From positions 1-64,000 of the forward strand of contig JAJFKB010000024.1 in assembly GCA_021773395.1 (NCBI GenBank): a stretch of 64,000 nt of DNA. Reading direction: 5' to 3'. Origin of the DNA: Gammaproteobacteria bacterium (lineage in GTDB: Bacteria > Pseudomonadota > Gammaproteobacteria > Pseudomonadales > IMCC2047). The notes beneath the pieces are model-generated. The model was not told the DNA's origin, ran no database searches, and saw only the letters and a list, made by a program, of their open reading frames with translations. The translations under genes and the position numbers were made by a program. Below, one piece after another: positions 1 to 64,000 of this stretch (the stretch's first letter is position 1; every line of letters begins with the position of its first letter).

Positions 1-74
1 TGCTCCAGAACCAGGGCTACCGCCTCAGCTTTAAATTCCTTCGGGTATTGCTTATAACTACGTTTCATTCCCAT
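1..74 (-). CDS. IS3-family transposase OrfA, N-terminus only
   Basis: The minus strand from 74 reads MGMKRSYKQYPKEFKAEA and continues off the window. This is the usual opening of an IS3-family OrfA, a small helix-turn-helix protein that binds the element's ends and is normally made as an OrfAB fusion by frameshifting. An AAGGTG ribosome-binding site lies five bases before the ATG at 74, which favours this start over the in-frame ATG at 68. About 24 codons are visible, so nothing can be said about intactness. Confidence 0.65.
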   Translation of the reverse strand, partial: MGMKRSYKQYPKEFKAEAVALVLE

Positions 75-140
75 AATGACACCTTAATGTTTGACGATTA
101 TTGTCTCTCATTAATGTGTCCGGTTCTATTAGGCCAGAAC
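1..140 (-). mobile_element. End of an IS3-family insertion sequence (cut by window edge)
   Basis: The minus strand reads into the start of an IS3-type OrfA, and the upstream sequence resembles an IS3-family terminus, with TGTTCTGGCCTAATAGAACC near position 140 followed by a short leader. Only one end is in the window, so the inverted repeat cannot be verified and the outer boundary (about 140) is approximate. The element borders the cassette-like region to its right. Confidence 0.6.
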
Positions 141-479
141 ACTCTGACTTATACTCTAGCAGATTACAATTACTGGGCGAAATTAATCGAATCTTTTAAT
201 TTTTAGCACTGATTCTTAGATCATAGATGGCATTTTGATGGGAAATAAATGCGCCCCCTTTCAACGTGATAACTGTAGCGAGGGAAAAACCAAACAGCAT
301 TATTGAATGCTTTTGATCAAAGACTAAACATTGTTGTACTATTGTGATGTTATTGATCACGGTATATAGGGAGGTAACCGGATGAACATTTCTAATCGTC
401 CTTCCTGAATACAATTAAAAAAAATACTATAGGCGGATTCAATCGAGTCTGGCTCTATTAGCTTAAAGTGGGGAAAGAT
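141..479. other. AT-rich stretch without a convincing gene
   Basis: This stretch lies between the IS3 end and the Nudix-like gene. A 72-codon open frame on the minus strand has no ribosome-binding site and no recognisable sequence, so I do not call it. The promoter of the following gene presumably lies in 380-470, but no clear -35/-10 pair stands out. Confidence 0.5.
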
Positions 480-1541
480 ATGGATATGGATATAAATCAG
501 ATAACTCTTGCAACAAGTATTCTTGCGAATTTAATCACAGAGGTTGGTAAAAAAGGGCCAAAATTTATCTCTGTAAAAAAGGATGAATTCTTAAATTACG
601 ATGCTGCTTTTTCACTATCAAAATACCGCAGGTCTCATTCGGTAACCCCCTTTATTCCTTACGAGCTGGAATGCTTATTGTTGAACGCAAACAAGGAGAT
701 TGATATCTCGGTTATAGGCAATGATTTTACCCTAGAGCCACCTAATGAGCACTGGAAAATAGTTTCAGAAAACGCATTCGATGCATTTAGAGAAAAAGGT
801 AGAGCTAGTGAGGATGGGTCGGCAATTCGTCTTCAAAATATATCCGAGTCTAAAAACACAATAACCCTGCATATTCAAAAGGCAGGATATTTTGATCAAG
901 CTAGATCTAATCTCGTGCTTGATTATTCTCAAAGTGGCGCACGTTTTAAGTCTCTTAGAACAATGCTAAGTGAGTTTTATCCTGACGAATTACCTCCTTT
1001 GAGTGCACCTTTTCTTGCTAATACTGTTGGCGTAGCAACTGTTATATTTTATGAAATAGATGGCACTTGGATGCCATATATGGTTAAGCGAGCTAAGAAT
1101 GTTGGTGTTTTCCCTGGAGGGTTACATTGCACTTCTTCGGGCGTCGCTAAGTGGCCCAAATATCAGGATAATTTCAATTCCTTTTTTCTAGATCATATGT
1201 ATAGAGAAATATTTGAGGAAGTTGGTCTTTTGGAAAACGATGTGTTTGATATGAAACCCATTGCATTATGCAGGGAGTTCTCAAGAGCTGGAAAACCACA
1301 AATATTCTTTGCAGCTAAGACAGAATTAAAACCTGAAGAGTTAAGAAACAAGAGACAAAAAGCAATTAAATGGGCAAAAGATCATGGGCTTAGAAAGGAA
1401 ATTAAAGACGGACTGTTTGTATCGGAGATAGTAAAATCCTCAGATGAATTACTAGACAATGTTAAAAAATATTCGCTCACACTGGAAGGGATAGCAAGTC
1501 TCTATTTTGGAAAGCTTTATCTAGATAGCTTCGAGCAATAA
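480..1541 (+). CDS. Nudix-like domain protein, probable cassette gene
   Basis: Protein of about 353 residues. Its C-terminal half contains a divergent Nudix box: a GVFPGGLH segment followed by REIFEEVGL, which supplies the REUXEEXGU half. The spacing between the Gly part and the REIFEEVGL part is longer than in the classic 23-residue box, so the fold is likely but hydrolase activity is uncertain. The N-terminal 170 residues match nothing I recognise. The start is ATG 480 because a GGGGA ribosome-binding site sits just upstream; an in-frame GTG at 468 is less likely. The gene is much more AT-rich than the core genes on the right and is followed by attC-like sequence, which fits an integron cassette. 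No substrate can be proposed. Confidence 0.55.
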   Translation: MDMDINQITLATSILANLITEVGKKGPKFISVKKDEFLNYDAAFSLSKYRRSHSVTPFIPYELECLLLNANKEIDISVIGNDFTLEPPNEHWKIVSENAFDAFREKGRASEDGSAIRLQNISESKNTITLHIQKAGYFDQARSNLVLDYSQSGARFKSLRTMLSEFYPDELPPLSAPFLANTVGVATVIFYEIDGTWMPYMVKRAKNVGVFPGGLHCTSSGVAKWPKYQDNFNSFFLDHMYREIFEEVGLLENDVFDMKPIALCREFSRAGKPQIFFAAKTELKPEELRNKRQKAIKWAKDHGLRKEIKDGLFVSEIVKSSDELLDNVKKYSLTLEGIASLYFGKLYLDSFEQ

Positions 1542-1544
1542 GTG

Positions 1545-1725
1545 TTAACAAATTGCTCAAGCAGGTCATTCAATTTCACTTCGTTCCACCAGTTTGTCTA
1601 TTAGCAAGGCTCTAGGCTATATCGAATTTGGAGAATAGATGATTTTAAGGGGTTATTCTTTAACAACTGAACTAAATGCGCCTAACAAGCGATCAAGCAG
1701 CCCCCAAGTCTGCATTTATCGCTAA
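1545..1725 (+). other. Degenerate attC-like sequence between cassettes
   Basis: Right after the Nudix-like gene the sequence reads GTTAACAAATTGCTCAAGCA, much like the left half of an attC site. A second left half, GCGCCTAACAAGCGATC, occurs at about 1,679-1,695, with the AGCGAT/ATCGCT arms expected of an attC stem. Neither has a clear right half ending in GTTRRRY, so these are probably damaged or partial sites. Confidence 0.35.
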
Positions 1726-1956
1726 ATGATCTCTACTATGGCAAACAAACAAAAATACTTACTAAAAATCTTAGGAGTAATCTTCGGGCTAGGGGTTTTT
1801 GTACTATTAGCACAGTTTATTCCTGAGGGTACGAGGAGCGATAGTAAATTAGCACTTTGGTTGTTTGCCTTCACAATAGCTTTCTTTGTTGCAAAAACTG
1901 GGGTCAGATTAGACTTTTCAATGACATCCTTCAGCCTAGGGGTGGAGAAAGTTTAA
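1726..1956 (+). CDS. Small hypothetical membrane protein
   Basis: A 76-residue protein with two hydrophobic segments, at about residues 13-31 and 43-58, separated by a short charged loop; probably a two-helix inner-membrane protein. No family is recognised. Translation could start at ATG 1726 or ATG 1738. Its last 18 codons lie inside a REP-like inverted repeat (1,901-1,964), so the natural C-terminus may have been replaced by the repeat. It sits between two attC-like regions. Confidence 0.35.
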   Translation: MISTMANKQKYLLKILGVIFGLGVFVLLAQFIPEGTRSDSKLALWLFAFTIAFFVAKTGVRLDFSMTSFSLGVEKV

Positions 1957-1964
1957 TCTGACCC
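1901..1964. repeat. REP-like long inverted repeat
   Basis: GGGTCAGATTA at 1,901-1,911 is exactly complementary to TAATCTGACCC at 1,954-1,964. Pairing continues imperfectly inward (ACTTTtC against GAAAGT). Palindromes beginning GGGTCAGA are common in gammaproteobacteria as REP-type elements spread by RAYT transposases. No RAYT gene is visible here. Confidence 0.5.
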
Positions 1965-2034
1965 TATTGGTTCTCTCATACTTGTTACCGGTCTCTGTAA
2001 AGGAACCTGCACAGCAACGAGCTACTGCAAAAGG

Positions 2035-2054
2035 CCTTCGGTGGCCACCGAAGG
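2035..2054. repeat. Perfect 20-bp palindrome
   Basis: CCTTCGGTGGCCACCGAAGG is fully self-complementary without a loop. It lies in a gene-free stretch between the small membrane protein and the next attC-like site. Its role is unknown. Confidence 0.5.
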
Positions 2055-2112
2055 TGGGCCTCAATTTACCCGTTTCGAAAAGGAATTTGAAAGAATGAAT
2101 CCAAAAAAACAA

Positions 2113-2159
2113 CCATACAAGCAAAGGCAGCGGATAAACCGCTGCTTTGGGCGTTAGGT
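2113..2159 (+). other. attC-like recombination site before the HEPN-like gene
   Basis: The right half ends in GGGCGTTAGG, matching the GTTRRRY consensus. The inner stem CAAAGGCAGCGG pairs with CCGCTGCTTTG, leaving one unpaired G, as expected of extrahelical bases. The left half CCATACAAG differs from the usual CCTAACAAG at two bases. The HEPN-like ORF starts six bases further on, the normal layout of a cassette. Confidence 0.55.
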
Positions 2160-2165
2160 GAAAGC

Positions 2166-2693
2166 ATGGATTATAGAATGGTAGTAGATTCAGAGCTTTT
2201 AGAGTTGAGCATTCCTGAAAGGTTTGTTGCTTATGCAGAAGCCTATTGCAATGGTGCAATTGCCTTAACAGATCAAATGAAAGGAAGTGAGGAAAAGAAC
2301 ACTTGGGCCAATGCTGCCGTAGTGTTAATGCTTTCTTCTCACTCAGCAGAACTTCTTATGAAGGGCATGATTCTTCACCGACATCCCGACAAAAATCTAA
2401 ACAATACTCATGATTTGGATAGGCTTAGTAAAATTTATGATGAAGTCTATTCTGAGGAAAAATACAGATTTGATATGCCATTTAAATCAGACTACTTGGG
2501 TATGTCAGATGCTGAAATTGAAATTTTCAAAAAAAACCAGAAACCGCCAGCCCCTAGTATTCTATATAGATATCCAACCAAAACAGGAAAATCTGAATGG
2601 GACGGAGCTTTTGGCTTTGAGGCCGCATCATATATACCTATAATCAATCAACTCTTGTCAGATATCGTGAGGCTGAGAAATTGTATCACCTAA
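2166..2693 (+). CDS. HEPN-like hypothetical protein in an integron-type cassette
   Basis: A 175-residue, mostly helical protein. The central segment, with SSHSAELLMKGMIL followed by an NNTHDLDRL stretch at about residues 58-86, resembles HEPN-domain proteins, in which helices carry a polar catalytic motif and a conserved HDL. A clear RX4-6H motif is not obvious, so RNase activity is not claimed. HEPN proteins often belong to toxin-antitoxin or defence systems, but no antitoxin partner is next to it. The gene fills the space between two attC-like sites, and its TAA stop lies inside the downstream one. Confidence 0.5.
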   Translation: MDYRMVVDSELLELSIPERFVAYAEAYCNGAIALTDQMKGSEEKNTWANAAVVLMLSSHSAELLMKGMILHRHPDKNLNNTHDLDRLSKIYDEVYSEEKYRFDMPFKSDYLGMSDAEIEIFKKNQKPPAPSILYRYPTKTGKSEWDGAFGFEAASYIPIINQLLSDIVRLRNCIT

Positions 2694-2744
2694 CAAGTTT
2701 AGGCGAGCGACGCAAAAAAGCGCGCGCCTGCTAAAAGCGTTAGC
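2687..2744 (+). other. attC recombination site after the HEPN-like gene
   Basis: The site begins CACCTAACAAG (RYYYAAC type) and ends AAGCGTTAGC (GTTRRRY type). The inner arms TTTAGGCGAGCG and CGCGCGCCTGCTAAA pair with a three-base bulge, the asymmetry typical of attC. It is the best formed of the attC-like sites here. No integron integrase gene lies in the window, so the cluster is either the far end of an integron or an orphan array. Confidence 0.65.
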
Positions 2745-2853
2745 ATTCCGTGTTACCCACAAATATATTCTGTAAGCTGTTTACTATACGTCTACTATAA
2801 ATATTTAAAGAAGTAAGCTGGACGCTAAAAAATAGTTAACTTGTTGATTTTTA

Positions 2854-2910
2854 TGGTGCCCGGGGCCAGAACCGAATCGGCACGGTATCAAATACCGAGG
2901 GATTTTAAGT
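2854..2910 (-). pseudogene. 3' fragment of a tRNA-Leu(TAA) gene
   Basis: On the minus strand, 57 bases run from the anticodon loop (ACTTAAAATCC, anticodon TAA) through a perfect long variable arm (CGGTAT-TTG-ATACCG), a T arm and CCCCGGGCACCA. The 5' half is absent, and the T stem has one mismatch and one G-T pair. This is what remains when a tyrosine integrase recombines in the anticodon loop, so it is read as an attachment scar of another element. It is not a working tRNA gene. Confidence 0.75.
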
Positions 2911-2979
2911 ACCTGACTTTCTTCTCACTATTTGTCTACATTGCGTCTACACAAACAAAAATAAAAAATATTTACAGAT

Positions 2980-3043
2980 CTAACTTATTGATTTAATTGG
3001 TGGGTCGTCAGGGAATCGAACCCTGGACCTATGGATTAAGAGT
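2980..3043 (-). other. attL: displaced 3' part of tRNA-Lys(CTT)
   Basis: Bases 2,998-3,043 are the 3' 46 nt of tRNA-Lys(CTT), anticodon loop to CCA, on the minus strand. Matching continues into the flank, so 2,980-3,043 aligns with 42,491-42,554 without gaps and with five mismatches over 64 bases. The 3' acceptor strand ACGACCC pairs perfectly with the 5' strand GGGTCGT of the intact gene at 42,578-42,584. This suggests it is the original host 3' end, displaced by integration. Confidence 0.8.
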
Positions 3044-3212
3044 AAGCTCTGATAATTCATTATCTTTATTAATCAATGTGTTATGTGGACGTCCGTAGCA
3101 GCTTTTGTATAACTGAGTATAACGAAGTAGAACTCAAACACGTAAAAATCACGCACGTATAACCACTATTGAGTTCTATTTACATTAGTACCTTCTGAGG
3201 CCCACCCCTTTT

Positions 3213-4175
3213 TTACTGTGCAAAATCAATAATAGGAACCCAGTTTTCTGCCCAGGTGCGATTGGAACTTTCCCCCATGGCGGACAGAGATGTTGTCAGA
3301 AATTCAATGAACACCCTGACCTTGGCGGGTAAATAATCACGCTTTGGATAAATTGCAAACACGCCACTATCTGGTTGTAGAGGCCTGAAGTAAGGGTAGA
3401 GGGAAGCTAGGGCGCCACTGTTCAAGCCCTTTTTGGCAAGAAAGTGGGGTAATTGAGCAAAACCCAAACCATCGGCACACATATACGCCATCGCTTCGCC
3501 ATCATCGGTGATATGACTCCGTTCTAATTCACAGGGGAGATATTCACCTTTATCATCTGGCAAAAAAACAGGCTGTAGCTGTTGCGTCTCTTTGATACGG
3601 AAACCAATCCACTGATGCTGTTGAAAGTCTTCGGAACAACGCGGCGTTCCGTGTGCCTCCAGGTATTGCGGTGACGCACAGATGAAAAAATCCATTGGGC
3701 TGAGACGCCTGGCCACCAGACGACTGTCTTCCACGTAGCCTGTACGCAAGGCAACATCAATGTTGTTCTCAATAATATCCACGTGTAAATCATTGATCTC
3801 AAGCTCCAGTTTGATGGCCGGGTACTGTTGGCAAAATGCTCGTAACAAGGGGCGCAGATAGAGGTGGCCGTAGCAAACAGCCGAATTGATACGCAGGGTA
3901 CCGCTGGGAGAATCATTTAAATGCCTTAACTCGTCTTCGCAGGAGGAGAGGTCTTGAATCATCTTGCGCACGGTGTGGGCATAGCGCTTGCCTACCGCAG
4001 TAATGCGTAACTGTCGGGTCGAACGCTGGAAGAGAGTCAAACCCAGCTGAGCTTCCAGACGACCGATTGCCTTACTGACCGTGGATGGGTCTGTGTTACA
4101 CGTTCTTGCTGCTGCCGCGAAGCTGCCACCATCATAAGTGGCTAAAAATATTTTTAAAGACCGCAGTTTATCCAT
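3213..4175 (-). CDS. LysR-family transcriptional regulator
   Basis: About 320 residues. The N-terminal helix-turn-helix (MDKLRSLKIFLATYDGGSF, then a DPSTVSKAIGRLE recognition region) is followed by a LysR effector-binding domain. I take ATG 4175 as the start because MDKLRS is where such proteins usually begin; an in-frame ATG nine codons upstream also exists, and neither has a strong ribosome-binding site. The gene is transcribed away from the MFS gene at 4308, so it probably controls that transporter and the two small genes after it. The effector is unknown. Confidence 0.85.
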   Translation of the reverse strand: MDKLRSLKIFLATYDGGSFAAAARTCNTDPSTVSKAIGRLEAQLGLTLFQRSTRQLRITAVGKRYAHTVRKMIQDLSSCEDELRHLNDSPSGTLRINSAVCYGHLYLRPLLRAFCQQYPAIKLELEINDLHVDIIENNIDVALRTGYVEDSRLVARRLSPMDFFICASPQYLEAHGTPRCSEDFQQHQWIGFRIKETQQLQPVFLPDDKGEYLPCELERSHITDDGEAMAYMCADGLGFAQLPHFLAKKGLNSGALASLYPYFRPLQPDSGVFAIYPKRDYLPAKVRVFIEFLTTSLSAMGESSNRTWAENWVPIIDFAQ

Positions 4176-4307
4176 TGGCTGAGTATAACAAACGAAGATC
4201 ATGAATAATATTCACGACTCTTAGGGATGTCGGTCTATTTTTATATATTTTCAGCGCTATAAAATTCAACAACTGACGACAGACAACGTTACTTAAATAA
4301 GGCATTT

Positions 4308-5504
4308 TTGTTGAAACACTTTATATTGGAAAAAGTACCCGTCAATAGCCCCCTTGCCTACTTTTTCCTCGCTTTTATAGCCATGGCGGGCCTTTCTTAC
4401 ATTAACTTCTTACCGAGTGTCGTTAATGCGCTAGCAGGAGGTATCGGTTTCAGTGATGCTGAGGCGGGGCAGGTCGTTGCGATTAATGGCTATGGCGGTA
4501 TCGTGGGTAGTACCGGAGCTATTTTTTTAGTGCGTCGAATTCATTGGCAACGCGCCATGTTTGCGTTTTTAGCTGCGCTGACAGCCATTGACATAGGCAC
4601 TGTATGGATAGATGACTACAGTTTAATGCTTGGCTGGCGTTTTGTAGCTGGAACTGTAGGCGGGCTGTGTGTCGGTATTGCTTTTTCTGTGCTTGCCCGA
4701 TTAAACAATCCCGACCGAGCCTTTGGCCTCTTGTTGTTTGTGCAGTTTAGTATTGGATCCTTAGTCATTTACTTGTTGCCAGGGCTAGAAGCTCTACTTA
4801 GCGCGTATGCGGTTTTTTATGTTATGGCAAGCTTTGTATTGTTAAGCCTGGTTTTTCTGCTGTTTCTACCCTCTCGTCCTATAGACAGCAGGTCAACCAG
4901 ACAGTCTATACCTTTGTCCTGGCTACCTGGAAACACGCTGTTATTGTTGTTGGCCATCATATTCTATCAATGCGCCGCCAGTGCGATTTGGGCCTACGTG
5001 GGGCTCATCGGTCTCGGTGCTGGTTTTTCCGCTGAAAGTGTCAGTACGTATATCGCCACAACCGGGTTGTTAGGGCTGCCGGGTGCGATGTTGCCGGTGA
5101 TTAGCGGCAATCGTTTTGGTCGCTTGTATTGGGTTATAGCAGGTATTGCTCTGTCGATAACCGCTGCGGTACTGCTAAGTTTTTCACAACTTACCCCTCT
5201 TCTCTATGTTACCTCAATGGCCTTGCTGTTTTTTTCCTGGCCTGCGGTTCAGTCATATTTGTTAGCAGTAACGGCTGAGATGGACAATAGCGGGCGGCTT
5301 TCAACCATTGCAGCTGTTGTTGCCACTGTCGGTTTGGCGTCAGGGCCTCTGCTCGCTTCCAGCCTGCTGGATGATGGTAACTTTTCAGTGATGCTCTACA
5401 CCTGCGCCATGATTTTCTTATTGAGTTTTTTTCTACTATTCAAGCCTGTGCAGGCACAGAAAAAAGTGGGGGCAGTTGAATTGTCATTGCAATATCAATC
5501 CTGA
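4308..5504 (+). CDS. MFS transporter
   Basis: About 398 residues with roughly 12 hydrophobic segments, typical of the major facilitator superfamily. The first helix begins at about residue 16 (LAYFFLAFIAMAGL). There is no ATG before this helix, so the start must be TTG 4308 or the adjacent TTG 4311, with AAGG at 4299-4302 as ribosome-binding site. It resembles single-component MFS permeases of the YbfB type only loosely, and the substrate cannot be read from the sequence. It is divergent from the LysR gene and is followed at about 95 bp by the carboxymuconolactone-decarboxylase-like gene, suggesting a small inducible operon. Confidence 0.75.
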   Translation: MLKHFILEKVPVNSPLAYFFLAFIAMAGLSYINFLPSVVNALAGGIGFSDAEAGQVVAINGYGGIVGSTGAIFLVRRIHWQRAMFAFLAALTAIDIGTVWIDDYSLMLGWRFVAGTVGGLCVGIAFSVLARLNNPDRAFGLLLFVQFSIGSLVIYLLPGLEALLSAYAVFYVMASFVLLSLVFLLFLPSRPIDSRSTRQSIPLSWLPGNTLLLLLAIIFYQCAASAIWAYVGLIGLGAGFSAESVSTYIATTGLLGLPGAMLPVISGNRFGRLYWVIAGIALSITAAVLLSFSQLTPLLYVTSMALLFFSWPAVQSYLLAVTAEMDNSGRLSTIAAVVATVGLASGPLLASSLLDDGNFSVMLYTCAMIFLLSFFLLFKPVQAQKKVGAVELSLQYQS

Positions 5505-5599
5505 GGTCTACGAAATGGAGCATTGCTTGTCACAAAACTTTTCACAAAAGAATGCTCTGTTTCGCCTGAGGGTTACGTCAATAACTTAAGGTGAGAAAA

Positions 5600-6169
5600 A
5601 TGATTCGATATGTGTTCAACAAAATGCTGCTAGCGATGAAAAGACGTTACGATTACGACGTTCGTTATATGCAGGATATCCTGAAAACAGATCCAAGGGC
5701 GTTTTTAAAGTTTATGGGATTTCAAACTATGTCATCTCATTCGGGTAATTTGCCCGCCGGGCCGCTGTTTGCAGCCAGGGTACGCGCGATTATTTGGGAT
5801 GATTGCGGACCGTGCACACAATTGGTGGTTAATATGGCTTTGGAGGCAAAAATGAGCCCGGATATTGTGCGTGCGATTATTGATAGAGACTTGAGCAACC
5901 TGCCCGAGGACATCGCATTGGTGGTGCAGTTTACTGATCTTGTGTTGGCTCACAATCCTGAGGCGGATGATTTGCGTGAAAAAATACTAGGCTTATGGGG
6001 CAACAAAGGACTCATTGCGATTGCTTACAGCATCAGTTCCTGTCGAGTTTATCCTGCTCTGAAATATACCTTAGGATACGGTAAAGCCTGCAGCCGAATC
6101 AGAGTAAACGATTTATCTCTTGCGCCTAACCGGCAATCAGCATTAACCAGGAGGGCAGAGAATGTTTAA
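5600..6169 (+). CDS. Carboxymuconolactone decarboxylase/AhpD-like protein
   Basis: About 189 residues. The stretch ARVRAIIWDDCGPCTQLVVN (residues 59-78) is typical of the AhpD/CMD alpha-helical fold and carries a CxxC pair (C69, C72), the redox centre in peroxidase-type members. The ATG at 5600 is chosen because AAGGTG lies six to eleven bases upstream; an earlier GTG at 5591 overlaps that site. The stop overlaps the next gene by eight bases, so the two are probably translationally coupled. The C-terminal 30 residues are basic and unlike the family. It may act in thiol redox chemistry or as a decarboxylase; the sequence does not decide. Confidence 0.65.
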   Translation: MIRYVFNKMLLAMKRRYDYDVRYMQDILKTDPRAFLKFMGFQTMSSHSGNLPAGPLFAARVRAIIWDDCGPCTQLVVNMALEAKMSPDIVRAIIDRDLSNLPEDIALVVQFTDLVLAHNPEADDLREKILGLWGNKGLIAIAYSISSCRVYPALKYTLGYGKACSRIRVNDLSLAPNRQSALTRRAENV

Positions 6170-6578
6170 CCATACTATTTTTAACAACGTGGTCACCGGG
6201 GTAGCGATCCTGCTGGGATTAATAGCGTTAGGTAATGGCGTCTTTATGGCGGTCGCCCCTGAATCCTGGTATTGGCTGGTACCGGGCGTGCCAGACCGAG
6301 GGCCATTTAACCAGCATTTTGTACGGGATATTGGCATCAATTACATGTTGATAGGTGTGGCCTTTATTTATGGGTCTATTTACGCCAAGCATCGATTGCT
6401 GCTCTGGTTGGTGCCAACCGCTTGGCTGGTAGTTCACGCTATTTTCCATGTTTGGGAAGTTCTCGTTGGCATCTGTGGGCCCGAATCTCTGATTGTGGAT
6501 TTTGCCGGCGTGACATTACCTGCATTGTTGGGGCTGGGTTTGATCTATGGCCGCTATAGAGCTCAGGCGAGTGAATAA
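6162..6578 (+). CDS. Small integral membrane protein, unknown
   Basis: A 138-residue protein with about four hydrophobic segments (residues 10-30, 55-75, 80-100 and 112-130). No catalytic motif is seen. Its start overlaps the end of the AhpD-like gene by eight bases, so it belongs to the same short operon after the MFS gene. It could be an accessory membrane subunit, but I do not recognise the family. Confidence 0.6.
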   Translation: MFNHTIFNNVVTGVAILLGLIALGNGVFMAVAPESWYWLVPGVPDRGPFNQHFVRDIGINYMLIGVAFIYGSIYAKHRLLLWLVPTAWLVVHAIFHVWEVLVGICGPESLIVDFAGVTLPALLGLGLIYGRYRAQASE

Positions 6579-6755
6579 ATAGGTTGGTGTTTTTCGCTTT
6601 CTAAGCCTGGGTGTAACATTGGCCCTCATTACACCTGAACTCGATACGCAGCAAACGATTGAATGGCTAGACAACCCTCGCAGCTTAGGGACCTTTAGCC
6701 TTGAAACTGAGGTGGGTGAGTTTAATAACCGATCATTTCAACACACCTCTCCGTG

Positions 6756-6774
6756 TTGCCGATATTATCGGCAA
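6756..6774. promoter_or_regulatory. Perfect dyad, possible operator before the receptor relic
   Basis: TTGCCGATA-T-TATCGGCAA is a perfect 9-bp inverted repeat about 50 bases before the start of the TonB-receptor pseudogene. The position suits an operator of the formerly intact gene. The surrounding 6,579-6,824 holds no convincing gene. Confidence 0.4.
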
Positions 6775-6824
6775 ATCTTTAGTCCAATAAATAACCGGTG
6801 AGAAATCTATTTCTGGGAGCGTAA

Positions 6825-7945
6825 ATGAAAACATTGAAAGCACTACCGTCGGCAGTAAAACCTTTACTCGTTGGTGTTACGGCAATCTGTCTGACGATGA
6901 CTGCGGGGGTGGAGGTGTTTCTGGAAGAAATTATCGTTACCGCTCAAAAACGGACGGAAAACCTGCAGGAAGTGCCTGTATCGGTTATTGCTGGCGCAGA
7001 TATTCAAGCGCTTCGCTTGCGCGACGCGACAGACATTACGTCCCAAATTCAGAATCTGCAGTCAACAACGACAGCAGATAGTGGGTTCCCAACATTTTTA
7101 CTGCGTGGCGTAGCCATGAGTGACTTCAGCTTCAACCAGGCGAGTCCGGTTGCGACGTATATCGATGAAGTCTACAAAGGCAATCCCGCTTTGCAGGGCG
7201 TGTAGATTTTCGACCTGGAGCGAATTAAAATTCTGCGGGTCCCCAGGGAACCCTCTACGGCAAGAACTCAACTGGCGGTGCGGTCAATTTCATTTCCCTC
7301 AAACCGGCTTACGATACAATGAGTGCCGACTTTGCAGTGAGTTTCGAGAATTACAGCCAGAAGGAAGTGAGCGGTGCAGTTGGAACACCCATTCTGGAAG
7401 ATGTCCTGTCTGTGCGACTGGCCGGTACCTGGACAGAAGCAGACGGCTGGTTTGAAAACAAGCAACCCGGCCTGGATGATGGCAATGCGGTTGAGCAGTA
7501 CGGTGCACGCCTGACTGTCGCCTGGCAAGCAAGCGACACGCTGGAAGCTGTCCTTCGTTATACCCACACCGATAAGGACGCAGTGAACTACGGTATCCAG
7601 TCCCAATATTTCCGAAGCTGGAGTCGGTGGCGGTGCCTATGGGCTCTATAACGAGCTCGGTACGACAGCCCTCGTGGACTACCAGCGGGGAAACCTGGAT
7701 TACTTCGAATTTGAATCCGACCAGGACGAGCATAATGAGCTTTCGAATGACGCAGTCGCCTAGACTGTAAACTGGGACTTGAGCGACAGCTACACACTGA
7801 CGTCAATCACTTCGTGGGACGATGGGGGCATTACCAACCCGGAGGATTCAGATGGCTCACCACTGCATGTGATCAGGTCCCACTATTATGGTGAGGCAGA
7901 ACAATTAACCCAGGATCTGCGCATCACATCCACACGGCTGTTCTA
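6825..7945 (+). pseudogene. Decayed TonB-dependent receptor gene
   Basis: The start encodes a signal-like segment, then EEIIVTAQKRTENLQEVPVS, the normal opening of a TonB-dependent receptor plug domain (residues about 30-50). The frame is broken at least four times: TAG at 7,203, a shift near 7,240 (before a GTLYGKNSTGGAVNF segment), another near 7,605, and TAG at 7,761. Homology stops near 7,935, against the 3' end of the LysR gene. Roughly 370 codons of a protein usually of 700-800 residues remain, so most of the barrel is missing. It would have been an outer-membrane substrate receptor and cannot work now. Confidence 0.8.
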
Positions 7946-8860
7946 CTATTTTATATGATCACTAATCCTTGATTGGAGTAATTCTAGAAAAGCTTTCAAC
8001 GACCTCATCATTCCACGGTAAGCGGGGAAAACTGCCGTGATGTCACCCCAGTTATTACTCAAAGTGAATTCGTTTAATACATGGACGAGGCTCCCCTCCT
8101 TGACCCCGTGATCGCCAATAAATGTTGGAAGTTCCGCTATCCCACAGCCATAACGTGTTAGCTCGGCAAGAAATTCGAATTCACTCGCGTCGACCTTCGG
8201 AGACTGTTTCACTATCGCGACTTCGCCATCACATTCCATCTTCCACGTGATAGGTTTTCCATTGAGATGCGCAGCACACAGCGAGTGATGGCATAGTTCT
8301 TCCGGCGTAGATGGCGGCACATTTTTCTCTAAATAGACTGGAGCCGCGTAAAGCTTAGTCTTCATTTGGCCGAGCTTTCGGAATGCTAGGTTCGAGTCCT
8401 CCAGAGAACCTACACGTATGTCAACATCGATACCTTGCTCTATAAGATCAATACGGTATTGATTTAACTCGAGTTTCAGATTCACGTCGGGGTAAGCCGC
8501 TAGATACTCAGCAATAATGGGGGTTAAAACTATCCGGCCAAGCTCCACTGGTGCCGATATTCGAAGCTTCCCGCTTGGCTTTGCAGCCATTCCCATCAGC
8601 ACCGATGAGACCGCGTTTTGCTCTTCCATGATACGCTTGGCGTGGCGATAAAAGACTCCTCCCGCATCAGTGATGGCCACTACCCTGGTAGAACGGTTTA
8701 GTAAACTGACTCCTAGATGCTCCTCAAGACGCGCGACACGTCGACTTACAGTTGCCTGTGACATGGATAAACTTTTCGATGCTGCCGTAAATCCACCTAA
8801 ATCAACTACCTTGGCAAAAACAACGAGATCAGGCAGATCATCCACTAATAATTCATTCAT
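7946..8860 (-). CDS. LysR-family regulator (CrgA/DmlR-like)
   Basis: A 304-residue protein with an N-terminal helix-turn-helix (FTAASKSLSMSQATVSRRVA, about residues 24-43) and the substrate-binding fold seen in CrgA/DmlR-type LysR proteins. Start at ATG 8860. It is the LysR gene nearest to the catabolic operon, on the same strand about 750 bp beyond its last gene, with IS4 and aldolase relics between. It is therefore a candidate regulator of that operon, replacing the LysR gene usually found in aniline clusters, but this is inference from position only. Its 3' end abuts the truncated receptor gene. Confidence 0.85.
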   Translation of the reverse strand: MNELLVDDLPDLVVFAKVVDLGGFTAASKSLSMSQATVSRRVARLEEHLGVSLLNRSTRVVAITDAGGVFYRHAKRIMEEQNAVSSVLMGMAAKPSGKLRISAPVELGRIVLTPIIAEYLAAYPDVNLKLELNQYRIDLIEQGIDVDIRVGSLEDSNLAFRKLGQMKTKLYAAPVYLEKNVPPSTPEELCHHSLCAAHLNGKPITWKMECDGEVAIVKQSPKVDASEFEFLAELTRYGCGIAELPTFIGDHGVKEGSLVHVLNEFTLSNNWGDITAVFPAYRGMMRSLKAFLELLQSRISDHIK

Positions 8861-8973
8861 GTATCAATGATAAATCTTCACCAATAATTATACAATTATA
8901 AATTAATTATAGAAAATCAGTTACTACTGTCCGGTTAATTGTTAAACAAATTCTATTGGTTATGAAACATGTC

Positions 8974-9250
8974 TCCCTCCGAGCTATACCTGGTGCCGAA
9001 AAAGTCTTGGTTTAAAGGGATTTTCTCGAACAGTGTGACTGAAAATACCTGTAATAAAGTGTAGAGCGAGATATCCAGATTGAAGCGCTTTTTGACGATG
9101 GCTACGAGCACGTACAGCGACACGGCAATCCAGATTTACACCTTCACGGCATTCTCTAACGTACCGTAAAGCTTTTTGATGCGAAGATGTTGTTTGATCC
9201 ATTTGAAAAATAATTCGATCTGTCAGCGGGCTTTGTACAGGTCGCTGGGG
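8974..9250 (-). pseudogene. IS4-family transposase relic (C-terminal part)
   Basis: Read on the minus strand, the translation contains IELFFKWIKQHLRIKKLYGT and later IWIAVSLYVLVAIVKKRFN, characteristic of the C-terminal half of IS4-family DDE transposases. The YREK signature (Y-x2-R-x3-E-x6-K) is recognisable. Two in-frame stops, one inside the YREK motif (after YKAR) and one after ENAVKV, show it is dead. The N-terminal half and both ends are missing. It lies directly beside a decayed aldolase fragment, which may mark an old transposition or deletion event. Confidence 0.75.
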
Positions 9251-9263
9251 GAGGACCAAACAG

Positions 9264-9566
9264 CCAGATTCAACACCCATACGATAAAGGGTGGCAACAA
9301 AGACTTCGAGAGGCGTCTAATCAGCTCCCGCACCTAACCGAGCAACCGAGCCATCAATTCTAACCGCACCTGCATCGATAGCAGCGAATGAATTATACTC
9401 CCATGCCTAAGTTATGGTGCCCGTGGAACGCCACTTCGGTTTTAGGTTTCCGTTCAGCACGTAGCAGCCCAATCTTTTCCATAACTTCATCCGGCAATAT
9501 GTACCCGGCCTAGCCGGTACAGTAAACGTAGTTGGCGCCGTAAGATTCCATCAGCCTGAGCCTGCG
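9264..9566 (-). pseudogene. Decayed duplicate of part of the 4-hydroxy-2-oxovalerate aldolase gene
   Basis: About 303 bases align without large gaps to 11,248-11,550, the interior of the intact aldolase gene, in the same orientation; by eye roughly five of six bases agree. Frame-breaking changes are present. The copy begins beside the IS4 relic and ends before the GST gene. It implies either a duplicated lower-pathway segment, since lost, or a relic of an earlier catabolic cluster replaced by the present one. Confidence 0.8.
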
Positions 9567-9612
9567 CGGGAATGACGCGTAGTAATGCGGGATGCGTTTT
9601 CTTTGGGTATCG

Positions 9613-10251
9613 CTAAGTCTTTGGCTGAATAAAAGAGGTAGGGGAGGTATCGAGATAAGACCGCCGCAGTTTCATCTCACTAAACCAGCTGGCTATCTGA
9701 GGAAAATCCTGATAAACCGTTGCGCCGTAAACCTCGGCAACCCCAAAGCGCGGCAACAACGCACATTCGGCGGCGGAGAATGCTTCAGTGAAGTAAGATT
9801 TGTCGCCGAGCCATTCTTCCAGTTGTGCAAGGCAGTTTCGCCATGCCTTTTCGCTAGTGTTGATGACATCCCAATCCCATTCGACTTCAGGCTTAGAGCG
9901 TTTTTCAAATACCTGTCCACGTAATGCTGGGCCTACCACGGAATCGGAATAGCTGACTAGTAAACGCTGTTGGGAACGTTGCGCGGCTGATCCAGGATAG
10001 AGTTTCCCTGGGCCGTAGACATCATCCAGATACTCGAGAATCGTATTGGATTCCCAAATTACGCAATCTTTTTCATCAGAGCCGCCATCAATAAAAACCG
10101 GCACCGATCCTTTAGGATTAAGCCTAATAACTTCCGGGTGCTTTTCACCCAGCACGGTATCGACCAATTGATAATCAATCTGTAACTCAGCCAAAGCGAT
10201 GCGCACCTTCCAGCAGAAGGGGCAGTCGCTGCGGTGGTAGAGGGTAATCAT
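9613..10251 (-). CDS. Glutathione S-transferase-like protein
   Basis: A 212-residue protein with an N-terminal thioredoxin-like GST domain (LYHRSDCPFCWKVRIAL, CPFC at residues 9-12), a cis-proline region NPKGSVPVF and an ESNTILEYLDD segment that binds glutathione in the family, followed by a helical C-terminal domain. It starts seven bases after the isomerase-like gene and is the last gene of the catabolic block. The CPFC centre could support glutaredoxin-like or omega-class chemistry rather than simple conjugation. Its role in arylamine breakdown is unknown; detoxification of an electrophilic intermediate is the most natural guess. Confidence 0.75.
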   Translation of the reverse strand: MITLYHRSDCPFCWKVRIALAELQIDYQLVDTVLGEKHPEVIRLNPKGSVPVFIDGGSDEKDCVIWESNTILEYLDDVYGPGKLYPGSAAQRSQQRLLVSYSDSVVGPALRGQVFEKRSKPEVEWDWDVINTSEKAWRNCLAQLEEWLGDKSYFTEAFSAAECALLPRFGVAEVYGATVYQDFPQIASWFSEMKLRRSYLDTSPTSFIQPKT

Positions 10252-10258
10252 GCGGTTA

Positions 10259-10852
10259 TTATACGCGGGAGAGCCTTAGCTCGCGCAGGTGATCCTTCAC
10301 GAATTCGATGCGGTCGCTGCCCCAGAAAATCTCTTCGCCGATAACGAAGGTGGGCACGCCGATCACACCGAGTTCCTGCGCCTCTTCCCAATTTTTTTCC
10401 AGCTGTGCTAGATAGTCCTGAGATTCAATGGCCGTTGCCAGTTCATCTCTATCCAAACCTACCTTAGCACCGACATTGAGAATCACGTCGGTGTCGCCGA
10501 TATCCAAACCACTGGACCATTCAGCGCGCATCATTTCCACTAGATAGGGTCGCAATACGCCTTTGCTTTCGGCGAGTAGCGAACCGGCACCGGCTTTGGT
10601 GGGTTCGGTGGTCATCGGTGGCGGATTCATGGGGATACCCATTTTTTTGGTGATCCTTGCAACATCCTGCCTTGTTATCGGCACCTTAACCTTGGCACGA
10701 TCTGGAGAGGATCGTCCAGTCCATCCACCCAAAGGGCGCCATACTAAATTAGTGTGGTATTCATCGAAAATCTCAAACAGAATTTTCGATGCAATGTAGC
10801 AGTAGGGACTGCGGAAGTTGAAATAGAGTTTTACGTCGATTGGGGTTGTCAT
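10259..10852 (-). CDS. 2-Hydroxychromene-2-carboxylate isomerase/DsbA-like protein
   Basis: About 197 residues with the DsbA-like fold of the HCCA isomerase family: an N-terminal LYFNFRSPYCYIAS segment, where the isomerase serine is expected, and a C-terminal GVIGVPTFVIGEEIFWGSDR segment with the conserved cis-proline. NahD-type members are glutathione-dependent isomerases of naphthalene breakdown. ATG 10852 is preferred because GAGGCG precedes it; an in-frame ATG lies ten codons upstream. It is separated from the aldolase gene by a palindromic repeat and followed closely by a GST gene, which suggests paired glutathione chemistry. It need not act on a chromene here. Confidence 0.7.
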   Translation of the reverse strand: MTTPIDVKLYFNFRSPYCYIASKILFEIFDEYHTNLVWRPLGGWTGRSSPDRAKVKVPITRQDVARITKKMGIPMNPPPMTTEPTKAGAGSLLAESKGVLRPYLVEMMRAEWSSGLDIGDTDVILNVGAKVGLDRDELATAIESQDYLAQLEKNWEEAQELGVIGVPTFVIGEEIFWGSDRIEFVKDHLRELRLSRV

Positions 10853-10889
10853 AAACGCCTCAGAAAAAGTTATATCCATCAATCTCGCC

Positions 10890-10955
10890 CCTTCTCCCTT
10901 TGGAAGAAGGTTAGGATGAGGGCCTCACACCCTAGCCCTCTCCCAAAGGAGAGGG
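10890..10955. repeat. Pair of CCCTCTCC-type palindromes
   Basis: CCTTCT/AGAAGG (10,890-10,895 with 10,905-10,910) and CCCTCTCC/GGAGAGGG (10,936-10,943 with 10,948-10,955) form two hairpins. They resemble intergenic palindromes common in gammaproteobacteria. Between the aldolase and isomerase genes they could weaken transcription or shield the 3' end of the upstream message. Confidence 0.6.
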
Positions 10956-10976
10956 AATGAATAGCTAGTGGTGCAA

Positions 10977-12005
10977 CTAAATAAGCCCTTGCTCTTTGGC
11001 CATGGTCAGCGCCAGGTCTTCAATCATATCTTCCTGACCGCCCACAGTGCCGCGCTTTCCTAACTCAACCAGAATGTCCCGTGCGGAAATACCGTATTTG
11101 GCTTCCGCGCGTTTGGCAAACAGTAGGAAAGAGCTGTAGACACCGGCATAACCTAGAGTCAGAGCATCACGGTCGAGGCGAATTGGGTGATCCATTAGCG
11201 GTACGACTAAGTCTTCTGCCACGTCCATAATTTTGAACAGATCAACACCAGATTCAACACCCATACGATAAAGAGTGGCGACAAAGACTTCGAGAGGCGT
11301 ATTACCAGCACCTGCACCTAAACCAGCAACCGAGCCATCAATTCGAGCCGCACCTGCGTCGATAGCAGCGAGTGAATTGGCTACACCCATGCCTAGGTTA
11401 TGGTGGCCGTGGAATCCCACTTCAGTGTCAGGTTTCAGTTCAGCACGCAGCAACCCAATCTTTTCCAAAACTTCATCCGGCAGCATGTAACCTGCCGAGT
11501 CAGTGCAGTAAACGCAGTTGGCGCCGTAGGACTCCATCAGCTTGGCCTGCTCCAGAATTTTCTCAGCGGGTACCATGTGGGCCATCATCAGAAAACCAAC
11601 CGTATCCATCTTCATTTCAGACGCCAGTCCGATATGCTGTTGGGACACATCCGCTTCAGTGCAGTGAGTGGCCACTCGAATGGTGCTAACACCACAGTCA
11701 TAAGCCATTCTGAGATGATCAACCGTACCAATACCTGGTAACAAAAGTGCGGAAATCTTCGCCTGCTTCATTTTTGGTACAACGGCGTTGAGGTATTCCT
11801 CATCACTGTGCGCGGGAAAACCGTAGTTCACTGACGCACCACCCAGGCCGTCACCATGGGTGACTTCGATCAGTGGCATACCTGCCTCATCCAGGCCGGT
11901 AGCGACATCAATCATCTGTTGCAATGTTATCTGGTGACGTTTGGCATGCATACCGTCACGCAAGCTCATATCGTGGAGAGTGACTTTTTTACCTTGTAAA
12001 TTCAT
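10977..12005 (-). CDS. dmpG: 4-Hydroxy-2-oxovalerate aldolase
   Basis: A 342-residue enzyme that splits 4-hydroxy-2-oxovalerate into pyruvate and acetaldehyde. The N-terminal [14 protein letters not shown] (residues 13-26) holds the metal-binding and catalytic Arg-Asp pair and His; the [11 protein letters not shown] region supplies the HxH metal ligands. Length fits the DmpG/BphI family. It is 12 bases after the acetaldehyde dehydrogenase gene; in this family the two enzymes form a complex that channels acetaldehyde. A decayed partial copy lies at 9,264-9,566. The call is secure; the physiological chain length of the substrate is inferred. Confidence 0.93.
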
Positions 12006-12017
12006 GCTGTAACCCTC

Positions 12018-12926
12018 CTATGCTCGTGCCGGCAATGTAATGGTATTGTTCGCCGCTTCTTCGGCAAACATCTCTGCGGTGCGCAAACCGGCAGCGGTCA
12101 TGATATCGAGGTTACCTGCATATTTTGGCAAGAAATCACCAAGACCCTCAACCTCCATAAATACTGTCACTCGGTTACCGTCAAATATCGGGCCATTGAC
12201 CAGGTTATAACCGGGCACATATTGTTGTACCGCTTCCACCATATCCAATACTGACTGGGTAATAGCTTCCTGATCCGGTTCCTCTTCCGTTAGGCAATGA
12301 ATGGTATCTCGCATAATCAAGGGTGGTTCCGCCGGATTGATAACAATGATAGCCTTGCCCTTTTTCGCACCACCTACCTGCTCTACACCGGCCGCAGTAG
12401 TACGAGTAAATTCATCGATGTTCATACGAGTACCGGGGCCAACGGATTTGGAGCCAACCGTTGCCACAATTTCACCATAGCTAACTGGTTGTACGCGGGA
12501 AACCGCTGCAACGATGGGAATGGTTGCCTGCCCGCCGCAGGTCACCATATTGACGTTCATTTCCAGTTTTTCCGCATGCGCTTTGAGGTTCACCGGCGGT
12601 ATACAAAAGGGGCCAATCGCTGCCGGGGTCAGGTCGATCATAATCACGCCCAGCTCGTTAAGCTTGCGGCTATTTTCCGCATGTACATAAGCGGAGGTTG
12701 CATCAAAGGCAATACGTACGTCATCTTCAATGACATGAGGCAATAAACCATCGACACCGGACACGGAGGTTTTCATGCCAAAATCACGGGCACGTTTAAT
12801 CCCTTCTGATTCCTCAATACCGACCATCCAAACCGGTTCGATCCAGTCGCTGCGCATGGCTTTCATCAGCAAATCGGTACCGATATTGCCGGGGCCGATA
12901 ATGGCCGCTTTTAATTTTTTACTCAT
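12018..12926 (-). CDS. dmpF: Acetaldehyde dehydrogenase (acylating)
   Basis: A 302-residue enzyme converting acetaldehyde, NAD+ and CoA to acetyl-CoA. The Rossmann motif GPGNIGTD is at residues 11-18, and the catalytic cysteine is C130 in [11 protein letters not shown]. Length and sequence fit DmpF/BphJ. It precedes its partner aldolase by 12 bases, consistent with the known bifunctional complex. It belongs to the lower meta-cleavage pathway of this operon. Confidence 0.93.
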
Positions 12927-12957
12927 CGCTCAATCCCGCAGTTTCATCTGCCAGTTG

Positions 12958-13752
12958 TTACTTAAATGTCATCGTAATATCACCAAGGTGCTGGTAACGC
13001 ACCACGATGGAATCACCAGGTTCAACCAATACCGCCGCAGTGATACCACCGGTCATAATAAAAGAGCCCGCCGGAATTTCTTCATCCCGCTCGTCCAGCA
13101 TTTTTGCCAGCATGGCGACACTGTTGGCAGGGTGATCTAGCACCGCTGCACCGGCGCCCATTTGCACCACTTCGCCATTTTTCAGCATCACTACACCCAA
13201 GGTGCTCCAGTCAAAAGCATCAGGAGCGGCAGAGCGACTACCTACCACAAAGCGAGTGGAGGAGGAGTTATCCGCCTGCACACTAGTGATGTCGAATTTA
13301 AAGTCCTTGTAACGCGAGTCGATAATTTCGACCGCCGGTACAACCACATCGGTAGCTTCCAGCACTTCTTCAATGGTGACATTAGGGCCCTTTAAGACTT
13401 TCTTAGTGACCAGTGCTAATTCCGCTTCCACCTTGGGGTGAATCAGTTCTTTGGTTTGCACTTCTGCGCCATCGGGCAAACTGAAATAGTCCGCCAGGAA
13501 ACCGTAACAGGGTTGTTCTACTCCCATCTGTTCCATTTTGGCCCAGGAGGTCAGACCCATTTTCATCCCGATCATTTTAGTGCCGCGGGCTTCTTTGTTA
13601 CGTCGGATTTGCCATTGAATATCCGTGGCATCAGTGAAGGTCATGTCCGGATAATCGTCGGTAATTTTGGTTACCTCATAGATTTCCAATTCTGCTTTTT
13701 CCAGATGTTCAGCAAGCTGCTCAACGGTGTTTTGATCTAAAGTTCGCATCAT
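12958..13752 (-). CDS. dmpH: 4-Oxalocrotonate decarboxylase
   Basis: A 264-residue member of the fumarylacetoacetate-hydrolase-like decarboxylase/hydratase family. Features close to DmpH include KMGLTSWAKMEQMGV near residue 50 and a metal-site region with HPKVEAELALVTKK. It decarboxylates the keto form of oxalocrotonate to 2-oxopent-4-enoate. In known systems it forms a complex with the hydratase, whose gene lies directly upstream. Either of two adjacent ATGs (13752, 13749) may be used. Its substrate normally comes from a tautomerase that I do not find in the cluster. Confidence 0.9.
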   Translation of the reverse strand: MMRTLDQNTVEQLAEHLEKAELEIYEVTKITDDYPDMTFTDATDIQWQIRRNKEARGTKMIGMKMGLTSWAKMEQMGVEQPCYGFLADYFSLPDGAEVQTKELIHPKVEAELALVTKKVLKGPNVTIEEVLEATDVVVPAVEIIDSRYKDFKFDITSVQADNSSSTRFVVGSRSAAPDAFDWSTLGVVMLKNGEVVQMGAGAAVLDHPANSVAMLAKMLDERDEEIPAGSFIMTGGITAAVLVEPGDSIVVRYQHLGDITMTFK

Positions 13753-13787
13753 TTAATTTCCAATATTCGTTAGTTTGGCTATGGGTT

Positions 13788-14570
13788 TTAGGTAAATTGC
13801 ACTGAGCAATCACCAATACCGCCAATTCTTACACTCATATGATCACCGGCCTGCACTGGCTCCAAAGGTACCAGCGATCCGGAAAGAATGATCTCTCCCG
13901 CTTTCAGCCCAATACCGAATTGACCCAATGTGTTGGCCAACCAGGCAACACAGTTAACCGGGCTTCCCAGAGCTGCCGCACCGGCACCGGTGCTGATAGT
14001 TTTGCCGTTCTTGGCAACCACCATGCCGCAGGTGACCAGGTCCACATCCTGAGGCCGGACGGCGGCTTCTTCGTTGACCACGAATAAACCACAGGAGGCA
14101 TTATCCGCCACGGTATCCTGGATCTTGATGCGCCAGTCTTCAACACGCGAATCCACCACTTCAAAACAGGGCATCACCGCTTCTGTCGCGGCAAGCACTT
14201 GAGGAATGGTGACGCCAGGACCTTCAATATCACGTTTCAAGATAAAGGCAATTTCGCCCTCGGCTTTTGGTTGAATCAGCTCTTTGCTGATCGGCATTTC
14301 GCCACTATAAACCATCTTGTCGGTGAGAAAACCGAAGTCAGGTTGGTGCACATTGAGCATGTTCTGCACTGCTTTGCTGGTAACACCGATCTTTTTGCCG
14401 ATCATCTTCTCACCGGCGGCCAGTCGACGTTCCAATATTTTCAGTGAGATATTGTAGGCATCTTCAATCGTCATATCCGGGTAGCGTTCTGTCAACGGCT
14501 GCACGGTAGAGTGATCTACCAGCGCCCCATAAAGCTCATCACCCAAAGAATTAATCAGTTCTTTATCCAT
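13788..14570 (-). CDS. dmpE: 2-Oxopent-4-enoate hydratase
   Basis: A 260-residue enzyme adding water to 2-oxopent-4-enoate to give 4-hydroxy-2-oxovalerate. KKIGVTSKAVQNMLNVHQPD (about residues 63-82), the QPKAEGEIAFILK metal-site region and GMVVAKNGKTISTGAGAAAL agree closely with DmpE. It lies between the hydrolase and the decarboxylase genes, with 15- and 35-base gaps. Hydratase and decarboxylase are paralogues, and the assignment follows sequence likeness to DmpE and DmpH respectively. Confidence 0.92.
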   Translation of the reverse strand: MDKELINSLGDELYGALVDHSTVQPLTERYPDMTIEDAYNISLKILERRLAAGEKMIGKKIGVTSKAVQNMLNVHQPDFGFLTDKMVYSGEMPISKELIQPKAEGEIAFILKRDIEGPGVTIPQVLAATEAVMPCFEVVDSRVEDWRIKIQDTVADNASCGLFVVNEEAAVRPQDVDLVTCGMVVAKNGKTISTGAGAAALGSPVNCVAWLANTLGQFGIGLKAGEIILSGSLVPLEPVQAGDHMSVRIGGIGDCSVQFT

Positions 14571-14585
14571 CGCTATTTAATCCTG

Positions 14586-15413
14586 CTAATTTAAAAAATC
14601 TTTTACCAACGCGATAAAGCGCTGGTTCTTTTCGATTTGAGTCCAGTGGCCACAATGGCCAAAAACATGTAGTTCGGCATCTTCAATCCACTCCGCTAAC
14701 CTTAGGGAATTGCTGAGCGGTATCACCTGATCATCTCGGCCGTGAATAACCAGGCACGGTTTTTCAATGGCGCGAATTTCCTGTTCATCGGAAGCCATTG
14801 CCTCTACCCAGCGCTGTCTTGGGGCGGGGAACAAACCTGCATAACTTTCCTGCACACCGGGACGGATGCTGGCTTCATAGCGTAATTGAGCCAGTTCATC
14901 ATTAACCAGATTTCGATCCCAGGCGAATAAGTCCATCAGCTTACGCATATTTTCAAAGGAAGGGGTATAGCCCCATACCTCATCCAGCCCTGGCGTTAGC
15001 TCAAACGAAATTCCAACGCTGCCCATCAAGACCAACTTGCGCACCCGCTCCGGATGTTTAATGCAAGTTGCCAGGGCCACGGCACCGCCGAAGGAGTTAC
15101 CGATCAGGTCGGCCTGCGCAATATCGAGCTCGTTCATTAGGCTAATAAGCTGATCAACCCATGCATCCAGCGAATACTCAAATCCCTCGGGTCGTTCGGT
15201 AAAACCAAAACCCACCATATCCGGCGCAACTATCCGATGCCGGTCTGTGTCCACCAGTCCGGAAATGACTCCACGCCAATTAGCCCAGGCCGAAACACCG
15301 GGGCCGGAACCGTGAATCAGCAGTAGCGGAAAGCCGTCACCCTGATCATGGTAATTAGTGCTAAAGCCTCCGGTATTTAGGCTGTTGGCAATCTCCGGAT
15401 TCGCGTCTGCCAT
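14586..15413 (-). CDS. dmpD: 2-Hydroxymuconic semialdehyde hydrolase
   Basis: A 275-residue alpha/beta hydrolase. The oxyanion region is HGSGPGVSAWANW (residues 34-46) and the triad is S107 (GNSFGG), D228 (HGRDD) and H256 (GHCGHW), the same positions as in XylF/DmpD. It cleaves the ring-fission product to formate and 2-oxopent-4-enoate, bypassing the dehydrogenase branch. This route does not need a tautomerase, which matters because none is seen here. Start at ATG 15413, 15 bases after the dehydrogenase gene. Confidence 0.93.
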   Translation of the reverse strand: MADANPEIANSLNTGGFSTNYHDQGDGFPLLLIHGSGPGVSAWANWRGVISGLVDTDRHRIVAPDMVGFGFTERPEGFEYSLDAWVDQLISLMNELDIAQADLIGNSFGGAVALATCIKHPERVRKLVLMGSVGISFELTPGLDEVWGYTPSFENMRKLMDLFAWDRNLVNDELAQLRYEASIRPGVQESYAGLFPAPRQRWVEAMASDEQEIRAIEKPCLVIHGRDDQVIPLSNSLRLAEWIEDAELHVFGHCGHWTQIEKNQRFIALVKDFLN

Positions 15414-15428
15414 CTGTCTCTCTGATAC

Positions 15429-16895
15429 TTACAACTTGATACAGATATTTTTAAGTTCGGTATAAAACTCCAGCGAGTGCTCACCGCCTTCTCTACCAAT
15501 ACCGGATTGTTTGGAACCACCAAAGGCTGTGCGTAGATCTCGCAGGAACCAGCTGTTTACCCAACAGATGCCAACTTCCATCTGCGTCGAAACACGAAGC
15601 GCTCTGGAAGTATTTTCCGTCCAGACTGCTGCTGCCAAACCATAGGGCAGGGAGTTCGCCAGCTCGATGACTTCCTCTTCGGTGTCAAAGGGTCGGATAT
15701 GACAACATGGGCCAAAAATTTCTTCGGTAACCACAGCCGCATCATCAGGTAATCCAGTCCATATGGTCGGTTCTACCCAGGCGCCGTTTGCCAGCTCCCC
15801 GGGCATATCGGGAACACCACCACCTAATACAACAGTCGCGCCTTCATCCTTAGCCTTTTGGTAATAACCAAGTACTTTCTGCTGATGCTCATGGCTGACC
15901 AATGGGCCCATATCGGTTTCCGGATCTTCAGGTACACCGAGTTTCATCTGGCTGGCACGCTCAGAGAACTTAGCCACAAATTCATCAAATATCGAACGTT
16001 CAACATAGACTCGCTCAGTACCTAAACAAACCTGTCCACAGTTGGCGAATACGGAACGGATAGTCCCTTCAATTGCCTTTTCCATATCGCAATCGGCAAA
16101 CACTATGCCTGGGTTTTTACCACCTAGTTCGAAGGAAACATCCCGCACGCCGTTCGCCGCAGCTTTCATAATGGCTTCACCAGTGCTGGTTTCACCGGTA
16201 AAGGTAATGGCGTCAACATCCGGATGTTCCGTTAGAAAAGCACCAGCGGAATCCGGGCCAAAACCATGAATGACGTTATACACACCAGGCGGCACACCCG
16301 CTTCGTTCATTACCTCGCCCAACAGCGCAGTAGTCGCCGGGGTTTCCTCGGAAGGCTTAACCACAACAGTATTACCACAGGCTAATGCGGGGCCAACTTT
16401 CCAGGTCATCAACAACAGCGGTAAATTCCAAGGACTGATGACACCGATAACTCCCTTCGGACGGCGCACGGAAAAGTTCAGCGCTCCAGTACCGTCAGGT
16501 GTCGGCGTTTCAAAGGATTCGTTGGCGACATTCTTAACCAGATCAGCAAAAACTTTAAAGTTTGCCGCGCCACGGGGAATATCAATATGGTTGGCAATAG
16601 ATACGGGTTTGCCCGTGTCGGAACATTCGGCTTTGAGAAACTCATCAAAACGCGCGGTGACCCCATCAGCAATACGGTGCAGTATTTCACTGCGCTGTTC
16701 AGTGGTCATTTTTCCCCAGGGGCCATTCAAGGCAGCTTTCGCTGCGGCTACCGCGGCGTCCACTTCAGAGCGGCCCGCCTCGTGCACGACCCCAATCAAA
16801 GAGCCGTCAACCGGAGTGCGATTTTCGAAGGTCTTACCGGAAGTTCCGGTAGTATATTCGCCATTGATAAAATTCAATATTTCTTTTGTGCTCAT
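15429..16895 (-). CDS. dmpC: 2-Hydroxymuconic semialdehyde dehydrogenase
   Basis: A 488-residue aldehyde dehydrogenase that oxidises 2-hydroxymuconic semialdehyde to the dicarboxylate with NAD+. Catalytic residues are visible: N157 in SPWN, E256 in SFELGGK and C290 in GQVCLGTERVY. Length and neighbourhood match DmpC/XylG. The ATG directly follows the stop of the GlcG-like gene with no gap. It opens the oxalocrotonate branch, which also needs the decarboxylase at 12,958-13,752 and a tautomerase. Confidence 0.92.
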   Translation of the reverse strand: MSTKEILNFINGEYTTGTSGKTFENRTPVDGSLIGVVHEAGRSEVDAAVAAAKAALNGPWGKMTTEQRSEILHRIADGVTARFDEFLKAECSDTGKPVSIANHIDIPRGAANFKVFADLVKNVANESFETPTPDGTGALNFSVRRPKGVIGVISPWNLPLLLMTWKVGPALACGNTVVVKPSEETPATTALLGEVMNEAGVPPGVYNVIHGFGPDSAGAFLTEHPDVDAITFTGETSTGEAIMKAAANGVRDVSFELGGKNPGIVFADCDMEKAIEGTIRSVFANCGQVCLGTERVYVERSIFDEFVAKFSERASQMKLGVPEDPETDMGPLVSHEHQQKVLGYYQKAKDEGATVVLGGGVPDMPGELANGAWVEPTIWTGLPDDAAVVTEEIFGPCCHIRPFDTEEEVIELANSLPYGLAAAVWTENTSRALRVSTQMEVGICWVNSWFLRDLRTAFGGSKQSGIGREGGEHSLEFYTELKNICIKL

Positions 16896-17333
16896 TTAAA
16901 CGCTCTCTGTATCAGCTCCAATTTTATTTAATGCAGCAACAGCGCATTCCATGTCCTGTGCTTCGCTAGCACCGGAAACACCAATACCGCCAACGCATTT
17001 TCCTTCTAACATGATGGGGTAACCCCCACCAAACATTACCATTCGATCTCTTTGCAGTAGGCCGTCACTCACCGTCGCTGAAAAATTTTTCGATACTTCC
17101 GCCCAACGATCAGTAGGCAGACCGAAACTGGCAGCGGTGTACGCCTTATCCTGTGCGATATCACCACAATGAAAAGGCGCTCCCTGATGACTTAAAAATG
17201 CCACCAGTTTGCCGCTGCTATCCACCACCGCGACACTGACACAAACGTCCAGGGACTGGGCCTGGTGCATCGCTGCTTCACAAGCCTGATGCGCTGAAGT
17301 CCAGCCGACTGATAACCGCTCAACCAGTTCCAT
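16896..17333 (-). CDS. GlcG/HbpS-family (DUF336) protein
   Basis: A 145-residue protein of the GlcG/HbpS (DUF336) family, recognised from the ALDVCVSVAVVDSSGKLVAF-like core, the KAYTAASF stretch and the closing GGYPIMLEGKCVGGIGVSGA segment. Related ORFs occur in many meta-cleavage operons (NahX-like). Their role is not firmly known; binding of haem or a cofactor, or protection of the dioxygenase, has been proposed. It lies 11 bases after the catechol dioxygenase gene and directly abuts the dehydrogenase gene, so it is part of the operon. Confidence 0.8.
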   Translation of the reverse strand: MELVERLSVGWTSAHQACEAAMHQAQSLDVCVSVAVVDSSGKLVAFLSHQGAPFHCGDIAQDKAYTAASFGLPTDRWAEVSKNFSATVSDGLLQRDRMVMFGGGYPIMLEGKCVGGIGVSGASEAQDMECAVAALNKIGADTESV

Positions 17334-17344
17334 ATCAACAGGCC

Positions 17345-18271
17345 TTATGTCAGCACCGATAGGAAACGCTCGTTCAGCACGCGATCATGATAAAAGATCG
17401 CCTTGCCTAACTTGTCCGCATCCCAGGTCACTACCGGGTGATCCGGGTAGGTGTAGTCACCGCCGCAGAACACTTCCGAACGGTTACCTGACGGGTCAAA
17501 GAAATAAATGGTCTGCCCGTGGGTTAAACCATGGCGGGTAGGACCGATATCCAGCGACATGTCATGCATGGAAATCAAATCCGCCGCACGCAATACGTCA
17601 CCCCATGTTTCTAAGTAGAAGGATGCATGGTGGAATTTATTTTTCTCAGGATGACGCACCCAGGCCAAATCATGGGCCTTCATCGAACAGCTGATGAACT
17701 GAGCAACACGTACTCCTGATTCGGTATCAACCACCTCTTCACTCAGCTGAAAGCCCAACACATTAACAAATAGATCCAATGCTCCATCGAGGTCATCACC
17801 GTAAAGCAAGCAATGGTCAAAACGCTGCGCGCGCATACCTTTTAACTCTTCAGGCCAAGCATCCGGATTATTCGGCTGGACGCCCCATTTTCCGGTTTGC
17901 TCTTTATCGGCATAGAGTTCAAACATATGTCCAGTGGGCGCTTCAAAACGCACTCGCTCTCCACACTGGTTAAGCTCGCCAGCGGGAATCACTTCCACCG
18001 GACAACCAAAATCTACCAATTCCTGCTTTAGTTGATTCATCGCTTCTGTGGATACCACCTTGAAGCCCATGAAATCCATACCTGGCTCATCCGCAGGTCT
18101 TAGCACTACCGAAAAGGCATCCAATTCTGTCCACCCTTTAAGATATACCCGGCCGCTATCGTCTCTATCCGTTTCAATTAGCCCAAGACGATCACGATAG
18201 TGAATTACCGCTTCGTCCATATCCATAACACGAAGCTGAATATGTCCTGGTCTCATTACACCCTTTCTCAT
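17345..18271 (-). CDS. dmpB: Catechol 2,3-dioxygenase (extradiol, type I)
   Basis: About 308 residues with two vicinal-oxygen-chelate domains. The Fe(II) ligands are visible at H153 (RFDHCLL), H214 or H215 (KFHHASF) and E266 (GNRSEVF), aligned with H153/H214/E265 of XylE. It cleaves catechol to 2-hydroxymuconic semialdehyde. ATG 18271 is chosen because GAGGAG precedes it by seven bases. The gene follows the ferredoxin gene, as in systems where a ferredoxin re-reduces the oxidised iron. The gene name follows the dmp scheme; in aniline clusters it carries other names. Confidence 0.93.
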
Positions 18272-18334
18272 TGCATTTCTCCTCAATCTAGTTAATTGCA
18301 GTCTATTAACGCCGCTTTATAAATTTTAATCGCT

Positions 18335-18634
18335 CTATTGCTCTTGCACTGCCAACTCAAACAGCAGATCACTGCGCGGATAAGCTCGGCAAGCCAATAC
18401 ATAACCGAGCTGTTTTTCCTGCTCGGACACCTGCGCTTTGCTCATCACCTTAGTGATATAGTCGCCCTCCAGAACTCGAATTTTGCACGTTCCACAACCG
18501 CCGCCACGGCAACCTACCTTGATCAAGCCGGGATGTGTCCTTTCCATCGCCACCAACAGACTCTGTTCTTGGCTGCATTCAAAATACTCACCGGTCTCCC
18601 GATCTTTTACTTTGTACTTGGTGGCTTGATCCAT
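18335..18634 (-). CDS. dmpQ: Plant-type [2Fe-2S] ferredoxin, probable dioxygenase reactivator
   Basis: About 99 residues from ATG 18634, with cluster cysteines C42, C47, C50 and C82 (CRGGGCGTC plus a later ACRAYP). This is the XylT/DmpQ type of chloroplast-like ferredoxin, which reactivates catechol 2,3-dioxygenase by reducing its iron. It lies just before the dioxygenase gene, the usual position. An upstream ATG ten codons earlier is in frame but less well placed. About 130 bases with no gene separate it from the reductase gene, which could feed electrons both here and to the Rieske enzyme. Confidence 0.85.
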   Translation of the reverse strand: MDQATKYKVKDRETGEYFECSQEQSLLVAMERTHPGLIKVGCRGGGCGTCKIRVLEGDYITKVMSKAQVSEQEKQLGYVLACRAYPRSDLLFELAVQEQ

Positions 18635-18761
18635 GGATTGATTCCCGCAACGCTTTGCGCGCAAATTAAACTAAATACGTTTAAAAAGGGCGCTATGGGT
18701 TTCTTCGCCGGCACCATCGGCAGCAGTTAAGACAGTTCGGTTAATACGAAGGAAGCTTCGG

Positions 18762-19769
18762 CTAATTGATAAAGCGAACTTTAAGGACTTTACTGATTGC
18801 TCGAGCGCGGCACGCAAGAAGCCAACCGTCGTCTTCGTCGTCTTCATCCAATACCGAGTTTTCCAGCCGGTCGACTTCACCTTGCTCCAGGCTGCAAATG
18901 CACGAGGCGCATTCGCCGACTCGGCATGCATGTGGTGCAGGAATTCCAGCATTAAGCATGGCCGATAGCAGCGACTGTTGCCCTCTGACCGGTACAGTGT
19001 GCTCTTCGCCTTTGATTTTAACCAGCATCGAAGATTCCACACCTTCTTCACCAGATGCACCATCATCGACTTCAGTGCCAAAATCCTCCGAATGTATCCG
19101 TTCCTGGTTAATACCTGTCTGCTCTAAGCTGTCACAAACGGCCTTCATGAAAAGTTCCGGGCCACACAGATAAACATCGGCTTTCTCGAAACCCTTAACC
19201 AAACCGCTTAAATCGTCCTGCGATGGGAGCCCTTCCTCATCATCGAACCAGAACCGGATGTTAAACCGCTCGCCCGATTCACGTCTCAGATCTTCTAGCT
19301 CAGCCTGTAGCATCATGGTCGCGCGGTCTCGATTAGCATAGAAAAGCACAACTTTCTGAGTTCCCTCTGCCAGCGCGTGTCTTGCCAGCGCAAAGGTCGG
19401 AGCGATCCCGCTGCCTCCTGCGTACAACAGAACAGGTTCTTCGGGGCGCGCTAGCGTGAAGCTGCCAGCCGGCGGCAACACATCCATCCGGTCCCCCGGC
19501 TGAACGTTATCGCAAACCCAGTTCGACACCAAACCCCCAGCCACACGTCGAACCAAGACACTGATGAATTTTCCCCTAACTGGCGCGCTGGTTATGGAAT
19601 AACAACGCCAGTGGTCGTTGCCTTCCACGTTAACGGCTAATGTTAAATACTGACCCGGCCTAAAAAGAAAATGTTTTTCCTTTTCAACGTCAAGTTCAAA
19701 GCTCAACAGGACAGCCTCTGTTCCTTGTGGTGAGACTTGTGCAACTTTTAATGTGTGCGCTACTTTCAT
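18762..19769 (-). CDS. tdnB: Arylamine dioxygenase reductase component
   Basis: A 335-residue reductase: a flavin-binding domain with RCYS at residues 55-58, an NAD-binding domain with GGSGIAP at 118-124, and a C-terminal plant-type [2Fe-2S] domain with C282, C287, C290 and C320. It passes electrons from NAD(P)H to the Rieske oxygenase. Layout and length match the electron-transfer protein of aniline dioxygenases (TdnB/AtdA5 type). The linker before the ferredoxin domain is rich in acidic residues. It follows the small-subunit gene by 13 bases. Confidence 0.88.
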   Translation of the reverse strand: MKVAHTLKVAQVSPQGTEAVLLSFELDVEKEKHFLFRPGQYLTLAVNVEGNDHWRCYSITSAPVRGKFISVLVRRVAGGLVSNWVCDNVQPGDRMDVLPPAGSFTLARPEEPVLLYAGGSGIAPTFALARHALAEGTQKVVLFYANRDRATMMLQAELEDLRRESGERFNIRFWFDDEEGLPSQDDLSGLVKGFEKADVYLCGPELFMKAVCDSLEQTGINQERIHSEDFGTEVDDGASGEEGVESSMLVKIKGEEHTVPVRGQQSLLSAMLNAGIPAPHACRVGECASCICSLEQGEVDRLENSVLDEDDEDDGWLLACRARAISKVLKVRFIN

Positions 19770-19782
19770 ACCTATAATCCCC

Positions 19783-20427
19783 TCAAAGGAAAAATGAGTT
19801 ATTGCCTTGGGGGGAGTCGCAATCGATCAGATTAATTTGTTTGACGACGATTTTTAATCCAGAGCTGGTCTGACGTAGTACAAATCCATTCCAGCCAGCG
19901 AGTATTCGACTGCGTCCAACTCTGGTTTCTGCCAGTGTAAAGCTGTAGCGCGCTCGCCATTCGTCTTCTCTATCCGGACTCGGCCAGATTTCAAGCCCAC
20001 TCAATTGCCGTGCTGTTCGCGAGGGCGGGATTTGGGAGTAAGCAAACCCAGTACCCAATCGGGAGACCCGATCCAACAGCCGCCGCCGATCGTGAAATTC
20101 AAGTGCGACAGTCTCTCGTAGATCATGTGCTGAACGTTCTGAAGGTATCCAGTAGACACATTCCTCAACGTACAGGAGCAGCCAACGTTCGAAGGCATCC
20201 TGGTCAAGCAGACGCGCTTCAACAGCAAGTAATCGTTCTATCTGCCGCCAGGTCTTTTCGTCGACAACTTCTTCAGACCGAATGTCCGCAAATGACAAAT
20301 CCTTCGAGACCTCAGTGAGCCAATCATAAAAAGGCGCGTCCACATAGTGAGAGCACGGTTCATAAGAGAAAGGTGACGGCTCTAACCCCTTGGGTTGCAT
20401 GCTATCTTTCTCAGATCTTGTATTCAC
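19783..20427 (-). CDS. tdnA2: Arylamine dioxygenase, small (beta) subunit
   Basis: About 214 residues, of the ring-hydroxylating dioxygenase beta-subunit family: LLYVEECVYWIPSE near the middle, then the HDLRETVALEFHDRRRLLDR segment and a closing beta-rich part. The start is GTG 20427, preceded by AAGGAG; the GTG overlaps the large-subunit TGA in a GTGA, so the subunits are probably translationally coupled. A longer frame reaching 20484 would overlap the large-subunit gene without a ribosome-binding site. It has no cofactor site of its own and should form a hetero-oligomer with the large subunit. Confidence 0.88.
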   Translation of the reverse strand: MNTRSEKDSMQPKGLEPSPFSYEPCSHYVDAPFYDWLTEVSKDLSFADIRSEEVVDEKTWRQIERLLAVEARLLDQDAFERWLLLYVEECVYWIPSERSAHDLRETVALEFHDRRRLLDRVSRLGTGFAYSQIPPSRTARQLSGLEIWPSPDREDEWRARYSFTLAETRVGRSRILAGWNGFVLRQTSSGLKIVVKQINLIDCDSPQGNNSFFL

Positions 20428-21761
20428 TTTAATCTCTCCTTTCTCATTTTCAAGCTGGGATTGGCTTTCATCAAGCTCTTCCATTTTGCGTAATAATTTC
20501 GCTGGTGTAGATCCGAAGTGACAGGCCCGGTAACGACATCGTCCCCTTTAACGTCTTTACCAGTTTCGTAATGGCGACTCATATCTACCCACTCATTCTC
20601 GGGGCTAAAGGTTAGGCCGCGCTGGCATTCCTCAAAATTGGCTGCATCATCCATCTCACCCACGATCGGGAAATCTTCCTGTGTACGCAGGCGCATGGTA
20701 TTCATTTCAACATCCGCATCACGCCGACGGGTGGCATTGAAATACACATTCACGGAATCAACCTTCAGCGGTTGAATAACCTGCACTTGATTGCCAATGA
20801 GCAGCAGATTAGGGAAGATATTCAGGTTCATACCTGCACCAACAGTGCTTTCGAGCACCGCTTGCGCATTCTCCGATCCAGCGGTATTCAAGACATGCTC
20901 AACATAGGATTCCCGTCCGGGTTGAGGTCGTTGCTGGTTCCAGGCGGAATTAGCAAACATATCGGGACGTTGATCAATTATTGAATGGCCGTTTTCTAGG
21001 CCGTAGGCATGCATATTGGAGCGGTCAGCATCGGCAAAGTAAGTCATATCACCGCCACCATAACGTTCGTTGGTCATTACCAGTAACGATTGGTGCGAAA
21101 ACGGCACATGGTAGCCATCGCCAGCATTGTCATATACCAGTTTCCAGTTGCAGTCCAGGTGGTAACGCTGCCCCCCGGAGATAACGATGTTATCTTCTCC
21201 ACCTTGGTGCTCGATCCATTCATCCATGTAACGCGCTACATTGCCCAGGTGTGCGAGGAGTGATGGTGCATCCGGGTTCAATGTGGCAAAAATAAAACCC
21301 TTGTACGAGGCCACCTGCGCCGGACGGGCTAGATTCATATCTCGAGATTTAAAAGCAGGGCCATAGGCATTCTTGCCGGGTATCCCGAACAGTTTCCCCT
21401 GGTTGTCAAACCTCCAGCCATGGTAGGGGCAGGTGAAGCTCTGGGCGTTGCCCCGGCGTTCACGGCATACCGTGGCACCACGGTGTGTACAACGATTTGA
21501 GAAGACTTGAATTTCGCCGTCCTCGTTGCGTGAGACGATGACCTCTCGGGTGCCGATCCACGCTAAGCGGTAGTCATTTGGTTGAGCAATCTGGCTTTCG
21601 TGGAGCAGATAAACCCAAGTGCCAGCGAATACATTGTCCATCTCTCTAACAAAGATATTATCGTCGGTATAGACCGTGCGGTGTATACGATCTTCTTGCA
21701 CCAACCAATCCCAATCGCTAGATGCGTTTTCTTTTTTCTTCGTACTTGAAGTATTGGTCAT
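20424..21761 (-). CDS. tdnA1: Arylamine (aniline-type) dioxygenase, large Rieske subunit
   Basis: A 445-residue Rieske oxygenase. The [2Fe-2S] ligands are C91, H93, C111 and H114 (CTH and CPYH). The mononuclear iron has H218 and H223 with the bridging D215 (DGYHVPFSH), and an aspartate in the GEMDDAANFEE region is the probable third ligand. Amide-ligase, amidotransferase and reductase genes around it make aniline dioxygenase the best call; in that family the enzyme removes the amino group and yields a catechol. Whether aniline, toluidines or another arylamine is the natural substrate cannot be read from sequence. Confidence 0.88.
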   Translation of the reverse strand: MTNTSSTKKKENASSDWDWLVQEDRIHRTVYTDDNIFVREMDNVFAGTWVYLLHESQIAQPNDYRLAWIGTREVIVSRNEDGEIQVFSNRCTHRGATVCRERRGNAQSFTCPYHGWRFDNQGKLFGIPGKNAYGPAFKSRDMNLARPAQVASYKGFIFATLNPDAPSLLAHLGNVARYMDEWIEHQGGEDNIVISGGQRYHLDCNWKLVYDNAGDGYHVPFSHQSLLVMTNERYGGGDMTYFADADRSNMHAYGLENGHSIIDQRPDMFANSAWNQQRPQPGRESYVEHVLNTAGSENAQAVLESTVGAGMNLNIFPNLLLIGNQVQVIQPLKVDSVNVYFNATRRRDADVEMNTMRLRTQEDFPIVGEMDDAANFEECQRGLTFSPENEWVDMSRHYETGKDVKGDDVVTGPVTSDLHQRNYYAKWKSLMKANPSLKMRKERLK

Positions 21762-21827
21762 TCGCTAATTCCTATTACTTTAATTAGTATGTGTAGTATC
21801 GCCTCAAATCTCTGCGTTAGATTGGAG

Positions 21828-22541
21828 CTACAAGCTTCCCTCAACCAGCAGGCGTCGAGCCAAAGAAACCAAGGGCTCTATATGAAGCGCCTGCTTCGAC
21901 TCACGTTCGATATCCAGCCACTGCTCATCGTCGAACATCGACCGGTGATAGGGCATAAATCCTTGCTGCAATAGCTCGTTGTTAACTTCTGGATGTCCCT
22001 GAACACCAAGGAATCGTCCGTGCGTCAAGAAAATCTCATTTTGTATGGTCTTCGACGAAGCCAGGTTAACGCTGTCACTTGGTAATAAACTGACGCACTC
22101 TCCGTGACATTTCACCGATACCACCGGCAAAGTGGTTTCTGGCCAGCGCGAAGTATCGCCAGCGTCATTCCACATCAGCGAATCAACGCCAAGCTTGAAT
22201 TTCCCGTCAGGGTTACTTTCAACCTTGCCACCAAGAGCCACCGCTATCGCTTGAGAGCCAAAACACAGTCCGATCATTGGTGCCGAGGACTGCTCGTACA
22301 CCCTCCGGATAAGAGTCAGCACATTTTTAACGAGTGAGCTCTCGGCATCCTCGATAACTGATTTAGGGCTACCGCTGATGACGTAGCCATCATAGTGCAG
22401 TGCCCGGGCCAGAAATTCCTCTTCGTTAGGCGATAGAAACTCCCACTGCTCGCCTTCTGAGTAAAAGGCTTGCTTTATGCTCTCTCGCAACGGCTCATCA
22501 CCAGGAATATTGGAACACCAGATTAATGCGATCTTCTTCAT
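21828..22541 (-). CDS. tdnT: Class I glutamine amidotransferase-like hydrolase of the arylamine pathway
   Basis: A 237-residue GATase domain protein with a complete triad: C93 in GLCFGSQ, H183 and E185 in QGHPEVN. In aniline systems (TdnT/AtdA2 type) such a protein accompanies the amide ligase; it has been reported to hydrolyse gamma-glutamylanilide and so limit its toxic build-up. It starts 15 bases after the ligase gene and precedes the dioxygenase genes, as in known aniline operons. A GMP-synthase-type role is unlikely because no synthetase domain or purine gene is near. Confidence 0.82.
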   Translation of the reverse strand: MKKIALIWCSNIPGDEPLRESIKQAFYSEGEQWEFLSPNEEEFLARALHYDGYVISGSPKSVIEDAESSLVKNVLTLIRRVYEQSSAPMIGLCFGSQAIAVALGGKVESNPDGKFKLGVDSLMWNDAGDTSRWPETTLPVVSVKCHGECVSLLPSDSVNLASSKTIQNEIFLTHGRFLGVQGHPEVNNELLQQGFMPYHRSMFDDEQWLDIERESKQALHIEPLVSLARRLLVEGSL

Positions 22542-22556
22542 GTTGTCTGCGGCCTC

Positions 22557-24038
22557 TTACATGAGCTCAAAATATTCACGATGTTCCCAATCCGTCACTG
22601 TGTCGGATTGCATGTCAACATCCTTGCCTTCGGCTTCTGTGAATCTGTCCCACTCACTACGTCTTAGTTCCAACCAGTACTTTATAAAATCCTCGCCAAA
22701 GGCTTCACGGAACAGAGCAGACGGTTCGAGTGCATCAAGAGCCAAAGACAAGTTAACAGGCAAAGTGGTTAGCTCAGCCCTATAAGGGGCATCCTCTATC
22801 TTGCCTGGATCAAGATTACGCTTGATGCCATCTAAGCCGGAATAAATCTGTGTCGCGAGGTACAGATAAGGGTTCGAAGCAGGTTCACCAACCCGATTCT
22901 CTACCCGACTAGCAGGGTCACCAGGGCTGGAGATCACGCGCGCCATCGCTGCGCGATTATCTAACGCCCAGCACACTCGGTCGGGCGCCAACGAGTCGGG
23001 TCGGCGCCGCCGATAGCCGTTGATGGTAGGCGAAGTGAAGCTGGACGTTGCACATGCGTGCTCTAACAGGCCTCCAACATAAGCTGTACCCAGACTGGAC
23101 AGCACCTCTCCCTGCTGCGGAACAAAAAGATTTTCGCCGGTATTCAGGTCGACAAGCGATTGGTGCATATGCCACCCTGACGCGCTAAAACTTTCAATCC
23201 CCGGCTTACACATAAAACTTGCTAAATATCCACGGCGCTTGCAAATTTGCTTGACGGCATTGCGGAACAACACCATGGTGTCGGCCAACTGTAGTGCCGG
23301 CAGGACGTCGAATGTAGTCTCCATCTGGCTGGGGCCCCATTCGTCTTCCATGCTACGCAATGGCATGCCCAGTGCGAACAGATGCGAGACGATTTCCGAG
23401 ATGATCGGCTCAGCCTCATCCAGGTGGTTCTCAAGCAAATATGAGTACCCTTTGGCTATCGGCATAACTTTCGGTGGAGCTGCAGGCACACCGGGTCCGC
23501 CCAGGGTCTCAGGTTCCAGGCAAGGATCTATTATACGAGTTAGATACCATTCGACCTCAAGGCCAGTATTGAGTGCGTACCCCTCTTCCTCTAATTTTAC
23601 AATAGCGCGCTTTAGAATAGCTCTAGGACTCAGCGAGAACGGTCGCCCATCATTCATATACAAATCAGCGAGCATCCAGCCAGTGCGGTCTGCCCAAGGC
23701 AGTACACGAAAGGTAGACGGATCTGGCACCATGATGATATTGGGACTACCTTGCAAATCAGGGGAGTCAAAGCCACCTCCTTTCTCGAAAGGGTTCATGA
23801 CTATTGCGCTGGCCGTATCGAAAAAAAACGGGGCCATCGTGATCTCCGAGCCGCTCTCAAACGCCGCCTTGATTGCACTAATTGAAAGGCTCTTGCCGCG
23901 CAGAAGACCATACTGATCCGGCCAGGATAAGCGGATCATCTGGATACCTTCCTTCTCGGCTTGTTCCAGGATTCCTAGAGCAGCGGCCTTGTCGGCGTCC
24001 GACCAAAGGTCGTGTTGGGCAATAAAATTCTTTGGCAT
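22557..24038 (-). CDS. tdnQ: Gamma-glutamylanilide synthase-like protein (glutamine synthetase family)
   Basis: About 493 residues of the glutamine-synthetase fold. The N-terminal beta-grasp segment IRLSWPDQYGLLRGKSLS is followed by a catalytic domain with the GWHMHQSL metal/glutamate region and NGYRRRRPDSLAPDRVCWA, as in PuuA-like and TdnQ-like ligases rather than nitrogen-assimilating GlnA. It would link glutamate to the amine using ATP, the first step of aniline oxidation in Pseudomonas, Acinetobacter and Delftia systems. ATG 24038 is chosen for its GAGGAAATT ribosome-binding site. It is the first gene of the catabolic operon; the 258-bp gap upstream should hold its promoter. Confidence 0.85.
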   Translation of the reverse strand: MPKNFIAQHDLWSDADKAAALGILEQAEKEGIQMIRLSWPDQYGLLRGKSLSISAIKAAFESGSEITMAPFFFDTASAIVMNPFEKGGGFDSPDLQGSPNIIMVPDPSTFRVLPWADRTGWMLADLYMNDGRPFSLSPRAILKRAIVKLEEEGYALNTGLEVEWYLTRIIDPCLEPETLGGPGVPAAPPKVMPIAKGYSYLLENHLDEAEPIISEIVSHLFALGMPLRSMEDEWGPSQMETTFDVLPALQLADTMVLFRNAVKQICKRRGYLASFMCKPGIESFSASGWHMHQSLVDLNTGENLFVPQQGEVLSSLGTAYVGGLLEHACATSSFTSPTINGYRRRRPDSLAPDRVCWALDNRAAMARVISSPGDPASRVENRVGEPASNPYLYLATQIYSGLDGIKRNLDPGKIEDAPYRAELTTLPVNLSLALDALEPSALFREAFGEDFIKYWLELRRSEWDRFTEAEGKDVDMQSDTVTDWEHREYFELM

Positions 24039-24216
24039 AATTTCCTCGTCATACTTTAGAAGCAATTAAAATCTAATGTTTTTTGTTACCCGCACCAGCG
24101 CTTCTAGTTGTTCTCCAAATAGGCGCTAATCTTATGAAATAATGGTCATCCGTGACACGGCATATCCCTTAAAGCGATAACTACAATACGCGGGGGAAAT
24201 CACTATGTATGGAAAA

Positions 24217-24267
24217 GGCGGCCAACAGCATTCTCAATTTCACTCCGATAATGGAGTTCAGGCCGCC
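24217..24267 (-). terminator. Nested inverted repeat between envelope module and catabolic operon
   Basis: GGCGGCC (24,217-24,223) pairs with GGCCGCC (24,261-24,267), and inside it ACTCC pairs with GGAGT around GATAAT. On the minus strand the structure follows the DUF1329 stop and is followed by TTTTCC, so it may end or thin transcription before the operon. The rest of 24,039-24,296 holds no gene and is the likely promoter region of the catabolic operon. Confidence 0.45.
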
Positions 24268-24296
24268 CTCTCCGTTTTTACACGTAATATTCGTCG

Positions 24297-25718
24297 TTAC
24301 TGGTAGTCCCTTAATTGATCGACATCAAACTTCTCATCGTTGATGAGTTTGTCACGGTTCTCCCAGACCGACTCCATCTCGAGATAATTGAAACGCTTGT
24401 TTTGGAAGTTTGAGTTCATAACGAAACGCCACTGAGCTTCCCCGGTAGAGGGACGGAAAGCGCGACTGTCATCCCAGATCCGCATTCGGTTATCACGTTG
24501 GTCAGTCGTTATGTGGTACTGCATATAATAGCTTTCTTTATCAATCCACGTAGTCCGTTTTTTGTAGGTATATTTTCCAGTCTTATCAGTAATTTCAAGC
24601 TTCCATACAGGACGAAGCTCCAGCTCGATAGATTCCATAGAACACCGGCTTTCACTCATTTTGTATGCATCATATACGTACCCTACCTCTGGTAACGCAA
24701 GTATGAAACCTTCGCCAGTTAGGCTGTAATCAAATTTAGATGGATTTGTTTTACCCCAATACGCACGCCAGTCATCCCAGATAAGTTCAATACCAGAGGC
24801 GATAGGATCCTGAGCATCCGAACCTGTCATGACACGTGTACGCTTTAAGCTGGGGATAAAAACACGGAAATCGTCACTTTTATCGGCACTGGCATAACGC
24901 TGACGAACACCTGCGAGACCACGGATATCAAATGGCTCTAGGAAAAAGATCGAACCACCTTCAATGAGATCTTCTTTATCTGCAACCTCACCAAGTGGCG
25001 CGACCATTGTTCGGCCGTGGTATTTTTGCCACCAGAGATGCCCCTCATAATAACGGTCGATTTTGGACTTCGGGCCTTCTGCGGTACATGCGCCAATACG
25101 TATAGGTTTAAAAAACTCTGATTCGTTGCCTATACCATTCGCCACATAAGTCCAGTTGAGCTCCATACCATTTTTAGGATTTAGAAATGGAACCGCTCTT
25201 GCCGTCTCGTTGTTAGTCAAGGTGAAGCTGCCATCTGGGTTCAACAACTCACCTTTCTCATTAACCGCTGGAACGATATTATTTTTTTTAAGATGTTTTG
25301 TAGAATCTAGCGCAGCCTTGGTCATATAGTAGGTATTTGAAGGTACGATCGTAATTTTTCCGATCGTACCCCAATCATTACTTGTGAGTGAATCATAGGT
25401 TGGCTGGGGAAGATAATCTTTAAGCCAAGGGTAATTTCCTGCGTTCTCCTTGGTGATAACGAGGCCTGGTTTTAACTCCGCAGGCAAATTCGCAGCCGCT
25501 ATAAGGTCTTGCGCATCATAGCCACGAAAGTCATGCCAAGCCTTGGCCATAGCAAGAGACTCTGGTTTAGAGATTTCTTCAACCCATTTAGCATGGCCGG
25601 GATTATCGCTTGTAGCGGCAAACTCTTTCCATTCTTCAAGCGCCTTATTCGTATCTGCGCTCACAGTACTGCTTAATGCAATACTGACAGTTAAGGTAAT
25701 TAAGCTTTTTAGTTTCAT
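24297..25718 (-). CDS. DUF1329 family protein (periplasmic/outer-membrane associated)
   Basis: A 473-residue protein with a signal peptide ending near STVSA (residue 21). Recognised as DUF1329 by its overall pattern: N-terminal LKPGLVITKENAGNYPWLKD-like stretch, later GSIFFLEPFDIRG and a C-terminal YYMQYHITTDQRDNRMRIWD-like region. Such genes are regularly next to DUF1302 and RND genes in degraders of hydrophobic compounds; the molecular function is not established. The gene lies 34 bases after the DUF1302 gene and ends before the catabolic operon. A role in handling substrate at the outer membrane is inference. Confidence 0.8.
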   Translation of the reverse strand: MKLKSLITLTVSIALSSTVSADTNKALEEWKEFAATSDNPGHAKWVEEISKPESLAMAKAWHDFRGYDAQDLIAAANLPAELKPGLVITKENAGNYPWLKDYLPQPTYDSLTSNDWGTIGKITIVPSNTYYMTKAALDSTKHLKKNNIVPAVNEKGELLNPDGSFTLTNNETARAVPFLNPKNGMELNWTYVANGIGNESEFFKPIRIGACTAEGPKSKIDRYYEGHLWWQKYHGRTMVAPLGEVADKEDLIEGGSIFFLEPFDIRGLAGVRQRYASADKSDDFRVFIPSLKRTRVMTGSDAQDPIASGIELIWDDWRAYWGKTNPSKFDYSLTGEGFILALPEVGYVYDAYKMSESRCSMESIELELRPVWKLEITDKTGKYTYKKRTTWIDKESYYMQYHITTDQRDNRMRIWDDSRAFRPSTGEAQWRFVMNSNFQNKRFNYLEMESVWENRDKLINDEKFDVDQLRDYQ

Positions 25719-25752
25719 AATTATAATCCTTCTATTTGCATTAGACGTTGCA

Positions 25753-27666
25753 TCAAAATTGATAGGTGAGAGAAAATTCGATGCTATCAGACTGATCTAG
25801 AATACCTATTGGGGCATTCTGGCCTTTGTTGCCACTGTAAGTAATCCACTCTAGACGCGGCCGTAAGTTGCTCCCAAAAAATTGAAAATCAACCCGTTGC
25901 CGATAAAACGTTCCGTGGTTGTCTACATCACGAATGAATAATCCTTCAAAAACAAGGCTCTCATGCATGACAGGCATATTCCACAGGAAGGTTACAAATT
26001 GAGCATCCTTAGACACGGTATCAAAACCATACGGCGCTTGTTGCAACAAACCATCATCAGCATCAAATGTATGGAAATTGAAGAACTGGAAGCTCGTAAA
26101 TATAGACTTCATCTGTGTGTCCCAACCAGGGATCCACAGTGCATAGTCGAACCCGATCATGGTCGATAGCACATCACTCTCGGTATAAGCTAAAGAAGGT
26201 GCAATCACTAGCGCATTGGAGCCAGAAACTGTCGCCCCTGGAACAAATGGGTCGGCCGCTACTGATCGATTAAATGGCTTATTAAATTCGTAAGCCATTT
26301 CCAATCGTAATGTCGGAGAAACATCCTTTGGTCCGAACTCGAATTCAGCCATGTCACGTCCAAAGCTGAAACCAAGCACTTTTTGACGATGCTCGTAATC
26401 CAGGTTGAAATTGGCATTTACCGAACAGGGAATATCCCTCTCTGCGCCGCCGAAAACCGGGTCGATACAATTAGTCAGAGCCCCAGCGCTTATTGCTGAC
26501 AACGGGGCGACCCCCCCGTTAGACAGTGGAAATGCTATTGGAGAGCCAGCAGCAACGCTGCGAAGCCATGACAAATATCCACCGGGCGCATGAATAGCAC
26601 CTGTCGCATTCGCCAGATCAAGCGGCACAACAGTTGCTAATGCTTCATTGTTAAGCGCGCTACCCGCCACAACATTGGCACCGGTGAACTCAACGAGCGG
26701 CAGATCCTGCATGCCGTAAAAAGCGTTAACCGTAACCTCACCGCCTAGCGCATCAAATCGAAAGCGCATTGAATACTCGGCATCTTCAAAGCCAAAGTCC
26801 TCAGGTGTTTTATCCGTGAGGTTTGCACCAATACCAACCAGGCCGTAACCCGATACCGGGTCTTTTAACTCTGGGAACGGAAGACCATATATACCACCAG
26901 CGGTGAGGCTACTTGGTGTGGGGTTATTAATGACGAACTGAGAGTGCGTGGACTCCGGAGTAATATTGAATTCCAGGGTTGGCCGCTTCATGCCCAACGC
27001 TTCAAATGGTGCAGCAATGCCCAATCTGTTAAAGTTGAAATCCACCGATGCCATCCAGGCTGGAATACGGAGTTCGTCAGAGTCTCTGAATGCAAATCTT
27101 TCCCGAAGATCCTGAGCATTCAAAATATCAAGTAGGCGCAATCCATCGGATTGTCCCCAACCACGCTGGAATTTACCCACTTTTACTGTATAGCGACTCT
27201 TGGGATCTCGATATTTAATTGAGAGCTCCCGTAAAACCTCATCGATATCGTCGAAACGTCTAATTCCGTCCAAATCAGAGCAAAACGGGTCCGCTAACGT
27301 TCCTGCACACGAGGTGGTATTAAGACGGAAGGGTAAGCGGCCATTAAAGCCCGGCGAGGTTGGGTCTTGAAGACCCTGACCAGTATCAAAATCATCGCCA
27401 ATCGATGCAGACAAGTCAGCCCGATACCAAGCGTTGGCTATAAAAGTCCAGCTACTATTAGGGCGGTAAGAAAATTTTAGTTCGGCTGTGGTGTTACTGG
27501 GTCCGGTAACACCACCTTCCTCCTCCAGGTCATAAAGCAAGCTAACTCCTTGCCTTAAGCGGCCGTGCAAAGACCAATCCTCGCCGTTCCATCCAGAAAA
27601 GTCTGCATTAGCATCATAGACCATAGAGGTGAAAATCAACCCGAGTAATATCCGGTAGTATTTCAT
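25753..27666 (-). CDS. DUF1302 family outer-membrane protein
   Basis: About 637 residues. The start is ATG 27666, with AAGGAG eight bases upstream, and a signal peptide ends near DANA. Mature sequence begins with WNGEDWSLHGRLRQG and is rich in alternating beta strands ending in an aromatic residue (SLTYQF), as expected of an outer-membrane barrel. DUF1302 proteins travel with DUF1329 and MMPL/RND genes in many proteobacteria. The likely role is passage or binding of a hydrophobic compound at the outer membrane; the substrate is not known. Confidence 0.8.
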   Translation of the reverse strand: MKYYRILLGLIFTSMVYDANADFSGWNGEDWSLHGRLRQGVSLLYDLEEEGGVTGPSNTTAELKFSYRPNSSWTFIANAWYRADLSASIGDDFDTGQGLQDPTSPGFNGRLPFRLNTTSCAGTLADPFCSDLDGIRRFDDIDEVLRELSIKYRDPKSRYTVKVGKFQRGWGQSDGLRLLDILNAQDLRERFAFRDSDELRIPAWMASVDFNFNRLGIAAPFEALGMKRPTLEFNITPESTHSQFVINNPTPSSLTAGGIYGLPFPELKDPVSGYGLVGIGANLTDKTPEDFGFEDAEYSMRFRFDALGGEVTVNAFYGMQDLPLVEFTGANVVAGSALNNEALATVVPLDLANATGAIHAPGGYLSWLRSVAAGSPIAFPLSNGGVAPLSAISAGALTNCIDPVFGGAERDIPCSVNANFNLDYEHRQKVLGFSFGRDMAEFEFGPKDVSPTLRLEMAYEFNKPFNRSVAADPFVPGATVSGSNALVIAPSLAYTESDVLSTMIGFDYALWIPGWDTQMKSIFTSFQFFNFHTFDADDGLLQQAPYGFDTVSKDAQFVTFLWNMPVMHESLVFEGLFIRDVDNHGTFYRQRVDFQFFGSNLRPRLEWITYSGNKGQNAPIGILDQSDSIEFSLTYQF

Positions 27667-27754
27667 CGACAACTCTCCTTTATCTGTTTTATTGATGTTT
27701 TTTGGTTGTATGTTTGATTGTTTAATCCGACGCGAAAACTATTTCCCTGATTCC

Positions 27755-30166
27755 TCATACAGATTGACTCTGCGAGGTATTGAATTCTCTATTTAGTAAT
27801 TTTTGCTCTGAATCTGATTCCTGGTTTCGATGATGCTTTATATCCGCTTTCTCTGTAGCTGACATTTTTGGGGGAAAGATGGAACGAGGCCGTAAAGCAG
27901 CGAAAGCGGCGGGCACAAACAAAAGCGAGCCCAGCATATTCATTAATAAAACCAGTCCGAGGAGCATCCCCATCTCTGCCTGAAATCGTAGCGGCGAAAA
28001 AAATACCCAAGGCAGCAAAGGAGCGGTCATTGCCACAGCTGTCACAAAAATAGCATTGCCCGCAGAGCGCAATGCGTTGTGAATAGAGTCAACTACATCT
28101 CCGCATTTGCGATACTCTTCTTTAATGCGATCTACCATGTAGATGCCATAATCAACACCTAAGCCAACACCCAGAGCCGCCAAGGGCAAAGTACTCACAT
28201 TCAAACCAACGCCCTTCCAGGCCATAAATGCATAGGTTAAAAAGTTAGCCGTTGCGAGACTGAACAGTAGAATCAGACTGGTGGTAAACGACCTGTAATA
28301 GATTAATATGCACAACGCTATCACAACGGCAATGGCCATCATGGTCTTCACATTACTTTGGCGAATTTCCTCATTCAGCGCCTCAACAATCCCTACCTGT
28401 CCGCCGCTATACAGGAATTCAGCATCGGATTGATTTCCGTCCTGCTCCTCGAAAAATTCATCAAGTGCATTTCTGAGGGCGGCGATCGTCTGCGCACTGT
28501 GGTCTTCGATGTATAAGGAAACGTTACCGATCTCCCAGGTTTTATTTGTGTATGCCGCAAAGTCTCCTGGCTCTCCGCGCGAACGGAATAGATAGATGTT
28601 AAATCCAATTTCCTCGGTGCTATCCGGGATCAACTCATAGGAAGGGTCTCCTTCATAAAGCACGGAATTAACCAGCTTGATCACGGGTACTAGACTCTGA
28701 GCTTGCCGCGCTTCACTGACGTGCTCATAAATATATCGATCAAGTGACTCGATGGTGTGATAGACACGCGGGTCAAGCATGGTTTTTTCATCACCCTCAA
28801 TATAGACCTGCAGAACATCCGTACCGAGCCGTGAATACCGCGTATTAATTGACTCCACATCAAGGTTAAAACGAGACTCCGGCCACAAAATCGCACTTCC
28901 CTTGGTGTCTCCTACTTCTATCTTAGTGGCGTAAAAAGCGCCCGATATCAACACGAGCGTTGTAATACCGATAACGATATACTTGTGATCCTCAAGCTCA
29001 ATCACTTCTCCCCAGATCTTATCTACAAACCTGGATCCTCGCTTGTGAAAGCGTGGTTTAGGCAGCAGGCACAACAAGGCCGTGGAAAAAAGCAAAGCCG
29101 GCGCAATCGAGAGCAACCAAATTCCACAGATCAGCGCCAATGACTGGATGCTTGGTATTTTGGCAAGCCCAAGCACACCAAAACCTGCGGCATCAGTAAT
29201 GATGGCGGCGGTACTAGGTATCAGAATCACCCCAAGCGTAATGCGAGCACATTGGCGTAAACTGCCCCCGTTTTTCTCAAGATTCTCAAGCACTCTCGAG
29301 GTAAGCTGGACACCGTGCGAGAGTACAATCGCAAAAATAAAGGCTGGCAGTAGAATAAGCAGCGGGTCCAGGTTATAACCGGTGAATCCCATTGCTCCGA
29401 GACCCCAAACCGTTGCTACGCTTGCAGTAAAAATGGGTACGAATACTCCAAACCAACTCCTGAAATAGGCGTACAGGACAACAGCCACGATCAAAAGGGA
29501 AACGCACAGTATTAGGTACATTTCCTGAAGCGACTTGTATATGTAACCGAGCAGAATGGGCCGCCCAGCAACATGAAGGGATACCGAGGCATCCTCCTCG
29601 GACCCGCGAAGGGTTTCGAAGAATTGCAACACTTCTTCGAAATCCGCCGTGTCATTGAAATCAGCGATGATCATAGCCGAGCGTTCGTCATCGGAAACAA
29701 GGAAACCCCGATACTGGTTATTCACCGAGCGACGGAACACGGCCAGATCCTCTGCCGTTTTCGGCAAATCAGGCCACATGATGGCATCGACTTCCACGCT
29801 CCCACCACCACCAGAGATCGATTTTGTTTTGCGTAACGCAAGACTTTGATTGAGATGACGAATACTCTCCGGATGGTAGTAGACCTCGTCCGCAATACGT
29901 TTGTATTTTTCGAGAAATGGTACTGAATAAATGGAATCTTCCGTTGTACTAATTTCTATCAGAGTGGTATTTGCACCACCGAACTGCGCGGTAAACCTCT
30001 TTACAAATTCGACGTTCTTCGCCTCGGTCGGCATCATCTCCTCCAAGACGACGTTAAACGACAATTTGGTAACAGCATAGTAAGCAGGCACAGCAGTCAA
30101 ACCAAGCATGATAATGAACACAACAAGTGGCCGACCCGATATAAGTTTCGCGATTGAATGATTCAT
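27755..30166 (-). CDS. MMPL/RND-superfamily transporter
   Basis: An 803-residue inner-membrane protein with the duplicated layout of the MMPL/HpnN branch of RND proteins: one helix at the N-terminus, a periplasmic domain, helices at about 210-370, a second periplasmic domain, and helices at about 620-770. The second half carries GVGLGVDYGIYMVDRIKEE, a signature of this family's proton-relay helix region. Its start overlaps the YCF48 gene's stop as ATGA. No adaptor (MFP) or TolC partner is adjacent, so it may work with the DUF1302/DUF1329 proteins. Direction of transport is unknown. Confidence 0.85.
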   Translation of the reverse strand: MNHSIAKLISGRPLVVFIIMLGLTAVPAYYAVTKLSFNVVLEEMMPTEAKNVEFVKRFTAQFGGANTTLIEISTTEDSIYSVPFLEKYKRIADEVYYHPESIRHLNQSLALRKTKSISGGGGSVEVDAIMWPDLPKTAEDLAVFRRSVNNQYRGFLVSDDERSAMIIADFNDTADFEEVLQFFETLRGSEEDASVSLHVAGRPILLGYIYKSLQEMYLILCVSLLIVAVVLYAYFRSWFGVFVPIFTASVATVWGLGAMGFTGYNLDPLLILLPAFIFAIVLSHGVQLTSRVLENLEKNGGSLRQCARITLGVILIPSTAAIITDAAGFGVLGLAKIPSIQSLALICGIWLLSIAPALLFSTALLCLLPKPRFHKRGSRFVDKIWGEVIELEDHKYIVIGITTLVLISGAFYATKIEVGDTKGSAILWPESRFNLDVESINTRYSRLGTDVLQVYIEGDEKTMLDPRVYHTIESLDRYIYEHVSEARQAQSLVPVIKLVNSVLYEGDPSYELIPDSTEEIGFNIYLFRSRGEPGDFAAYTNKTWEIGNVSLYIEDHSAQTIAALRNALDEFFEEQDGNQSDAEFLYSGGQVGIVEALNEEIRQSNVKTMMAIAVVIALCILIYYRSFTTSLILLFSLATANFLTYAFMAWKGVGLNVSTLPLAALGVGLGVDYGIYMVDRIKEEYRKCGDVVDSIHNALRSAGNAIFVTAVAMTAPLLPWVFFSPLRFQAEMGMLLGLVLLMNMLGSLLFVPAAFAALRPRSIFPPKMSATEKADIKHHRNQESDSEQKLLNREFNTSQSQSV

Positions 30167-31215
30167 TGGGACACCCCCTTAGGAGCAAAAGTCACGTTGC
30201 CTGAAACTCCTAGGTTTGCCGCGCTCGAAAAACTATTTTTATGCAGCGAACCGGAAACGATCGACCCTCTGATACCAACCAACCAGAACTGGTCATCTCC
30301 AATCACCTCTGCCCCGCCATACCACACAAACGGGAGCTGAATACTGGAGTCAGGCTCGAGATGAGTTACTCCGCCATCTTCCACTAAGGCAACGACAGAT
30401 CGGCCCGCTGCAAGGATGCGTCCTCTTCCAGCCGTCGCCACCGTAAAGAAAGGCTCAGTAGTGAGTGATTCGATAATGGAAGTAGCTACTAAGGGTGTAT
30501 TGCTGCTCAGACCTTTGGCCTGAGGCTTGATGGTAATCGCAAGAAGCATGCCATCCAGGCCCGCGGCGATGGCTTCAACTTCATTACTGTGAACAACTTC
30601 GAGCAGAGTCTCATCAATCCCCGTCTCTTGTACGATCCATGTCGAGCCACCGTTATTAGTGATCGCAACGACACCAAATTCCCCAACCAAAATTGCACTT
30701 TGAGCGCTGATTGCGCTTATCCCATGCAGGTGGGGTAGATCACGGCCCTTATAACCAGTTAGGACTTGGGGATGCCAAGAAGCACCGCCATCATCGGTGC
30801 TCAGAATTGTGGCGTCATGCCCGACAGCCCAACCGTGATCGCTATCAGCGAACGCGGTATCGCGAAGATACACGCCAGGCAGCCGATGTTGAACCTTCCA
30901 CGAATCGCCACCATTATCAGTATGCAAAATTGTTCCACGATGCCCGGCTATCCAGCCTTGCTTCTCATCGACGAACGAGACACGCCGAAATAATTCGTCC
31001 TCACCAACGTGTGACCACTCCCAGGTTAGACCACCGTCGCGTGTACGGAGCAAGCTTCCTGCGTAACCTGTAACATAACCAATGGAAGGTGATACGAAAT
31101 CTACGCCGAAGAGGTTATCAGGCCACAGACGCACTTTATCTGCACCAAAGGCTGTATGACCGAACACCGTCGCCAGAATAGCCGCACATAGCAATACAAC
31201 CTTAGCTTTTTTCAA
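30163..31215 (-). CDS. YCF48/BNR-repeat exported protein
   Basis: A 350-residue protein with a signal peptide (cleavage near TAFGA, residue 24) and several repeats of the form TRDGGLTW, TDNGGDSW, TDDGGASW and NNGGSTW, characteristic of YCF48/BNR beta-propellers as in photosystem II assembly factor HCF136. In non-photosynthetic proteobacteria such proteins sit next to RND transporters of the MMPL type. It is the first gene of the module and overlaps the transporter gene by four bases. It probably serves as a periplasmic assembly or accessory factor; no enzyme function is visible. Confidence 0.8.
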   Translation of the reverse strand: MKKAKVVLLCAAILATVFGHTAFGADKVRLWPDNLFGVDFVSPSIGYVTGYAGSLLRTRDGGLTWEWSHVGEDELFRRVSFVDEKQGWIAGHRGTILHTDNGGDSWKVQHRLPGVYLRDTAFADSDHGWAVGHDATILSTDDGGASWHPQVLTGYKGRDLPHLHGISAISAQSAILVGEFGVVAITNNGGSTWIVQETGIDETLLEVVHSNEVEAIAAGLDGMLLAITIKPQAKGLSSNTPLVATSIIESLTTEPFFTVATAGRGRILAAGRSVVALVEDGGVTHLEPDSSIQLPFVWYGGAEVIGDDQFWLVGIRGSIVSGSLHKNSFSSAANLGVSGNVTFAPKGVSQ

Positions 31216-31281
31216 ACCTTTCCCCCTAAGTTACAGTGGCATCTCAATTTCAATACTTGGAAATCCGGCCAACCACGTAAA

Positions 31282-31315
31282 TGCAGCCCAATTGATTTAG
31301 ATCAATTGGGCTGCA
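31282..31315. promoter_or_regulatory. Perfect 15-bp inverted repeat upstream of the envelope module
   Basis: TGCAGCCCAATTGAT (31,282-31,296) is exactly complementary to ATCAATTGGGCTGCA (31,301-31,315) around TTAG. It lies 67-100 bases before the first gene of the module, inside an AT-rich stretch that reads like a promoter. It could be an operator, a 5'-leader hairpin, or a terminator for something arriving from the left. The rest of 31,216-31,651 has no convincing gene apart from a 48-codon ORF at 31,576-31,722 that I cannot identify. Confidence 0.5.
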
Positions 31316-31651
31316 CTATATATAAAATATTTTTTTGTATAAATAATCAATATTAAATATATCTAATGCATATATGTATTAGTGATGTGACAAAGCCAAA
31401 TCTCATTAGGGCTTTCTAAAGTGGTTAACTCAGGTGGATTTAAGATGGTATCGAGAGGTTTAAATAACTAAACAAACTAGACCTATACCGTTGATTTATA
31501 GACAAAATAGACTGGTTTGTACCATTTAATTCGGACACTTCACTAAGTAAGTAAACTTATTGACAGAGGTGAATAATGTCTAACAAAAATAAACCCCGCA
31601 AACAACTTAGCTCTGAATTCAACATCGAATCTGGAATTGCTAACAGGCACC

Positions 31652-31978
31652 CTAATTTTGATGTTTTATCCAAGGCCCTTGTAAGTGCCCCAACCAGCCG
31701 TCCTGTTTTCCTAATGCGGTAAGGATATTTCTGATAGTCAGCCAATGCCGGTATCGCGTGGCGGATTTGAGATGCTTTGTTTGGGTCTCCAGATACCAGC
31801 GCAGATGTTTTAATTGATATTGATACGGCCCGACCTGATAGCGTTGCCAGATCGATACGGCAATTTGGTTCGCGCGCCGCGTTTGCTCCTTCACTCGGGT
31901 TTGCCGGTTACCACTGAGTTTACGACTGATCAGGTATTCCATATGCCGAATCGCTTTTTGTTGATTGGCAGGTCTCAT
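31652..31978 (-). CDS. Small basic protein, probable partner of the second integrase
   Basis: A 108-residue basic protein, rich in Arg, Lys and Gln, with a YLISRKLSGNRQTRVKEQT segment and a GPYQYQLKHLRWYLETQTKH segment. I recall similar ORFs close to integrases of the Phage_int_SAM_2/Integrase_1 type, one of which lies at 38,826-39,773; the two are now 7 kb apart. GGAGAAACGC before the ATG is a plausible ribosome-binding site. Function is unknown; DNA binding is plausible from its composition. Confidence 0.55.
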   Translation of the reverse strand: MRPANQQKAIRHMEYLISRKLSGNRQTRVKEQTRRANQIAVSIWQRYQVGPYQYQLKHLRWYLETQTKHLKSATRYRHWLTIRNILTALGKQDGWLGHLQGPWIKHQN

Positions 31979-32075
31979 GCGTTTCTCCGTCTATTTTTCT
32001 TTCCTATTCTTCCTTGTTTTGCGCTGTTTTCTCTATTTTTTGCTGTTTGCTTAGCGACTTCCACCAACGTAGACA

Positions 32076-32193
32076 TTATGCAAAGCTTTACATAAAGTGT
32101 ATTTAGGCACGTAAGTGCTTATGTAAACTAACGCCCTTGAAGCCCAATAGAATCAGCCAATTAACTCCAGAATACTTTACATAATACTTCCGG
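32076..32193 (+). repeat. Left site module with TTATGYAAAG decamers and an integrase-gene tail
   Basis: The decamer TTATGYAAAG (or complement, one with a final C) occurs at 32,076, 32,086, 32,119 and 32,175; the first two form TTATGCAAAGCTTTACATAA. Bases 32,100-32,193 correspond, inverted and with identical spacing, to 38,747-38,840. At 32,097-32,114 the plus strand encodes VYLGT and a stop, like the AYLGT end of the integrase at 38,826. This looks like the end of a second, deleted integrase copy plus its recombination site. Confidence 0.6.
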
Positions 32194-32242
32194 TATTTTT
32201 AGGAGGCCATAATGGCTTCTGATAGATATTGGAGAATTATGT

Positions 32243-33526
32243 ATGTCTTCTCAGAAACGCACATTAAAAAACCTTTCATTGGATGACCTGGTATTTGGTG
32301 CTTTAAGTCAGCTTCAAGTACTTAAGTATGACCAACGGTCAATACGTCGATATCAAACTGTATGGCGAAAACTAATAGCCTATGCAAAGGTAACTGAATA
32401 TAAGGGCAAGCTACGCGAGCAGCTCATCCTAGATTTCTTGAAGCAGCAGGAGATTGATCCAAAGTTACCAACCTACACCTATTCAGGCTGGAAACGACAT
32501 GCCGCACATGGATTAACTCTATTGTGGCATTATGCCCGCTATGGCTATTTCGAGCGCATCCAAACACATCTCGAAAAGCTCAGCATCCCCGTGTCCATGC
32601 AAAAGAGCTTGCACGAGTATAAAAAGTACTGCGAAGAGGAACGTTATCTCAGCCCCGGAACTGTCGGCCAATGCATCATGCATGTTGGCTCGTTTCTGGA
32701 CTTCCTAGGAAGGCGTAATGTAAAAAAATTTAGTCAAATAGAGCCAGAAGACCTTTCTGATTTTGTTTATTCCCTGTCTCGTTATAGGCAAAAAACGGTG
32801 GCCTCAATAGTTTCTTTTGTACGGGTGTATCTGAGGTATCTTTTTTATACGGGCAAACTAACAATCGATTTCAGCGAAAGCTTGCCTGCTGTTAATTTCC
32901 CACACAGAGCAGAAATCCCCTCTGTGTGGGATAAAAACTTAATGCCTATATTGCTGGATAAGGTCGATAGGCATTCGCCCAGAGGCAAACGAGATTATGC
33001 CATTTTGCTACTAGCCTGCAGATTGGGATTGCGATTCAGTGATATCCGCTCACTGAAGCTCGATTACATTGACTGGGAAGCGGAGACAATCACCTTTACT
33101 CAAGTAAAAACAAGATCTCCGCTACGTTTACCCCTAACGGACGAAGTAGGTAGAGCGCTGATTGATTATATAAAGTTAGCCCGACCAAAAACGCAGTATC
33201 GTGAAGTGTTTTTACGTTTGAGACCACAGGCCAAACCGTTTAACAACGACATTCATCTATCTCATATCATCGGTTACTGGCGAGATCTTGCTGGCATCCA
33301 CTTTAAAAGCCCGCAACGGCAAGGGCTGCATTCATTGCGGCACTCCTTAGCAACACACTTGCTAGAAGATAACGCACCTTTTTCTTTGATTGCCGATATC
33401 TTAGGGCACGCCTCTATGGCTTCAACGATGATCTATGCGAAAGCGAGCGTCGAAACTCTGCGGCAAGTTCCATTGCCATTACAGGAGGTGGAAGATGAAA
33501 ACAAAACACAAAATCATAGCCTATAA
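32243..33526 (+). CDS. ritA: RIT tyrosine recombinase, first gene
   Basis: A 427-residue tyrosine recombinase. A SAM-like DNA-binding part lies at about residues 120-210. The catalytic domain has the first Arg in ACRLGLRFSDIRSL, HSLRHSLATHLL as the HxxR box, LGHASM as the third His box and Y in STMIYAKAS. GGAG at 32,231 supports ATG 32243. It overlaps the second recombinase gene by 32 bases. The family performs site-specific strand exchange; in RIT elements all three are thought to act together. Confidence 0.82.
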   Translation: MSSQKRTLKNLSLDDLVFGALSQLQVLKYDQRSIRRYQTVWRKLIAYAKVTEYKGKLREQLILDFLKQQEIDPKLPTYTYSGWKRHAAHGLTLLWHYARYGYFERIQTHLEKLSIPVSMQKSLHEYKKYCEEERYLSPGTVGQCIMHVGSFLDFLGRRNVKKFSQIEPEDLSDFVYSLSRYRQKTVASIVSFVRVYLRYLFYTGKLTIDFSESLPAVNFPHRAEIPSVWDKNLMPILLDKVDRHSPRGKRDYAILLLACRLGLRFSDIRSLKLDYIDWEAETITFTQVKTRSPLRLPLTDEVGRALIDYIKLARPKTQYREVFLRLRPQAKPFNNDIHLSHIIGYWRDLAGIHFKSPQRQGLHSLRHSLATHLLEDNAPFSLIADILGHASMASTMIYAKASVETLRQVPLPLQEVEDENKTQNHSL

Positions 33527-34487
33527 AAGCCCTCTAGCACCATTTATGGAGCGGCTCGTTTGTGAAAAGCGGGCTAGCGGATGTAAGTATGATGCGCCAG
33601 CGCAGGTGCTCAAGGATTTGGACCAATTCCTTTGTGATACAACCTCCAAACAAAATGAATTTCCTAAAACGCTTGTATTGCAATGGCTGGCGCAGCACCG
33701 AAAAGAGGCGGCATCAACACACCAGCGTCGAATCATCATGGTTCGGCAACTCTCTCGAATGATGATAAGGCTGGGTTACTCCGCTTATGTCCCGCCAGAA
33801 GGTTGTGGTCCTCGTCGCTGCTATAACTTCTCTCCAAAAATTTTGACGCAATCGGAGGTTCGTAAAATCATCCAGGCTGCTGATAGAATTACGCCGAGTG
33901 CTAAGTCGCCTATTCGCCATATCATAATGCCCGAGGTCTTTCGCTTGTTGTATCACTGTGGTTTTCGACTGAGCGAGGTGCTGACTCTGAGAGTTCGTGA
34001 TGTTGATCTTCAGCAAGGCGTGTTTACTGTGCGGCAGGGAAAGTTTAACAAAGACCGATTAGTGCCGCCCTCTATAGAGATGGTAGAACGTTTACGAATT
34101 TATACCGAGAAAATTAAAAACCGGTCTTTGACAAAAAGAACTAGTAACGAGTATTTCTTCCCCTCTCTTCAGCAATCCGCTTGGCATAATTCATCGATCT
34201 ACCACTTGTACCGAAAGTTGTTGATGCAATCAGGAATTCCTCATGGTGGTCGAGGAAAAGGCCCAAGATTACATGATCTACGCCATACATTTGCCGTTCA
34301 TCGACTATTGAGGTGGTATGAAGAAGGTGCTGATCTGAATGCCAAGTTACCTTTCCTTGTAGCCTATCTAGGTCACAAGGATTTCACTGGTACGCAGAAA
34401 TACCTTCATCTGACGGCCGAGTTATTTCCTAACCTGATCATTCGTATGAATCATCAATTTGGCGGTGTTATACCGCAAGGACGATGA
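33495..34487 (+). CDS. ritB: RIT tyrosine recombinase, second gene
   Basis: About 330 residues from ATG 33495, which has GGAGG nearby upstream. The catalytic residues are all visible: Arg in HCGFRLSEVLTLRV, LHDLRHTFAVHRLL, LGHKDF and Tyr in TQKYLHLT. The start lies within the end of the first gene, and its stop overlaps the third gene's ATG as ATGA. It appears intact. I infer RIT membership from the trio arrangement. Confidence 0.82.
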   Translation: MKTKHKIIAYKSPLAPFMERLVCEKRASGCKYDAPAQVLKDLDQFLCDTTSKQNEFPKTLVLQWLAQHRKEAASTHQRRIIMVRQLSRMMIRLGYSAYVPPEGCGPRRCYNFSPKILTQSEVRKIIQAADRITPSAKSPIRHIIMPEVFRLLYHCGFRLSEVLTLRVRDVDLQQGVFTVRQGKFNKDRLVPPSIEMVERLRIYTEKIKNRSLTKRTSNEYFFPSLQQSAWHNSSIYHLYRKLLMQSGIPHGGRGKGPRLHDLRHTFAVHRLLRWYEEGADLNAKLPFLVAYLGHKDFTGTQKYLHLTAELFPNLIIRMNHQFGGVIPQGR

Positions 34488-35477
34488 TCATGAAACCAAC
34501 GAATCTATCAAGCCACTTAACTCGATTCCTCAGTCATTACCTTGCATACCAGCGAAATTTAAGCCCGAATACGGTTAAAGCGTATCGTGATGTGTTTGTA
34601 TTGCTACTACGATTTTGCCGTGATGTGAAAGGTATTTCTATTGAAAGACTGCGACTAGAACAAATCGATGTTGAACTGGTTAATGAATTTCTAGACCATC
34701 TAAAGAAGGAACGCCACGGCTCTATCCGAACAGTCAACCAACGATTGGCGGTGTTGCATGCATTCTCTCGGTATATCCAAGTAGAGGAGCCATCACTCTT
34801 ACTGCAATCCCAACGCATACTCGCAATGCCACTACGTCGTTATATTCGAAATGAAGTAGCCTACCTGCCTAAAGATCACCTCGCCGTGCTTTTGGCTCAG
34901 CCAGATATCAAAAGGTCTCCTGGCAGGCGGGATGCCGTCCTATTGAGCGTGTTTTATGATACTGGGGCTCGCGTGCAAGAACTTATAGACATGACAGCCG
35001 GAGACATACGACTAGAGGCACCCGCTCAAGTTAGAATTTTAGGGAAGGGGCGTAAAATTCGGGTTGTTCCGATAATGGGTAATACGGTCAATTTATTGCA
35101 GCTGTTTTTACCTGAAAATAATCTAATGCTTCCTGAAAATTATGATCACCCTGTGTTTCGAAATAAGCACGGCAACAAATTGACGCGCATGGGTGCACCT
35201 TCAGGGCCTGCGACAGGAACATCCAGAGTTTAGACAAAAAGTTACCCCTCACACACTAAGACACACCAAAGCAATGCACCTAGTTCAAGGCGGTGTTTCT
35301 CTGGATATAATTCGTGATTTCTTAGGTCATGTGGATATCAAAACTACGGAAATCTATGCGAGAGCCAGCCTTGAAATGAAGCGGGCGGCATTAGAGAAGG
35401 TCAGTCCAGCGCCAATACCTAACATTCCATCGTGGAAGGAAAATAAATCATTGCTGCAATGGCTACAAGGTATATAA
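34484..35477 (+). pseudogene. ritC: RIT tyrosine recombinase, third gene, frameshifted
   Basis: The first 249 codons (34,484-35,233) contain the N-terminal domain and first catalytic Arg region (YDTGARVQELIDMT). The rest, with PHTLRHTKAMHLV, FLGHVD and TEIYARAS, lies in the next frame (35,193-35,477). The frames meet near 35,190, after KHGNKLTRMG, requiring a +1 shift. No slippery sequence typical of programmed frameshifting is obvious, so I read this as a mutation. Without the shift the protein lacks HxxR and the tyrosine nucleophile. Confidence 0.75.
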
Positions 35478-35545
35478 AGGAAATGGACTTCAAGAGCAGG
35501 ATACGCGATCCTCCTATGGTATCGAATAATAAAATGGATTCTGGA

Positions 35546-35962
35546 GGTAAGTGCTTGGCATAATATACGGTAGCTCAAACTCAAGACGATATATCTAGAT
35601 CTAATCTGACAGATGGATAGGCGCCACTGGGCTGACAGTACTGGAGAATAATAAGTAGAGCGAACCTTCAGCGCCTCCATAACCGGCGCAGCCTTTTTGC
35701 ATCCGGCACCGAGAGCGCTTAACAGTAGTAACTCAGGTTTTATGCTGTAACTCTAAGAAAAGAGTTTGGCTAATCTAACAGACGCTTCACGCCACAGAAC
35801 AGACATTAACGCCTGAAAAAGGGAGCGGCCTTCTTTGACTGGTTAGGTGTATGACACATAAAATTGCTCACGGTTGATACCGAATTCCACCATCGCCTCG
35901 GTGACGCCCCACTTTTCCACCTCTGAGCATCGAGGCAACTGCTCTAGCATACCAATCTTCTA
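35546..35962. other. Gene-free stretch between the RIT element and an IS3 fragment
   Basis: No reliable gene is seen. A 35-codon frame on the minus strand near 35,850-35,950 reads CSEVEKWGVTEAMVEFGINR and could be the tail of a lost gene, but I cannot name the family. The stretch probably consists of debris between mobile elements. Confidence 0.4.
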
Positions 35963-36213
35963 CCTGTATTAACTGGTCCAGTTTCAAAGTTAGTTTACTC
36001 AGCTTTTAGGTTGATTCGGTAATTCCTCGCTCGGCAGCAGCGTTTCTGGGGCTGGTGGTCGATATCCCAGCGAGCTATGCGGTCGTTCGGTGTTGTAAAA
36101 CACTCGCCATTGATCGATCAGCACCTGGGCTTCTCGAAGCGTGAAGAACAACTCCCCGTTCAGCAACTCATCCCTGAGTTTACCGTTGAATGATTCGCGG
36201 TAGCCTGTGACGC
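35963..36213 (-). mobile_element. IS3-family fragment (OrfB C-terminus and end), copy 1
   Basis: The minus strand encodes SFNGKLRDELLN, then QWRVFYNTERPHSSLGY and a stop, the C-terminal integrase-core end of an IS3-family OrfB. The element's end, CCTGTATTAACTGGTCCAG read on the plus strand, starts at 35,963. The upstream part of OrfB is missing. A shorter copy of the same end lies at 38,188. Confidence 0.8.
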
Positions 36214-36279
36214 ATAGCTGCTGATCTGACCCGCCTGGGCGAAACGGTACTGTCTTGCGACGGCTAAATGTTCTGCACC

Positions 36280-37299
36280 CTATTGCGTAACGATAATCTT
36301 ACCTCTGGCGTGGCCGGTTTCCAGGTGGCGGAAGGCGGCGGCTATTTCGTCTAGGGGGTAAACCGTATCGATAACCGATCGCATGGCGCCCGAATCGAGT
36401 AGTTCGCGGAACAGCTCCAGATCGCTGGGGGTTTGTTGGGCCATGAACACGGCGGCGCGGCGTGTTCCGACCTTGAAGGCTAAAAGCGCTTTTAACATGT
36501 GTGGCAAGGGTCCTAACACCCGGTCCTTTGGTGCGCCGACAGCAACGTAGCTGCCAGACGGCGAGAGGCAGCGTTTGTAATGGGATATCTTGCGATTGCC
36601 GATGTTATCGAGGATAAGGTCATACTCGATACCACGTGCGGTAAAGTCATCGGCTTTGTAGTCGACGACGTGATCGGCTCCGAGGTCCCGGACCATCTCA
36701 ACATTTTTTGTACTGCACACGCCGGTCACCTCGGCGCCGAAATGCTTGGCCAACTGCACCGCATACGTGCCGACGCCGCCAGAGGCCCCGTTAATGAGTA
36801 CGCGTTGCCCTTGTGTGAGACGTCCGTGGTCTCGCAGCCCCTGCACAGCGGTGAGTGCAGCGACAGGAACTGCTGCGGCCTCTTCGAACGAAATATTGGC
36901 TGGCTTGCGGACGAGCGTGTCGACTTTAACACTGGCGTATTCGGCGAATGCACCCGCTGCACAGCCGAACACTTCATCGCCTGCGGCGAATCTGGTGACG
37001 TTCTGGCCGACAGACTTAATCACGCCAGCCACGTCGAGACCGAGCAAGCTCGATTTAGGCGTACGCCATCCGCCCCCTAGGCGCATAAGCAGAGGCGTGC
37101 CCGTCATATTGTGCCAATCGTAGGGATTTACTGACGCTGCACGAACGGCAACCACGACTTCGTCGGGTCCGCACTGCGGACACTCAACCTCCTTCACCGT
37201 GAGAGCGTCAGCCGATCCGTATCGGTCGATGGTTGAGGCTCGCATGGTTGCTCCCGTGCGTGTTGAGCCCTGTTCTCCAGTGGATGTCTGCGCTGTCAT
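36280..37299 (-). CDS. Zinc-independent medium-chain oxidoreductase (quinone-reductase type)
   Basis: About 339 residues of the medium-chain dehydrogenase/reductase superfamily: GroES-like domain with AASVNPYDWHNMTG and GLDVAGVIKSVG, then a nucleotide-binding domain with INGASGGVGTYAVQLAK. There is no structural zinc loop, so a zinc-independent NAD(P)H:quinone or enal reductase is likeliest. ATG 37299 has GGAG six bases upstream. The gene is divergent from a TetR gene across two matched dyads and is GC-richer than its surroundings. IS3-family ends on both sides suggest it arrived as a cassette. Confidence 0.78.
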   Translation of the reverse strand: MTAQTSTGEQGSTRTGATMRASTIDRYGSADALTVKEVECPQCGPDEVVVAVRAASVNPYDWHNMTGTPLLMRLGGGWRTPKSSLLGLDVAGVIKSVGQNVTRFAAGDEVFGCAAGAFAEYASVKVDTLVRKPANISFEEAAAVPVAALTAVQGLRDHGRLTQGQRVLINGASGGVGTYAVQLAKHFGAEVTGVCSTKNVEMVRDLGADHVVDYKADDFTARGIEYDLILDNIGNRKISHYKRCLSPSGSYVAVGAPKDRVLGPLPHMLKALLAFKVGTRRAAVFMAQQTPSDLELFRELLDSGAMRSVIDTVYPLDEIAAAFRHLETGHARGKIIVTQ

Positions 37300-37331
37300 T
37301 ACTCTCTCCAAATCAGGCCGGTTTCTGCTAT

Positions 37332-37377
37332 ACGTACATTGTACGTTGCTTGACGTAGATTAACGTACGTAGTACGT
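37332..37377. promoter_or_regulatory. Two identical-type operators between oxidoreductase and TetR genes
   Basis: ACGTAC-ATT-GTACGT (37,332-37,346) and ACGTAC-GTA-GTACGT (37,363-37,377) are perfect dyads of the same form, with centres 31 bases apart, about three helical turns. They lie between the divergent starts at 37,299 and 37,410. They are the probable binding sites of the adjacent TetR protein, which would then repress both genes. Confidence 0.75.
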
Positions 37378-37409
37378 TTGTCAACCTTGATTTAACAATT
37401 TCACGGCAG

Positions 37410-38063
37410 ATGGCTACTCAATCACCAACCCCCGTTAAGCCCCTGGGCAAACAGCGCATACTTGAAGCCGCTATTGCCTACGCCGACGAGCATGGCGTCG
37501 ACGCGCTCACGATGCGCAGGATCGCAGGCAAGCTGGGGTGTGGCGTTATGTCGTTGTACAACCATGTCTCCAACAAGGAAGACATGCTCGTTGGCATGGT
37601 AGACATTGTTGCAGGCGAGATCGAGTTGCCCTCGGTCAATGGCGACTGGAAAGGTGCCTTGCGGGCCAGCGCGGCAAATGCCCATGAGGTTCTGTTGATG
37701 CACCAATGGGCACCCGCGCAGTGGTCGCTGCGCATGCCGGGCCCCGCACGCATCCGTTATATGGATTCGATTCTCCAGGTATTGACCGAAGCCGGGCTGG
37801 ATGCGAGGCTCGTTTACAGCGGCTATCATGCAGTAACAATGCACATCATCGGGTTCACGTTGCAGGAGATTGGCTACCTGCAAGTGCTTGACGCCGATTT
37901 CGACGAGTTGGCCAACAAATTTCTCAAAGACCTCTCCGGCGACTTCCCTTACATGGTTGATCACGTGCGCGCTCACATGGATGACAACTGTGACAGCGAC
38001 GAGTTTGGATTTGTACTCGACCTGATCCTTGATGGCCTTGAGCGTGTCAGCGTTACGTCTTGA
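37410..38063 (+). CDS. TetR-family repressor
   Basis: A 217-residue protein with an N-terminal TetR helix-turn-helix (RILEAAIAYADEHGVDALTM, then KLGCGVMSLYNHVSNKEDML, residues about 15-55) and a helical ligand-binding domain like that of TetR itself (TetR_C class). It should bind the twin ACGTAC-N3-GTACGT dyads upstream and control itself and the oxidoreductase gene. The ligand is unknown. Base composition is richer in GC than the neighbouring recombinase genes. Confidence 0.85.
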   Translation: MATQSPTPVKPLGKQRILEAAIAYADEHGVDALTMRRIAGKLGCGVMSLYNHVSNKEDMLVGMVDIVAGEIELPSVNGDWKGALRASAANAHEVLLMHQWAPAQWSLRMPGPARIRYMDSILQVLTEAGLDARLVYSGYHAVTMHIIGFTLQEIGYLQVLDADFDELANKFLKDLSGDFPYMVDHVRAHMDDNCDSDEFGFVLDLILDGLERVSVTS

Positions 38064-38187
38064 TCACCACAGCTTGTTCGCCAACCGGAACCGGCCGACC
38101 TGCATGCGTGGCGGCATATTCCTCGCCATCAATCAGTGAAGAGAACCAAAGGTTGGGGTATCCCGTATTGCGCAGAGCAATAACTTG

Positions 38188-38311
38188 CCTGTATTAACTG
38201 GTCCAGTTTCAAAGTTTGTTTACGCAGCTTTTGGCTGATTCGGTAATTCCTCGTTCGGCAGCAGCGTTTCTGGGGCTGGTGGCCGATTCCCCAGCGAGCT
38301 ATGCGGTCGTG
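38188..38311 (-). mobile_element. IS3-family fragment, copy 2
   Basis: The sequence repeats the end of copy 1 (35,963) in the same orientation, starting CCTGTATTAACTGGTCCAG and including the codons for RPHSSLGNRPPAPETLL. Similarity stops at about 38,311, where unrelated sequence is joined in frame. The fragment and copy 1 bracket the oxidoreductase/TetR pair. The stretch 38,064-38,187 and 38,312-38,746 contains no convincing gene. Confidence 0.75.
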
Positions 38312-38746
38312 TCCTTGATCGTACGGCCAGAAAGCGAAACGCCCGCGACGTCGCCACATACTCTTCTCCGCCATTTACCAATATCGGGTACTTTGGGCCG
38401 AGGGACACTTTCGCCTGGCGGACTTCAAGTTGCATCGTAAGTGACTCTGACACCTAACATTTGTATACCGCGCACGTTCTGTTAATTTATTCTTGTTATG
38501 CTGTATATATGCACAGATCGAGTTTGCAAAAAAGAGACCCTATGGCTAATGTCTCTTCCTAGGCGTTTTGAGTCCTTGGATCTCTTGAAAACTGCACGAT
38601 CAAATATAAACCCATTTGTCGAATTGTCAGTTTTGGTCTGAGCTTATAAAGCTTGGCCTAATGCATATTCGACACTTCAAACTATGCGACATGAAACGCC
38701 TAATCCTCCAGTATCTATCGACGGCTATTGTGGTGTCGTGAAGATT

Positions 38747-38840
38747 CTGGAAGTATTATGCAAAGTATTTTGGAGGTAATCATTTGATTTTATTGATAAT
38801 TAATATGGCTACTTTACATAAGCAGTTACGTACCTAAATA
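38747..38840 (-). repeat. Right site module, inverted partner of 32,100-32,193
   Basis: The decamer TTATGYAAAG occurs at 38,756-38,765 and, as complement, at 38,812-38,821. The 56-base offset between them equals that of the left module (32,119 and 32,175). The outer part overlaps the last codons of the integrase at 38,826 (AYLGT, stop). The imperfect dyad CTCCAAAATACTTTGCATAA, followed by TACTTCCAG, resembles a core recombination site. Confidence 0.6.
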
Positions 38841-39773
38841 GGCGGCAATCACGTCCAGCCTGCCATGACCCAATTCTTGGGAGAGTATGGCTCGCGCCTG
38901 TCGATCAACGGCTTTATCCGCCCGTCGACCCTGGGTAATGACGGGTGCCGGGTATCCGGTCAGCTGTTGATAACGCTCGCAGGCATAGGCGGCTCTCATA
39001 TCATGAAAGCCCTGAATGTCGGTATCTTTGGTAGCAGTGCGCCACTGGTAATAGGCTTGATCTCGCCATTGCACATAAGTCTTGTCTTCGGGTATCAAGT
39101 TCTTTTGGTATTTCGGTTGTCGTAGTGCTGCTTGCTTTAGTATGGCCAGATTCTCTTTGTTCACGGGTACCCACCGGTCAGCACCTTTTCCTCGCCCACC
39201 TTTGGTGCCTTGCGTGATATTAACCCGTCCCAAACGATTGGCCTGCCTTAAGGCTTTCCGGGCATCAAGCATCGAGGCTTCCTTAAACCGCAGGCCCAAG
39301 CTTCGGGTTAATTGCACCAGTATGGCAGTCCGTTCCTGACCGTTCTTGAGTAAGAGGTCGAGCGGAGTATTTAAAGCTTGTCTGTTCAGGGTGGCAGGAA
39401 CAGTCGAACGGACATGAGAACGGACACCCACCAAGTCGACCGGTGAGAGATGGAGCACTTCGTCTTTGCGCAGGGTCTCCACTATCACGTTGACCGTGGA
39501 GAGCAGGTTCTGGGCATAGGAAACACTCATCGCTTGACTGTTCACCTCGGTTTTTAACTGTTCTGCGTATTGATTGAGTAACGCTTTATCGATCTTTCTG
39601 GCATCGTTAATCCCTTCGCTTTTAAGATAATGGACAAATTGCTGCCAGCGTTCTTCATGGGTCGCTCGGGTACTGTAATGCCCTTCACCATATCGATCCT
39701 TCAGGGCACTTTTTCCTGCCCAGGCCAATTGTTTACCATATCCATAATTCCTGGTACCGCCGATCTTGCCCAT
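38826..39773 (-). CDS. Integrase of the Integrase_1 (PF12835-like) type
   Basis: A 315-residue integrase. The N-terminal half (HEERWQQFVHYLKSEGI onward) resembles the Phage_int_SAM_2 domain. The catalytic half shows Arg in RSLGLRFKEASMLD, DIQGFHDMRAAYACERYQ as the HxxR box, SQELGHGRLDVIAAYLG as the His/Tyr end. AGGG five bases before the ATG fits. It is a different lineage from the island integrase at 41,339 and the three RIT recombinases. Its 3' end overlaps a site module repeated 6.6 kb away, and it probably belonged to another small element now nested in the island. Confidence 0.78.
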   Translation of the reverse strand: MGKIGGTRNYGYGKQLAWAGKSALKDRYGEGHYSTRATHEERWQQFVHYLKSEGINDARKIDKALLNQYAEQLKTEVNSQAMSVSYAQNLLSTVNVIVETLRKDEVLHLSPVDLVGVRSHVRSTVPATLNRQALNTPLDLLLKNGQERTAILVQLTRSLGLRFKEASMLDARKALRQANRLGRVNITQGTKGGRGKGADRWVPVNKENLAILKQAALRQPKYQKNLIPEDKTYVQWRDQAYYQWRTATKDTDIQGFHDMRAAYACERYQQLTGYPAPVITQGRRADKAVDRQARAILSQELGHGRLDVIAAYLGT

Positions 39774-39846
39774 ATAACCCTGCTGTTGGTAAATGTTAAA
39801 ACCGGATAAGTACCGGTCGGACTTGACTGAGTCGCTCAGTCAGCGG

Positions 39847-40116
39847 CTATCTGTAAAAGACAGCATGGACAAACATGGCCACTGACTGCTTGGCACACCG
39901 GAACAGAGTATTCTCTGCGGGTTGTGTGCTGTGCCTCTCGTTAAAGCGAAATGACGCTTTGATCGAGGGCCGCAGTGGTGGTTTTTTCGGCGTTTGTATC
40001 AGCGGTGTTGCCGCTAATACCTTGATTTGACGAGCGATAGTGCGGGTACTACGTACCCGTCTCTGTGTAAAAACACCACAGAGACGGGTAGCACTATCCT
40101 CGTCTTTTTCTTTCAC
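39847..40116 (-). CDS. Small basic hypothetical protein
   Basis: An 89-residue basic protein starting at GTG 40116. The start is supported by a near-perfect ribosome-binding site, AGGAGGTGATC, nine bases upstream, the strongest in this part of the window. No domain is recognised. It lies 73 bases before the integrase gene on the same strand and may be co-transcribed. A complex dyad (40,036-40,098) lies within its early codons and may influence expression or be a DNA-level site. Confidence 0.45.
   Translation of the reverse strand: MKEKDEDSATRLCGVFTQRRVRSTRTIARQIKVLAATPLIQTPKKPPLRPSIKASFRFNERHSTQPAENTLFRCAKQSVAMFVHAVFYR
40036..40098. repeat. Compound dyad with competing hairpins
   Basis: TACCCGTCTCTGTG (40,054-40,067) pairs perfectly with CACAGAGACGGGTA (40,077-40,090). 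GATAGTGC (40,036-40,043) pairs with GCACTATC (40,091-40,098). Between them GGGTAC-TAC-GTACCC (40,044-40,058) forms a third hairpin that competes for GTACCC. Such mutually exclusive pairing is typical of attenuators or of recombination sites; which applies is open. Confidence 0.55.
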
Positions 40117-40602
40117 TGCTTAGATCACCTCCTGATTTTGGTTCGTGGTTAATGGGGTGGCTGTGCCTGGATCTTTAAGGGATCCTGGCGCGGCCGTTCT
40201 TTTAAGTGCTTCGTCATTGGTATGACTCCACACTTCTGCCTTTACCGGTCATGCATAAAGGGCCTTACTTTTGCGACTAGGTCTGCAGTCGCCACAGAGA
40301 TTACCGGCAATAAAACACAAGAGAGCAATCGGAAACAGCCTAAATCCCTTCACCCAGTGAAGAGGTTTTACGCTTGTTTATTGTGCTGGTCTGGTATAGG
40401 CGAAAGAGGCCATTGCTAAAACCACGACAGGCCTTGTAGAGATTATTGGTGGTTTTTACTTAGGCGGTGGGGAATGATCTTTTTATACAAAAAAAAGGCT
40501 GGTAATCACTGGCATGGATAGGAATTAAGAGGTGTTGCCAGTGGCAACGGGACTCTTCAATTTGTTACTGCGCACTGAAAAGTGCATTCTGTTGGGGGCG
40601 TA
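40117..40602. other. Gene-free stretch before the integrase region
   Basis: Only a weak 65-codon plus-strand frame (40,222-40,419) without a good ribosome-binding site is present, and I do not call it. No repeats of note were found apart from the leader of the preceding small gene. Confidence 0.4.
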
Positions 40603-41007
40603 CTAACGCGATAACCTAAAGATATCGACCTTCCAGCTTGCTTGATCACCGTCTTCTCCTTCTGGATCATCAAGCTTATCAATTTCATCAGCAATGATGT
40701 CGAGAAAATCCTCCAAGTAAAGCTTACGATCAGGTTCTATATCGTATTCATCGATGATGCCTGCGCCATTTTCCACCCGCACCGTACAGAGCCAATGTTG
40801 TTTGGATTGCAGGTACTGCTGAGGCAGCGGTTTGGTTGCAGAGGTTTCGCTGCTGATAGTACGGATTAGTCTTCGTTTCACAGGGGCAATGGATAATCGA
40901 TATAAAAGAATGGCGCTTAATAAACCAGGAAATGGGGTAGTCGTCAAATTTGCGAGGATAAGGGCGTCAACGAATAATGAGGTTTGTCTTCGCTGGCATT
41001 TACCCAT
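40603..41007 (-). CDS. Hypothetical acidic-tailed protein
   Basis: A 134-residue frame. The C-terminal 75 residues look like a real protein, with SKQHWLCTVRVENGAGIIDE followed by a strongly acidic tail. The N-terminal part is basic and hydrophobic and may be untranslated, but there is no internal Met to offer a better start. No family is recognised. It is divergent from the AlpA-like gene in the integration module, where small accessory genes are common. Confidence 0.4.
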   Translation of the reverse strand: MGKCQRRQTSLFVDALILANLTTTPFPGLLSAILLYRLSIAPVKRRLIRTISSETSATKPLPQQYLQSKQHWLCTVRVENGAGIIDEYDIEPDRKLYLEDFLDIIADEIDKLDDPEGEDGDQASWKVDIFRLSR

Positions 41008-41093
41008 TTCGACAATAGGGCATTAAAACTTCCTCTCGGTAGGAACGGTTTTAACCTTGTTAATGCTGCTTCACGGCATAACATTGTTAAGCG

Positions 41094-41477
41094 ATGGATA
41101 ACTCAAAACGAAAATTAGCCAAAACGGCTGTCATTCAACCCCGCTTGATTCGTTTGCGCGATGCGCCGATGTATGTCGGCATGGACAGACACCGCTTTAA
41201 TGAGGAAGTCAGGCCCAATGTGGTGGAAGTACCCATCGGAAAGCAAGGAATTGCCTTTGACCGGCTTGAAATTGATGCATGGGTGGAGCACTATATCTCG
41301 TGCTACGGACGTCCCAATCAAATGAAAGGAGAATTGATATGGGACAGAAGAAAACACCAGGGCTCGTCAAACGCGAAGGCATCTGGCACGTCGACAAAGT
41401 TATCGGCGGACGGAGAATTTGCAAAAGCACTGGAAGTGATTACCTTGAAGAGGCAGAAACTTACCTCGCACGATTGA
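41094..41477 (+). CDS. AlpA/excisionase-like DNA-binding protein
   Basis: A 127-residue protein. Residues 17-65, with RLIRLRDAPMYVGMDRHRFN and FDRLEIDAWVEHYI, resemble the winged-helix of AlpA/MerR-type excisionases, which bind near att sites and steer integrase toward excision. It overlaps the integrase start by 139 bases in another frame, so the last 45 residues may be non-essential or the genes tightly coupled. The position directly before the integrase supports the call. Confidence 0.6.
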   Translation: MDNSKRKLAKTAVIQPRLIRLRDAPMYVGMDRHRFNEEVRPNVVEVPIGKQGIAFDRLEIDAWVEHYISCYGRPNQMKGELIWDRRKHQGSSNAKASGTSTKLSADGEFAKALEVITLKRQKLTSHD

Positions 41478-42421
41478 GGGAAGAGATCCGGCAAGCAGAG
41501 GTTTACGGCGTACGCCCAAATAGGACTTTTCAGCAGGCGGCAGCAAAGTATGTTTTAGAAAACCAGCATAAGCGCAGCATCGCAAGCGATATCGGAAGAC
41601 TAAAACAACTGATGCCCTGGATTGGCTCATGCCCTTTGGCAAGACTTCATAGAGGTACGCTGGAATCTTGGGTTGAGCAAAGGAGAAAGGATGGCGTCTC
41701 CGTTGGAACGATCAACCACGGATTAAAGGTTGTTAGACGCATCATGAACCTCGCCGCATCGGAGTGGATGGACGGACATGGTTTGACTTGGATACAAACA
41801 GCGCCAAGGTTTAGGTTGCTGCCTGATCTGAACAAACGACAACCGTACCCACTGTCTTGGGAAGAGCAGGCGAAGCTGTTTAAATTACTGCCTGAGCATC
41901 TGGAAGCAATGGCATTATTCACGGTCAACACCGGCTGCAGAGACAGTGAGGTTTGTCATCTTCGGTGGGAATGGGAAGTGGTTGTGCCATCGATGAAGAC
42001 GTCAGTATTTATCATACCTGGTACGCAGGTGAAAAATACGGATGAACGTCTGGTGATCTTGAACTCAGTTGCACGATCGGTAATTTCCGCTCAGCGGGGA
42101 AAACATCCACAATACGTGTTTGTGTACCGAGGAAAGCCGATTCAGCATATGCTGAATAACGGCTGGCGCCAGGCCAGAGAAACGGTGGGATTAGCGCAGG
42201 TTCGGGTTCATGACTTGAAACATACTTTTGGTCGGCGCTTACGCGCTGCGGGAGTGAGTTTTGAGGATCGGCAGGACTTATTAGGTCACCGCTCTGCGCG
42301 TATTACGACGCACTACTCCGCTGCTGAGCTTTCCAGATTGATCGAGGCAGCTGAGACGGTATGCGAAAGAAACGGAAATAAACCGGAGTTGGTGGTTTTA
42401 CGGCGGCTAAATATAGCTTAA
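41339..42421 (+). CDS. Island tyrosine integrase
   Basis: About 360 residues. ATG 41339 is preceded by AAAGGA and begins MGQKKTPGLVKREGIWHVD, an arm-binding N-terminus. A core-binding domain follows (about 70-160), then the catalytic domain: Arg in NTGCRDSEVCHLR, HDLKHTFGRRLR in place of the usual HxxR (Lys instead of Arg at the fourth position), LGHRSARITTHYSAAE with the third-box His and Tyr. The gene ends 87 bases from the 3' end of the intact tRNA-Lys, the classic position for the integrase that made the island. It appears intact. Confidence 0.88.
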   Translation: MGQKKTPGLVKREGIWHVDKVIGGRRICKSTGSDYLEEAETYLARLREEIRQAEVYGVRPNRTFQQAAAKYVLENQHKRSIASDIGRLKQLMPWIGSCPLARLHRGTLESWVEQRRKDGVSVGTINHGLKVVRRIMNLAASEWMDGHGLTWIQTAPRFRLLPDLNKRQPYPLSWEEQAKLFKLLPEHLEAMALFTVNTGCRDSEVCHLRWEWEVVVPSMKTSVFIIPGTQVKNTDERLVILNSVARSVISAQRGKHPQYVFVYRGKPIQHMLNNGWRQARETVGLAQVRVHDLKHTFGRRLRAAGVSFEDRQDLLGHRSARITTHYSAAELSRLIEAAETVCERNGNKPELVVLRRLNIA

Positions 42422-42490
42422 ATACAGGCGAATTTACGTAAAATCACGCAAAACTCACGCAGGAGAAAGGAGGAAAAAGTTTTAACCGAG

Positions 42491-42554
42491 CTAACTCTTT
42501 GATTTAATTGGTGGGCCGTCAGGGATTCGAACCCTGGACCAATGGATTAAGAGT
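42491..42554 (-). other. attR: tRNA-Lys 3' half and flank at the integrase end
   Basis: This segment aligns gaplessly with 2,980-3,043. It includes the 3' half of the intact tRNA gene, which is probably supplied by the element: its G at tRNA position 69 makes a wobble pair with T4, while the displaced host copy has the Watson-Crick A. The crossover probably lies in or near the anticodon loop, where identity ends (GGATTAAGAGT). Confidence 0.75.
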
Positions 42555-42584
42555 CCACTGCTCTACCAACTGAGCTAACGACCC
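42509..42584 (-). tRNA. tRNA-Lys(CTT)
   Basis: A full cloverleaf of 73 nt plus encoded CCA. The acceptor stem is GGGTCGT with ACGGCCC (one T-G wobble), the anticodon loop CTCTTAA carries CTT, the T arm is CAGGG-TTCGAAT-CCCTG, and the D arm contains AGCTCAGTTGGTAGAGC. It reads AAG lysine codons. It is the integration site of the island and stays functional because the element restored its 3' half. Confidence 0.95.
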
Positions 42585-42662
42585 GAAAAAAAATTATCAA
42601 CGCTAAGCCTATTTCACCGGCTGCCCATGATACAAGTTAATTTTGTTCTTTTACGAACTATA

Positions 42663-42803
42663 AGAGACCTTTGCATAACTACTACGCTAGGCAATACAGT
42701 GTTAAAAACCGCCTCAAAATGCTCATTTATAAGTATAAACTCCGCTTTTTCGCCGATTTTTACCTTGTCTTGCCGTCTCTCGCTACATTATGCAAAGGTC
42801 TCT
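42663..42803. repeat. MITE-like element with 16-bp terminal inverted repeats
   Basis: AGAGACCTTTGCATAA (42,663-42,678) is exactly inverted at 42,788-42,803, enclosing 109 bases with no gene. The ends resemble those of IS5-family elements that begin GAGACCTTTGCA, so this is probably a non-autonomous derivative. It sits just outside the island, between tRNA-Lys and metZ. Confidence 0.65.
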
Positions 42804-42831
42804 ATAAACAGTTTCTAACCTGGTATTGAAG

Positions 42832-44037
42832 TTAGATTTTCGCCAACCCTCTTAATAGATCGGCTTTTAAATCCTCTATATCTTCAAGACCAATTGCGAG
42901 TCTGATCAAATTATCATGGATGCCGCTGCTCAGTTTTTCTTCAGCGGTTAATTTCCCATGCGTGGTGGTTGCCGGATGGGTAATGGTTGTTTTTACATCA
43001 CCCAAATTAGCTGTAATTGAAACCATCTGCGTGGCATCGATAAACCGCCAGGCCGCATCTCTATCTCCCTCCACCTGAAATGACAGGACACCACCAAATG
43101 CTCTTTGTTGAGTCGCTGCCAGTGCATGTTGCGGGTGGCTGGCAAGGCCACTGTAGTGGACTTTTTCAATACCACTTTGCTTTTCAAGCCACTGGGCAAT
43201 CGTCAGTGCGTTGGCACTGTGGGCATCCATGCGCAGGCGCAATGTCTCAAGGCCTTTGAGAAAAACCCAGGCATTAAACGGACTCATCGTGGGTCCACCT
43301 GAGCGCAAAAACCCAAACACTTCTTCAGCAATTTCGTCGTTGCCGAGCATTGCACCACCGACACAGCGGCCCTGCCCGTCCAGGTATTTAGTCGCAGAAT
43401 GCACGACGATATCGGCACCGAATTTCATCGGTTGCTGCAATGCGGGGGTGCAGAAACAATTATCGACCATCAGCAAGGCATTACTACTATGCGCAAGATC
43501 AGCGAGCCACTGAATATCAGCTACTTCACAGAGGGGGTTTGATGGGGTTTCCAGCATCAACAACTTGGTATTTGCTGTCACTGCCTGCTGCCACTCTTCC
43601 CTTGATGTGAGATTAACGAAGGTAGTACTGACACCAAATTTTGCCAAAAACTTGTTCAGCAAGGTAAAGGTGGTACCAAATACACTGCGTGAGCAAACCA
43701 CATGATCGCCAGCCTTGAGCAGTGCCATGCAGGTGCTCAATATTGCTGCCATGCCAGACGAGGTGGCAACACATCGCTCCGCCCCTTCAAGAGCGGCCAG
43801 CCGCTGCTCAAAGTTTCTTACGGTTGGATTGGTAAAACGAGAGTAGATATTGCCCGGCAGCTCACCAGAAAACCGCGCCGCTGCTTCTCTGGCACTGTTA
43901 AAAACAAAGCTGGAGGTTGGATAGATCGGTTCGCTATGCTCCTGCTCGCTGGTATGCGGATGGCCACTGCGTATAGCAAGCGTTTCGAAACTGTAATCAG
44001 GCTGCTCTGAATTGCTGTCGTTGTTTGAATCGGACAT
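42832..44037 (-). CDS. metZ: O-succinylhomoserine sulfhydrylase
   Basis: A 401-residue PLP enzyme of the Cys/Met metabolism family, making homocysteine directly from O-succinylhomoserine and sulfide. The PLP lysine lies in VVHSATKYLDGQGR, with SGMAAI and DNCFCTP cofactor-region motifs. It follows purF by 17 bases, the same order as in Pseudomonas, where the gene is metZ. A cystathionine gamma-synthase is the alternative; gene order favours metZ. Confidence 0.9.
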   Translation of the reverse strand: MSDSNNDSNSEQPDYSFETLAIRSGHPHTSEQEHSEPIYPTSSFVFNSAREAAARFSGELPGNIYSRFTNPTVRNFEQRLAALEGAERCVATSSGMAAILSTCMALLKAGDHVVCSRSVFGTTFTLLNKFLAKFGVSTTFVNLTSREEWQQAVTANTKLLMLETPSNPLCEVADIQWLADLAHSSNALLMVDNCFCTPALQQPMKFGADIVVHSATKYLDGQGRCVGGAMLGNDEIAEEVFGFLRSGGPTMSPFNAWVFLKGLETLRLRMDAHSANALTIAQWLEKQSGIEKVHYSGLASHPQHALAATQQRAFGGVLSFQVEGDRDAAWRFIDATQMVSITANLGDVKTTITHPATTTHGKLTAEEKLSSGIHDNLIRLAIGLEDIEDLKADLLRGLAKI

Positions 44038-44054
44038 ATTGATGGCGCCTGAAG

Positions 44055-45581
44055 TTACTTATTGTTATGCAAATCGATGGCGATATTGTCATCATAGACT
44101 GTATCACTGCGATGCCGAACGATTTTTGCGGCGTCACTACGCTGCGCTTCGAGCCGATCAAGATAATCCTGATCAATATCTCCCGTTACGTACTCGCCAT
44201 TGAACACTGAGCATTCGAATTTCTTAATATTGGCATTTCCTTCCAGCGCACAATCAAGCAAGTCCTCGAGGTTCTGATAAATGAGCCAGTCGGCGCCAAT
44301 AATTTTGGCTACTTCCTCATCGGTGCGGTTATGCCCTATTAATTCCTCTGCAGTCGGCATATCAATGCCATAGACGTTTGGATAGCGCACCGCCGGTGAG
44401 GCCGAGGCAAAATAAACCCTGTTTGCACCAGCCTCTCTGGCCATATCGATAATCTGTTTACAGGTGGTGCCGCGCACTATGGAATCATCTACCAGCAGAA
44501 CATTCTTACCTTTAAACTCGAGGTCAATCGCATTGAGTTTCTGTTTGACGGATTTCTTGCGCTGACTCTGACCGGGCATAATGAAAGTTCGACCGATGTA
44601 GCGGTTTTTAATAAAGCCCTCGCGAAATTTAACCCCGAGTCGATAGGCCAGCTGTAACGCAGATGTGCGGCTGGTATCAGGAATTGGAATCACGACATCA
44701 ATATCATTATCCGGATACTCTCTGAGTATTTTTTCGGCCAGTTTCTCACCCATGCGCAAGCGTGCTTTATATACCGAGATGTTATCAATAATAGAATCCG
44801 GTCTAGCGAGATAAACATGCTCAAAAATGCAGGGGACGAGTTGAGGATTTTCTGCACATTGCTGACTGTGAAGATTACCATCGACATCAATATAGATAGC
44901 CTCGCCAGGCTCCAGGTCACGTACCAGCGTAAAGCCCAGGGCACTCAATGCAACACTTTCCGAAGCAATCATATATTCCGTGCCTTTTCCAGTGGTACGT
45001 TTCCCAAAAACGATTGGGCGAATACCATTAGGATCACGAAAGCCGACAATTCCGTAACCGGTAATCATACTGATCACAGCATAGCCACCACGACAGCGCT
45101 TATGAACCTCTTTGATGGCCGTAAAAATATCTTCGGGTGCTGGTTGTAGCTTGCCTAGGCGATGTAGCTCGTGGGCAAATACGTTGAGCAGCACTTCAGA
45201 ATCTGAATTGGTATTAATATGGCGCAGATCCGAGGTGAAAAGTTCCTTCTTGATACTCTCTACATTGGTTAAATTACCATTGTGGGCCAAGGTGATGCCA
45301 TAGGGCGAATTGACATAAAAAGGCTGTGACTCACTGGAGCTGGCACCACCGGCAGTTGGGTATCGTACATGACCAATCCCCATGTTCCCTACCAATCGCT
45401 CCATGTGACGCTGACGAAATACGTCTCGAACCAGGCCATTGTCTTTGCGCAGTGCAAAGCGCCCCTCATGGCAGGTTACCATACCCGCGGCATCCTGGCC
45501 TCGGTGCTGAAGAACGGTCAACGCATCATAAAGTGCCTGATTGACGTTCGATTTGGCCACTATCCCAACTATGCCGCACAT
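44055..45581 (-). CDS. purF: Amidophosphoribosyltransferase
   Basis: A 508-residue enzyme of the first committed purine step. It begins MCGIVGIV, the Cys after Met being the glutaminase nucleophile exposed on maturation. The phosphoribosyltransferase signature [13 protein letters not shown] lies in the C-terminal half. Length and neighbours (cvpA before, metZ after) match gammaproteobacteria. Confidence 0.97.
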
Positions 45582-45621
45582 CTTGTTAAAACTCTCCCCT
45601 GGTAAAGCTGTATTATAAGAG

Positions 45622-46116
45622 CTATCCGTTAAAATTTAACAAATAATTTGAAAGTTGTTTAAATAGATCGAAGGACCACTCTTCCATCACCAAAAACTGG
45701 GGTATAAAGTAGGATTCCTGCCACCATTGATCTGCACTAAAAGGTGTGTGCTTTCCCAGCGCCACCGCGATGACCACCACCAGACAGCCTCTAGCGACGC
45801 CGAACACCATCCCCAGCAGCCTGTCGGTACCCGTTAACCCTGTTGCTTTCACCAATATATTAATCAGGTGGCTTACCAAGGCACCAACAATCAGGGTTAA
45901 GGCAAACAATATGGCAAAAGCTGCCGCAAGTCTCACCGAGTGCGTATCAATATAGTTGATGAGTAAATCGGCCATTTTAAAGCTAAAGACGCGTGCAATA
46001 ACAAAAGCTGCCACCCATACCAACAAGGACAGGGCCTCTTTAATAAACCCGCGTTTAACACTGATAAGCGTGGAAACGCCCACTACCGCTATAATGAACC
46101 AATCTGCCCAGTTCAT
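45622..46116 (-). CDS. cvpA: CvpA family membrane protein
   Basis: A 164-residue protein with about four hydrophobic segments beginning [20 protein letters not shown] and the [14 protein letters not shown] stretch typical of CvpA. Named for colicin V production and linked to envelope stress or bile/membrane tolerance in enterobacteria; the exact role is unknown. It lies 40 bases before purF, the common operon order. Confidence 0.92.
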
Positions 46117-46233
46117 AGTTCAATCGTCTTCATCTTTAAAATGGCACTCTTTTATAATTACACTTTTTATAATTACGCCCTACTAATTGCACTTTACTAA
46201 TTGGCATATTCAGGAAAGAAAACGACCGCGAAA

Positions 46234-46737
46234 TCATTCGTCTTGCATAAACCTGACGACGATGCCTTCGAGTTTAAATTGCTTTTGTAAATCCTGCTTA
46301 TACTTATCTAAAATTTTACGATCTAACTCAGGGCCAACAAATACCCTGGCCAATGGCGGCTGCTCATGTGGCCGAAACTTCACATAGGCCTTGTAACCAG
46401 TCTCTCTCAATCTGTCGCGAAGCAGATCTGCATTGGCTCGCTCCTGAAAACTTGCCAGTTGCAATGTCCAGCCATTTGGTAGTATTTCCGGGCTTTGCTC
46501 AGCGACAGCTGGGGGTTTCTCTTTAATATCTGTTAATTTCTGCTGTTTCTCCGCTTGTCGTGTTAATGCCTCAGGTTTTTTGATCTCCAGCAAAGGAGCT
46601 TCAGGTCTCGGAGGAATGGCGACCCTAATATTCTCCGGACCCAATTTGGCATCATTAAATATCATGGGGATAAAAATTACGGCGAGGGCAACCAGAACAA
46701 TTGCCCCCACTAACCGCTGCTTTAACCCGTCATCCAT
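46234..46737 (-). CDS. dedD: SPOR-domain cell-division-type protein (DedD-like)
   Basis: A 167-residue protein: one N-terminal transmembrane helix (about residues 11-28), a proline/lysine-rich linker, and a C-terminal SPOR domain beginning GWTLQLASFQERANADLLRD. SPOR domains bind denuded septal peptidoglycan. It lies between folC and cvpA, the position of DedD in Pseudomonas and E. coli. Its start is four bases from the folC stop. Confidence 0.88.
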   Translation of the reverse strand: MDDGLKQRLVGAIVLVALAVIFIPMIFNDAKLGPENIRVAIPPRPEAPLLEIKKPEALTRQAEKQQKLTDIKEKPPAVAEQSPEILPNGWTLQLASFQERANADLLRDRLRETGYKAYVKFRPHEQPPLARVFVGPELDRKILDKYKQDLQKQFKLEGIVVRFMQDE

Positions 46738-46741
46738 ACTG

Positions 46742-48040
46742 TCAGTCCCTGCCTTGTTGAATGTTTAGCGTACGAAGTGCTGCTCCAACAGTATAAAAAG
46801 AGCCGAATATCAGCAATAAATCCTGCTCTGCCATTTTTGCAGTTAACGCGCCAATCCCCGCAGCCACATCTGAATAACTATCCGCCTGGTGGCCAAAATC
46901 ACTAAGTTTAGCAGCGATCTCCTCTGCTCTCATAGCTCGATTTACATTTAAATCACAGGTCGCCCAATAATCAACCAAAGGAATCAGCGGTCTTACAATT
47001 CCTTCGCAATCCTTATCCTTCAGCATTCCCAACAGAGCATAAATACGCCCATCTACCTTTTCCTGCGTCAATCGCTGCGCCAAATATTCTGCCGCCTGAG
47101 GATTATGAGCGACATCAAGTACCATGCGCACCGGCTGCACAATGATCTGGAAGCGCCCTGCCAACCTGGACTGTTCTAATCCGGCTTTAATGTGGGCTTC
47201 CTGAATCGGCAACCCCATCTGTACCAGTGTCTGTATTGCTGTCGCTGCATTAGGTAGCGGTACAGCTGGCAAAGGCAAATCTTTAAATTCTACGGGCTGG
47301 TTCCGCCTGTGTCCCCACCAATTCCACATGCTGGGCTGTCCCGTTCCATCGTCAGCAATCTCATAGCCAAACTGCTGTCCCTGACAATCTAGCGGAGCCG
47401 CCAATGATTCAGCGTGGTGCAGCAGGGTATAAGGAGGATCCGGATCACCACATATCACCGGCGCGCCTGCCCTCATGATCCCCGCTTTTTCATAACCTAT
47501 CGCCTCTCGGTTATCGCCCAGCCAGTCTTGGTGGTCCAGCGCGATAGAGGTAATAACTGTCATATCAGCGTCAATAATATTAGTTGCATCAAGCCGTCCT
47601 CCCAGCCCTACTTCCAACAATGCAACATCGAGTTCAGCTCGAGCAAAAAGGTCAAATGCGGCAAGTGTGCCAAATTCAAAATAGGTTAAGGGTATATCTC
47701 CCCGCGCTTGATTTACCCGCTGAAACGCCGCACATATCAAATCATCCGATAGTTCCTGATGATTAACAGCTATACGCTCGTTATAACGCAAAAGATGAGG
47801 AGAGGTGTAACAGCCTACTTTAAGGCCTGCTGCCTCCAGAATATGAGACAAAACACAAATGGTAGAACCTTTACCGTTGGTTCCGGCGACACTGATCACA
47901 CGATTTGCGATCGATGACAGCGGTAATTTATCAGCCACTTTGGTAATCCGGCCAAGCCCCAGCTCTATCTCTTCCGGATGCAGGGATTCCAGTAGTGCCA
48001 ACCAGGCTGCGAGTGTCAGATCAGAGGATTTATCGTGCAT
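46742..48040 (-). CDS. folC: Folylpolyglutamate/dihydrofolate synthase
   Basis: About 432 residues from ATG 48040 (a TTG two codons upstream is less likely). The ATP-binding loop VAGTNGKGSTICVLSHILE lies near residue 53, and YTSPHLLRYNERI and DVALLEVGLGGRLDATN follow, all typical of Mur-ligase-like FolC. It joins glutamate to dihydropteroate and to folates. Placed between accD and the SPOR gene, as in related genomes. Confidence 0.95.
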   Translation of the reverse strand: MHDKSSDLTLAAWLALLESLHPEEIELGLGRITKVADKLPLSSIANRVISVAGTNGKGSTICVLSHILEAAGLKVGCYTSPHLLRYNERIAVNHQELSDDLICAAFQRVNQARGDIPLTYFEFGTLAAFDLFARAELDVALLEVGLGGRLDATNIIDADMTVITSIALDHQDWLGDNREAIGYEKAGIMRAGAPVICGDPDPPYTLLHHAESLAAPLDCQGQQFGYEIADDGTGQPSMWNWWGHRRNQPVEFKDLPLPAVPLPNAATAIQTLVQMGLPIQEAHIKAGLEQSRLAGRFQIIVQPVRMVLDVAHNPQAAEYLAQRLTQEKVDGRIYALLGMLKDKDCEGIVRPLIPLVDYWATCDLNVNRAMRAEEIAAKLSDFGHQADSYSDVAAGIGALTAKMAEQDLLLIFGSFYTVGAALRTLNIQQGRD

Positions 48041-48105
48041 AAGCAAAACCGCTATCTCGCGAAAAGATACTCTCCGGTTGTTTAATCACGCCTGCGGTGT
48101 CTCCG

Positions 48106-49059
48106 TTACTCCACGTCTCCGGGCGGCCGATCAGCTTCCTGCTCCCGCTCCACTTCCTCATCAACCGGCTCAAATTCTTCTATCTCTTCCACTGGCGCCA
48201 GCGCGGGAACCAGTTTAAGTAGAATCGCCGAAAGTCGGTCACGCATATCATTTCTGCTAATAATCATGTCGATAGCGCCGTGTTCCAAAATAAACTCACT
48301 GCGCTGAAAGCCTTCCGGCAATTTCTCTCTTACTGTTTGTTCGATAACTCTGGGACCAGCAAAACCAATCAGAGCATTAGGTTCCGCAACATTCAGATCA
48401 CCCAGCATTGCCAGGCTGGCGGAAACGCCACCATATACCGGATCGGTCAGCACCGAGATGTAGGGAATGCCTCGCTGTTTCATCCGTTCTATCGCAGCGC
48501 TCGTTTTGGCCATTTGCATGAGTGACACCAATGCTTCCTGCATGCGTGCACCACCACTGGTTGAAAAACAGATCAGCGGAATATTTCGCTCAAGACACAC
48601 ATTGACCGCTTTGACAAATCGCGCTCCAACAACAGCACCCATTGATCCGCCCATAAAGTTAAACTCAAAGCAGGCTACTACCAGGGGTATTCCTTTCAAC
48701 GTCCCTCTCATAGCAACTAGCGCGTCTTTTTCTCCGGTGGCTTTTTGAGCGGCACTGATCCGATCTTTATACTTTTTTGAATCCTTAAACTTGAGAAAAT
48801 CTGTTGGCGCCAGGTCACTGGCAATCTCTTCACGTTCGCCCTCATCCAGAAACAGATCAATGCGTCGCCGGGCACTAATACGAATGTGATAGCTACATTT
48901 GGGACATACATCGTGGTTGTTTTCAAGCTCAGGGCGATACAGTACCGCATCACATTTTGGACATTTTTTCCATAATCCTTCCGGAACACTGCTGCGACTG
49001 CGTTTTTTCTGGTCGGAACGCACAACAGAAGGAACTATTTTCTCTAGCCAACTACTCAT
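48106..49059 (-). CDS. accD: Acetyl-CoA carboxylase carboxyltransferase beta subunit
   Basis: A 317-residue subunit with an N-terminal four-cysteine zinc ribbon (C33, C36, C52, C55) and the crotonase-like carboxyltransferase domain with [16 protein letters not shown] and [12 protein letters not shown]. It works with AccA in malonyl-CoA formation. A glutamate-rich tail follows residue 290. In most relatives trpF lies between truA and accD, but here only 95 bases without a gene separate them. Confidence 0.96.
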
Positions 49060-49154
49060 TTTTTCAATCTACCTTTACTGAAAAATGGATATCCATAAAG
49101 TAGGTATCCTATCAACGCAAGTTTATCAGATACAGCCTTTTTTTCGCATCAATA

Positions 49155-49991
49155 TCAATTCAAGAATGATAGGCTACTTTTCGATTCCGGTATTGCAAAC
49201 TGATCAGGGTAATCGATGCCTACCAGATACAGACCGAAAGGGGGAGCAGTAACTCCACCCTGTGTTCGATCATGCGCCTCAAGAACCTGTTTAGCCCACT
49301 CAGGCTGCGCTTTTCCACAGCCGACAGCCATCAAAACTCCGGCTACGTTGCGCACCATGTGATACAGGAAAGCATTGGCATGGATAGTCAAAATTACCAG
49401 CTCACCCCTGCGCTCGACATTTAGCCCATGCACTGTACGCACTGGATTTTTAGCCTGGCAGTGAACGGATCGGTATGAAGTAAAATCATGTTCTCCCACT
49501 AAATATTGCGCCGCCGCCGCCATCTTTTCAACATCCAGCGATAAGCACTGCCATGAGAACTGCCTTCCCATGATCGCCGGCTTTACCTCGCGATTTGCTA
49601 TGACGTAGGTGTAACGCCGGCCAGTGGCACTAAATCGCGCATGGAACTCGGATGAGACTTTTTTTGCCCATAAAATACGAATTTGGGGGGGGAGCTTAGT
49701 GTTAGTTCCCAAAACCCAAGCCCGTTCATTCCGCACACTGGTTGTATCAAAATGCACCACTTGAGCGGTAGCGTGAACGCCGGCATCGGTTCTGCCCGCA
49801 CAGATCACTCGCACCGGAGTTGCTGCTATTTTGGATAATGCCGTCTCTACTTCCTGTTGTACCGTTGCAGCATCGTGCAATTGAAACTGCCAACCATGAA
49901 AAGCACTGCCATCATATTCGATGCCTAGTGCTATTCTGGTTTGCTCGGGTGAGGATGTTTGAGGGGGTGATTGTTTGATCGGATTAGGCAA
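49155..49991 (-). CDS. truA: tRNA pseudouridine synthase A
   Basis: A 278-residue enzyme making pseudouridine at positions 38-40 of tRNAs. The catalytic aspartate is D69 in CAGRTDAGVHA. No ATG precedes the conserved LGIEYDGSAFHGWQ, so the start is probably TTG 49991, overlapping the fimV stop by eight bases. The low-efficiency TTG and the overlap suggest coupling to fimV translation. Confidence 0.94.
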   Translation of the reverse strand: MPNPIKQSPPQTSSPEQTRIALGIEYDGSAFHGWQFQLHDAATVQQEVETALSKIAATPVRVICAGRTDAGVHATAQVVHFDTTSVRNERAWVLGTNTKLPPQIRILWAKKVSSEFHARFSATGRRYTYVIANREVKPAIMGRQFSWQCLSLDVEKMAAAAQYLVGEHDFTSYRSVHCQAKNPVRTVHGLNVERRGELVILTIHANAFLYHMVRNVAGVLMAVGCGKAQPEWAKQVLEAHDRTQGGVTAPPFGLYLVGIDYPDQFAIPESKSSLSFLN

Positions 49992-52299
49992 TGCTTTCTA
50001 ACAGCTTTCGAGCCTCATCTTGCTGCTCGTCGCTACCTTCCTCCAAAACTTCATTGAGAATATCCAGTGCAGCTTCCTTATCCGCCATCTCGATATAGGC
50101 ACGTGCCAGATCAAGCTTTGTTGTTGCTTCGTCGGTATCGCCCAGAAAATCCAAGTCGTCCGCATCGTCTGTGTCATCATAACTTGCATCTTCCACCAGC
50201 TCTGAATTCTGATTCAGCTCCAGATCATCCAGCGTAAACTCCAAAGCGTCCTCATCAGCCGACGCGAACTCCTCTGATGTATCGACCACTTCATCGTCAA
50301 AATCATTGAGGCTCGGTAAACCTTGATCAATTTTGCCTAATGGATTTATTTCCTGTTTTGGCTCTGGATTAACAATTGCTGACACAGCATCAGGAGCAAC
50401 GTCGTTTTGTTTCTGTTTTAGCCCGGCCAGCACGGACAGCGCCGCATCATCGCCAAGTGCTTCGATGGTTTCCTTCTGTTTTGCCAGCCCTTGAGAATCG
50501 CCCGTTGCAGCGTACACTTCCGCCAGTTTCAAATGTAATTGCACTGATTCTGGGTGCTGCTCTACAGCAGGCTGCAACATATCCAATGCTCGCTCGTAAC
50601 GCCCATAAGCAATATAGATGTCGGCTTCTTCAGTGAGTTTGTTAATGTCCGTTTCCAATTCTGGAAGATCGAACTCATCAACATCATCCATTTGATCAAT
50701 ATCTTCGTCATTGTCAGCAATGGCTGCTGCCGCTAAAGCCGACTCCCTTTCCAACTCATCTTCCAAATCTTTAGGTAGCTGGACATCTGATTCTGATTTA
50801 CTCAGCGCAGTTTGCAAATCAGCAGGATAGTCCGCTTCAGTATTCTTACGACGCGACAGGGCGCCTAATATGACCAGCCCAACAAGCACGGCTAGTATCG
50901 CCAGCCCGATATACATGGGGCTTTCCATTAGAGAATCCAGAAAACTGGTTTCTTCGATCTTTTTCATCTGATTGCGAGGCTTGTTTTCAGAAACACTCTC
51001 ATTCGCAACCTGAGCTAGCGCTGTTTGCGACTTGCTGAACGCATCCTCTGACTGTATTGATGTATTCTCGGATGTACTTTGATTGGCAGCTGCCTGCAAC
51101 ATCGCCAGCTGCTGATCTTTCAGATTGAGAAGTTTCTTTAAACTGTCGACTTGCTCTTCCAGAGCTTTGACACTGGATGATGCTTCCGCGCCAGCTCCCT
51201 TCTCACTCAGGTCAGCAGCCACATCCTGATTAACCACTGAGGATGAACCACTATCCACGCCAACGGCTAATGACTCGTCGCTCACTTCATCCAGGGAGGC
51301 TCCAGATGCCGCTACTTCCTCATCCCGCGCCAATGACTCACTCTGTGCATCATCGGTCAGCAACTTGAGCTGGCCGGCAGAACTCGCTTCAGATGTTTCT
51401 TCCTCTGCGGCTTCTTGCGATTCCGACGACTCCTTTGCGGCTATAGCCTCATCTTCCTGCCGGGCATCAATTGGGCGATTACTTTTCCACTCATCCTCTT
51501 GGCGCTGCGTTTCAACAAAGGCTTCTCTATTGGAAAAGGCTTTAATTTTATCAGCGCTTGGGATTTTTAATACTTGGCCCGCCTTAAGCAGATTAATGTT
51601 ATTGCGAATGAAGGCGTGCGGATTATCTTTCTGTATCGCCAGCATAGTCTGGCTAATACTTACTTCCCTGCTGGGGCGGTTGTCACGAGCTATTCCCCAC
51701 AGGGTATCGTTCTTTTTTACAGCAACAGTTACTCCCTCATCACGTGAACCGGAGCTAACAGTGCCGGAGCTAGCAGAACTGCGCGCGGGTTGTGAAACTT
51801 GCTGAGTAATATTGCGGGTTGACGCGGGCGAGTCAATTTTTTTTGAGGTTAACGGTGGCCTGGTTGAAGGTTTACTGACAGTGGCTACAGGTGTTTCAGA
51901 AAATATCGGGGGATCGACAAGAACTGTGTATTCCCTAAGAATACGACCGCTTGGCCAATGTAGCTCCACCAAAAAGTTAAGGAATGGTTCCCGAACAATT
52001 TTATCGCTGGTGAGTGTGATATAGGCGGTACCATCGCCTACCACGCGCACGTCGAACTTAAGGCTGGTCAAAAAGAAGACACGCTCTACACCGGCACGGG
52101 CAAAATCTTCATGGCTAGCCAGGTTGGGCAGTATTTCGTTTTTCGAAAGCTCCCCTACATTCAACAGTTTTATTTCCGCATTGAATTTCTCATTCAATGC
52201 GGAATTCAGTTTGAGCTCGCCCAAACCTAAAGCGGTCGCAAAGTTACTGACTAAGCTAGCACCGACAATCAGCAGCGCCATTGCTAGTTTGCGTATCAT
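49984..52299 (-). CDS. fimV: FimV-like peptidoglycan-binding polarity protein
   Basis: About 771 residues. Start ATG 52299 with AAGGG nine bases upstream and a signal peptide (MIRKLAMALLIVGASLVSN). FimV N-terminal domain with LGLGELKLNSALNEKFNAEI, then a LysM domain (VKKNDTLWGIARDNRPS), a coiled-coil stretch, one transmembrane helix (MYIGLAILAVLVGLVILGAL), an acidic cytoplasmic part with TPR-like repeats, and a conserved C-terminal FimV motif (DLARAYIEMADKEAALDIL). In Pseudomonas it supports type IV pilus assembly and cell-pole organisation. Gene order asd-fimV-truA is conserved. Confidence 0.93.
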   Translation of the reverse strand: MIRKLAMALLIVGASLVSNFATALGLGELKLNSALNEKFNAEIKLLNVGELSKNEILPNLASHEDFARAGVERVFFLTSLKFDVRVVGDGTAYITLTSDKIVREPFLNFLVELHWPSGRILREYTVLVDPPIFSETPVATVSKPSTRPPLTSKKIDSPASTRNITQQVSQPARSSASSGTVSSGSRDEGVTVAVKKNDTLWGIARDNRPSREVSISQTMLAIQKDNPHAFIRNNINLLKAGQVLKIPSADKIKAFSNREAFVETQRQEDEWKSNRPIDARQEDEAIAAKESSESQEAAEEETSEASSAGQLKLLTDDAQSESLARDEEVAASGASLDEVSDESLAVGVDSGSSSVVNQDVAADLSEKGAGAEASSSVKALEEQVDSLKKLLNLKDQQLAMLQAAANQSTSENTSIQSEDAFSKSQTALAQVANESVSENKPRNQMKKIEETSFLDSLMESPMYIGLAILAVLVGLVILGALSRRKNTEADYPADLQTALSKSESDVQLPKDLEDELERESALAAAAIADNDEDIDQMDDVDEFDLPELETDINKLTEEADIYIAYGRYERALDMLQPAVEQHPESVQLHLKLAEVYAATGDSQGLAKQKETIEALGDDAALSVLAGLKQKQNDVAPDAVSAIVNPEPKQEINPLGKIDQGLPSLNDFDDEVVDTSEEFASADEDALEFTLDDLELNQNSELVEDASYDDTDDADDLDFLGDTDEATTKLDLARAYIEMADKEAALDILNEVLEEGSDEQQDEARKLLESIA

Positions 52300-52460
52300 A
52301 TGAGCCATCCCTTGTTTAGAGGTATCAATATACAACAATTCCATAGCTAAGGAACCTCTGAATCATTCCTTATTTAAATACAATAAAACCAATATCCTAC
52401 AGATAGAATTATGGTTAATGAAAAGCTTAGTCCAATTAGAACAGAGTTCCAGTAAATTGC

Positions 52461-53483
52461 TTACAATTTATCGGCGATCAACATCTCGGCAATTTGCACA
52501 CTATTCAGCGCAGCACCCTTACGTACATTATCGGCAACTACCCATAAATTAATACCGCGCGGATGTGAAATATCTTCACGAATCCGTCCAACAAAAACCG
52601 GATCATGGCCGGCTGACTCTGTTACGGCAGTTGGATATCCACCGTCAACCTGTTCATCCATCAATTCAACCCCTGCGGCATTTCGCATCAACTCCTGAAC
52701 CTCAGCCACTGAGATCTTGTCCCGCGTTTCAATATGGCAGGCTTCAGAATGCCCGTAAAAAACAGGAATACGCACGCAGGTCGGATTGACTGTGATTGAA
52801 TCGTCGCCGAATATCTTCTTGGTTTCCCAAACCATTTTCATCTCTTCCTTGGTATACCCATTGTCCATAAAAACATCGATCTGGGGTAACGCATTAAAGG
52901 CAATCTGTTTGGGGTACACCTTACACTCTACCGGCTGAGCATTAAGCAACTTGGCCGTTTGGCCAGCTAATTCCTCGATCGCTTCTTTACCGGTTCCTGA
53001 AACTGCCTGGTAAGTTGCCACATTGATTCGTTCGATCCCTACGGCATCGTAAATTGGCTTTAACGCGACCAGCATCTGAATGGTTGAGCAGTTTGGGTTA
53101 GCTATAATATTACGATTGGTATACTGATCCAGAGCAGCGGGATTCACTTCCGGTACAATCAGCGGGATATCTTCGTCATAGCGAAAATGCGAGGTGTTAT
53201 CGATCACTACGCAACCAGCCGCGGCGGCTTTCGGAGCAAATTCCTCTGAAATACTGCCTCCGGCTGAAAATAAACCAATCTGAACTTTAGAAAAATCAAA
53301 ATCTGCCAAATCCTGGACACGGTGTGACTTTCCTTTAAACATAATAGTCTTACCCGCTGACCTGCTACTTGCCAACGGATAGAGGTTACCCACAGGGAAA
53401 TCTCTTTGTTCCAATATCTCCATCATTGTTTCGCCGACCGCACCTGTTGCGCCAACGACAGCCACATCGTAAAACTTAGCCAT
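52461..53483 (-). CDS. asd: Aspartate-semialdehyde dehydrogenase
   Basis: A 340-residue enzyme reducing aspartyl phosphate, a branch point for lysine, methionine and threonine. NADP motif VGATGAVGETM (residues 10-20) and catalytic C132 in NPNCSTIQM are visible. It lies between leuB and fimV, as in Pseudomonas. A USG-1-like paralogue is possible in this locus, but the complete active site supports Asd. Confidence 0.93.
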   Translation of the reverse strand: MAKFYDVAVVGATGAVGETMMEILEQRDFPVGNLYPLASSRSAGKTIMFKGKSHRVQDLADFDFSKVQIGLFSAGGSISEEFAPKAAAAGCVVIDNTSHFRYDEDIPLIVPEVNPAALDQYTNRNIIANPNCSTIQMLVALKPIYDAVGIERINVATYQAVSGTGKEAIEELAGQTAKLLNAQPVECKVYPKQIAFNALPQIDVFMDNGYTKEEMKMVWETKKIFGDDSITVNPTCVRIPVFYGHSEACHIETRDKISVAEVQELMRNAAGVELMDEQVDGGYPTAVTESAGHDPVFVGRIREDISHPRGINLWVVADNVRKGAALNSVQIAEMLIADKL

Positions 53484-53524
53484 AATTTCTACTGCCTGAA
53501 TTTCTACTGCCTATAAAATAGAAA

Positions 53525-53550
53525 CCGGACGGCGAAAAATCGCTGTCCGG
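53525..53550 (-). terminator. Rho-independent terminator after leuB
   Basis: CCGGACGGCGA and TCGCTGTCCGG form an 11-bp stem with one G-T pair around AAAA. On the minus strand the stem is followed by TTTCTATTTT. It lies between the leuB stop and the asd start and probably separates the leucine operon from asd. Confidence 0.7.
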
Positions 53551-53617
53551 CGTATTTAACAACCTTTGTTAATTTTAGAGCAAAACGAACTGATAATTAA
53601 AGTGTTTTACGAAACTT

Positions 53618-54694
53618 TTACGCTAAAGCCGCAACCACCGCATCACCCATCTCGGTGGTACTAACCCGCGTATCAGACGCTGTCGCAATATCAGCTGTTC
53701 TTAAGCCTTCATTCAACACCTTTTGTACCGCCTGCTCGATCGCTTCGGCCACTTCCGGTCGGGCGAAAGTATATCGAAACATCATTGCCACCGACAAAAT
53801 CGTTGCCAGCGGATTGGCTATTCCCTGCCCCGCAATATCCGGCGCTGTACCATGGATTGGCTCGTACATACCCCGATTTTCGCTATTCAGCGATGCAGAA
53901 GGCAACATTCCAATCGACCCAGTGAGCATAGCCGCCACGTCCGAGAGAATATCGCCAAACATATTACCAGTGAGCAATACGTCAAATTGCTTGGGCGCCC
54001 TGACCAGTTGCATCGCCGCGTTATCCACGTACATATGGGATAACTCTACATCCGGATACTGTTTAGCAATTTCGGAAACTACTTCGCGCCAAAGTACAGT
54101 CACTTCAAGCACATTAGCCTTATCCACCGAACATAGTCGCTTGTTTCTTTTTTGCGCTGCCTGAAAAGCTATATGCGCGATTCGGCTAATCTCGCTTTCA
54201 GAGTAAACATAGGTGTTAAAACCTTCCCGCTCACCGCTATCCAAAGTGCGGATTCCGCGAGGTTGGCCAAAATAAATGCCGCCGGTCAGCTCTCTTACGA
54301 TCAAGATATCAAGATTGGAGACCAGCTCAGGCTTTAAGGAACTCGCTTGCGCTAATTGCGGATACAAAATCGCGGGACGGAAATTGGCGAATAGATCCAA
54401 TTCAGAGCGCAGCCCCAACAACCCTTTTTCGGGTCGCAAAGACCCATCTACTCCAGACCATTTTGGCCCACCTACTGCACCCAGCAAGATGGCGTCTGCC
54501 GCCTGTGCCAACTCCATGGTTTCACCTGGCAGGGGCGTACCCAGCGCATCATAGGCAGAACCGCCAATTAGAGCTTCCTGCCACTCAATGTCCAACGCAA
54601 ATTTATCTTTTACTGAGCCCAGCACCTTTAGCGCCTCGTTTACAATTTCGGGGCCAATACCGTCACCTTTTAATACTAAAATTTTACTTGTCAT
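53618..54694 (-). CDS. leuB: 3-Isopropylmalate dehydrogenase
   Basis: About 358 residues from ATG 54694, preceded by GGAAAAGAG. Conserved [18 protein letters not shown] start, substrate-binding arginines in [14 protein letters not shown], and the metal-site and NAD region [14 protein letters not shown]. It oxidises and decarboxylates 3-isopropylmalate in leucine synthesis. Third gene of leuC-leuD-leuB. Confidence 0.96.
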
Positions 54695-54726
54695 CTCTTT
54701 TCCATTCAAATAGTTACATATGTTTT

Positions 54727-55374
54727 TTAATCTGTATCAGAGAAAATCCATGGCGATGATTGCTTTCGCTTTTCCTGATAATCATGTATCGCCTGTGCAT
54801 CCTGCAGCGTTAAGCCTATATCATCCAGACCATTCAGCAGACAATGTTTACGGAAAGCATCCACTTCAAATGGGTAGACATCTCCGCCTGGGCTGGTAAC
54901 CGTCTGCTGCTCAAGGTCAATGGTCAACGCGTAGCCTTCAGCATGGCTCACTTCGATGTGCAGTCTATCAACTATATCTTTATTTAAAACAATAGGTAAC
55001 AAGCCATTTTTAAAACTATTGTTAAAAAATATATCTGCATAACTAGGCGCTATAACCGCCCGAACCCCGTACTCGGAAATGGCCCAGGGTGCATGTTCGC
55101 GGCTCGATCCGCAACCAAAGTTGTCCTGCGCCAACAACACACTGGCTCCCTGATAACGCGGCTGATTAAGCTCGAAATCCTTATTCAAAGGCCGCTTACT
55201 ACAATCCTGCCCCGGAAAGCCCTCATCCAGATAACGCCACTCATCAAAAAGATTAGGGCCAAAGCCAGTCCGTTTTATCGATTTTAAAAACTGTTTGGGA
55301 ATAATCTGGTCCGTATCAATATTGGCGCGATTAATAGGCAAGACCAATCCTGTATACTTGGTAAACTTCTGCAT
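54727..55374 (-). CDS. leuD: 3-Isopropylmalate dehydratase small subunit
   Basis: About 215 residues from ATG 55374, preceded by GAGGGG; the frame extends further upstream into leuC without need. The swivelling aconitase domain is shown by [14 protein letters not shown] and [16 protein letters not shown]. It pairs with LeuC to isomerise isopropylmalate, and starts 13 bases after the leuC stop. Confidence 0.96.
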
Positions 55375-55387
55375 CTGCTTTACCCCT

Positions 55388-56800
55388 CTAAGCCTGTGAA
55401 ATATCGACAAAATGCCCAGCTACAGCTGCCGCTGCTGCCATCCCAGGGCTTACCAAGTGTGTTCTACCACCCATACCCTGCCGCCCTTCAAAATTCCGAT
55501 TGGAAGTAGAGGCGCAGTGTTCGCCGGAACCAAGTTTATCCGCATTCATAGCGAGACACATAGAACAGCCAGGATCTCGCCATTCAAAGCCTGCTGCAAC
55601 GAATATTTTATCCAACCCTTCCTGTTCCGCTTGCTGTTTCACTAAACCCGATCCCGGCACTACCAGGGCCTGCTTAACGCTAACGGCAACTTTTTTCCCT
55701 TTAACAATGGCAGCAGCTTCGCGGATATCTTCTATCCGAGAGTTGGTACAGGATCCGATAAAAACACGATCCACATAGATATCAGTGATTGGCTGGCCAG
55801 GCTGCAAACCCATATACTCCAGTGCACGCTGATATCCCTTTTGTTTTATAGAATCAGACTGTAAAGCCGGATCTGGCGTACAGGCATCAACTGGCAGCAC
55901 CATTTCAGGGGATGTTCCCCAGGTTACTTGAGGCTTGATATCACCAGCATGTAGCTCAACGATCTGATCGAACTGTGCATCATCATCGCTTACCAGACCA
56001 CGCCAGCAGTTCACCGCCTGATCCCATTGATTCGATGATGGCGCAAACGGACGCCCCTTAATATAGTCGATAGTCGTATCGTCCACCGCCACCATACCGG
56101 CACGGGCACCCGCCTCGATTGCCATATTGCATACCGTCATGCGCCCTTCCATACTCATGCTTCGAATAACTTCACCCGCAAACTCGATCGCGAAACCCGT
56201 TCCTCCAGCAGTACCTATTTTGCCAATAATGGCCAAAATGACGTCCTTGGCTCCGACACCTGGCTTTAGCTTCCCTTCCACCCTGATGAGCATATTTTTC
56301 ATTTTGTTTTGGATTAGACACTGGGTTGCAAGAACGTGCTCAACTTCAGAAGTACCTATTCCATGCGCCAAACAGCCAAATGCGCCATGAGTCGCTGTAT
56401 GTGAATCACCACAGACAACCGTCATCCCTGGCAACGTGGCTCCCTGCTCTGGACCAACCACGTGCACGATGCCCTGTCTCAGATCCCGAATTTTGAATTC
56501 CGGAATACCAAATTCATCACAATTATCATCCAGTGTCTCCACCTGGATTTTTGATACCGGATCCTCAATTCCTGCTATCCCTTTCTCTCGATCCGTAGTT
56601 GGCACATTATGGTCAGGAGTTGCCAAATTCGCATCAAGGCGCCAAGGCTTTCTCCCAGCCAAACGTAACCCTTCAAAGGCCTGAGGCGATGTCACTTCGT
56701 GTATAAAATGACGATCAATATAGATAAGAGCAGTACCATCATCTCGCTGTTTAACCAGATGATCCTGCCATAATTTGTCATAAAGTGTTTGGCCTGCCAT
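55388..56800 (-). CDS. leuC: 3-Isopropylmalate dehydratase large subunit
   Basis: A 470-residue aconitase-family subunit. [4Fe-4S] cysteines lie in [10 protein letters not shown] and in [11 protein letters not shown]. The [12 protein letters not shown] stretch belongs to the substrate site. First gene of the leucine operon and divergent from a LysR gene whose intergenic dyad may be an operator. Confidence 0.97.
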
Positions 56801-56929
56801 TCCAGATACTCCTACCGTTTATGCGCTAACTAACGCCGAGCCATAATCTTTCTCATGAAAAATAGTTCTATTTGCAGCTGTCGATATGCTACATTCGAAA
56901 ACTAAATAAAACAAATTCATATTTATCAT

Positions 56930-56946
56930 AGATTGGATTCCAATCT
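56930..56946. promoter_or_regulatory. 17-bp dyad between leuC and the LysR gene
   Basis: AGATTGGA-T-TCCAATCT is a perfect 8-bp inverted repeat ending 26 bases before the LysR start. The placement suits autoregulation by the LysR protein and perhaps control of leuC. Confidence 0.5.
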
Positions 56947-56972
56947 GGAATATAACGAGTCACAACATTACA

Positions 56973-57881
56973 ATGGACATACGCGCTTTAAAAGCCTTTA
57001 TACAGGTTGCACAATCCCGCTCTTTTTCCAAGGCCGCAGAGAGACTGCATCTGACACAACCCGCAGTCAGTAAGCGCATCGCTCTCTTAGAAAAACAGAT
57101 CGGCATGCGACTTATTGACCGTATTGGGCGACAAATTACGCTGACCGAAGCAGGGTCCAGATTGCTTCCCAGGGCAATAGCCTTAATTGATGACTTTGAG
57201 GACACGCGCCGTAGCTTGACCAATCTTTCCGGGGAGGTATCCGGAATCCTGAATCTGGGCATCAGTCACCACTTGGGGCTACATCGCCTGCCCCCCCTTC
57301 TAAAAACGTTTTCTGAACAATATCCTGAAGTTGCTTTGGATATTCAATTTCTGGGTTCTGAAATCGCCTATCAGCGTGTTCAGGAGGGTTCGATTGAAGT
57401 GGCAATGACCACATTACCAGAAAATCAGATCAGCCGGGTAACTGCACACAGAGTATGGACAGACCCAATGCATTTTGTTGCCGCATCAAGCCACCCACTG
57501 GCAAAACGGAACCATCTAACCCTTGCAGATCTATCACAGACAGGAGCAATCCTGCCCGCGCTTAATACCTTTACCGGCGCAAAGACAAAAGCGCTGTTTG
57601 AACAAAACGGCCAGCCATTAAAGGTCAGCATGAATACTAATTATCTGGAAACCATTAAAATGATGACTTCTATCGGGTTAGGATGGAGCGTACTTCCCGA
57701 TACATTAATAGAGTCACCACTCAAGAGGCTCAAGGTGGGTTCGATTCAAATAACCCGAAGCCTGGGAGCTGTTTATCACCAGGACCGCACCTTATCAAAT
57801 GCCGCTCGCGCTTTCCTTGAACTGGTGAGTTCGGAACCAGACAAATGCGACCACAAACGCCAGGATGCACACCAGGGATGA
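56973..57881 (+). CDS. LysR-family regulator divergent from leuC
   Basis: A 302-residue LysR protein with helix-turn-helix ASQ-type region FSKAAERLHLTQPAVSKRIA at about residues 18-37 and a typical effector domain. A regulator in this place is conserved in Pseudomonas relatives. Its 3' end overlaps the convergent MFS gene by 87 bases, a strong antisense overlap. Target and ligand are inferred only from position. Confidence 0.88.
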   Translation: MDIRALKAFIQVAQSRSFSKAAERLHLTQPAVSKRIALLEKQIGMRLIDRIGRQITLTEAGSRLLPRAIALIDDFEDTRRSLTNLSGEVSGILNLGISHHLGLHRLPPLLKTFSEQYPEVALDIQFLGSEIAYQRVQEGSIEVAMTTLPENQISRVTAHRVWTDPMHFVAASSHPLAKRNHLTLADLSQTGAILPALNTFTGAKTKALFEQNGQPLKVSMNTNYLETIKMMTSIGLGWSVLPDTLIESPLKRLKVGSIQITRSLGAVYHQDRTLSNAARAFLELVSSEPDKCDHKRQDAHQG

Positions 57882-58988
57882 CAGGGTATAGGTCAGGCTA
57901 GCCCCGAAGCCAGACCACATATAACCACTCATGACGGCACCCACAGCAGCGCCTGCTCCAAAGCTCGACGAACTATAGATCGCCTGCCCCTGCCCGTCAT
58001 GCCCTCCACCGAAAAAACGATGAACCACTTCAATTGCCGAAGCATGCAAAGTGCCAAAACTAAAAGCATGTAGGCATTGGGCAATAAGTAGCAAAGGTAA
58101 GGATTCTGATCCGAAAGCGATAAGCAACCACCTAATCGCCGACAACAACAAACTGATGAGAATAATATGACGTAGATTAAAGCGCCGCATAATTCTGTGC
58201 ATATAGACGAAGACAACGATCTCCGCCATCACGCCTAACGCCCAGAGTTGTCCTATCAGTAAGCGGCTGTAGCCAAAACTTTCCAGATGCAAACTGAAGA
58301 AAACATAATAGGGACCGTGCGCCAATTGAAGCAAAAAGGAAACAATGAAAAACGCAATCACAGCAGGTTGTTTTAGAATGGCTGACAAACCCCGGGTTTG
58401 CTCATGATCGATATTAACCGGCCTTTCACGAACCCACAGTGTCGACAACCAGATTAGCAGCATAAACAGCGCGATGACGTGCGGCAGAAAGTCTATTGGA
58501 AGATAGTCAAAAAACAATCCCAACAGGGCCACAGCGAAAATGAAACCAACAGACCCCCATAGTCGGATATGACTGTAGGTGCTCCTTTTGTCCACAATAT
58601 AGCCAAGGGTAATGACTTCAAACTGTGCCAATATGGCGTTCCAGAAGAAGCTATAAAAGAATATAACAACGGCCACCCAAAAAAAGCCCTGGGCAAAAAA
58701 GATGCCACAAAAAAAAGCGAAACCCAGCGCCGCACCAAGTCTGATCACAAAAATTCTTTTACGGGTCTTATCCGCCAACCAGCCCCATAGGTTAGGTGCC
58801 ACTATCCGCGTGCAGGTCAGTACCGCCGTGAGCCAGCCAATATCGGTCGCGTCAAAACCCAGGCCTTTTAGATACAGGCTCCAATAGGGCAGCATCGCGC
58901 CCAGGGCCGCAAAATAAAAAAAGTAAAAATGCGATAAGCGCCAATAGGGTACGTCCTGCCCATCGGCATTACCCCCTGCTGATTTCAT
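57795..58988 (-). CDS. MFS transporter (HcaT-like)
   Basis: A 397-residue permease with about 12 helices and the PYWSLYLKGLGFDATDIGWL N-terminal signature seen in the HcaT/nucleoside-symporter-like MFS branch. It starts four bases after the aroC-proximal end region (next gene aroC begins at 60,095 and stops at 58,992), so it is downstream of aroC with almost no gap. A related MFS gene next to aroC exists in Pseudomonas. Substrate unknown. Confidence 0.82.
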   Translation of the reverse strand: MKSAGGNADGQDVPYWRLSHFYFFYFAALGAMLPYWSLYLKGLGFDATDIGWLTAVLTCTRIVAPNLWGWLADKTRKRIFVIRLGAALGFAFFCGIFFAQGFFWVAVVIFFYSFFWNAILAQFEVITLGYIVDKRSTYSHIRLWGSVGFIFAVALLGLFFDYLPIDFLPHVIALFMLLIWLSTLWVRERPVNIDHEQTRGLSAILKQPAVIAFFIVSFLLQLAHGPYYVFFSLHLESFGYSRLLIGQLWALGVMAEIVVFVYMHRIMRRFNLRHIILISLLLSAIRWLLIAFGSESLPLLLIAQCLHAFSFGTLHASAIEVVHRFFGGGHDGQGQAIYSSSSFGAGAAVGAVMSGYMWSGFGASLTYTLSSLVCILAFVVAFVWFRTHQFKESASGI

Positions 58989-58991
58989 TGG

Positions 58992-60095
58992 TTATCTATC
59001 GATCGTTGCAGGAATAACAGGAGCACCCGGCTCAACATCGACATTTTGGCCACGATGACGCAGCAAGTGATCCATTAGCACTATCGCCAGCATCGCTTCG
59101 GCGATGGGTGTTCCACGAATACCTACACAGGGATCATGGCGCCCCTTGGTGATCACTTCGACCGGGTCGCCCTCTAGATTAACTGTTTTTCCAGGAATCA
59201 AAATGCTAGAAGTCGGTTTTAGAGCAATGTGCGCAACGATATCCTGGCCTGTGGAGATACCGCCTAGCACACCACCTGCATTATTAGACAAAAATCCTTG
59301 GGGCGTGATTTCATCTCGATGTTCAGTGCCCTTTTGTTCAACACAGGCAAATCCGGCACCCAACTCCACACCTTTGACCGCATTAATACTCATCAACGCA
59401 TGTGCAATTTCTGCATCCAATCGGTCAAAAATCGGCTCGCCCAGCCCCGCAGGCATCCCCGTCGCTGTCACGGTAATTTTCGCACCGACTGAATTACCCT
59501 CTTTACGCAATGCATCCATATACTGCTCCAGCGCCTCTATTTTGTCAGCATCCGGGCAGAAGAAGGGATTGGTGTTCACCATATCCCAATCAACCTTAGA
59601 AATACTGATCGGCCCAAGCTGGGACAGATAGCCTCTCACCTGCACACCCATTTTCTCGTGTAGATACTTTTTTGCAATTGCACCCGCTGCAACGCGCATA
59701 GCGGTTTCTCTGGCAGATGCTCTGCCACCACCCCGGTAATCGCGAAAACCATATTTTTGTGTGTAGGTATAGTCTGCATGTCCAGGCCGAAATCGATCCA
59801 TTATCTGCGAATAATCCCTGGACCGTTGATCGGTATTTTCGATAAGTAACCCTATTGGCGTTCCGGTTGTTTTACCCTCAAACACGCCGGATAGAATTTT
59901 TACCTCATCTGCCTCTCTTCTTTGCGTAGTAAAACGCGAGGTACCTGGCTTTCGCCTATCCAGATCTTTTTGTAGATCCGCCTCGGATATTTCAAGGCCT
60001 GGGGGGCAGCCATCGACGATACACCCGAGTGCAGGCCCATGACTTTCACCAAAACCTGTTACGCTGAATAGTTTTCCAATTGTGTTGCCCGACAT
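58992..60095 (-). CDS. aroC: Chorismate synthase
   Basis: About 367 residues from ATG 60095 ([10 protein letters not shown]), the usual start; an upstream in-frame ATG adds ten unneeded codons. Conserved [23 protein letters not shown] and [17 protein letters not shown] signatures are intact. It makes chorismate from EPSP using reduced FMN. It lies between prmB and the MFS gene. Confidence 0.96.
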
Positions 60096-60171
60096 ATTGC
60101 TGTTACTACCTAAAATATAAACCAATTAATAAAATGTATGGACTGCAAAAGAGCATCTCAAACGAAACTGT

Positions 60172-61113
60172 CTAAAACTGGCTCTGATGCTGCAGCAGCT
60201 GCGCCTTTGTCAACACAAAGACTCCGTGACCACCTTTCTCAAAATCAAGCCATAGAAACGGCACCTTTTCATACTGTTCACGCAATGCAGCTTCACTGTT
60301 GCCAACCTCTGCCACCAGAATACCGTACTCTGAAAGATACCGCCCGGCGCTTCTCATTATGGCCTTGATGCAGTCGAGACCATCAGCACCTGAACTGAGC
60401 CCAAGTTCTGGCTCATGCTGATATTCCTCAGGCATGGTTGCCAGATCCTGAGCATCTACATAAGGCGGATTTGAAACAATGAGGTCGTACTCTTTCTCTC
60501 CCAGGTTTGCGAAAAGATCGGATTGGCGCACTTGAACGCGCCGACTCAAATGATGCTTATCAACATTGATTTGCGCCACCGCCAACGCTTCTGTAGAGAT
60601 ATCGGCTAAATCAATCTGCGCCTCTGGAAACGCCGCCGCACAACCTATACCAATACAGCCACTGCCACAGCACAAATCCAGTATATTCTTAACTTCATCT
60701 CCGCATAGCCAAGGTGTAAAGCCTCTTTCGATCAGTTCTGCGATTGGCGAACGAGGAACCAGCACACGCTCATCCACATAAAAGGGAATGCCGGCAAACC
60801 AGGCTTCGTTAGTGAGATAAGCAAGGGGAATTCGTTCCGTTATCCTGCGATCAACGACCATACTAATACGTTTTCTCTCCTCCATCGTCAATCTGGCATC
60901 CATCGCCGCCGAATCCACATCCCAGGGCAAATGCAAGCAGCTTAACACCAGGTAGATAGCCTCATCCCACGCATTATCGGAGCCATGTCCAAAAAATACC
61001 TGCTCCTGATTAAAACGACTGGCTGCCCAGCGGATATAGTCACGAATCGTAATTAGTTCATTTATTGGAGATTTAGATTGCATAGTAGAGTCAGGCCCAA
61101 TCGCTTTTTGCAT
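60172..61113 (-). CDS. prmB: Ribosomal protein uL3 glutamine methyltransferase
   Basis: A 313-residue SAM methyltransferase with motif I LDLCCGSGCIG (145-155) and the glutamine-methyltransferase motif NPPY (215-218). It modifies the glutamine of ribosomal protein uL3. PrmC is the close alternative, but position beside aroC and N-terminal sequence fit PrmB. Start may be ATG 61113 or ATG 61083. Confidence 0.9.
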   Translation of the reverse strand: MQKAIGPDSTMQSKSPINELITIRDYIRWAASRFNQEQVFFGHGSDNAWDEAIYLVLSCLHLPWDVDSAAMDARLTMEERKRISMVVDRRITERIPLAYLTNEAWFAGIPFYVDERVLVPRSPIAELIERGFTPWLCGDEVKNILDLCCGSGCIGIGCAAAFPEAQIDLADISTEALAVAQINVDKHHLSRRVQVRQSDLFANLGEKEYDLIVSNPPYVDAQDLATMPEEYQHEPELGLSSGADGLDCIKAIMRSAGRYLSEYGILVAEVGNSEAALREQYEKVPFLWLDFEKGGHGVFVLTKAQLLQHQSQF

Positions 61114-61253
61114 TCTTTAATCGATCAATTCTACCCAATCCGAGTAAAAATATCCCGCTAAATAAAGGGCTTATAATAGATAAAGTCTATAAATTTCTTT
61201 ACCTCAATAAATGCTTATCGTAGGGTTAGTATTTTTGACAGAGCAAGAAACCG

Positions 61254-61796
61254 ATGGAACAGCAATTCGCAAAAATCATCGAGCTAATAGGCGAAGATCT
61301 AGAGCGTGATGGATTAAAAGATACGCCGGCACGAGCGGCAAAAGCCTTTAAGTTTTTAAATCGTGGTTACAGCCAGAATATTGAAGATGTCGTCAACGGG
61401 GCGCTGTTTGAATCTAACAGCGACGAAATGGTCATTGTAGAGAATATCGAACTCTACTCTCTGTGCGAGCACCATTTGCTACCCTTCATTGGCAAATGTC
61501 ATGTCGCCTACATACCCAATGGGAAGGTTTTAGGGCTTTCCAAAGTAGCACGGGTCGTTGATATGTTTGCCCGCCGTCTGCAGATTCAGGAGAAATTAAC
61601 CCAGGAGATCGCTGAAACAATACAACAAGTTACCAAGGCTAAGGGCGTTGCGGTTATCATAGAAGCACAGCATATGTGTATGATGATGCGGGGTGTTGAG
61701 AAGCAAAACTCGCTCATGAAAACTTCCGCTATGCTTGGAGCCTTCAGAAACAGTGTCGCTACACGCAGCGAGTTTCTTTCCCTGATTACCTGTTAA
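61254..61796 (+). CDS. folE: GTP cyclohydrolase I (type IA)
   Basis: A 180-residue enzyme converting GTP to dihydroneopterin triphosphate. Zinc ligands C71, H74 and C142 (LCEHHLLPF and HMCMMMRGV) have the same spacing as in E. coli FolE. It is divergent from prmB. Terminal sequence LITC extends slightly past the usual end. Confidence 0.95.
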
Positions 61797-61820
61797 TGCC
61801 AGGCACAAGTGCTGCGCAGG

Positions 61821-62267
61821 CTAATTTGACTGCGCTAGTACCTGGTCAATCTGGTCCACCAGCTTACCTCGAAGATTATTAACTTCGGTTAGTGCATTGA
61901 CTCGTAGCGAACCTACCTCTTCTGTGCTGTAAGGCTTTAGATTCGCGGGAAGACTGTCTCCACCGAATTCAGCGATCATCCAGTTCAACATAGTTGCGAG
62001 GCGTTTATCATCCAGTGCTGCATTTGCAGCGCCAGGCACTTGCACTAAAAATTCTCGCCCGCCATCAACTTTAAAAAAATGGCCTATATAGCCGTCCATT
62101 GCTGGAACATCACCATTCCCGGCACCGGTTGGGGAATGACAACCCTGACAATTCATTATGTAATCTTCACGAGCCTGTGCATTTGAATCCGACTCATTTG
62201 AAGCATTTGCAAATACTGAAAATTCTGAAAATATCAGCGCACACAGAAATATCTGAACTGACCGCAT
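61821..62267 (-). CDS. Periplasmic monohaem cytochrome c (second)
   Basis: A 148-residue exported cytochrome c with a signal peptide (to about residue 22) and one CxxCH haem site, C40QGCH44. Its ATG overlaps the previous gene's stop by one base (TAATG). It probably carries electrons from the amine dehydrogenase quinone cofactor toward the respiratory chain. The gene is the last of the visible aau cluster. Confidence 0.78.
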   Translation of the reverse strand: MRSVQIFLCALIFSEFSVFANASNESDSNAQAREDYIMNCQGCHSPTGAGNGDVPAMDGYIGHFFKVDGGREFLVQVPGAANAALDDKRLATMLNWMIAEFGGDSLPANLKPYSTEEVGSLRVNALTEVNNLRGKLVDQIDQVLAQSN

Positions 62268-62746
62268 TACTGTAACTCCGGATTCTGGGCGAATAACGCC
62301 TGTCTTAGGTTCAATACTTGATTGACGTCAGCATCTGCATTTTTGGCAAGCACCCGGTCCACCTCTTCTGCCGTGAAGGGCTGCCAGCCGGCGGCACTGA
62401 CATTAAGCTCTGTCGCCACGAAATTCAAAATTTTAGCGGTTGCGGCACTATCCAGCGCTCCACCCTGCCCTGGCATCATCCCAAAGTAGGGGACGTCCGC
62501 CACAGTAATCGGCCCCGCCAAACCACGACTAACCACCAGCACCAGATATTCCCGCCCGTCAGGCAGACTCGCAATAGGTGCCAATCGATCTTTCAAAGGA
62601 GGAAACACGCCGGGCAGGCCCGCTCCATCGGGCAGATGACAAGCCGCACATCGCCCATATTCCTCCGGCGCTTGCGCCAATGCCAGACTGGACTGACCCA
62701 GTAATAGAGCGGTTAACGCAGCACTCAACAACTTCAACATACCCAT
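62267..62746 (-). CDS. Periplasmic monohaem cytochrome c (first)
   Basis: A 159-residue exported cytochrome c with a signal peptide ending near LALAQA and one haem site, C33AACH37. A Met in the PYFGMMPGQGG region is a plausible sixth ligand. It lies between the amine dehydrogenase light chain and the second cytochrome, with a one-base overlap to the latter. Probably an electron acceptor in amine oxidation. Confidence 0.8.
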   Translation of the reverse strand: MGMLKLLSAALTALLLGQSSLALAQAPEEYGRCAACHLPDGAGLPGVFPPLKDRLAPIASLPDGREYLVLVVSRGLAGPITVADVPYFGMMPGQGGALDSAATAKILNFVATELNVSAAGWQPFTAEEVDRVLAKNADADVNQVLNLRQALFAQNPELQ

Positions 62747-62772
62747 ATTCGTCTACTTTCCTCTACTTCCCG

Positions 62773-63291
62773 CTACTTATCTAAAGCCACACCCACCACA
62801 ATCGCTGTTGAGCAATTGTATGTAGCGCTTTTGGTACCCAAACACCAGTTAATATCATTGGCCTTATCCGGACGATAAATCGGTCGATCACTCTCATTAC
62901 GCGTACACAGGCAGTTACCACAGGATGTTTTACCGCAGCAATCGTTATAGGAAATAATATAATTTCTTCCGTCCGCCGGATTACGACAAGTACCAATCCA
63001 GGTTATAGGTGACATTTCTGTCCCCGGAGGACAGGTATTCTGCGTACCGCCACAGCAGGAACACAAAAATCCATCAATCGCACAATAGCGCCAGTACTCA
63101 CATTGCATCGGATCGCCAGGATCAACCGGCGCACCCAGTTTCTCCCCCTCTGCTGCACGTGCAACCGGCAACAAAGGAAATGCAGCAGAGCCAACCAACA
63201 ATCCACCCAGACCCTTTAACAGTCCTCGCCGCGAGCTTCTTTGGGCCACTTTACGCGACGATGCTTCCGCTACCTTATCCAACCATTTCAT
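62773..63291 (-). CDS. aauA: Aromatic amine dehydrogenase light (beta) subunit
   Basis: A 172-residue precursor with a twin-arginine leader (SRRGLLKGLG). The tryptophan tryptophylquinone residues are W98 (ITWIGTC) and W149 (DINWCLG), 51 apart as in methylamine dehydrogenase. Active-site Asp D117 (NDCCGK) and D73 correspond to D76 and D32 there. Fourteen cysteines, GFLCSCCGGT and SCGNC are closer to my memory of the Alcaligenes aromatic enzyme than to methylamine dehydrogenase with twelve. The large subunit and mauE-type genes should lie beyond the right edge. Confidence 0.85.
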   Translation of the reverse strand: MKWLDKVAEASSRKVAQRSSRRGLLKGLGGLLVGSAAFPLLPVARAAEGEKLGAPVDPGDPMQCEYWRYCAIDGFLCSCCGGTQNTCPPGTEMSPITWIGTCRNPADGRNYIISYNDCCGKTSCGNCLCTRNESDRPIYRPDKANDINWCLGTKSATYNCSTAIVVGVALDK

Positions 63292-63301
63292 ATCAGTACT
63301 C

Positions 63302-63925
63302 CTAGCGCACTTCTTTAATCATTTCGTTATTATCTTGTTGTTGCTGCATGTATTGCTGTATTGATGCCACGTTGCGCTCCTTGGCTTCAAATAAACTTTC
63401 CAGATGCTCCCGGGAATTTATGATCCCCATGGAAGCAATTTGCCCCTGTTCGTCAATTAATACTCCATAGGGCAGCTTCGCCACACCGTAGGTTTTGCCC
63501 AGTATCTCTGATACCACATACGGAAAAGACTTCAACTCATATTCAGCTACAAAGCCCCGATGGTCCTGCTCTTCCCCATCGCTCGCTAAGACAACATCAA
63601 ACCAATTTCCTTCGCTTTTGACCGCCGATTTAATAACCGGCAAAAGCGTTTTACAAATCGGGCAGTCGGGTGACAGGAAAAAAAGTAGCTGACTCCTTTC
63701 CTGAGCCTGACCACCCAACAAAAGCGTATTCCCTTCCAATGTTTTCGCCGACACTTCTGGCGCAGGCATACCCACTTCAAGCGTCTGGTTCACCATTAGC
63801 GCACCGGCGGGAGCAACCCTTTCATAAAGTACGCCGATCTGCCGAGTGAGCGCGAAAATAACCAACGCCATCACAATCAGTGCGATCCATAGTACAATAG
63901 TGGAAATTATCAGAGCCTCAACCAT
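63302..63925 (-). CDS. aauD: Amine dehydrogenase maturation protein, thioredoxin-like (MauD/AauD)
   Basis: A 207-residue protein with an N-terminal membrane helix (residues 5-27) and a periplasmic thioredoxin-like domain with C88-P-I-C91 in SPDCPICKTLLP. In mau/aau clusters this protein is needed for disulfide formation and stability of the cysteine-rich light chain. It lies 10 bases before aauA. The terminal stretch is rich in Gln. Confidence 0.87.
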   Translation of the reverse strand: MVEALIISTIVLWIALIVMALVIFALTRQIGVLYERVAPAGALMVNQTLEVGMPAPEVSAKTLEGNTLLLGGQAQERSQLLFFLSPDCPICKTLLPVIKSAVKSEGNWFDVVLASDGEEQDHRGFVAEYELKSFPYVVSEILGKTYGVAKLPYGVLIDEQGQIASMGIINSREHLESLFEAKERNVASIQQYMQQQQDNNEMIKEVR

Positions 63926-63930
63926 AACCT

Positions 63931-64000
63931 CTAGCCTCTTAAGTTCCTGAGTCGCGTAGAATTAGCAATCAGCTGTTCCGTTCCGGCATAAACAAGAAAC
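63931..64000 (-). CDS. aauE: C-terminal end of a MauE/AauE-like membrane protein
   Basis: The minus strand entering from the right reads FLVYAGTEQLIANSTRLRNL and ends with TAG at 63,931-63,933, five bases before aauD. In mau/aau clusters the gene before D is E, a membrane protein for light-chain export or maturation. Only about 22 codons are in the window, so the call rests on position. Confidence 0.5.
   Translation of the reverse strand, partial: FLVYAGTEQLIANSTRLRNLRG

Follow-up and report, generated by a model that had tools for sequence, protein, structure and literature searches.

What placed a pathway for arylamine breakdown between two copies of a tRNA-Lys(CTT) 3′ end, and does it form a unit that moves? 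Here, we propose from comparison of sequences that positions 2998–42554 of the window (the whole 64-kb stretch of DNA analysed; Table 1) make up an integrative element, about 39.5 kb long, which inserted at the tRNA-Lys(CTT) 3′ end and lies in a tandem array with a smaller element, a reading to which we assign a probability of roughly 0.8.

Table 1. Features of the island and its surroundings (window positions; a point marks features without strand).
Positions	Strand	Feature	Basis
1–2997	.	Probable right part of second, smaller element (E1)	Low GC, IS3-type end, tRNA-Lys fragment at right edge
about 1–141	.	End of IS3-type element	IS3 type by eye
2998–3043	-	Fragment 2, displaced tRNA-Lys(CTT) 3′ end; putative left att site of island	93% to tRNA positions 31–76
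3140–3155	+	Arm-like motif, left end	Pattern ACGTAAA-N(0-3)-TCACGCA
3213–4202	-	LysR regulator	Pfam
4308–5504	+	MFS transporter	Pfam
5591–6169, 6162–6578		Two ORFs	No above-cut-off Pfam match
7946–8860	-	LysR regulator 2	Pfam
9613–10251	-	GST gene	Pfam
10259–10882	-	DSBA-type gene	Pfam
10977–18286	-	Catechol meta-cleavage genes	NCBIfam, Pfam
18335–24065	-	Arylamine genes, tdnQ, T, A1, A2, B type, and ferredoxin	Identity to pNB8c, Pfam
24297–31215	-	Block of four: DUF1329-type, DUF1302, RND/MMPL, YCF48-type	Pfam
32243–35477	+	Three adjacent tyrosine recombinase genes, RIT type	Phage_integrase in all three
36280–37311	-	ADH	Pfam
37410–38063	+	TetR	Pfam
38826–39773	-	Second, unrelated recombinase (Integrase_1)	Pfam PF12835
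41094–41477	+	Small gene kept beside integrase, possible excisionase	phrog_13517, function unknown
41279–42421	+	Phage-type tyrosine integrase	Phage_integrase (Pfam), phrog_1 (PHROG), 40 phage records, tRNA habit
42436–42461	+	Arm-like motif, right end, with paired CACGCA	Pattern match at 42436–42450
42509–42584	-	Intact tRNA-Lys(CTT); its 3′ part, 42509–42554, putative right att site	ARAGORN
42664–42802	.	MITE-like small inverted-repeat element between tRNA and metZ	Ends by script
42832–44037	-	metZ, start of chromosomal flank	84% homologue beside C12-type genes in G001

The segment is most likely a single att-bounded integrated unit. The 64-base gapless repeat with 59 matches on which the original prediction was built (2980–3043 versus 42491–42554) is borne out and extends, in a repeat finder, to 81 nt at 88% identity (2963–3043 versus 42474–42554). 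The prediction had placed a tRNA fragment on the left and the intact gene on the right, as ARAGORN and the repeat search also do, and the intact gene is the sole tRNA in the window. Within the tRNA, fragment 2 agrees with the intact gene at 43 of 46 positions; outside it the repeat continues with 28 matches over 35 nt, the next-best ungapped 35-mer on the plus strand of the window reaching 21/35. When the organism's own genome was searched with 42400–42600, the left copy ranked second (E = 1.5e-22). The intact gene has T4 with G69, a combination found naturally in 2 of the 24 tRNA-Lys genes fetched, and both this fragment and a further one described below have A69; the T4–G69 wobble may record replacement of the tRNA 3′ half.

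The integrase, whose true start is probably near 41339, faces the 3′ end of tRNA-Lys. At 21 of 25 loci of its family a tRNA lies 48–257 bp from the integrase end, in every one of the 21 with convergent tRNA 3′ end, and 8 of these tRNAs are tRNA-Lys; with the att repeat, this habit gives good support to the prediction that the adjoining integrase mediated integration into the 3′ end of tRNA-Lys. Entry would have been driven by this enzyme, through a crossover that we infer to have joined the element's tRNA 3′ part to the host 5′ part; the tRNA would have stayed whole, and the former host 3′ end would have been displaced to 2998–3043. Upstream, the small gene has homologues in 21 of the 25 loci (tblastn, both loci of this genome included) and is a possible excisionase. 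The original prediction called it AlpA-like: its integrase stands, by the Phage_integrase domain, while AlpA was dropped as a firm name for the small gene, which has no Pfam match at E 0.001 and a sub-threshold one to Phage_AlpA (E 0.17). The arm-like pattern, chosen after the ends had been viewed, occurs in the window at its two listed sites only, and in none of 100 shuffles. At 10 of 25 family loci, paired CACGCA lies 3′ of the integrase gene (0.0 expected from simple shuffles); a 10-mer common to both 300-base ends arises in 67 of 1000 simple shuffles. The integrase module of Pseudomonas phage phiPSA1 is similar, with an integrase 44.1% identical and a small overlapping gene upstream in both; in contrast to such temperate phage modules, the island, where PHROGs covered five ORFs, yielded no identified phage structural gene.

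What, then, lies to the left? A third tRNA-Lys 3′ end, missed in the original prediction, is found near the end of contig C12 (C12:383330–383375; fragment 1), where it adjoins a P4-type integrase and a Phage_GPA gene. The prediction expected that a relative lacking the island would have metZ–tRNA-Lys joined to the sequence left of 2,980. The same-genus genome G001 has another arrangement: homologues of the C12 gst (75%) and FAD monooxygenase (59%) genes, which on C12 lie about 3.8 kb before fragment 1, directly adjoin the homologue of the gene that we take, with that prediction, to be metZ (84%), and order and orientation match. The G001 locus does not display the empty site: no tRNA-Lys lies between these genes in this genome, which is 83% complete and otherwise rearranged at this locus. 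At the thresholds used, G001 as a whole has neither the aniline genes nor the integrase. Given the third fragment and this synteny, we dropped the sequence left of 2,980 as chromosomal flank; it most likely represents the end of another element. Its GC content is 38.5% (1–2962), as against 47.8% right of the island. As a separate observation, 7 of 23 matches in G001–G003 fall on the MITE-like element, 6 of them in G001.

The tRNA-Lys site probably holds a tandem array of two elements, which would run from chromosome through fragment 1, small element, fragment 2, catabolic island and intact tRNA-Lys to metZ. The known parts of the small element would be C12:383376–387421 and window 1–2997, with the IS3-type element between them. 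Window bases 2–141 are found again at the C19 and C9 contig ends. The final 139 bases of C12 are common to three contig ends, as are the initial 140 of C17, a pattern that an assembly broken by an IS copy would give. The two members are split by this contig gap, across which G001 synteny and matching contig ends are recorded, and we infer the C12–C17 join and the order of arrival. Both elements come with a tRNA-Lys fragment and an integrase of their own (fragment 1 with the C12 integrase, fragment 2 with 41279–42421). A 19-mer is also common to C12 (L009:13504) and window 2933 and may mark the two ends of a single element; a 12-mer common to these two ends arises in 12 of 1000 simple shuffles, and similar motifs lie beside relatives' tRNA-Leu-like ends. 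The Islander survey reports 3919 islands, of which 3760 have a 3′ fragment, and also 125 tandems (PMC4383910). Islands described there resemble ours in having an intact tRNA at one end, a same-orientation 3′ fragment at the other and a tyrosine integrase inside, and its arrays likewise have a fragment and an integrase per member; here, in contrast, one of the two members can be traced only by bridging a contig gap, and elsewhere the clade of its integrase lies beside tRNA-Leu-like ends.

Could the integrated unit be larger? A single island might begin at fragment 1 on C12 and extend as far as the intact tRNA, with fragment 2 the internal scar of an older event and the 39.5 kb no unit at all. 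Fragments 1 and 2 are identical at 46 of 46 positions, as this would allow, and the att sites of the small element are uncertain: beside the loci of 4 of 8 relatives (by eye) the C12 integrase clade has tRNA-Leu-like ends, not tRNA-Lys, and a tRNA-Leu(TAA) fragment near the small element's right end points to a mixed history. However, over 35 nt the flank of the intact tRNA is matched 28/35 by that of fragment 2 and 17/35 by that of fragment 1, and an arm-like motif lies just inside fragment 2. Both findings fit the end of a 39.5-kb unit, and we consider the larger island unlikely. That the left copy arose by chance or duplication, with no integration, is highly improbable; the G001 junction without tRNA-Lys, which implies a rearranged locus, would favour it, but both displaced copies are tRNA 3′ ends that point the same way, and 21 of 25 loci of the integrase family adjoin a tRNA 3′ end.

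The island itself, as we favour it at 39.5 kb, is a mosaic of tdn-type aniline and meta-cleavage genes, an envelope/RND block, a recombinase trio and IS remnants. Its aniline and meta-cleavage cluster (9613–24065) lies entirely within the two tRNA-Lys copies and would encode a complete tdn-type route that takes arylamine by way of catechol into central metabolism, the substrate being predicted. Identity to plasmid pNB8c is 74% for Q, 55% for T, 71% for A1, 58% for A2 and 60% for the reductase, with conserved order; Pfam recognises GATase and Fer2, and NCBIfam models of other dioxygenases match below cut-off only. The meta-cleavage set comprises aldolase, acylating acetaldehyde dehydrogenase, decarboxylase, hydratase, hydrolase, hydroxymuconic semialdehyde dehydrogenase, HbpS-like and catechol 2,3-dioxygenase genes; TIGR03217, TIGR03215, TIGR03218, TIGR03216 and TIGR03211 match above cut-off, the hydrolase has an NCBIfam match below cut-off only, the HbpS-like gene has a Pfam match, and the hydratase (13788–14570), which fell outside the domain scan, is 39% identical to the decarboxylase. 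Q enzymes 90% identical are described as differing in substrate (PMC11335346). Aniline operons of the tdn/dca type are known on plasmids such as pNB8c (PMC7494797), and the aniline operon of P. putida DPA1 is chromosomal and adjoins transposases (PMC5897751). Island and pNB8c have the Q, T, A1, A2, B order in common; unlike the plasmid operons, the island genes are chromosomal and att-bounded, and the tdn genes are followed on the same strand by ferredoxin and meta-cleavage genes, whereas their place in pNB8c is taken by a LysR gene and IS elements.

Was the whole 39.5 kb acquired from a distant donor in a single step, as the original prediction implied? A tdnQ gene at E 1e-150 occurs in 2 of the 391 genomes from this order, the present one included, which also speaks for the integrative element that we favour. 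Among the closest 15 of 43 loci in genome_contigs most are betaproteobacterial; this, with the scarcity of tdnQ, would suit such a donor. Against it, 24293–31218 has a homologue of 76.8% DNA identity in the same genus (G001:C139), whose RND protein is 83% identical, like metZ at 84%; the block was not found in the stretches fetched around the aniline genes of loci L096–L109; and recombinase and transposase remnants separate the cargo parts. We therefore regard one-step acquisition as quite unlikely. The G001 contig carrying the block homologue has no match to the tRNA-Lys repeat (blastn, E 1e-3). Relatives keeping the segment without flanking repeats had been named as evidence against integration; we find this for the 7-kb block 24293–31218 only, in G001. 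One block gene is presumably of DUF1329 type, its Pfam label being LolA_like.

The recombinase trio resembles RIT elements, described as about 3.5 kb long and as lying on predicted islands in about 68% of 19 chromosomal cases (PMC3414803), in that three tyrosine recombinase genes adjoin and overlap, spanning about 3.2 kb in the island; it differs in its broken third gene (frame change near 35,200). The ADH and TetR genes sit between direct repeats D3/D5 that read as transposase ends (region 35947–38310; repeat finder and translations), and GC reaches 55.4% over 35941–38310. An inverted repeat is predicted at 32100–32252 and 38688–38840. GC content was dropped as an island marker because most parts of the island are near the flank at 47.8% (aniline, block and end parts, 47.4–49.9%).

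Can the unit move? No relaxase or mating-pair genes were found among the scanned island ORFs, a set apart from ORFs below 90 aa, some overlapping ORFs and 13788–14570. With no transfer genes identified, the island would need excision, of which it is predicted to be capable, and a helper to move. The original placing of the arylamine pathway on a mobile unit is thus upheld in that the cluster lies inside the att sites, and weakened in that no transfer genes were identified and no relative with the same 39.5-kb unit was found.

In conclusion, we describe gene mobility of a known kind whose setting is new; among the titles and abstracts listed in a search of open-licence papers, none describes an aniline island at a tRNA gene. 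In this genome the CTT and TTT tRNA-Lys genes each have such an integrase adjoining and a displaced fragment to the left, and tRNA-Lys(CTT) is not among the 29 best tRNA-Lys matches from relatives, all TTT. It is a speculative idea, with odds well against it, that the lineage carries recurrent catabolic islands without transfer genes of their own, whose phage-type integrases settle repeatedly in tRNA-Lys, and that tRNA-Lys(CTT) itself may have arrived with such an element. What looks like the left flank is probably itself inserted, which alters the expected look of the empty site, and an arylamine pathway whose type is known from plasmids and transposon-flanked operons would now have exact ends, a likely crossover region and a predicted excision product.

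We read the segment 2998-42554 of C17 (346,740 bases, in a 3.80-Mb genome of 26 contigs) as a real att-bounded island with a mosaic catabolic cargo, probably part of a tandem array. The window corresponds to bases 1-64000 of that contig. The original prediction set this island between two tRNA-Lys copies with chromosome to its left; the repeat and the integrase uphold the att boundaries, whereas the left neighbour is probably a further element. The 64-base repeat has 59 matching positions on recount, as claimed, and a repeat finder run on the window extends it to 81 nt at 88% identity. The two copies are equally oriented and agree at 43/46 positions within the tRNA gene and at 28/35 outside it, where the best other plus-strand site in the window reaches 21/35. 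The acceptor stem of the intact gene contains a wobble, T4 with G69, and both displaced fragments have A69. A class-wide search gave a match in 70 of 369 genomes, and among the tRNA-Lys genes at 24 loci fetched besides our own, 22 have G69 and two have A69, both with T4. The T4-G69 pair is consistent with, though no proof of, a 5' part from the host and a 3' part from the island, and may be a trace of integration in the intact gene, but the wobble occurs naturally too, since two other fetched genes (n=24) have it.

Features of the island and associated elements (window positions unless a contig is named)
Feature	Position	Remark
Small element, known parts	C12:383376-387421; 1-2997	
Low-GC ORF of small element	468-1541	No Pfam or PHROG match
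Low-GC ORF of small element	2166-2693	No Pfam or PHROG match; weak PADLOC match, E 0.0075
tRNA-Leu(TAA) fragment	2852-2914	Near right end of small element
Displaced tRNA-Lys 3' end (fragment 2)	2998-3043	tRNA positions 31-76
Third tRNA-Lys fragment (fragment 1)	C12:383330-383375	4 kb from contig end
Shared end motif	3140-3155; 42436-42450	
TonB-receptor-like remnant	6825-7651	Short ORF with weak Plug match below cut-off, then other frames
Remnant of second 4-hydroxy-2-oxovalerate aldolase gene	9209-9566	67-79% to intact gene, 10977-12005
tdn-type route	9613-24065	
Four-gene block	24293-31218	
Inverted repeat, 153 nt at 73%	32100-32252; 38688-38840	One arm just ahead of recombinase trio, one over 3' end of second recombinase gene
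RIT-type recombinase trio	32243-35477	Third gene broken by frame change near 35,200
Direct repeats around ADH/TetR unit	35947-36086; 38172-38310	Look like transposase C-terminal ends; unit 55% GC
Small gene upstream of integrase	41094-41477	Matches phrog_13517
Integrase	41279-42421	Phage_integrase domain
tRNA-Lys(CTT)	42509-42584, minus	Sole tRNA gene in window (ARAGORN)
MITE-like element	42664-42802	Between tRNA-Lys and metZ
Second probable island	G000:C2:324112-346615	L006, L004, L162, L175
Its integrase	C2:345331-346485	46% to island integrase
Its tRNA-Lys(TTT)	C2:346540-346615	Beside that integrase

The tyrosine integrase predicted beside the intact copy is borne out by its domain; the "AlpA-like" gene named with it is present, with an AlpA match below threshold only. 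Searching 342 genomes of the order at E 1e-40 returned 25 integrase loci in 21 genomes, our own included with two loci. At 21 of these loci the integrase ends 48-257 bp from a tRNA gene, whose 3' end always points toward the integrase (8 Lys, of which one CTT and seven TTT, 5 Met, 5 Arg, and one each of Ala, Pro and Phe). No neighbouring tRNA was found at L143, L148 (contig ends there), L159 and L163, nor in a contrast set of 15 stretches from relatives, 13 at metZ and two at the patatin gene. The integrase would thus explain the tRNA-Lys copies. Judged from its matches to 40 of 50,697 phage records, all below 60% (8 listed at 44.1-46.7%), it is of phage type; 12 of 72,556 plasmid records also match. 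The small gene upstream recurs at 21/25 loci, our two included, and the phiPSA1 record likewise shows a small gene overlapping the integrase start. Both island ends contain ACGTAAA-N(0-3)-TCACGCA, seen only twice in the window and in none of 100 shuffles. However, this pattern was picked after inspecting the ends, and a 10-mer common to both 300-base ends arises in 67 of 1000 simple shuffles, so that the shared motif is supporting evidence only. Paired CACGCA or CCCGCA follows the integrase at 10/25 loci, where simple shuffles expect 0.0, which suggests a putative family-wide arm site; the left island end has the single form only. On C2, the second probable island has a fragment resembling tRNA-Lys(TTT) 22 kb left of its intact tRNA gene, and ORFs in its left part (L175) look by eye like genes for oxidoreductases, a TonB receptor and regulators.

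What adjoins the island on its left? The sequence left of 2,980 had been taken for chromosome; the third fragment, on C12, and synteny in the same-genus relative G001 speak against this, and the left side is probably not chromosomal. Fragment 1 matches fragment 2 at 46/46 positions, and past it lie a Phage_GPA gene and an integrase with an Arm-DNA-bind_3 domain, which we take to be P4-type. The final 139 bases of C12 are found again at ends of C15 and C16, and bases 2-141 of C17 at ends of C19 and C9; by eye, these repeats look like opposite ends of an IS3-type unit, with orientations that agree. In G001, homologues of the C12 gst (75%) and FAD monooxygenase (59%) genes adjoin metZ (84%) with order and orientation kept. 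The simplest reading would make C12 and C17 neighbours, with two elements in a row at the site. This array picture is less tidy because the stretch from the FAD monooxygenase to fragment 1 in our genome also includes an unassigned gene, one that looks patatin-like by eye (its G001 homologue is on a different contig), a helix-turn-helix remnant and a further unassigned ORF, and because G001, the relative compared at the metZ junction, has no tRNA-Lys there; an empty site was not seen in it.

The small element has a mixed history. Its own integrase has matches in 9 of 294 genomes, ours included. Among the eight relatives fetched, the neighbour is by eye a tRNA-Leu-like end at L207, L208, L210 and L214 and a different tRNA-like end at L211-L213, and none was seen at L209. 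These tRNA-Leu-like neighbours, together with the tRNA-Leu(TAA) fragment (94% over 63 nt to our intact gene on C20), make this integrase no more than a candidate for having placed the element. GTCTAC-type motifs flank that fragment on the right and, by eye, on the left. The tRNA-Lys(CTT), which stands alone within the window, may itself have moved to its present place: 33 of 37 relatives gave a match, with anticodon TTT in the matched gene at 29/29 fetched loci, and the class sample has CTT at 10/24 fetched loci, with tRNA-His near nine of these ten.

Within the cargo, Q, T, A1, A2 and B of the tdn-type route would convert an arylamine to catechol, and the meta-cleavage enzymes would complete breakdown. 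The aldolase, acetaldehyde dehydrogenase, decarboxylase, semialdehyde dehydrogenase and catechol 2,3-dioxygenase passed NCBIfam cut-offs; the dioxygenase subunits, reductase, Q and hydrolase matched below cut-off only. Names of the subunits, reductase and Q follow similarity and order to plasmid pNB8c; the hydrolase and the hydratase are presumed from position. A pattern search of genome_contigs gave 43 loci: 15 at 71-78%, most of them betaproteobacterial and one partial, and 28 at 43-48%. Within the order, E 1e-150 was reached in 2 of 391 genomes, our own and one at 60%; of 72,556 plasmid records, 42 reached E 1e-100, 18 of these at 60-80%. The closest solved structure is 8wwu (E 7.5e-202), presumably the naphthylamine enzyme NpaA1 of PMC11335346. 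Because two Q enzymes 90% identical are reported in that paper to differ in substrate, "arylamine" is the limit of the substrate call from sequence.

The non-pathway remainder of the cargo is, as its parts read, a mosaic. The four-gene block has 76.8% DNA identity to G001:C139:7848-14786 (L216), where trp and PEP synthase genes, as judged by eye, precede it; the RND proteins of the two copies share 83% identity (metZ, 84%). An apparent transposase remnant follows the G001 copy. At E 1e-3, the tRNA-Lys repeat has no hit on C139, and the block was not found in stretches L096-L109, fetched around aniline genes. A second recombinase in the island is unrelated to the trio. Window 30200-50199 gave 23 matches in G001 and two other relatives (G002, G003): one in the island (the block), four in the tRNA stretch, seven in the MITE-like element (six in G001, one in G003) and 11 in the flank. 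The island ORFs scanned, of at least 90 aa, yielded no relaxase, no mating-pair gene and no phage structural gene, with PHROGs covering five of them.

Both tandem arrays and islands inserted in tRNA 3' ends have been catalogued before (PMC4383910), and the present island belongs to this kind.
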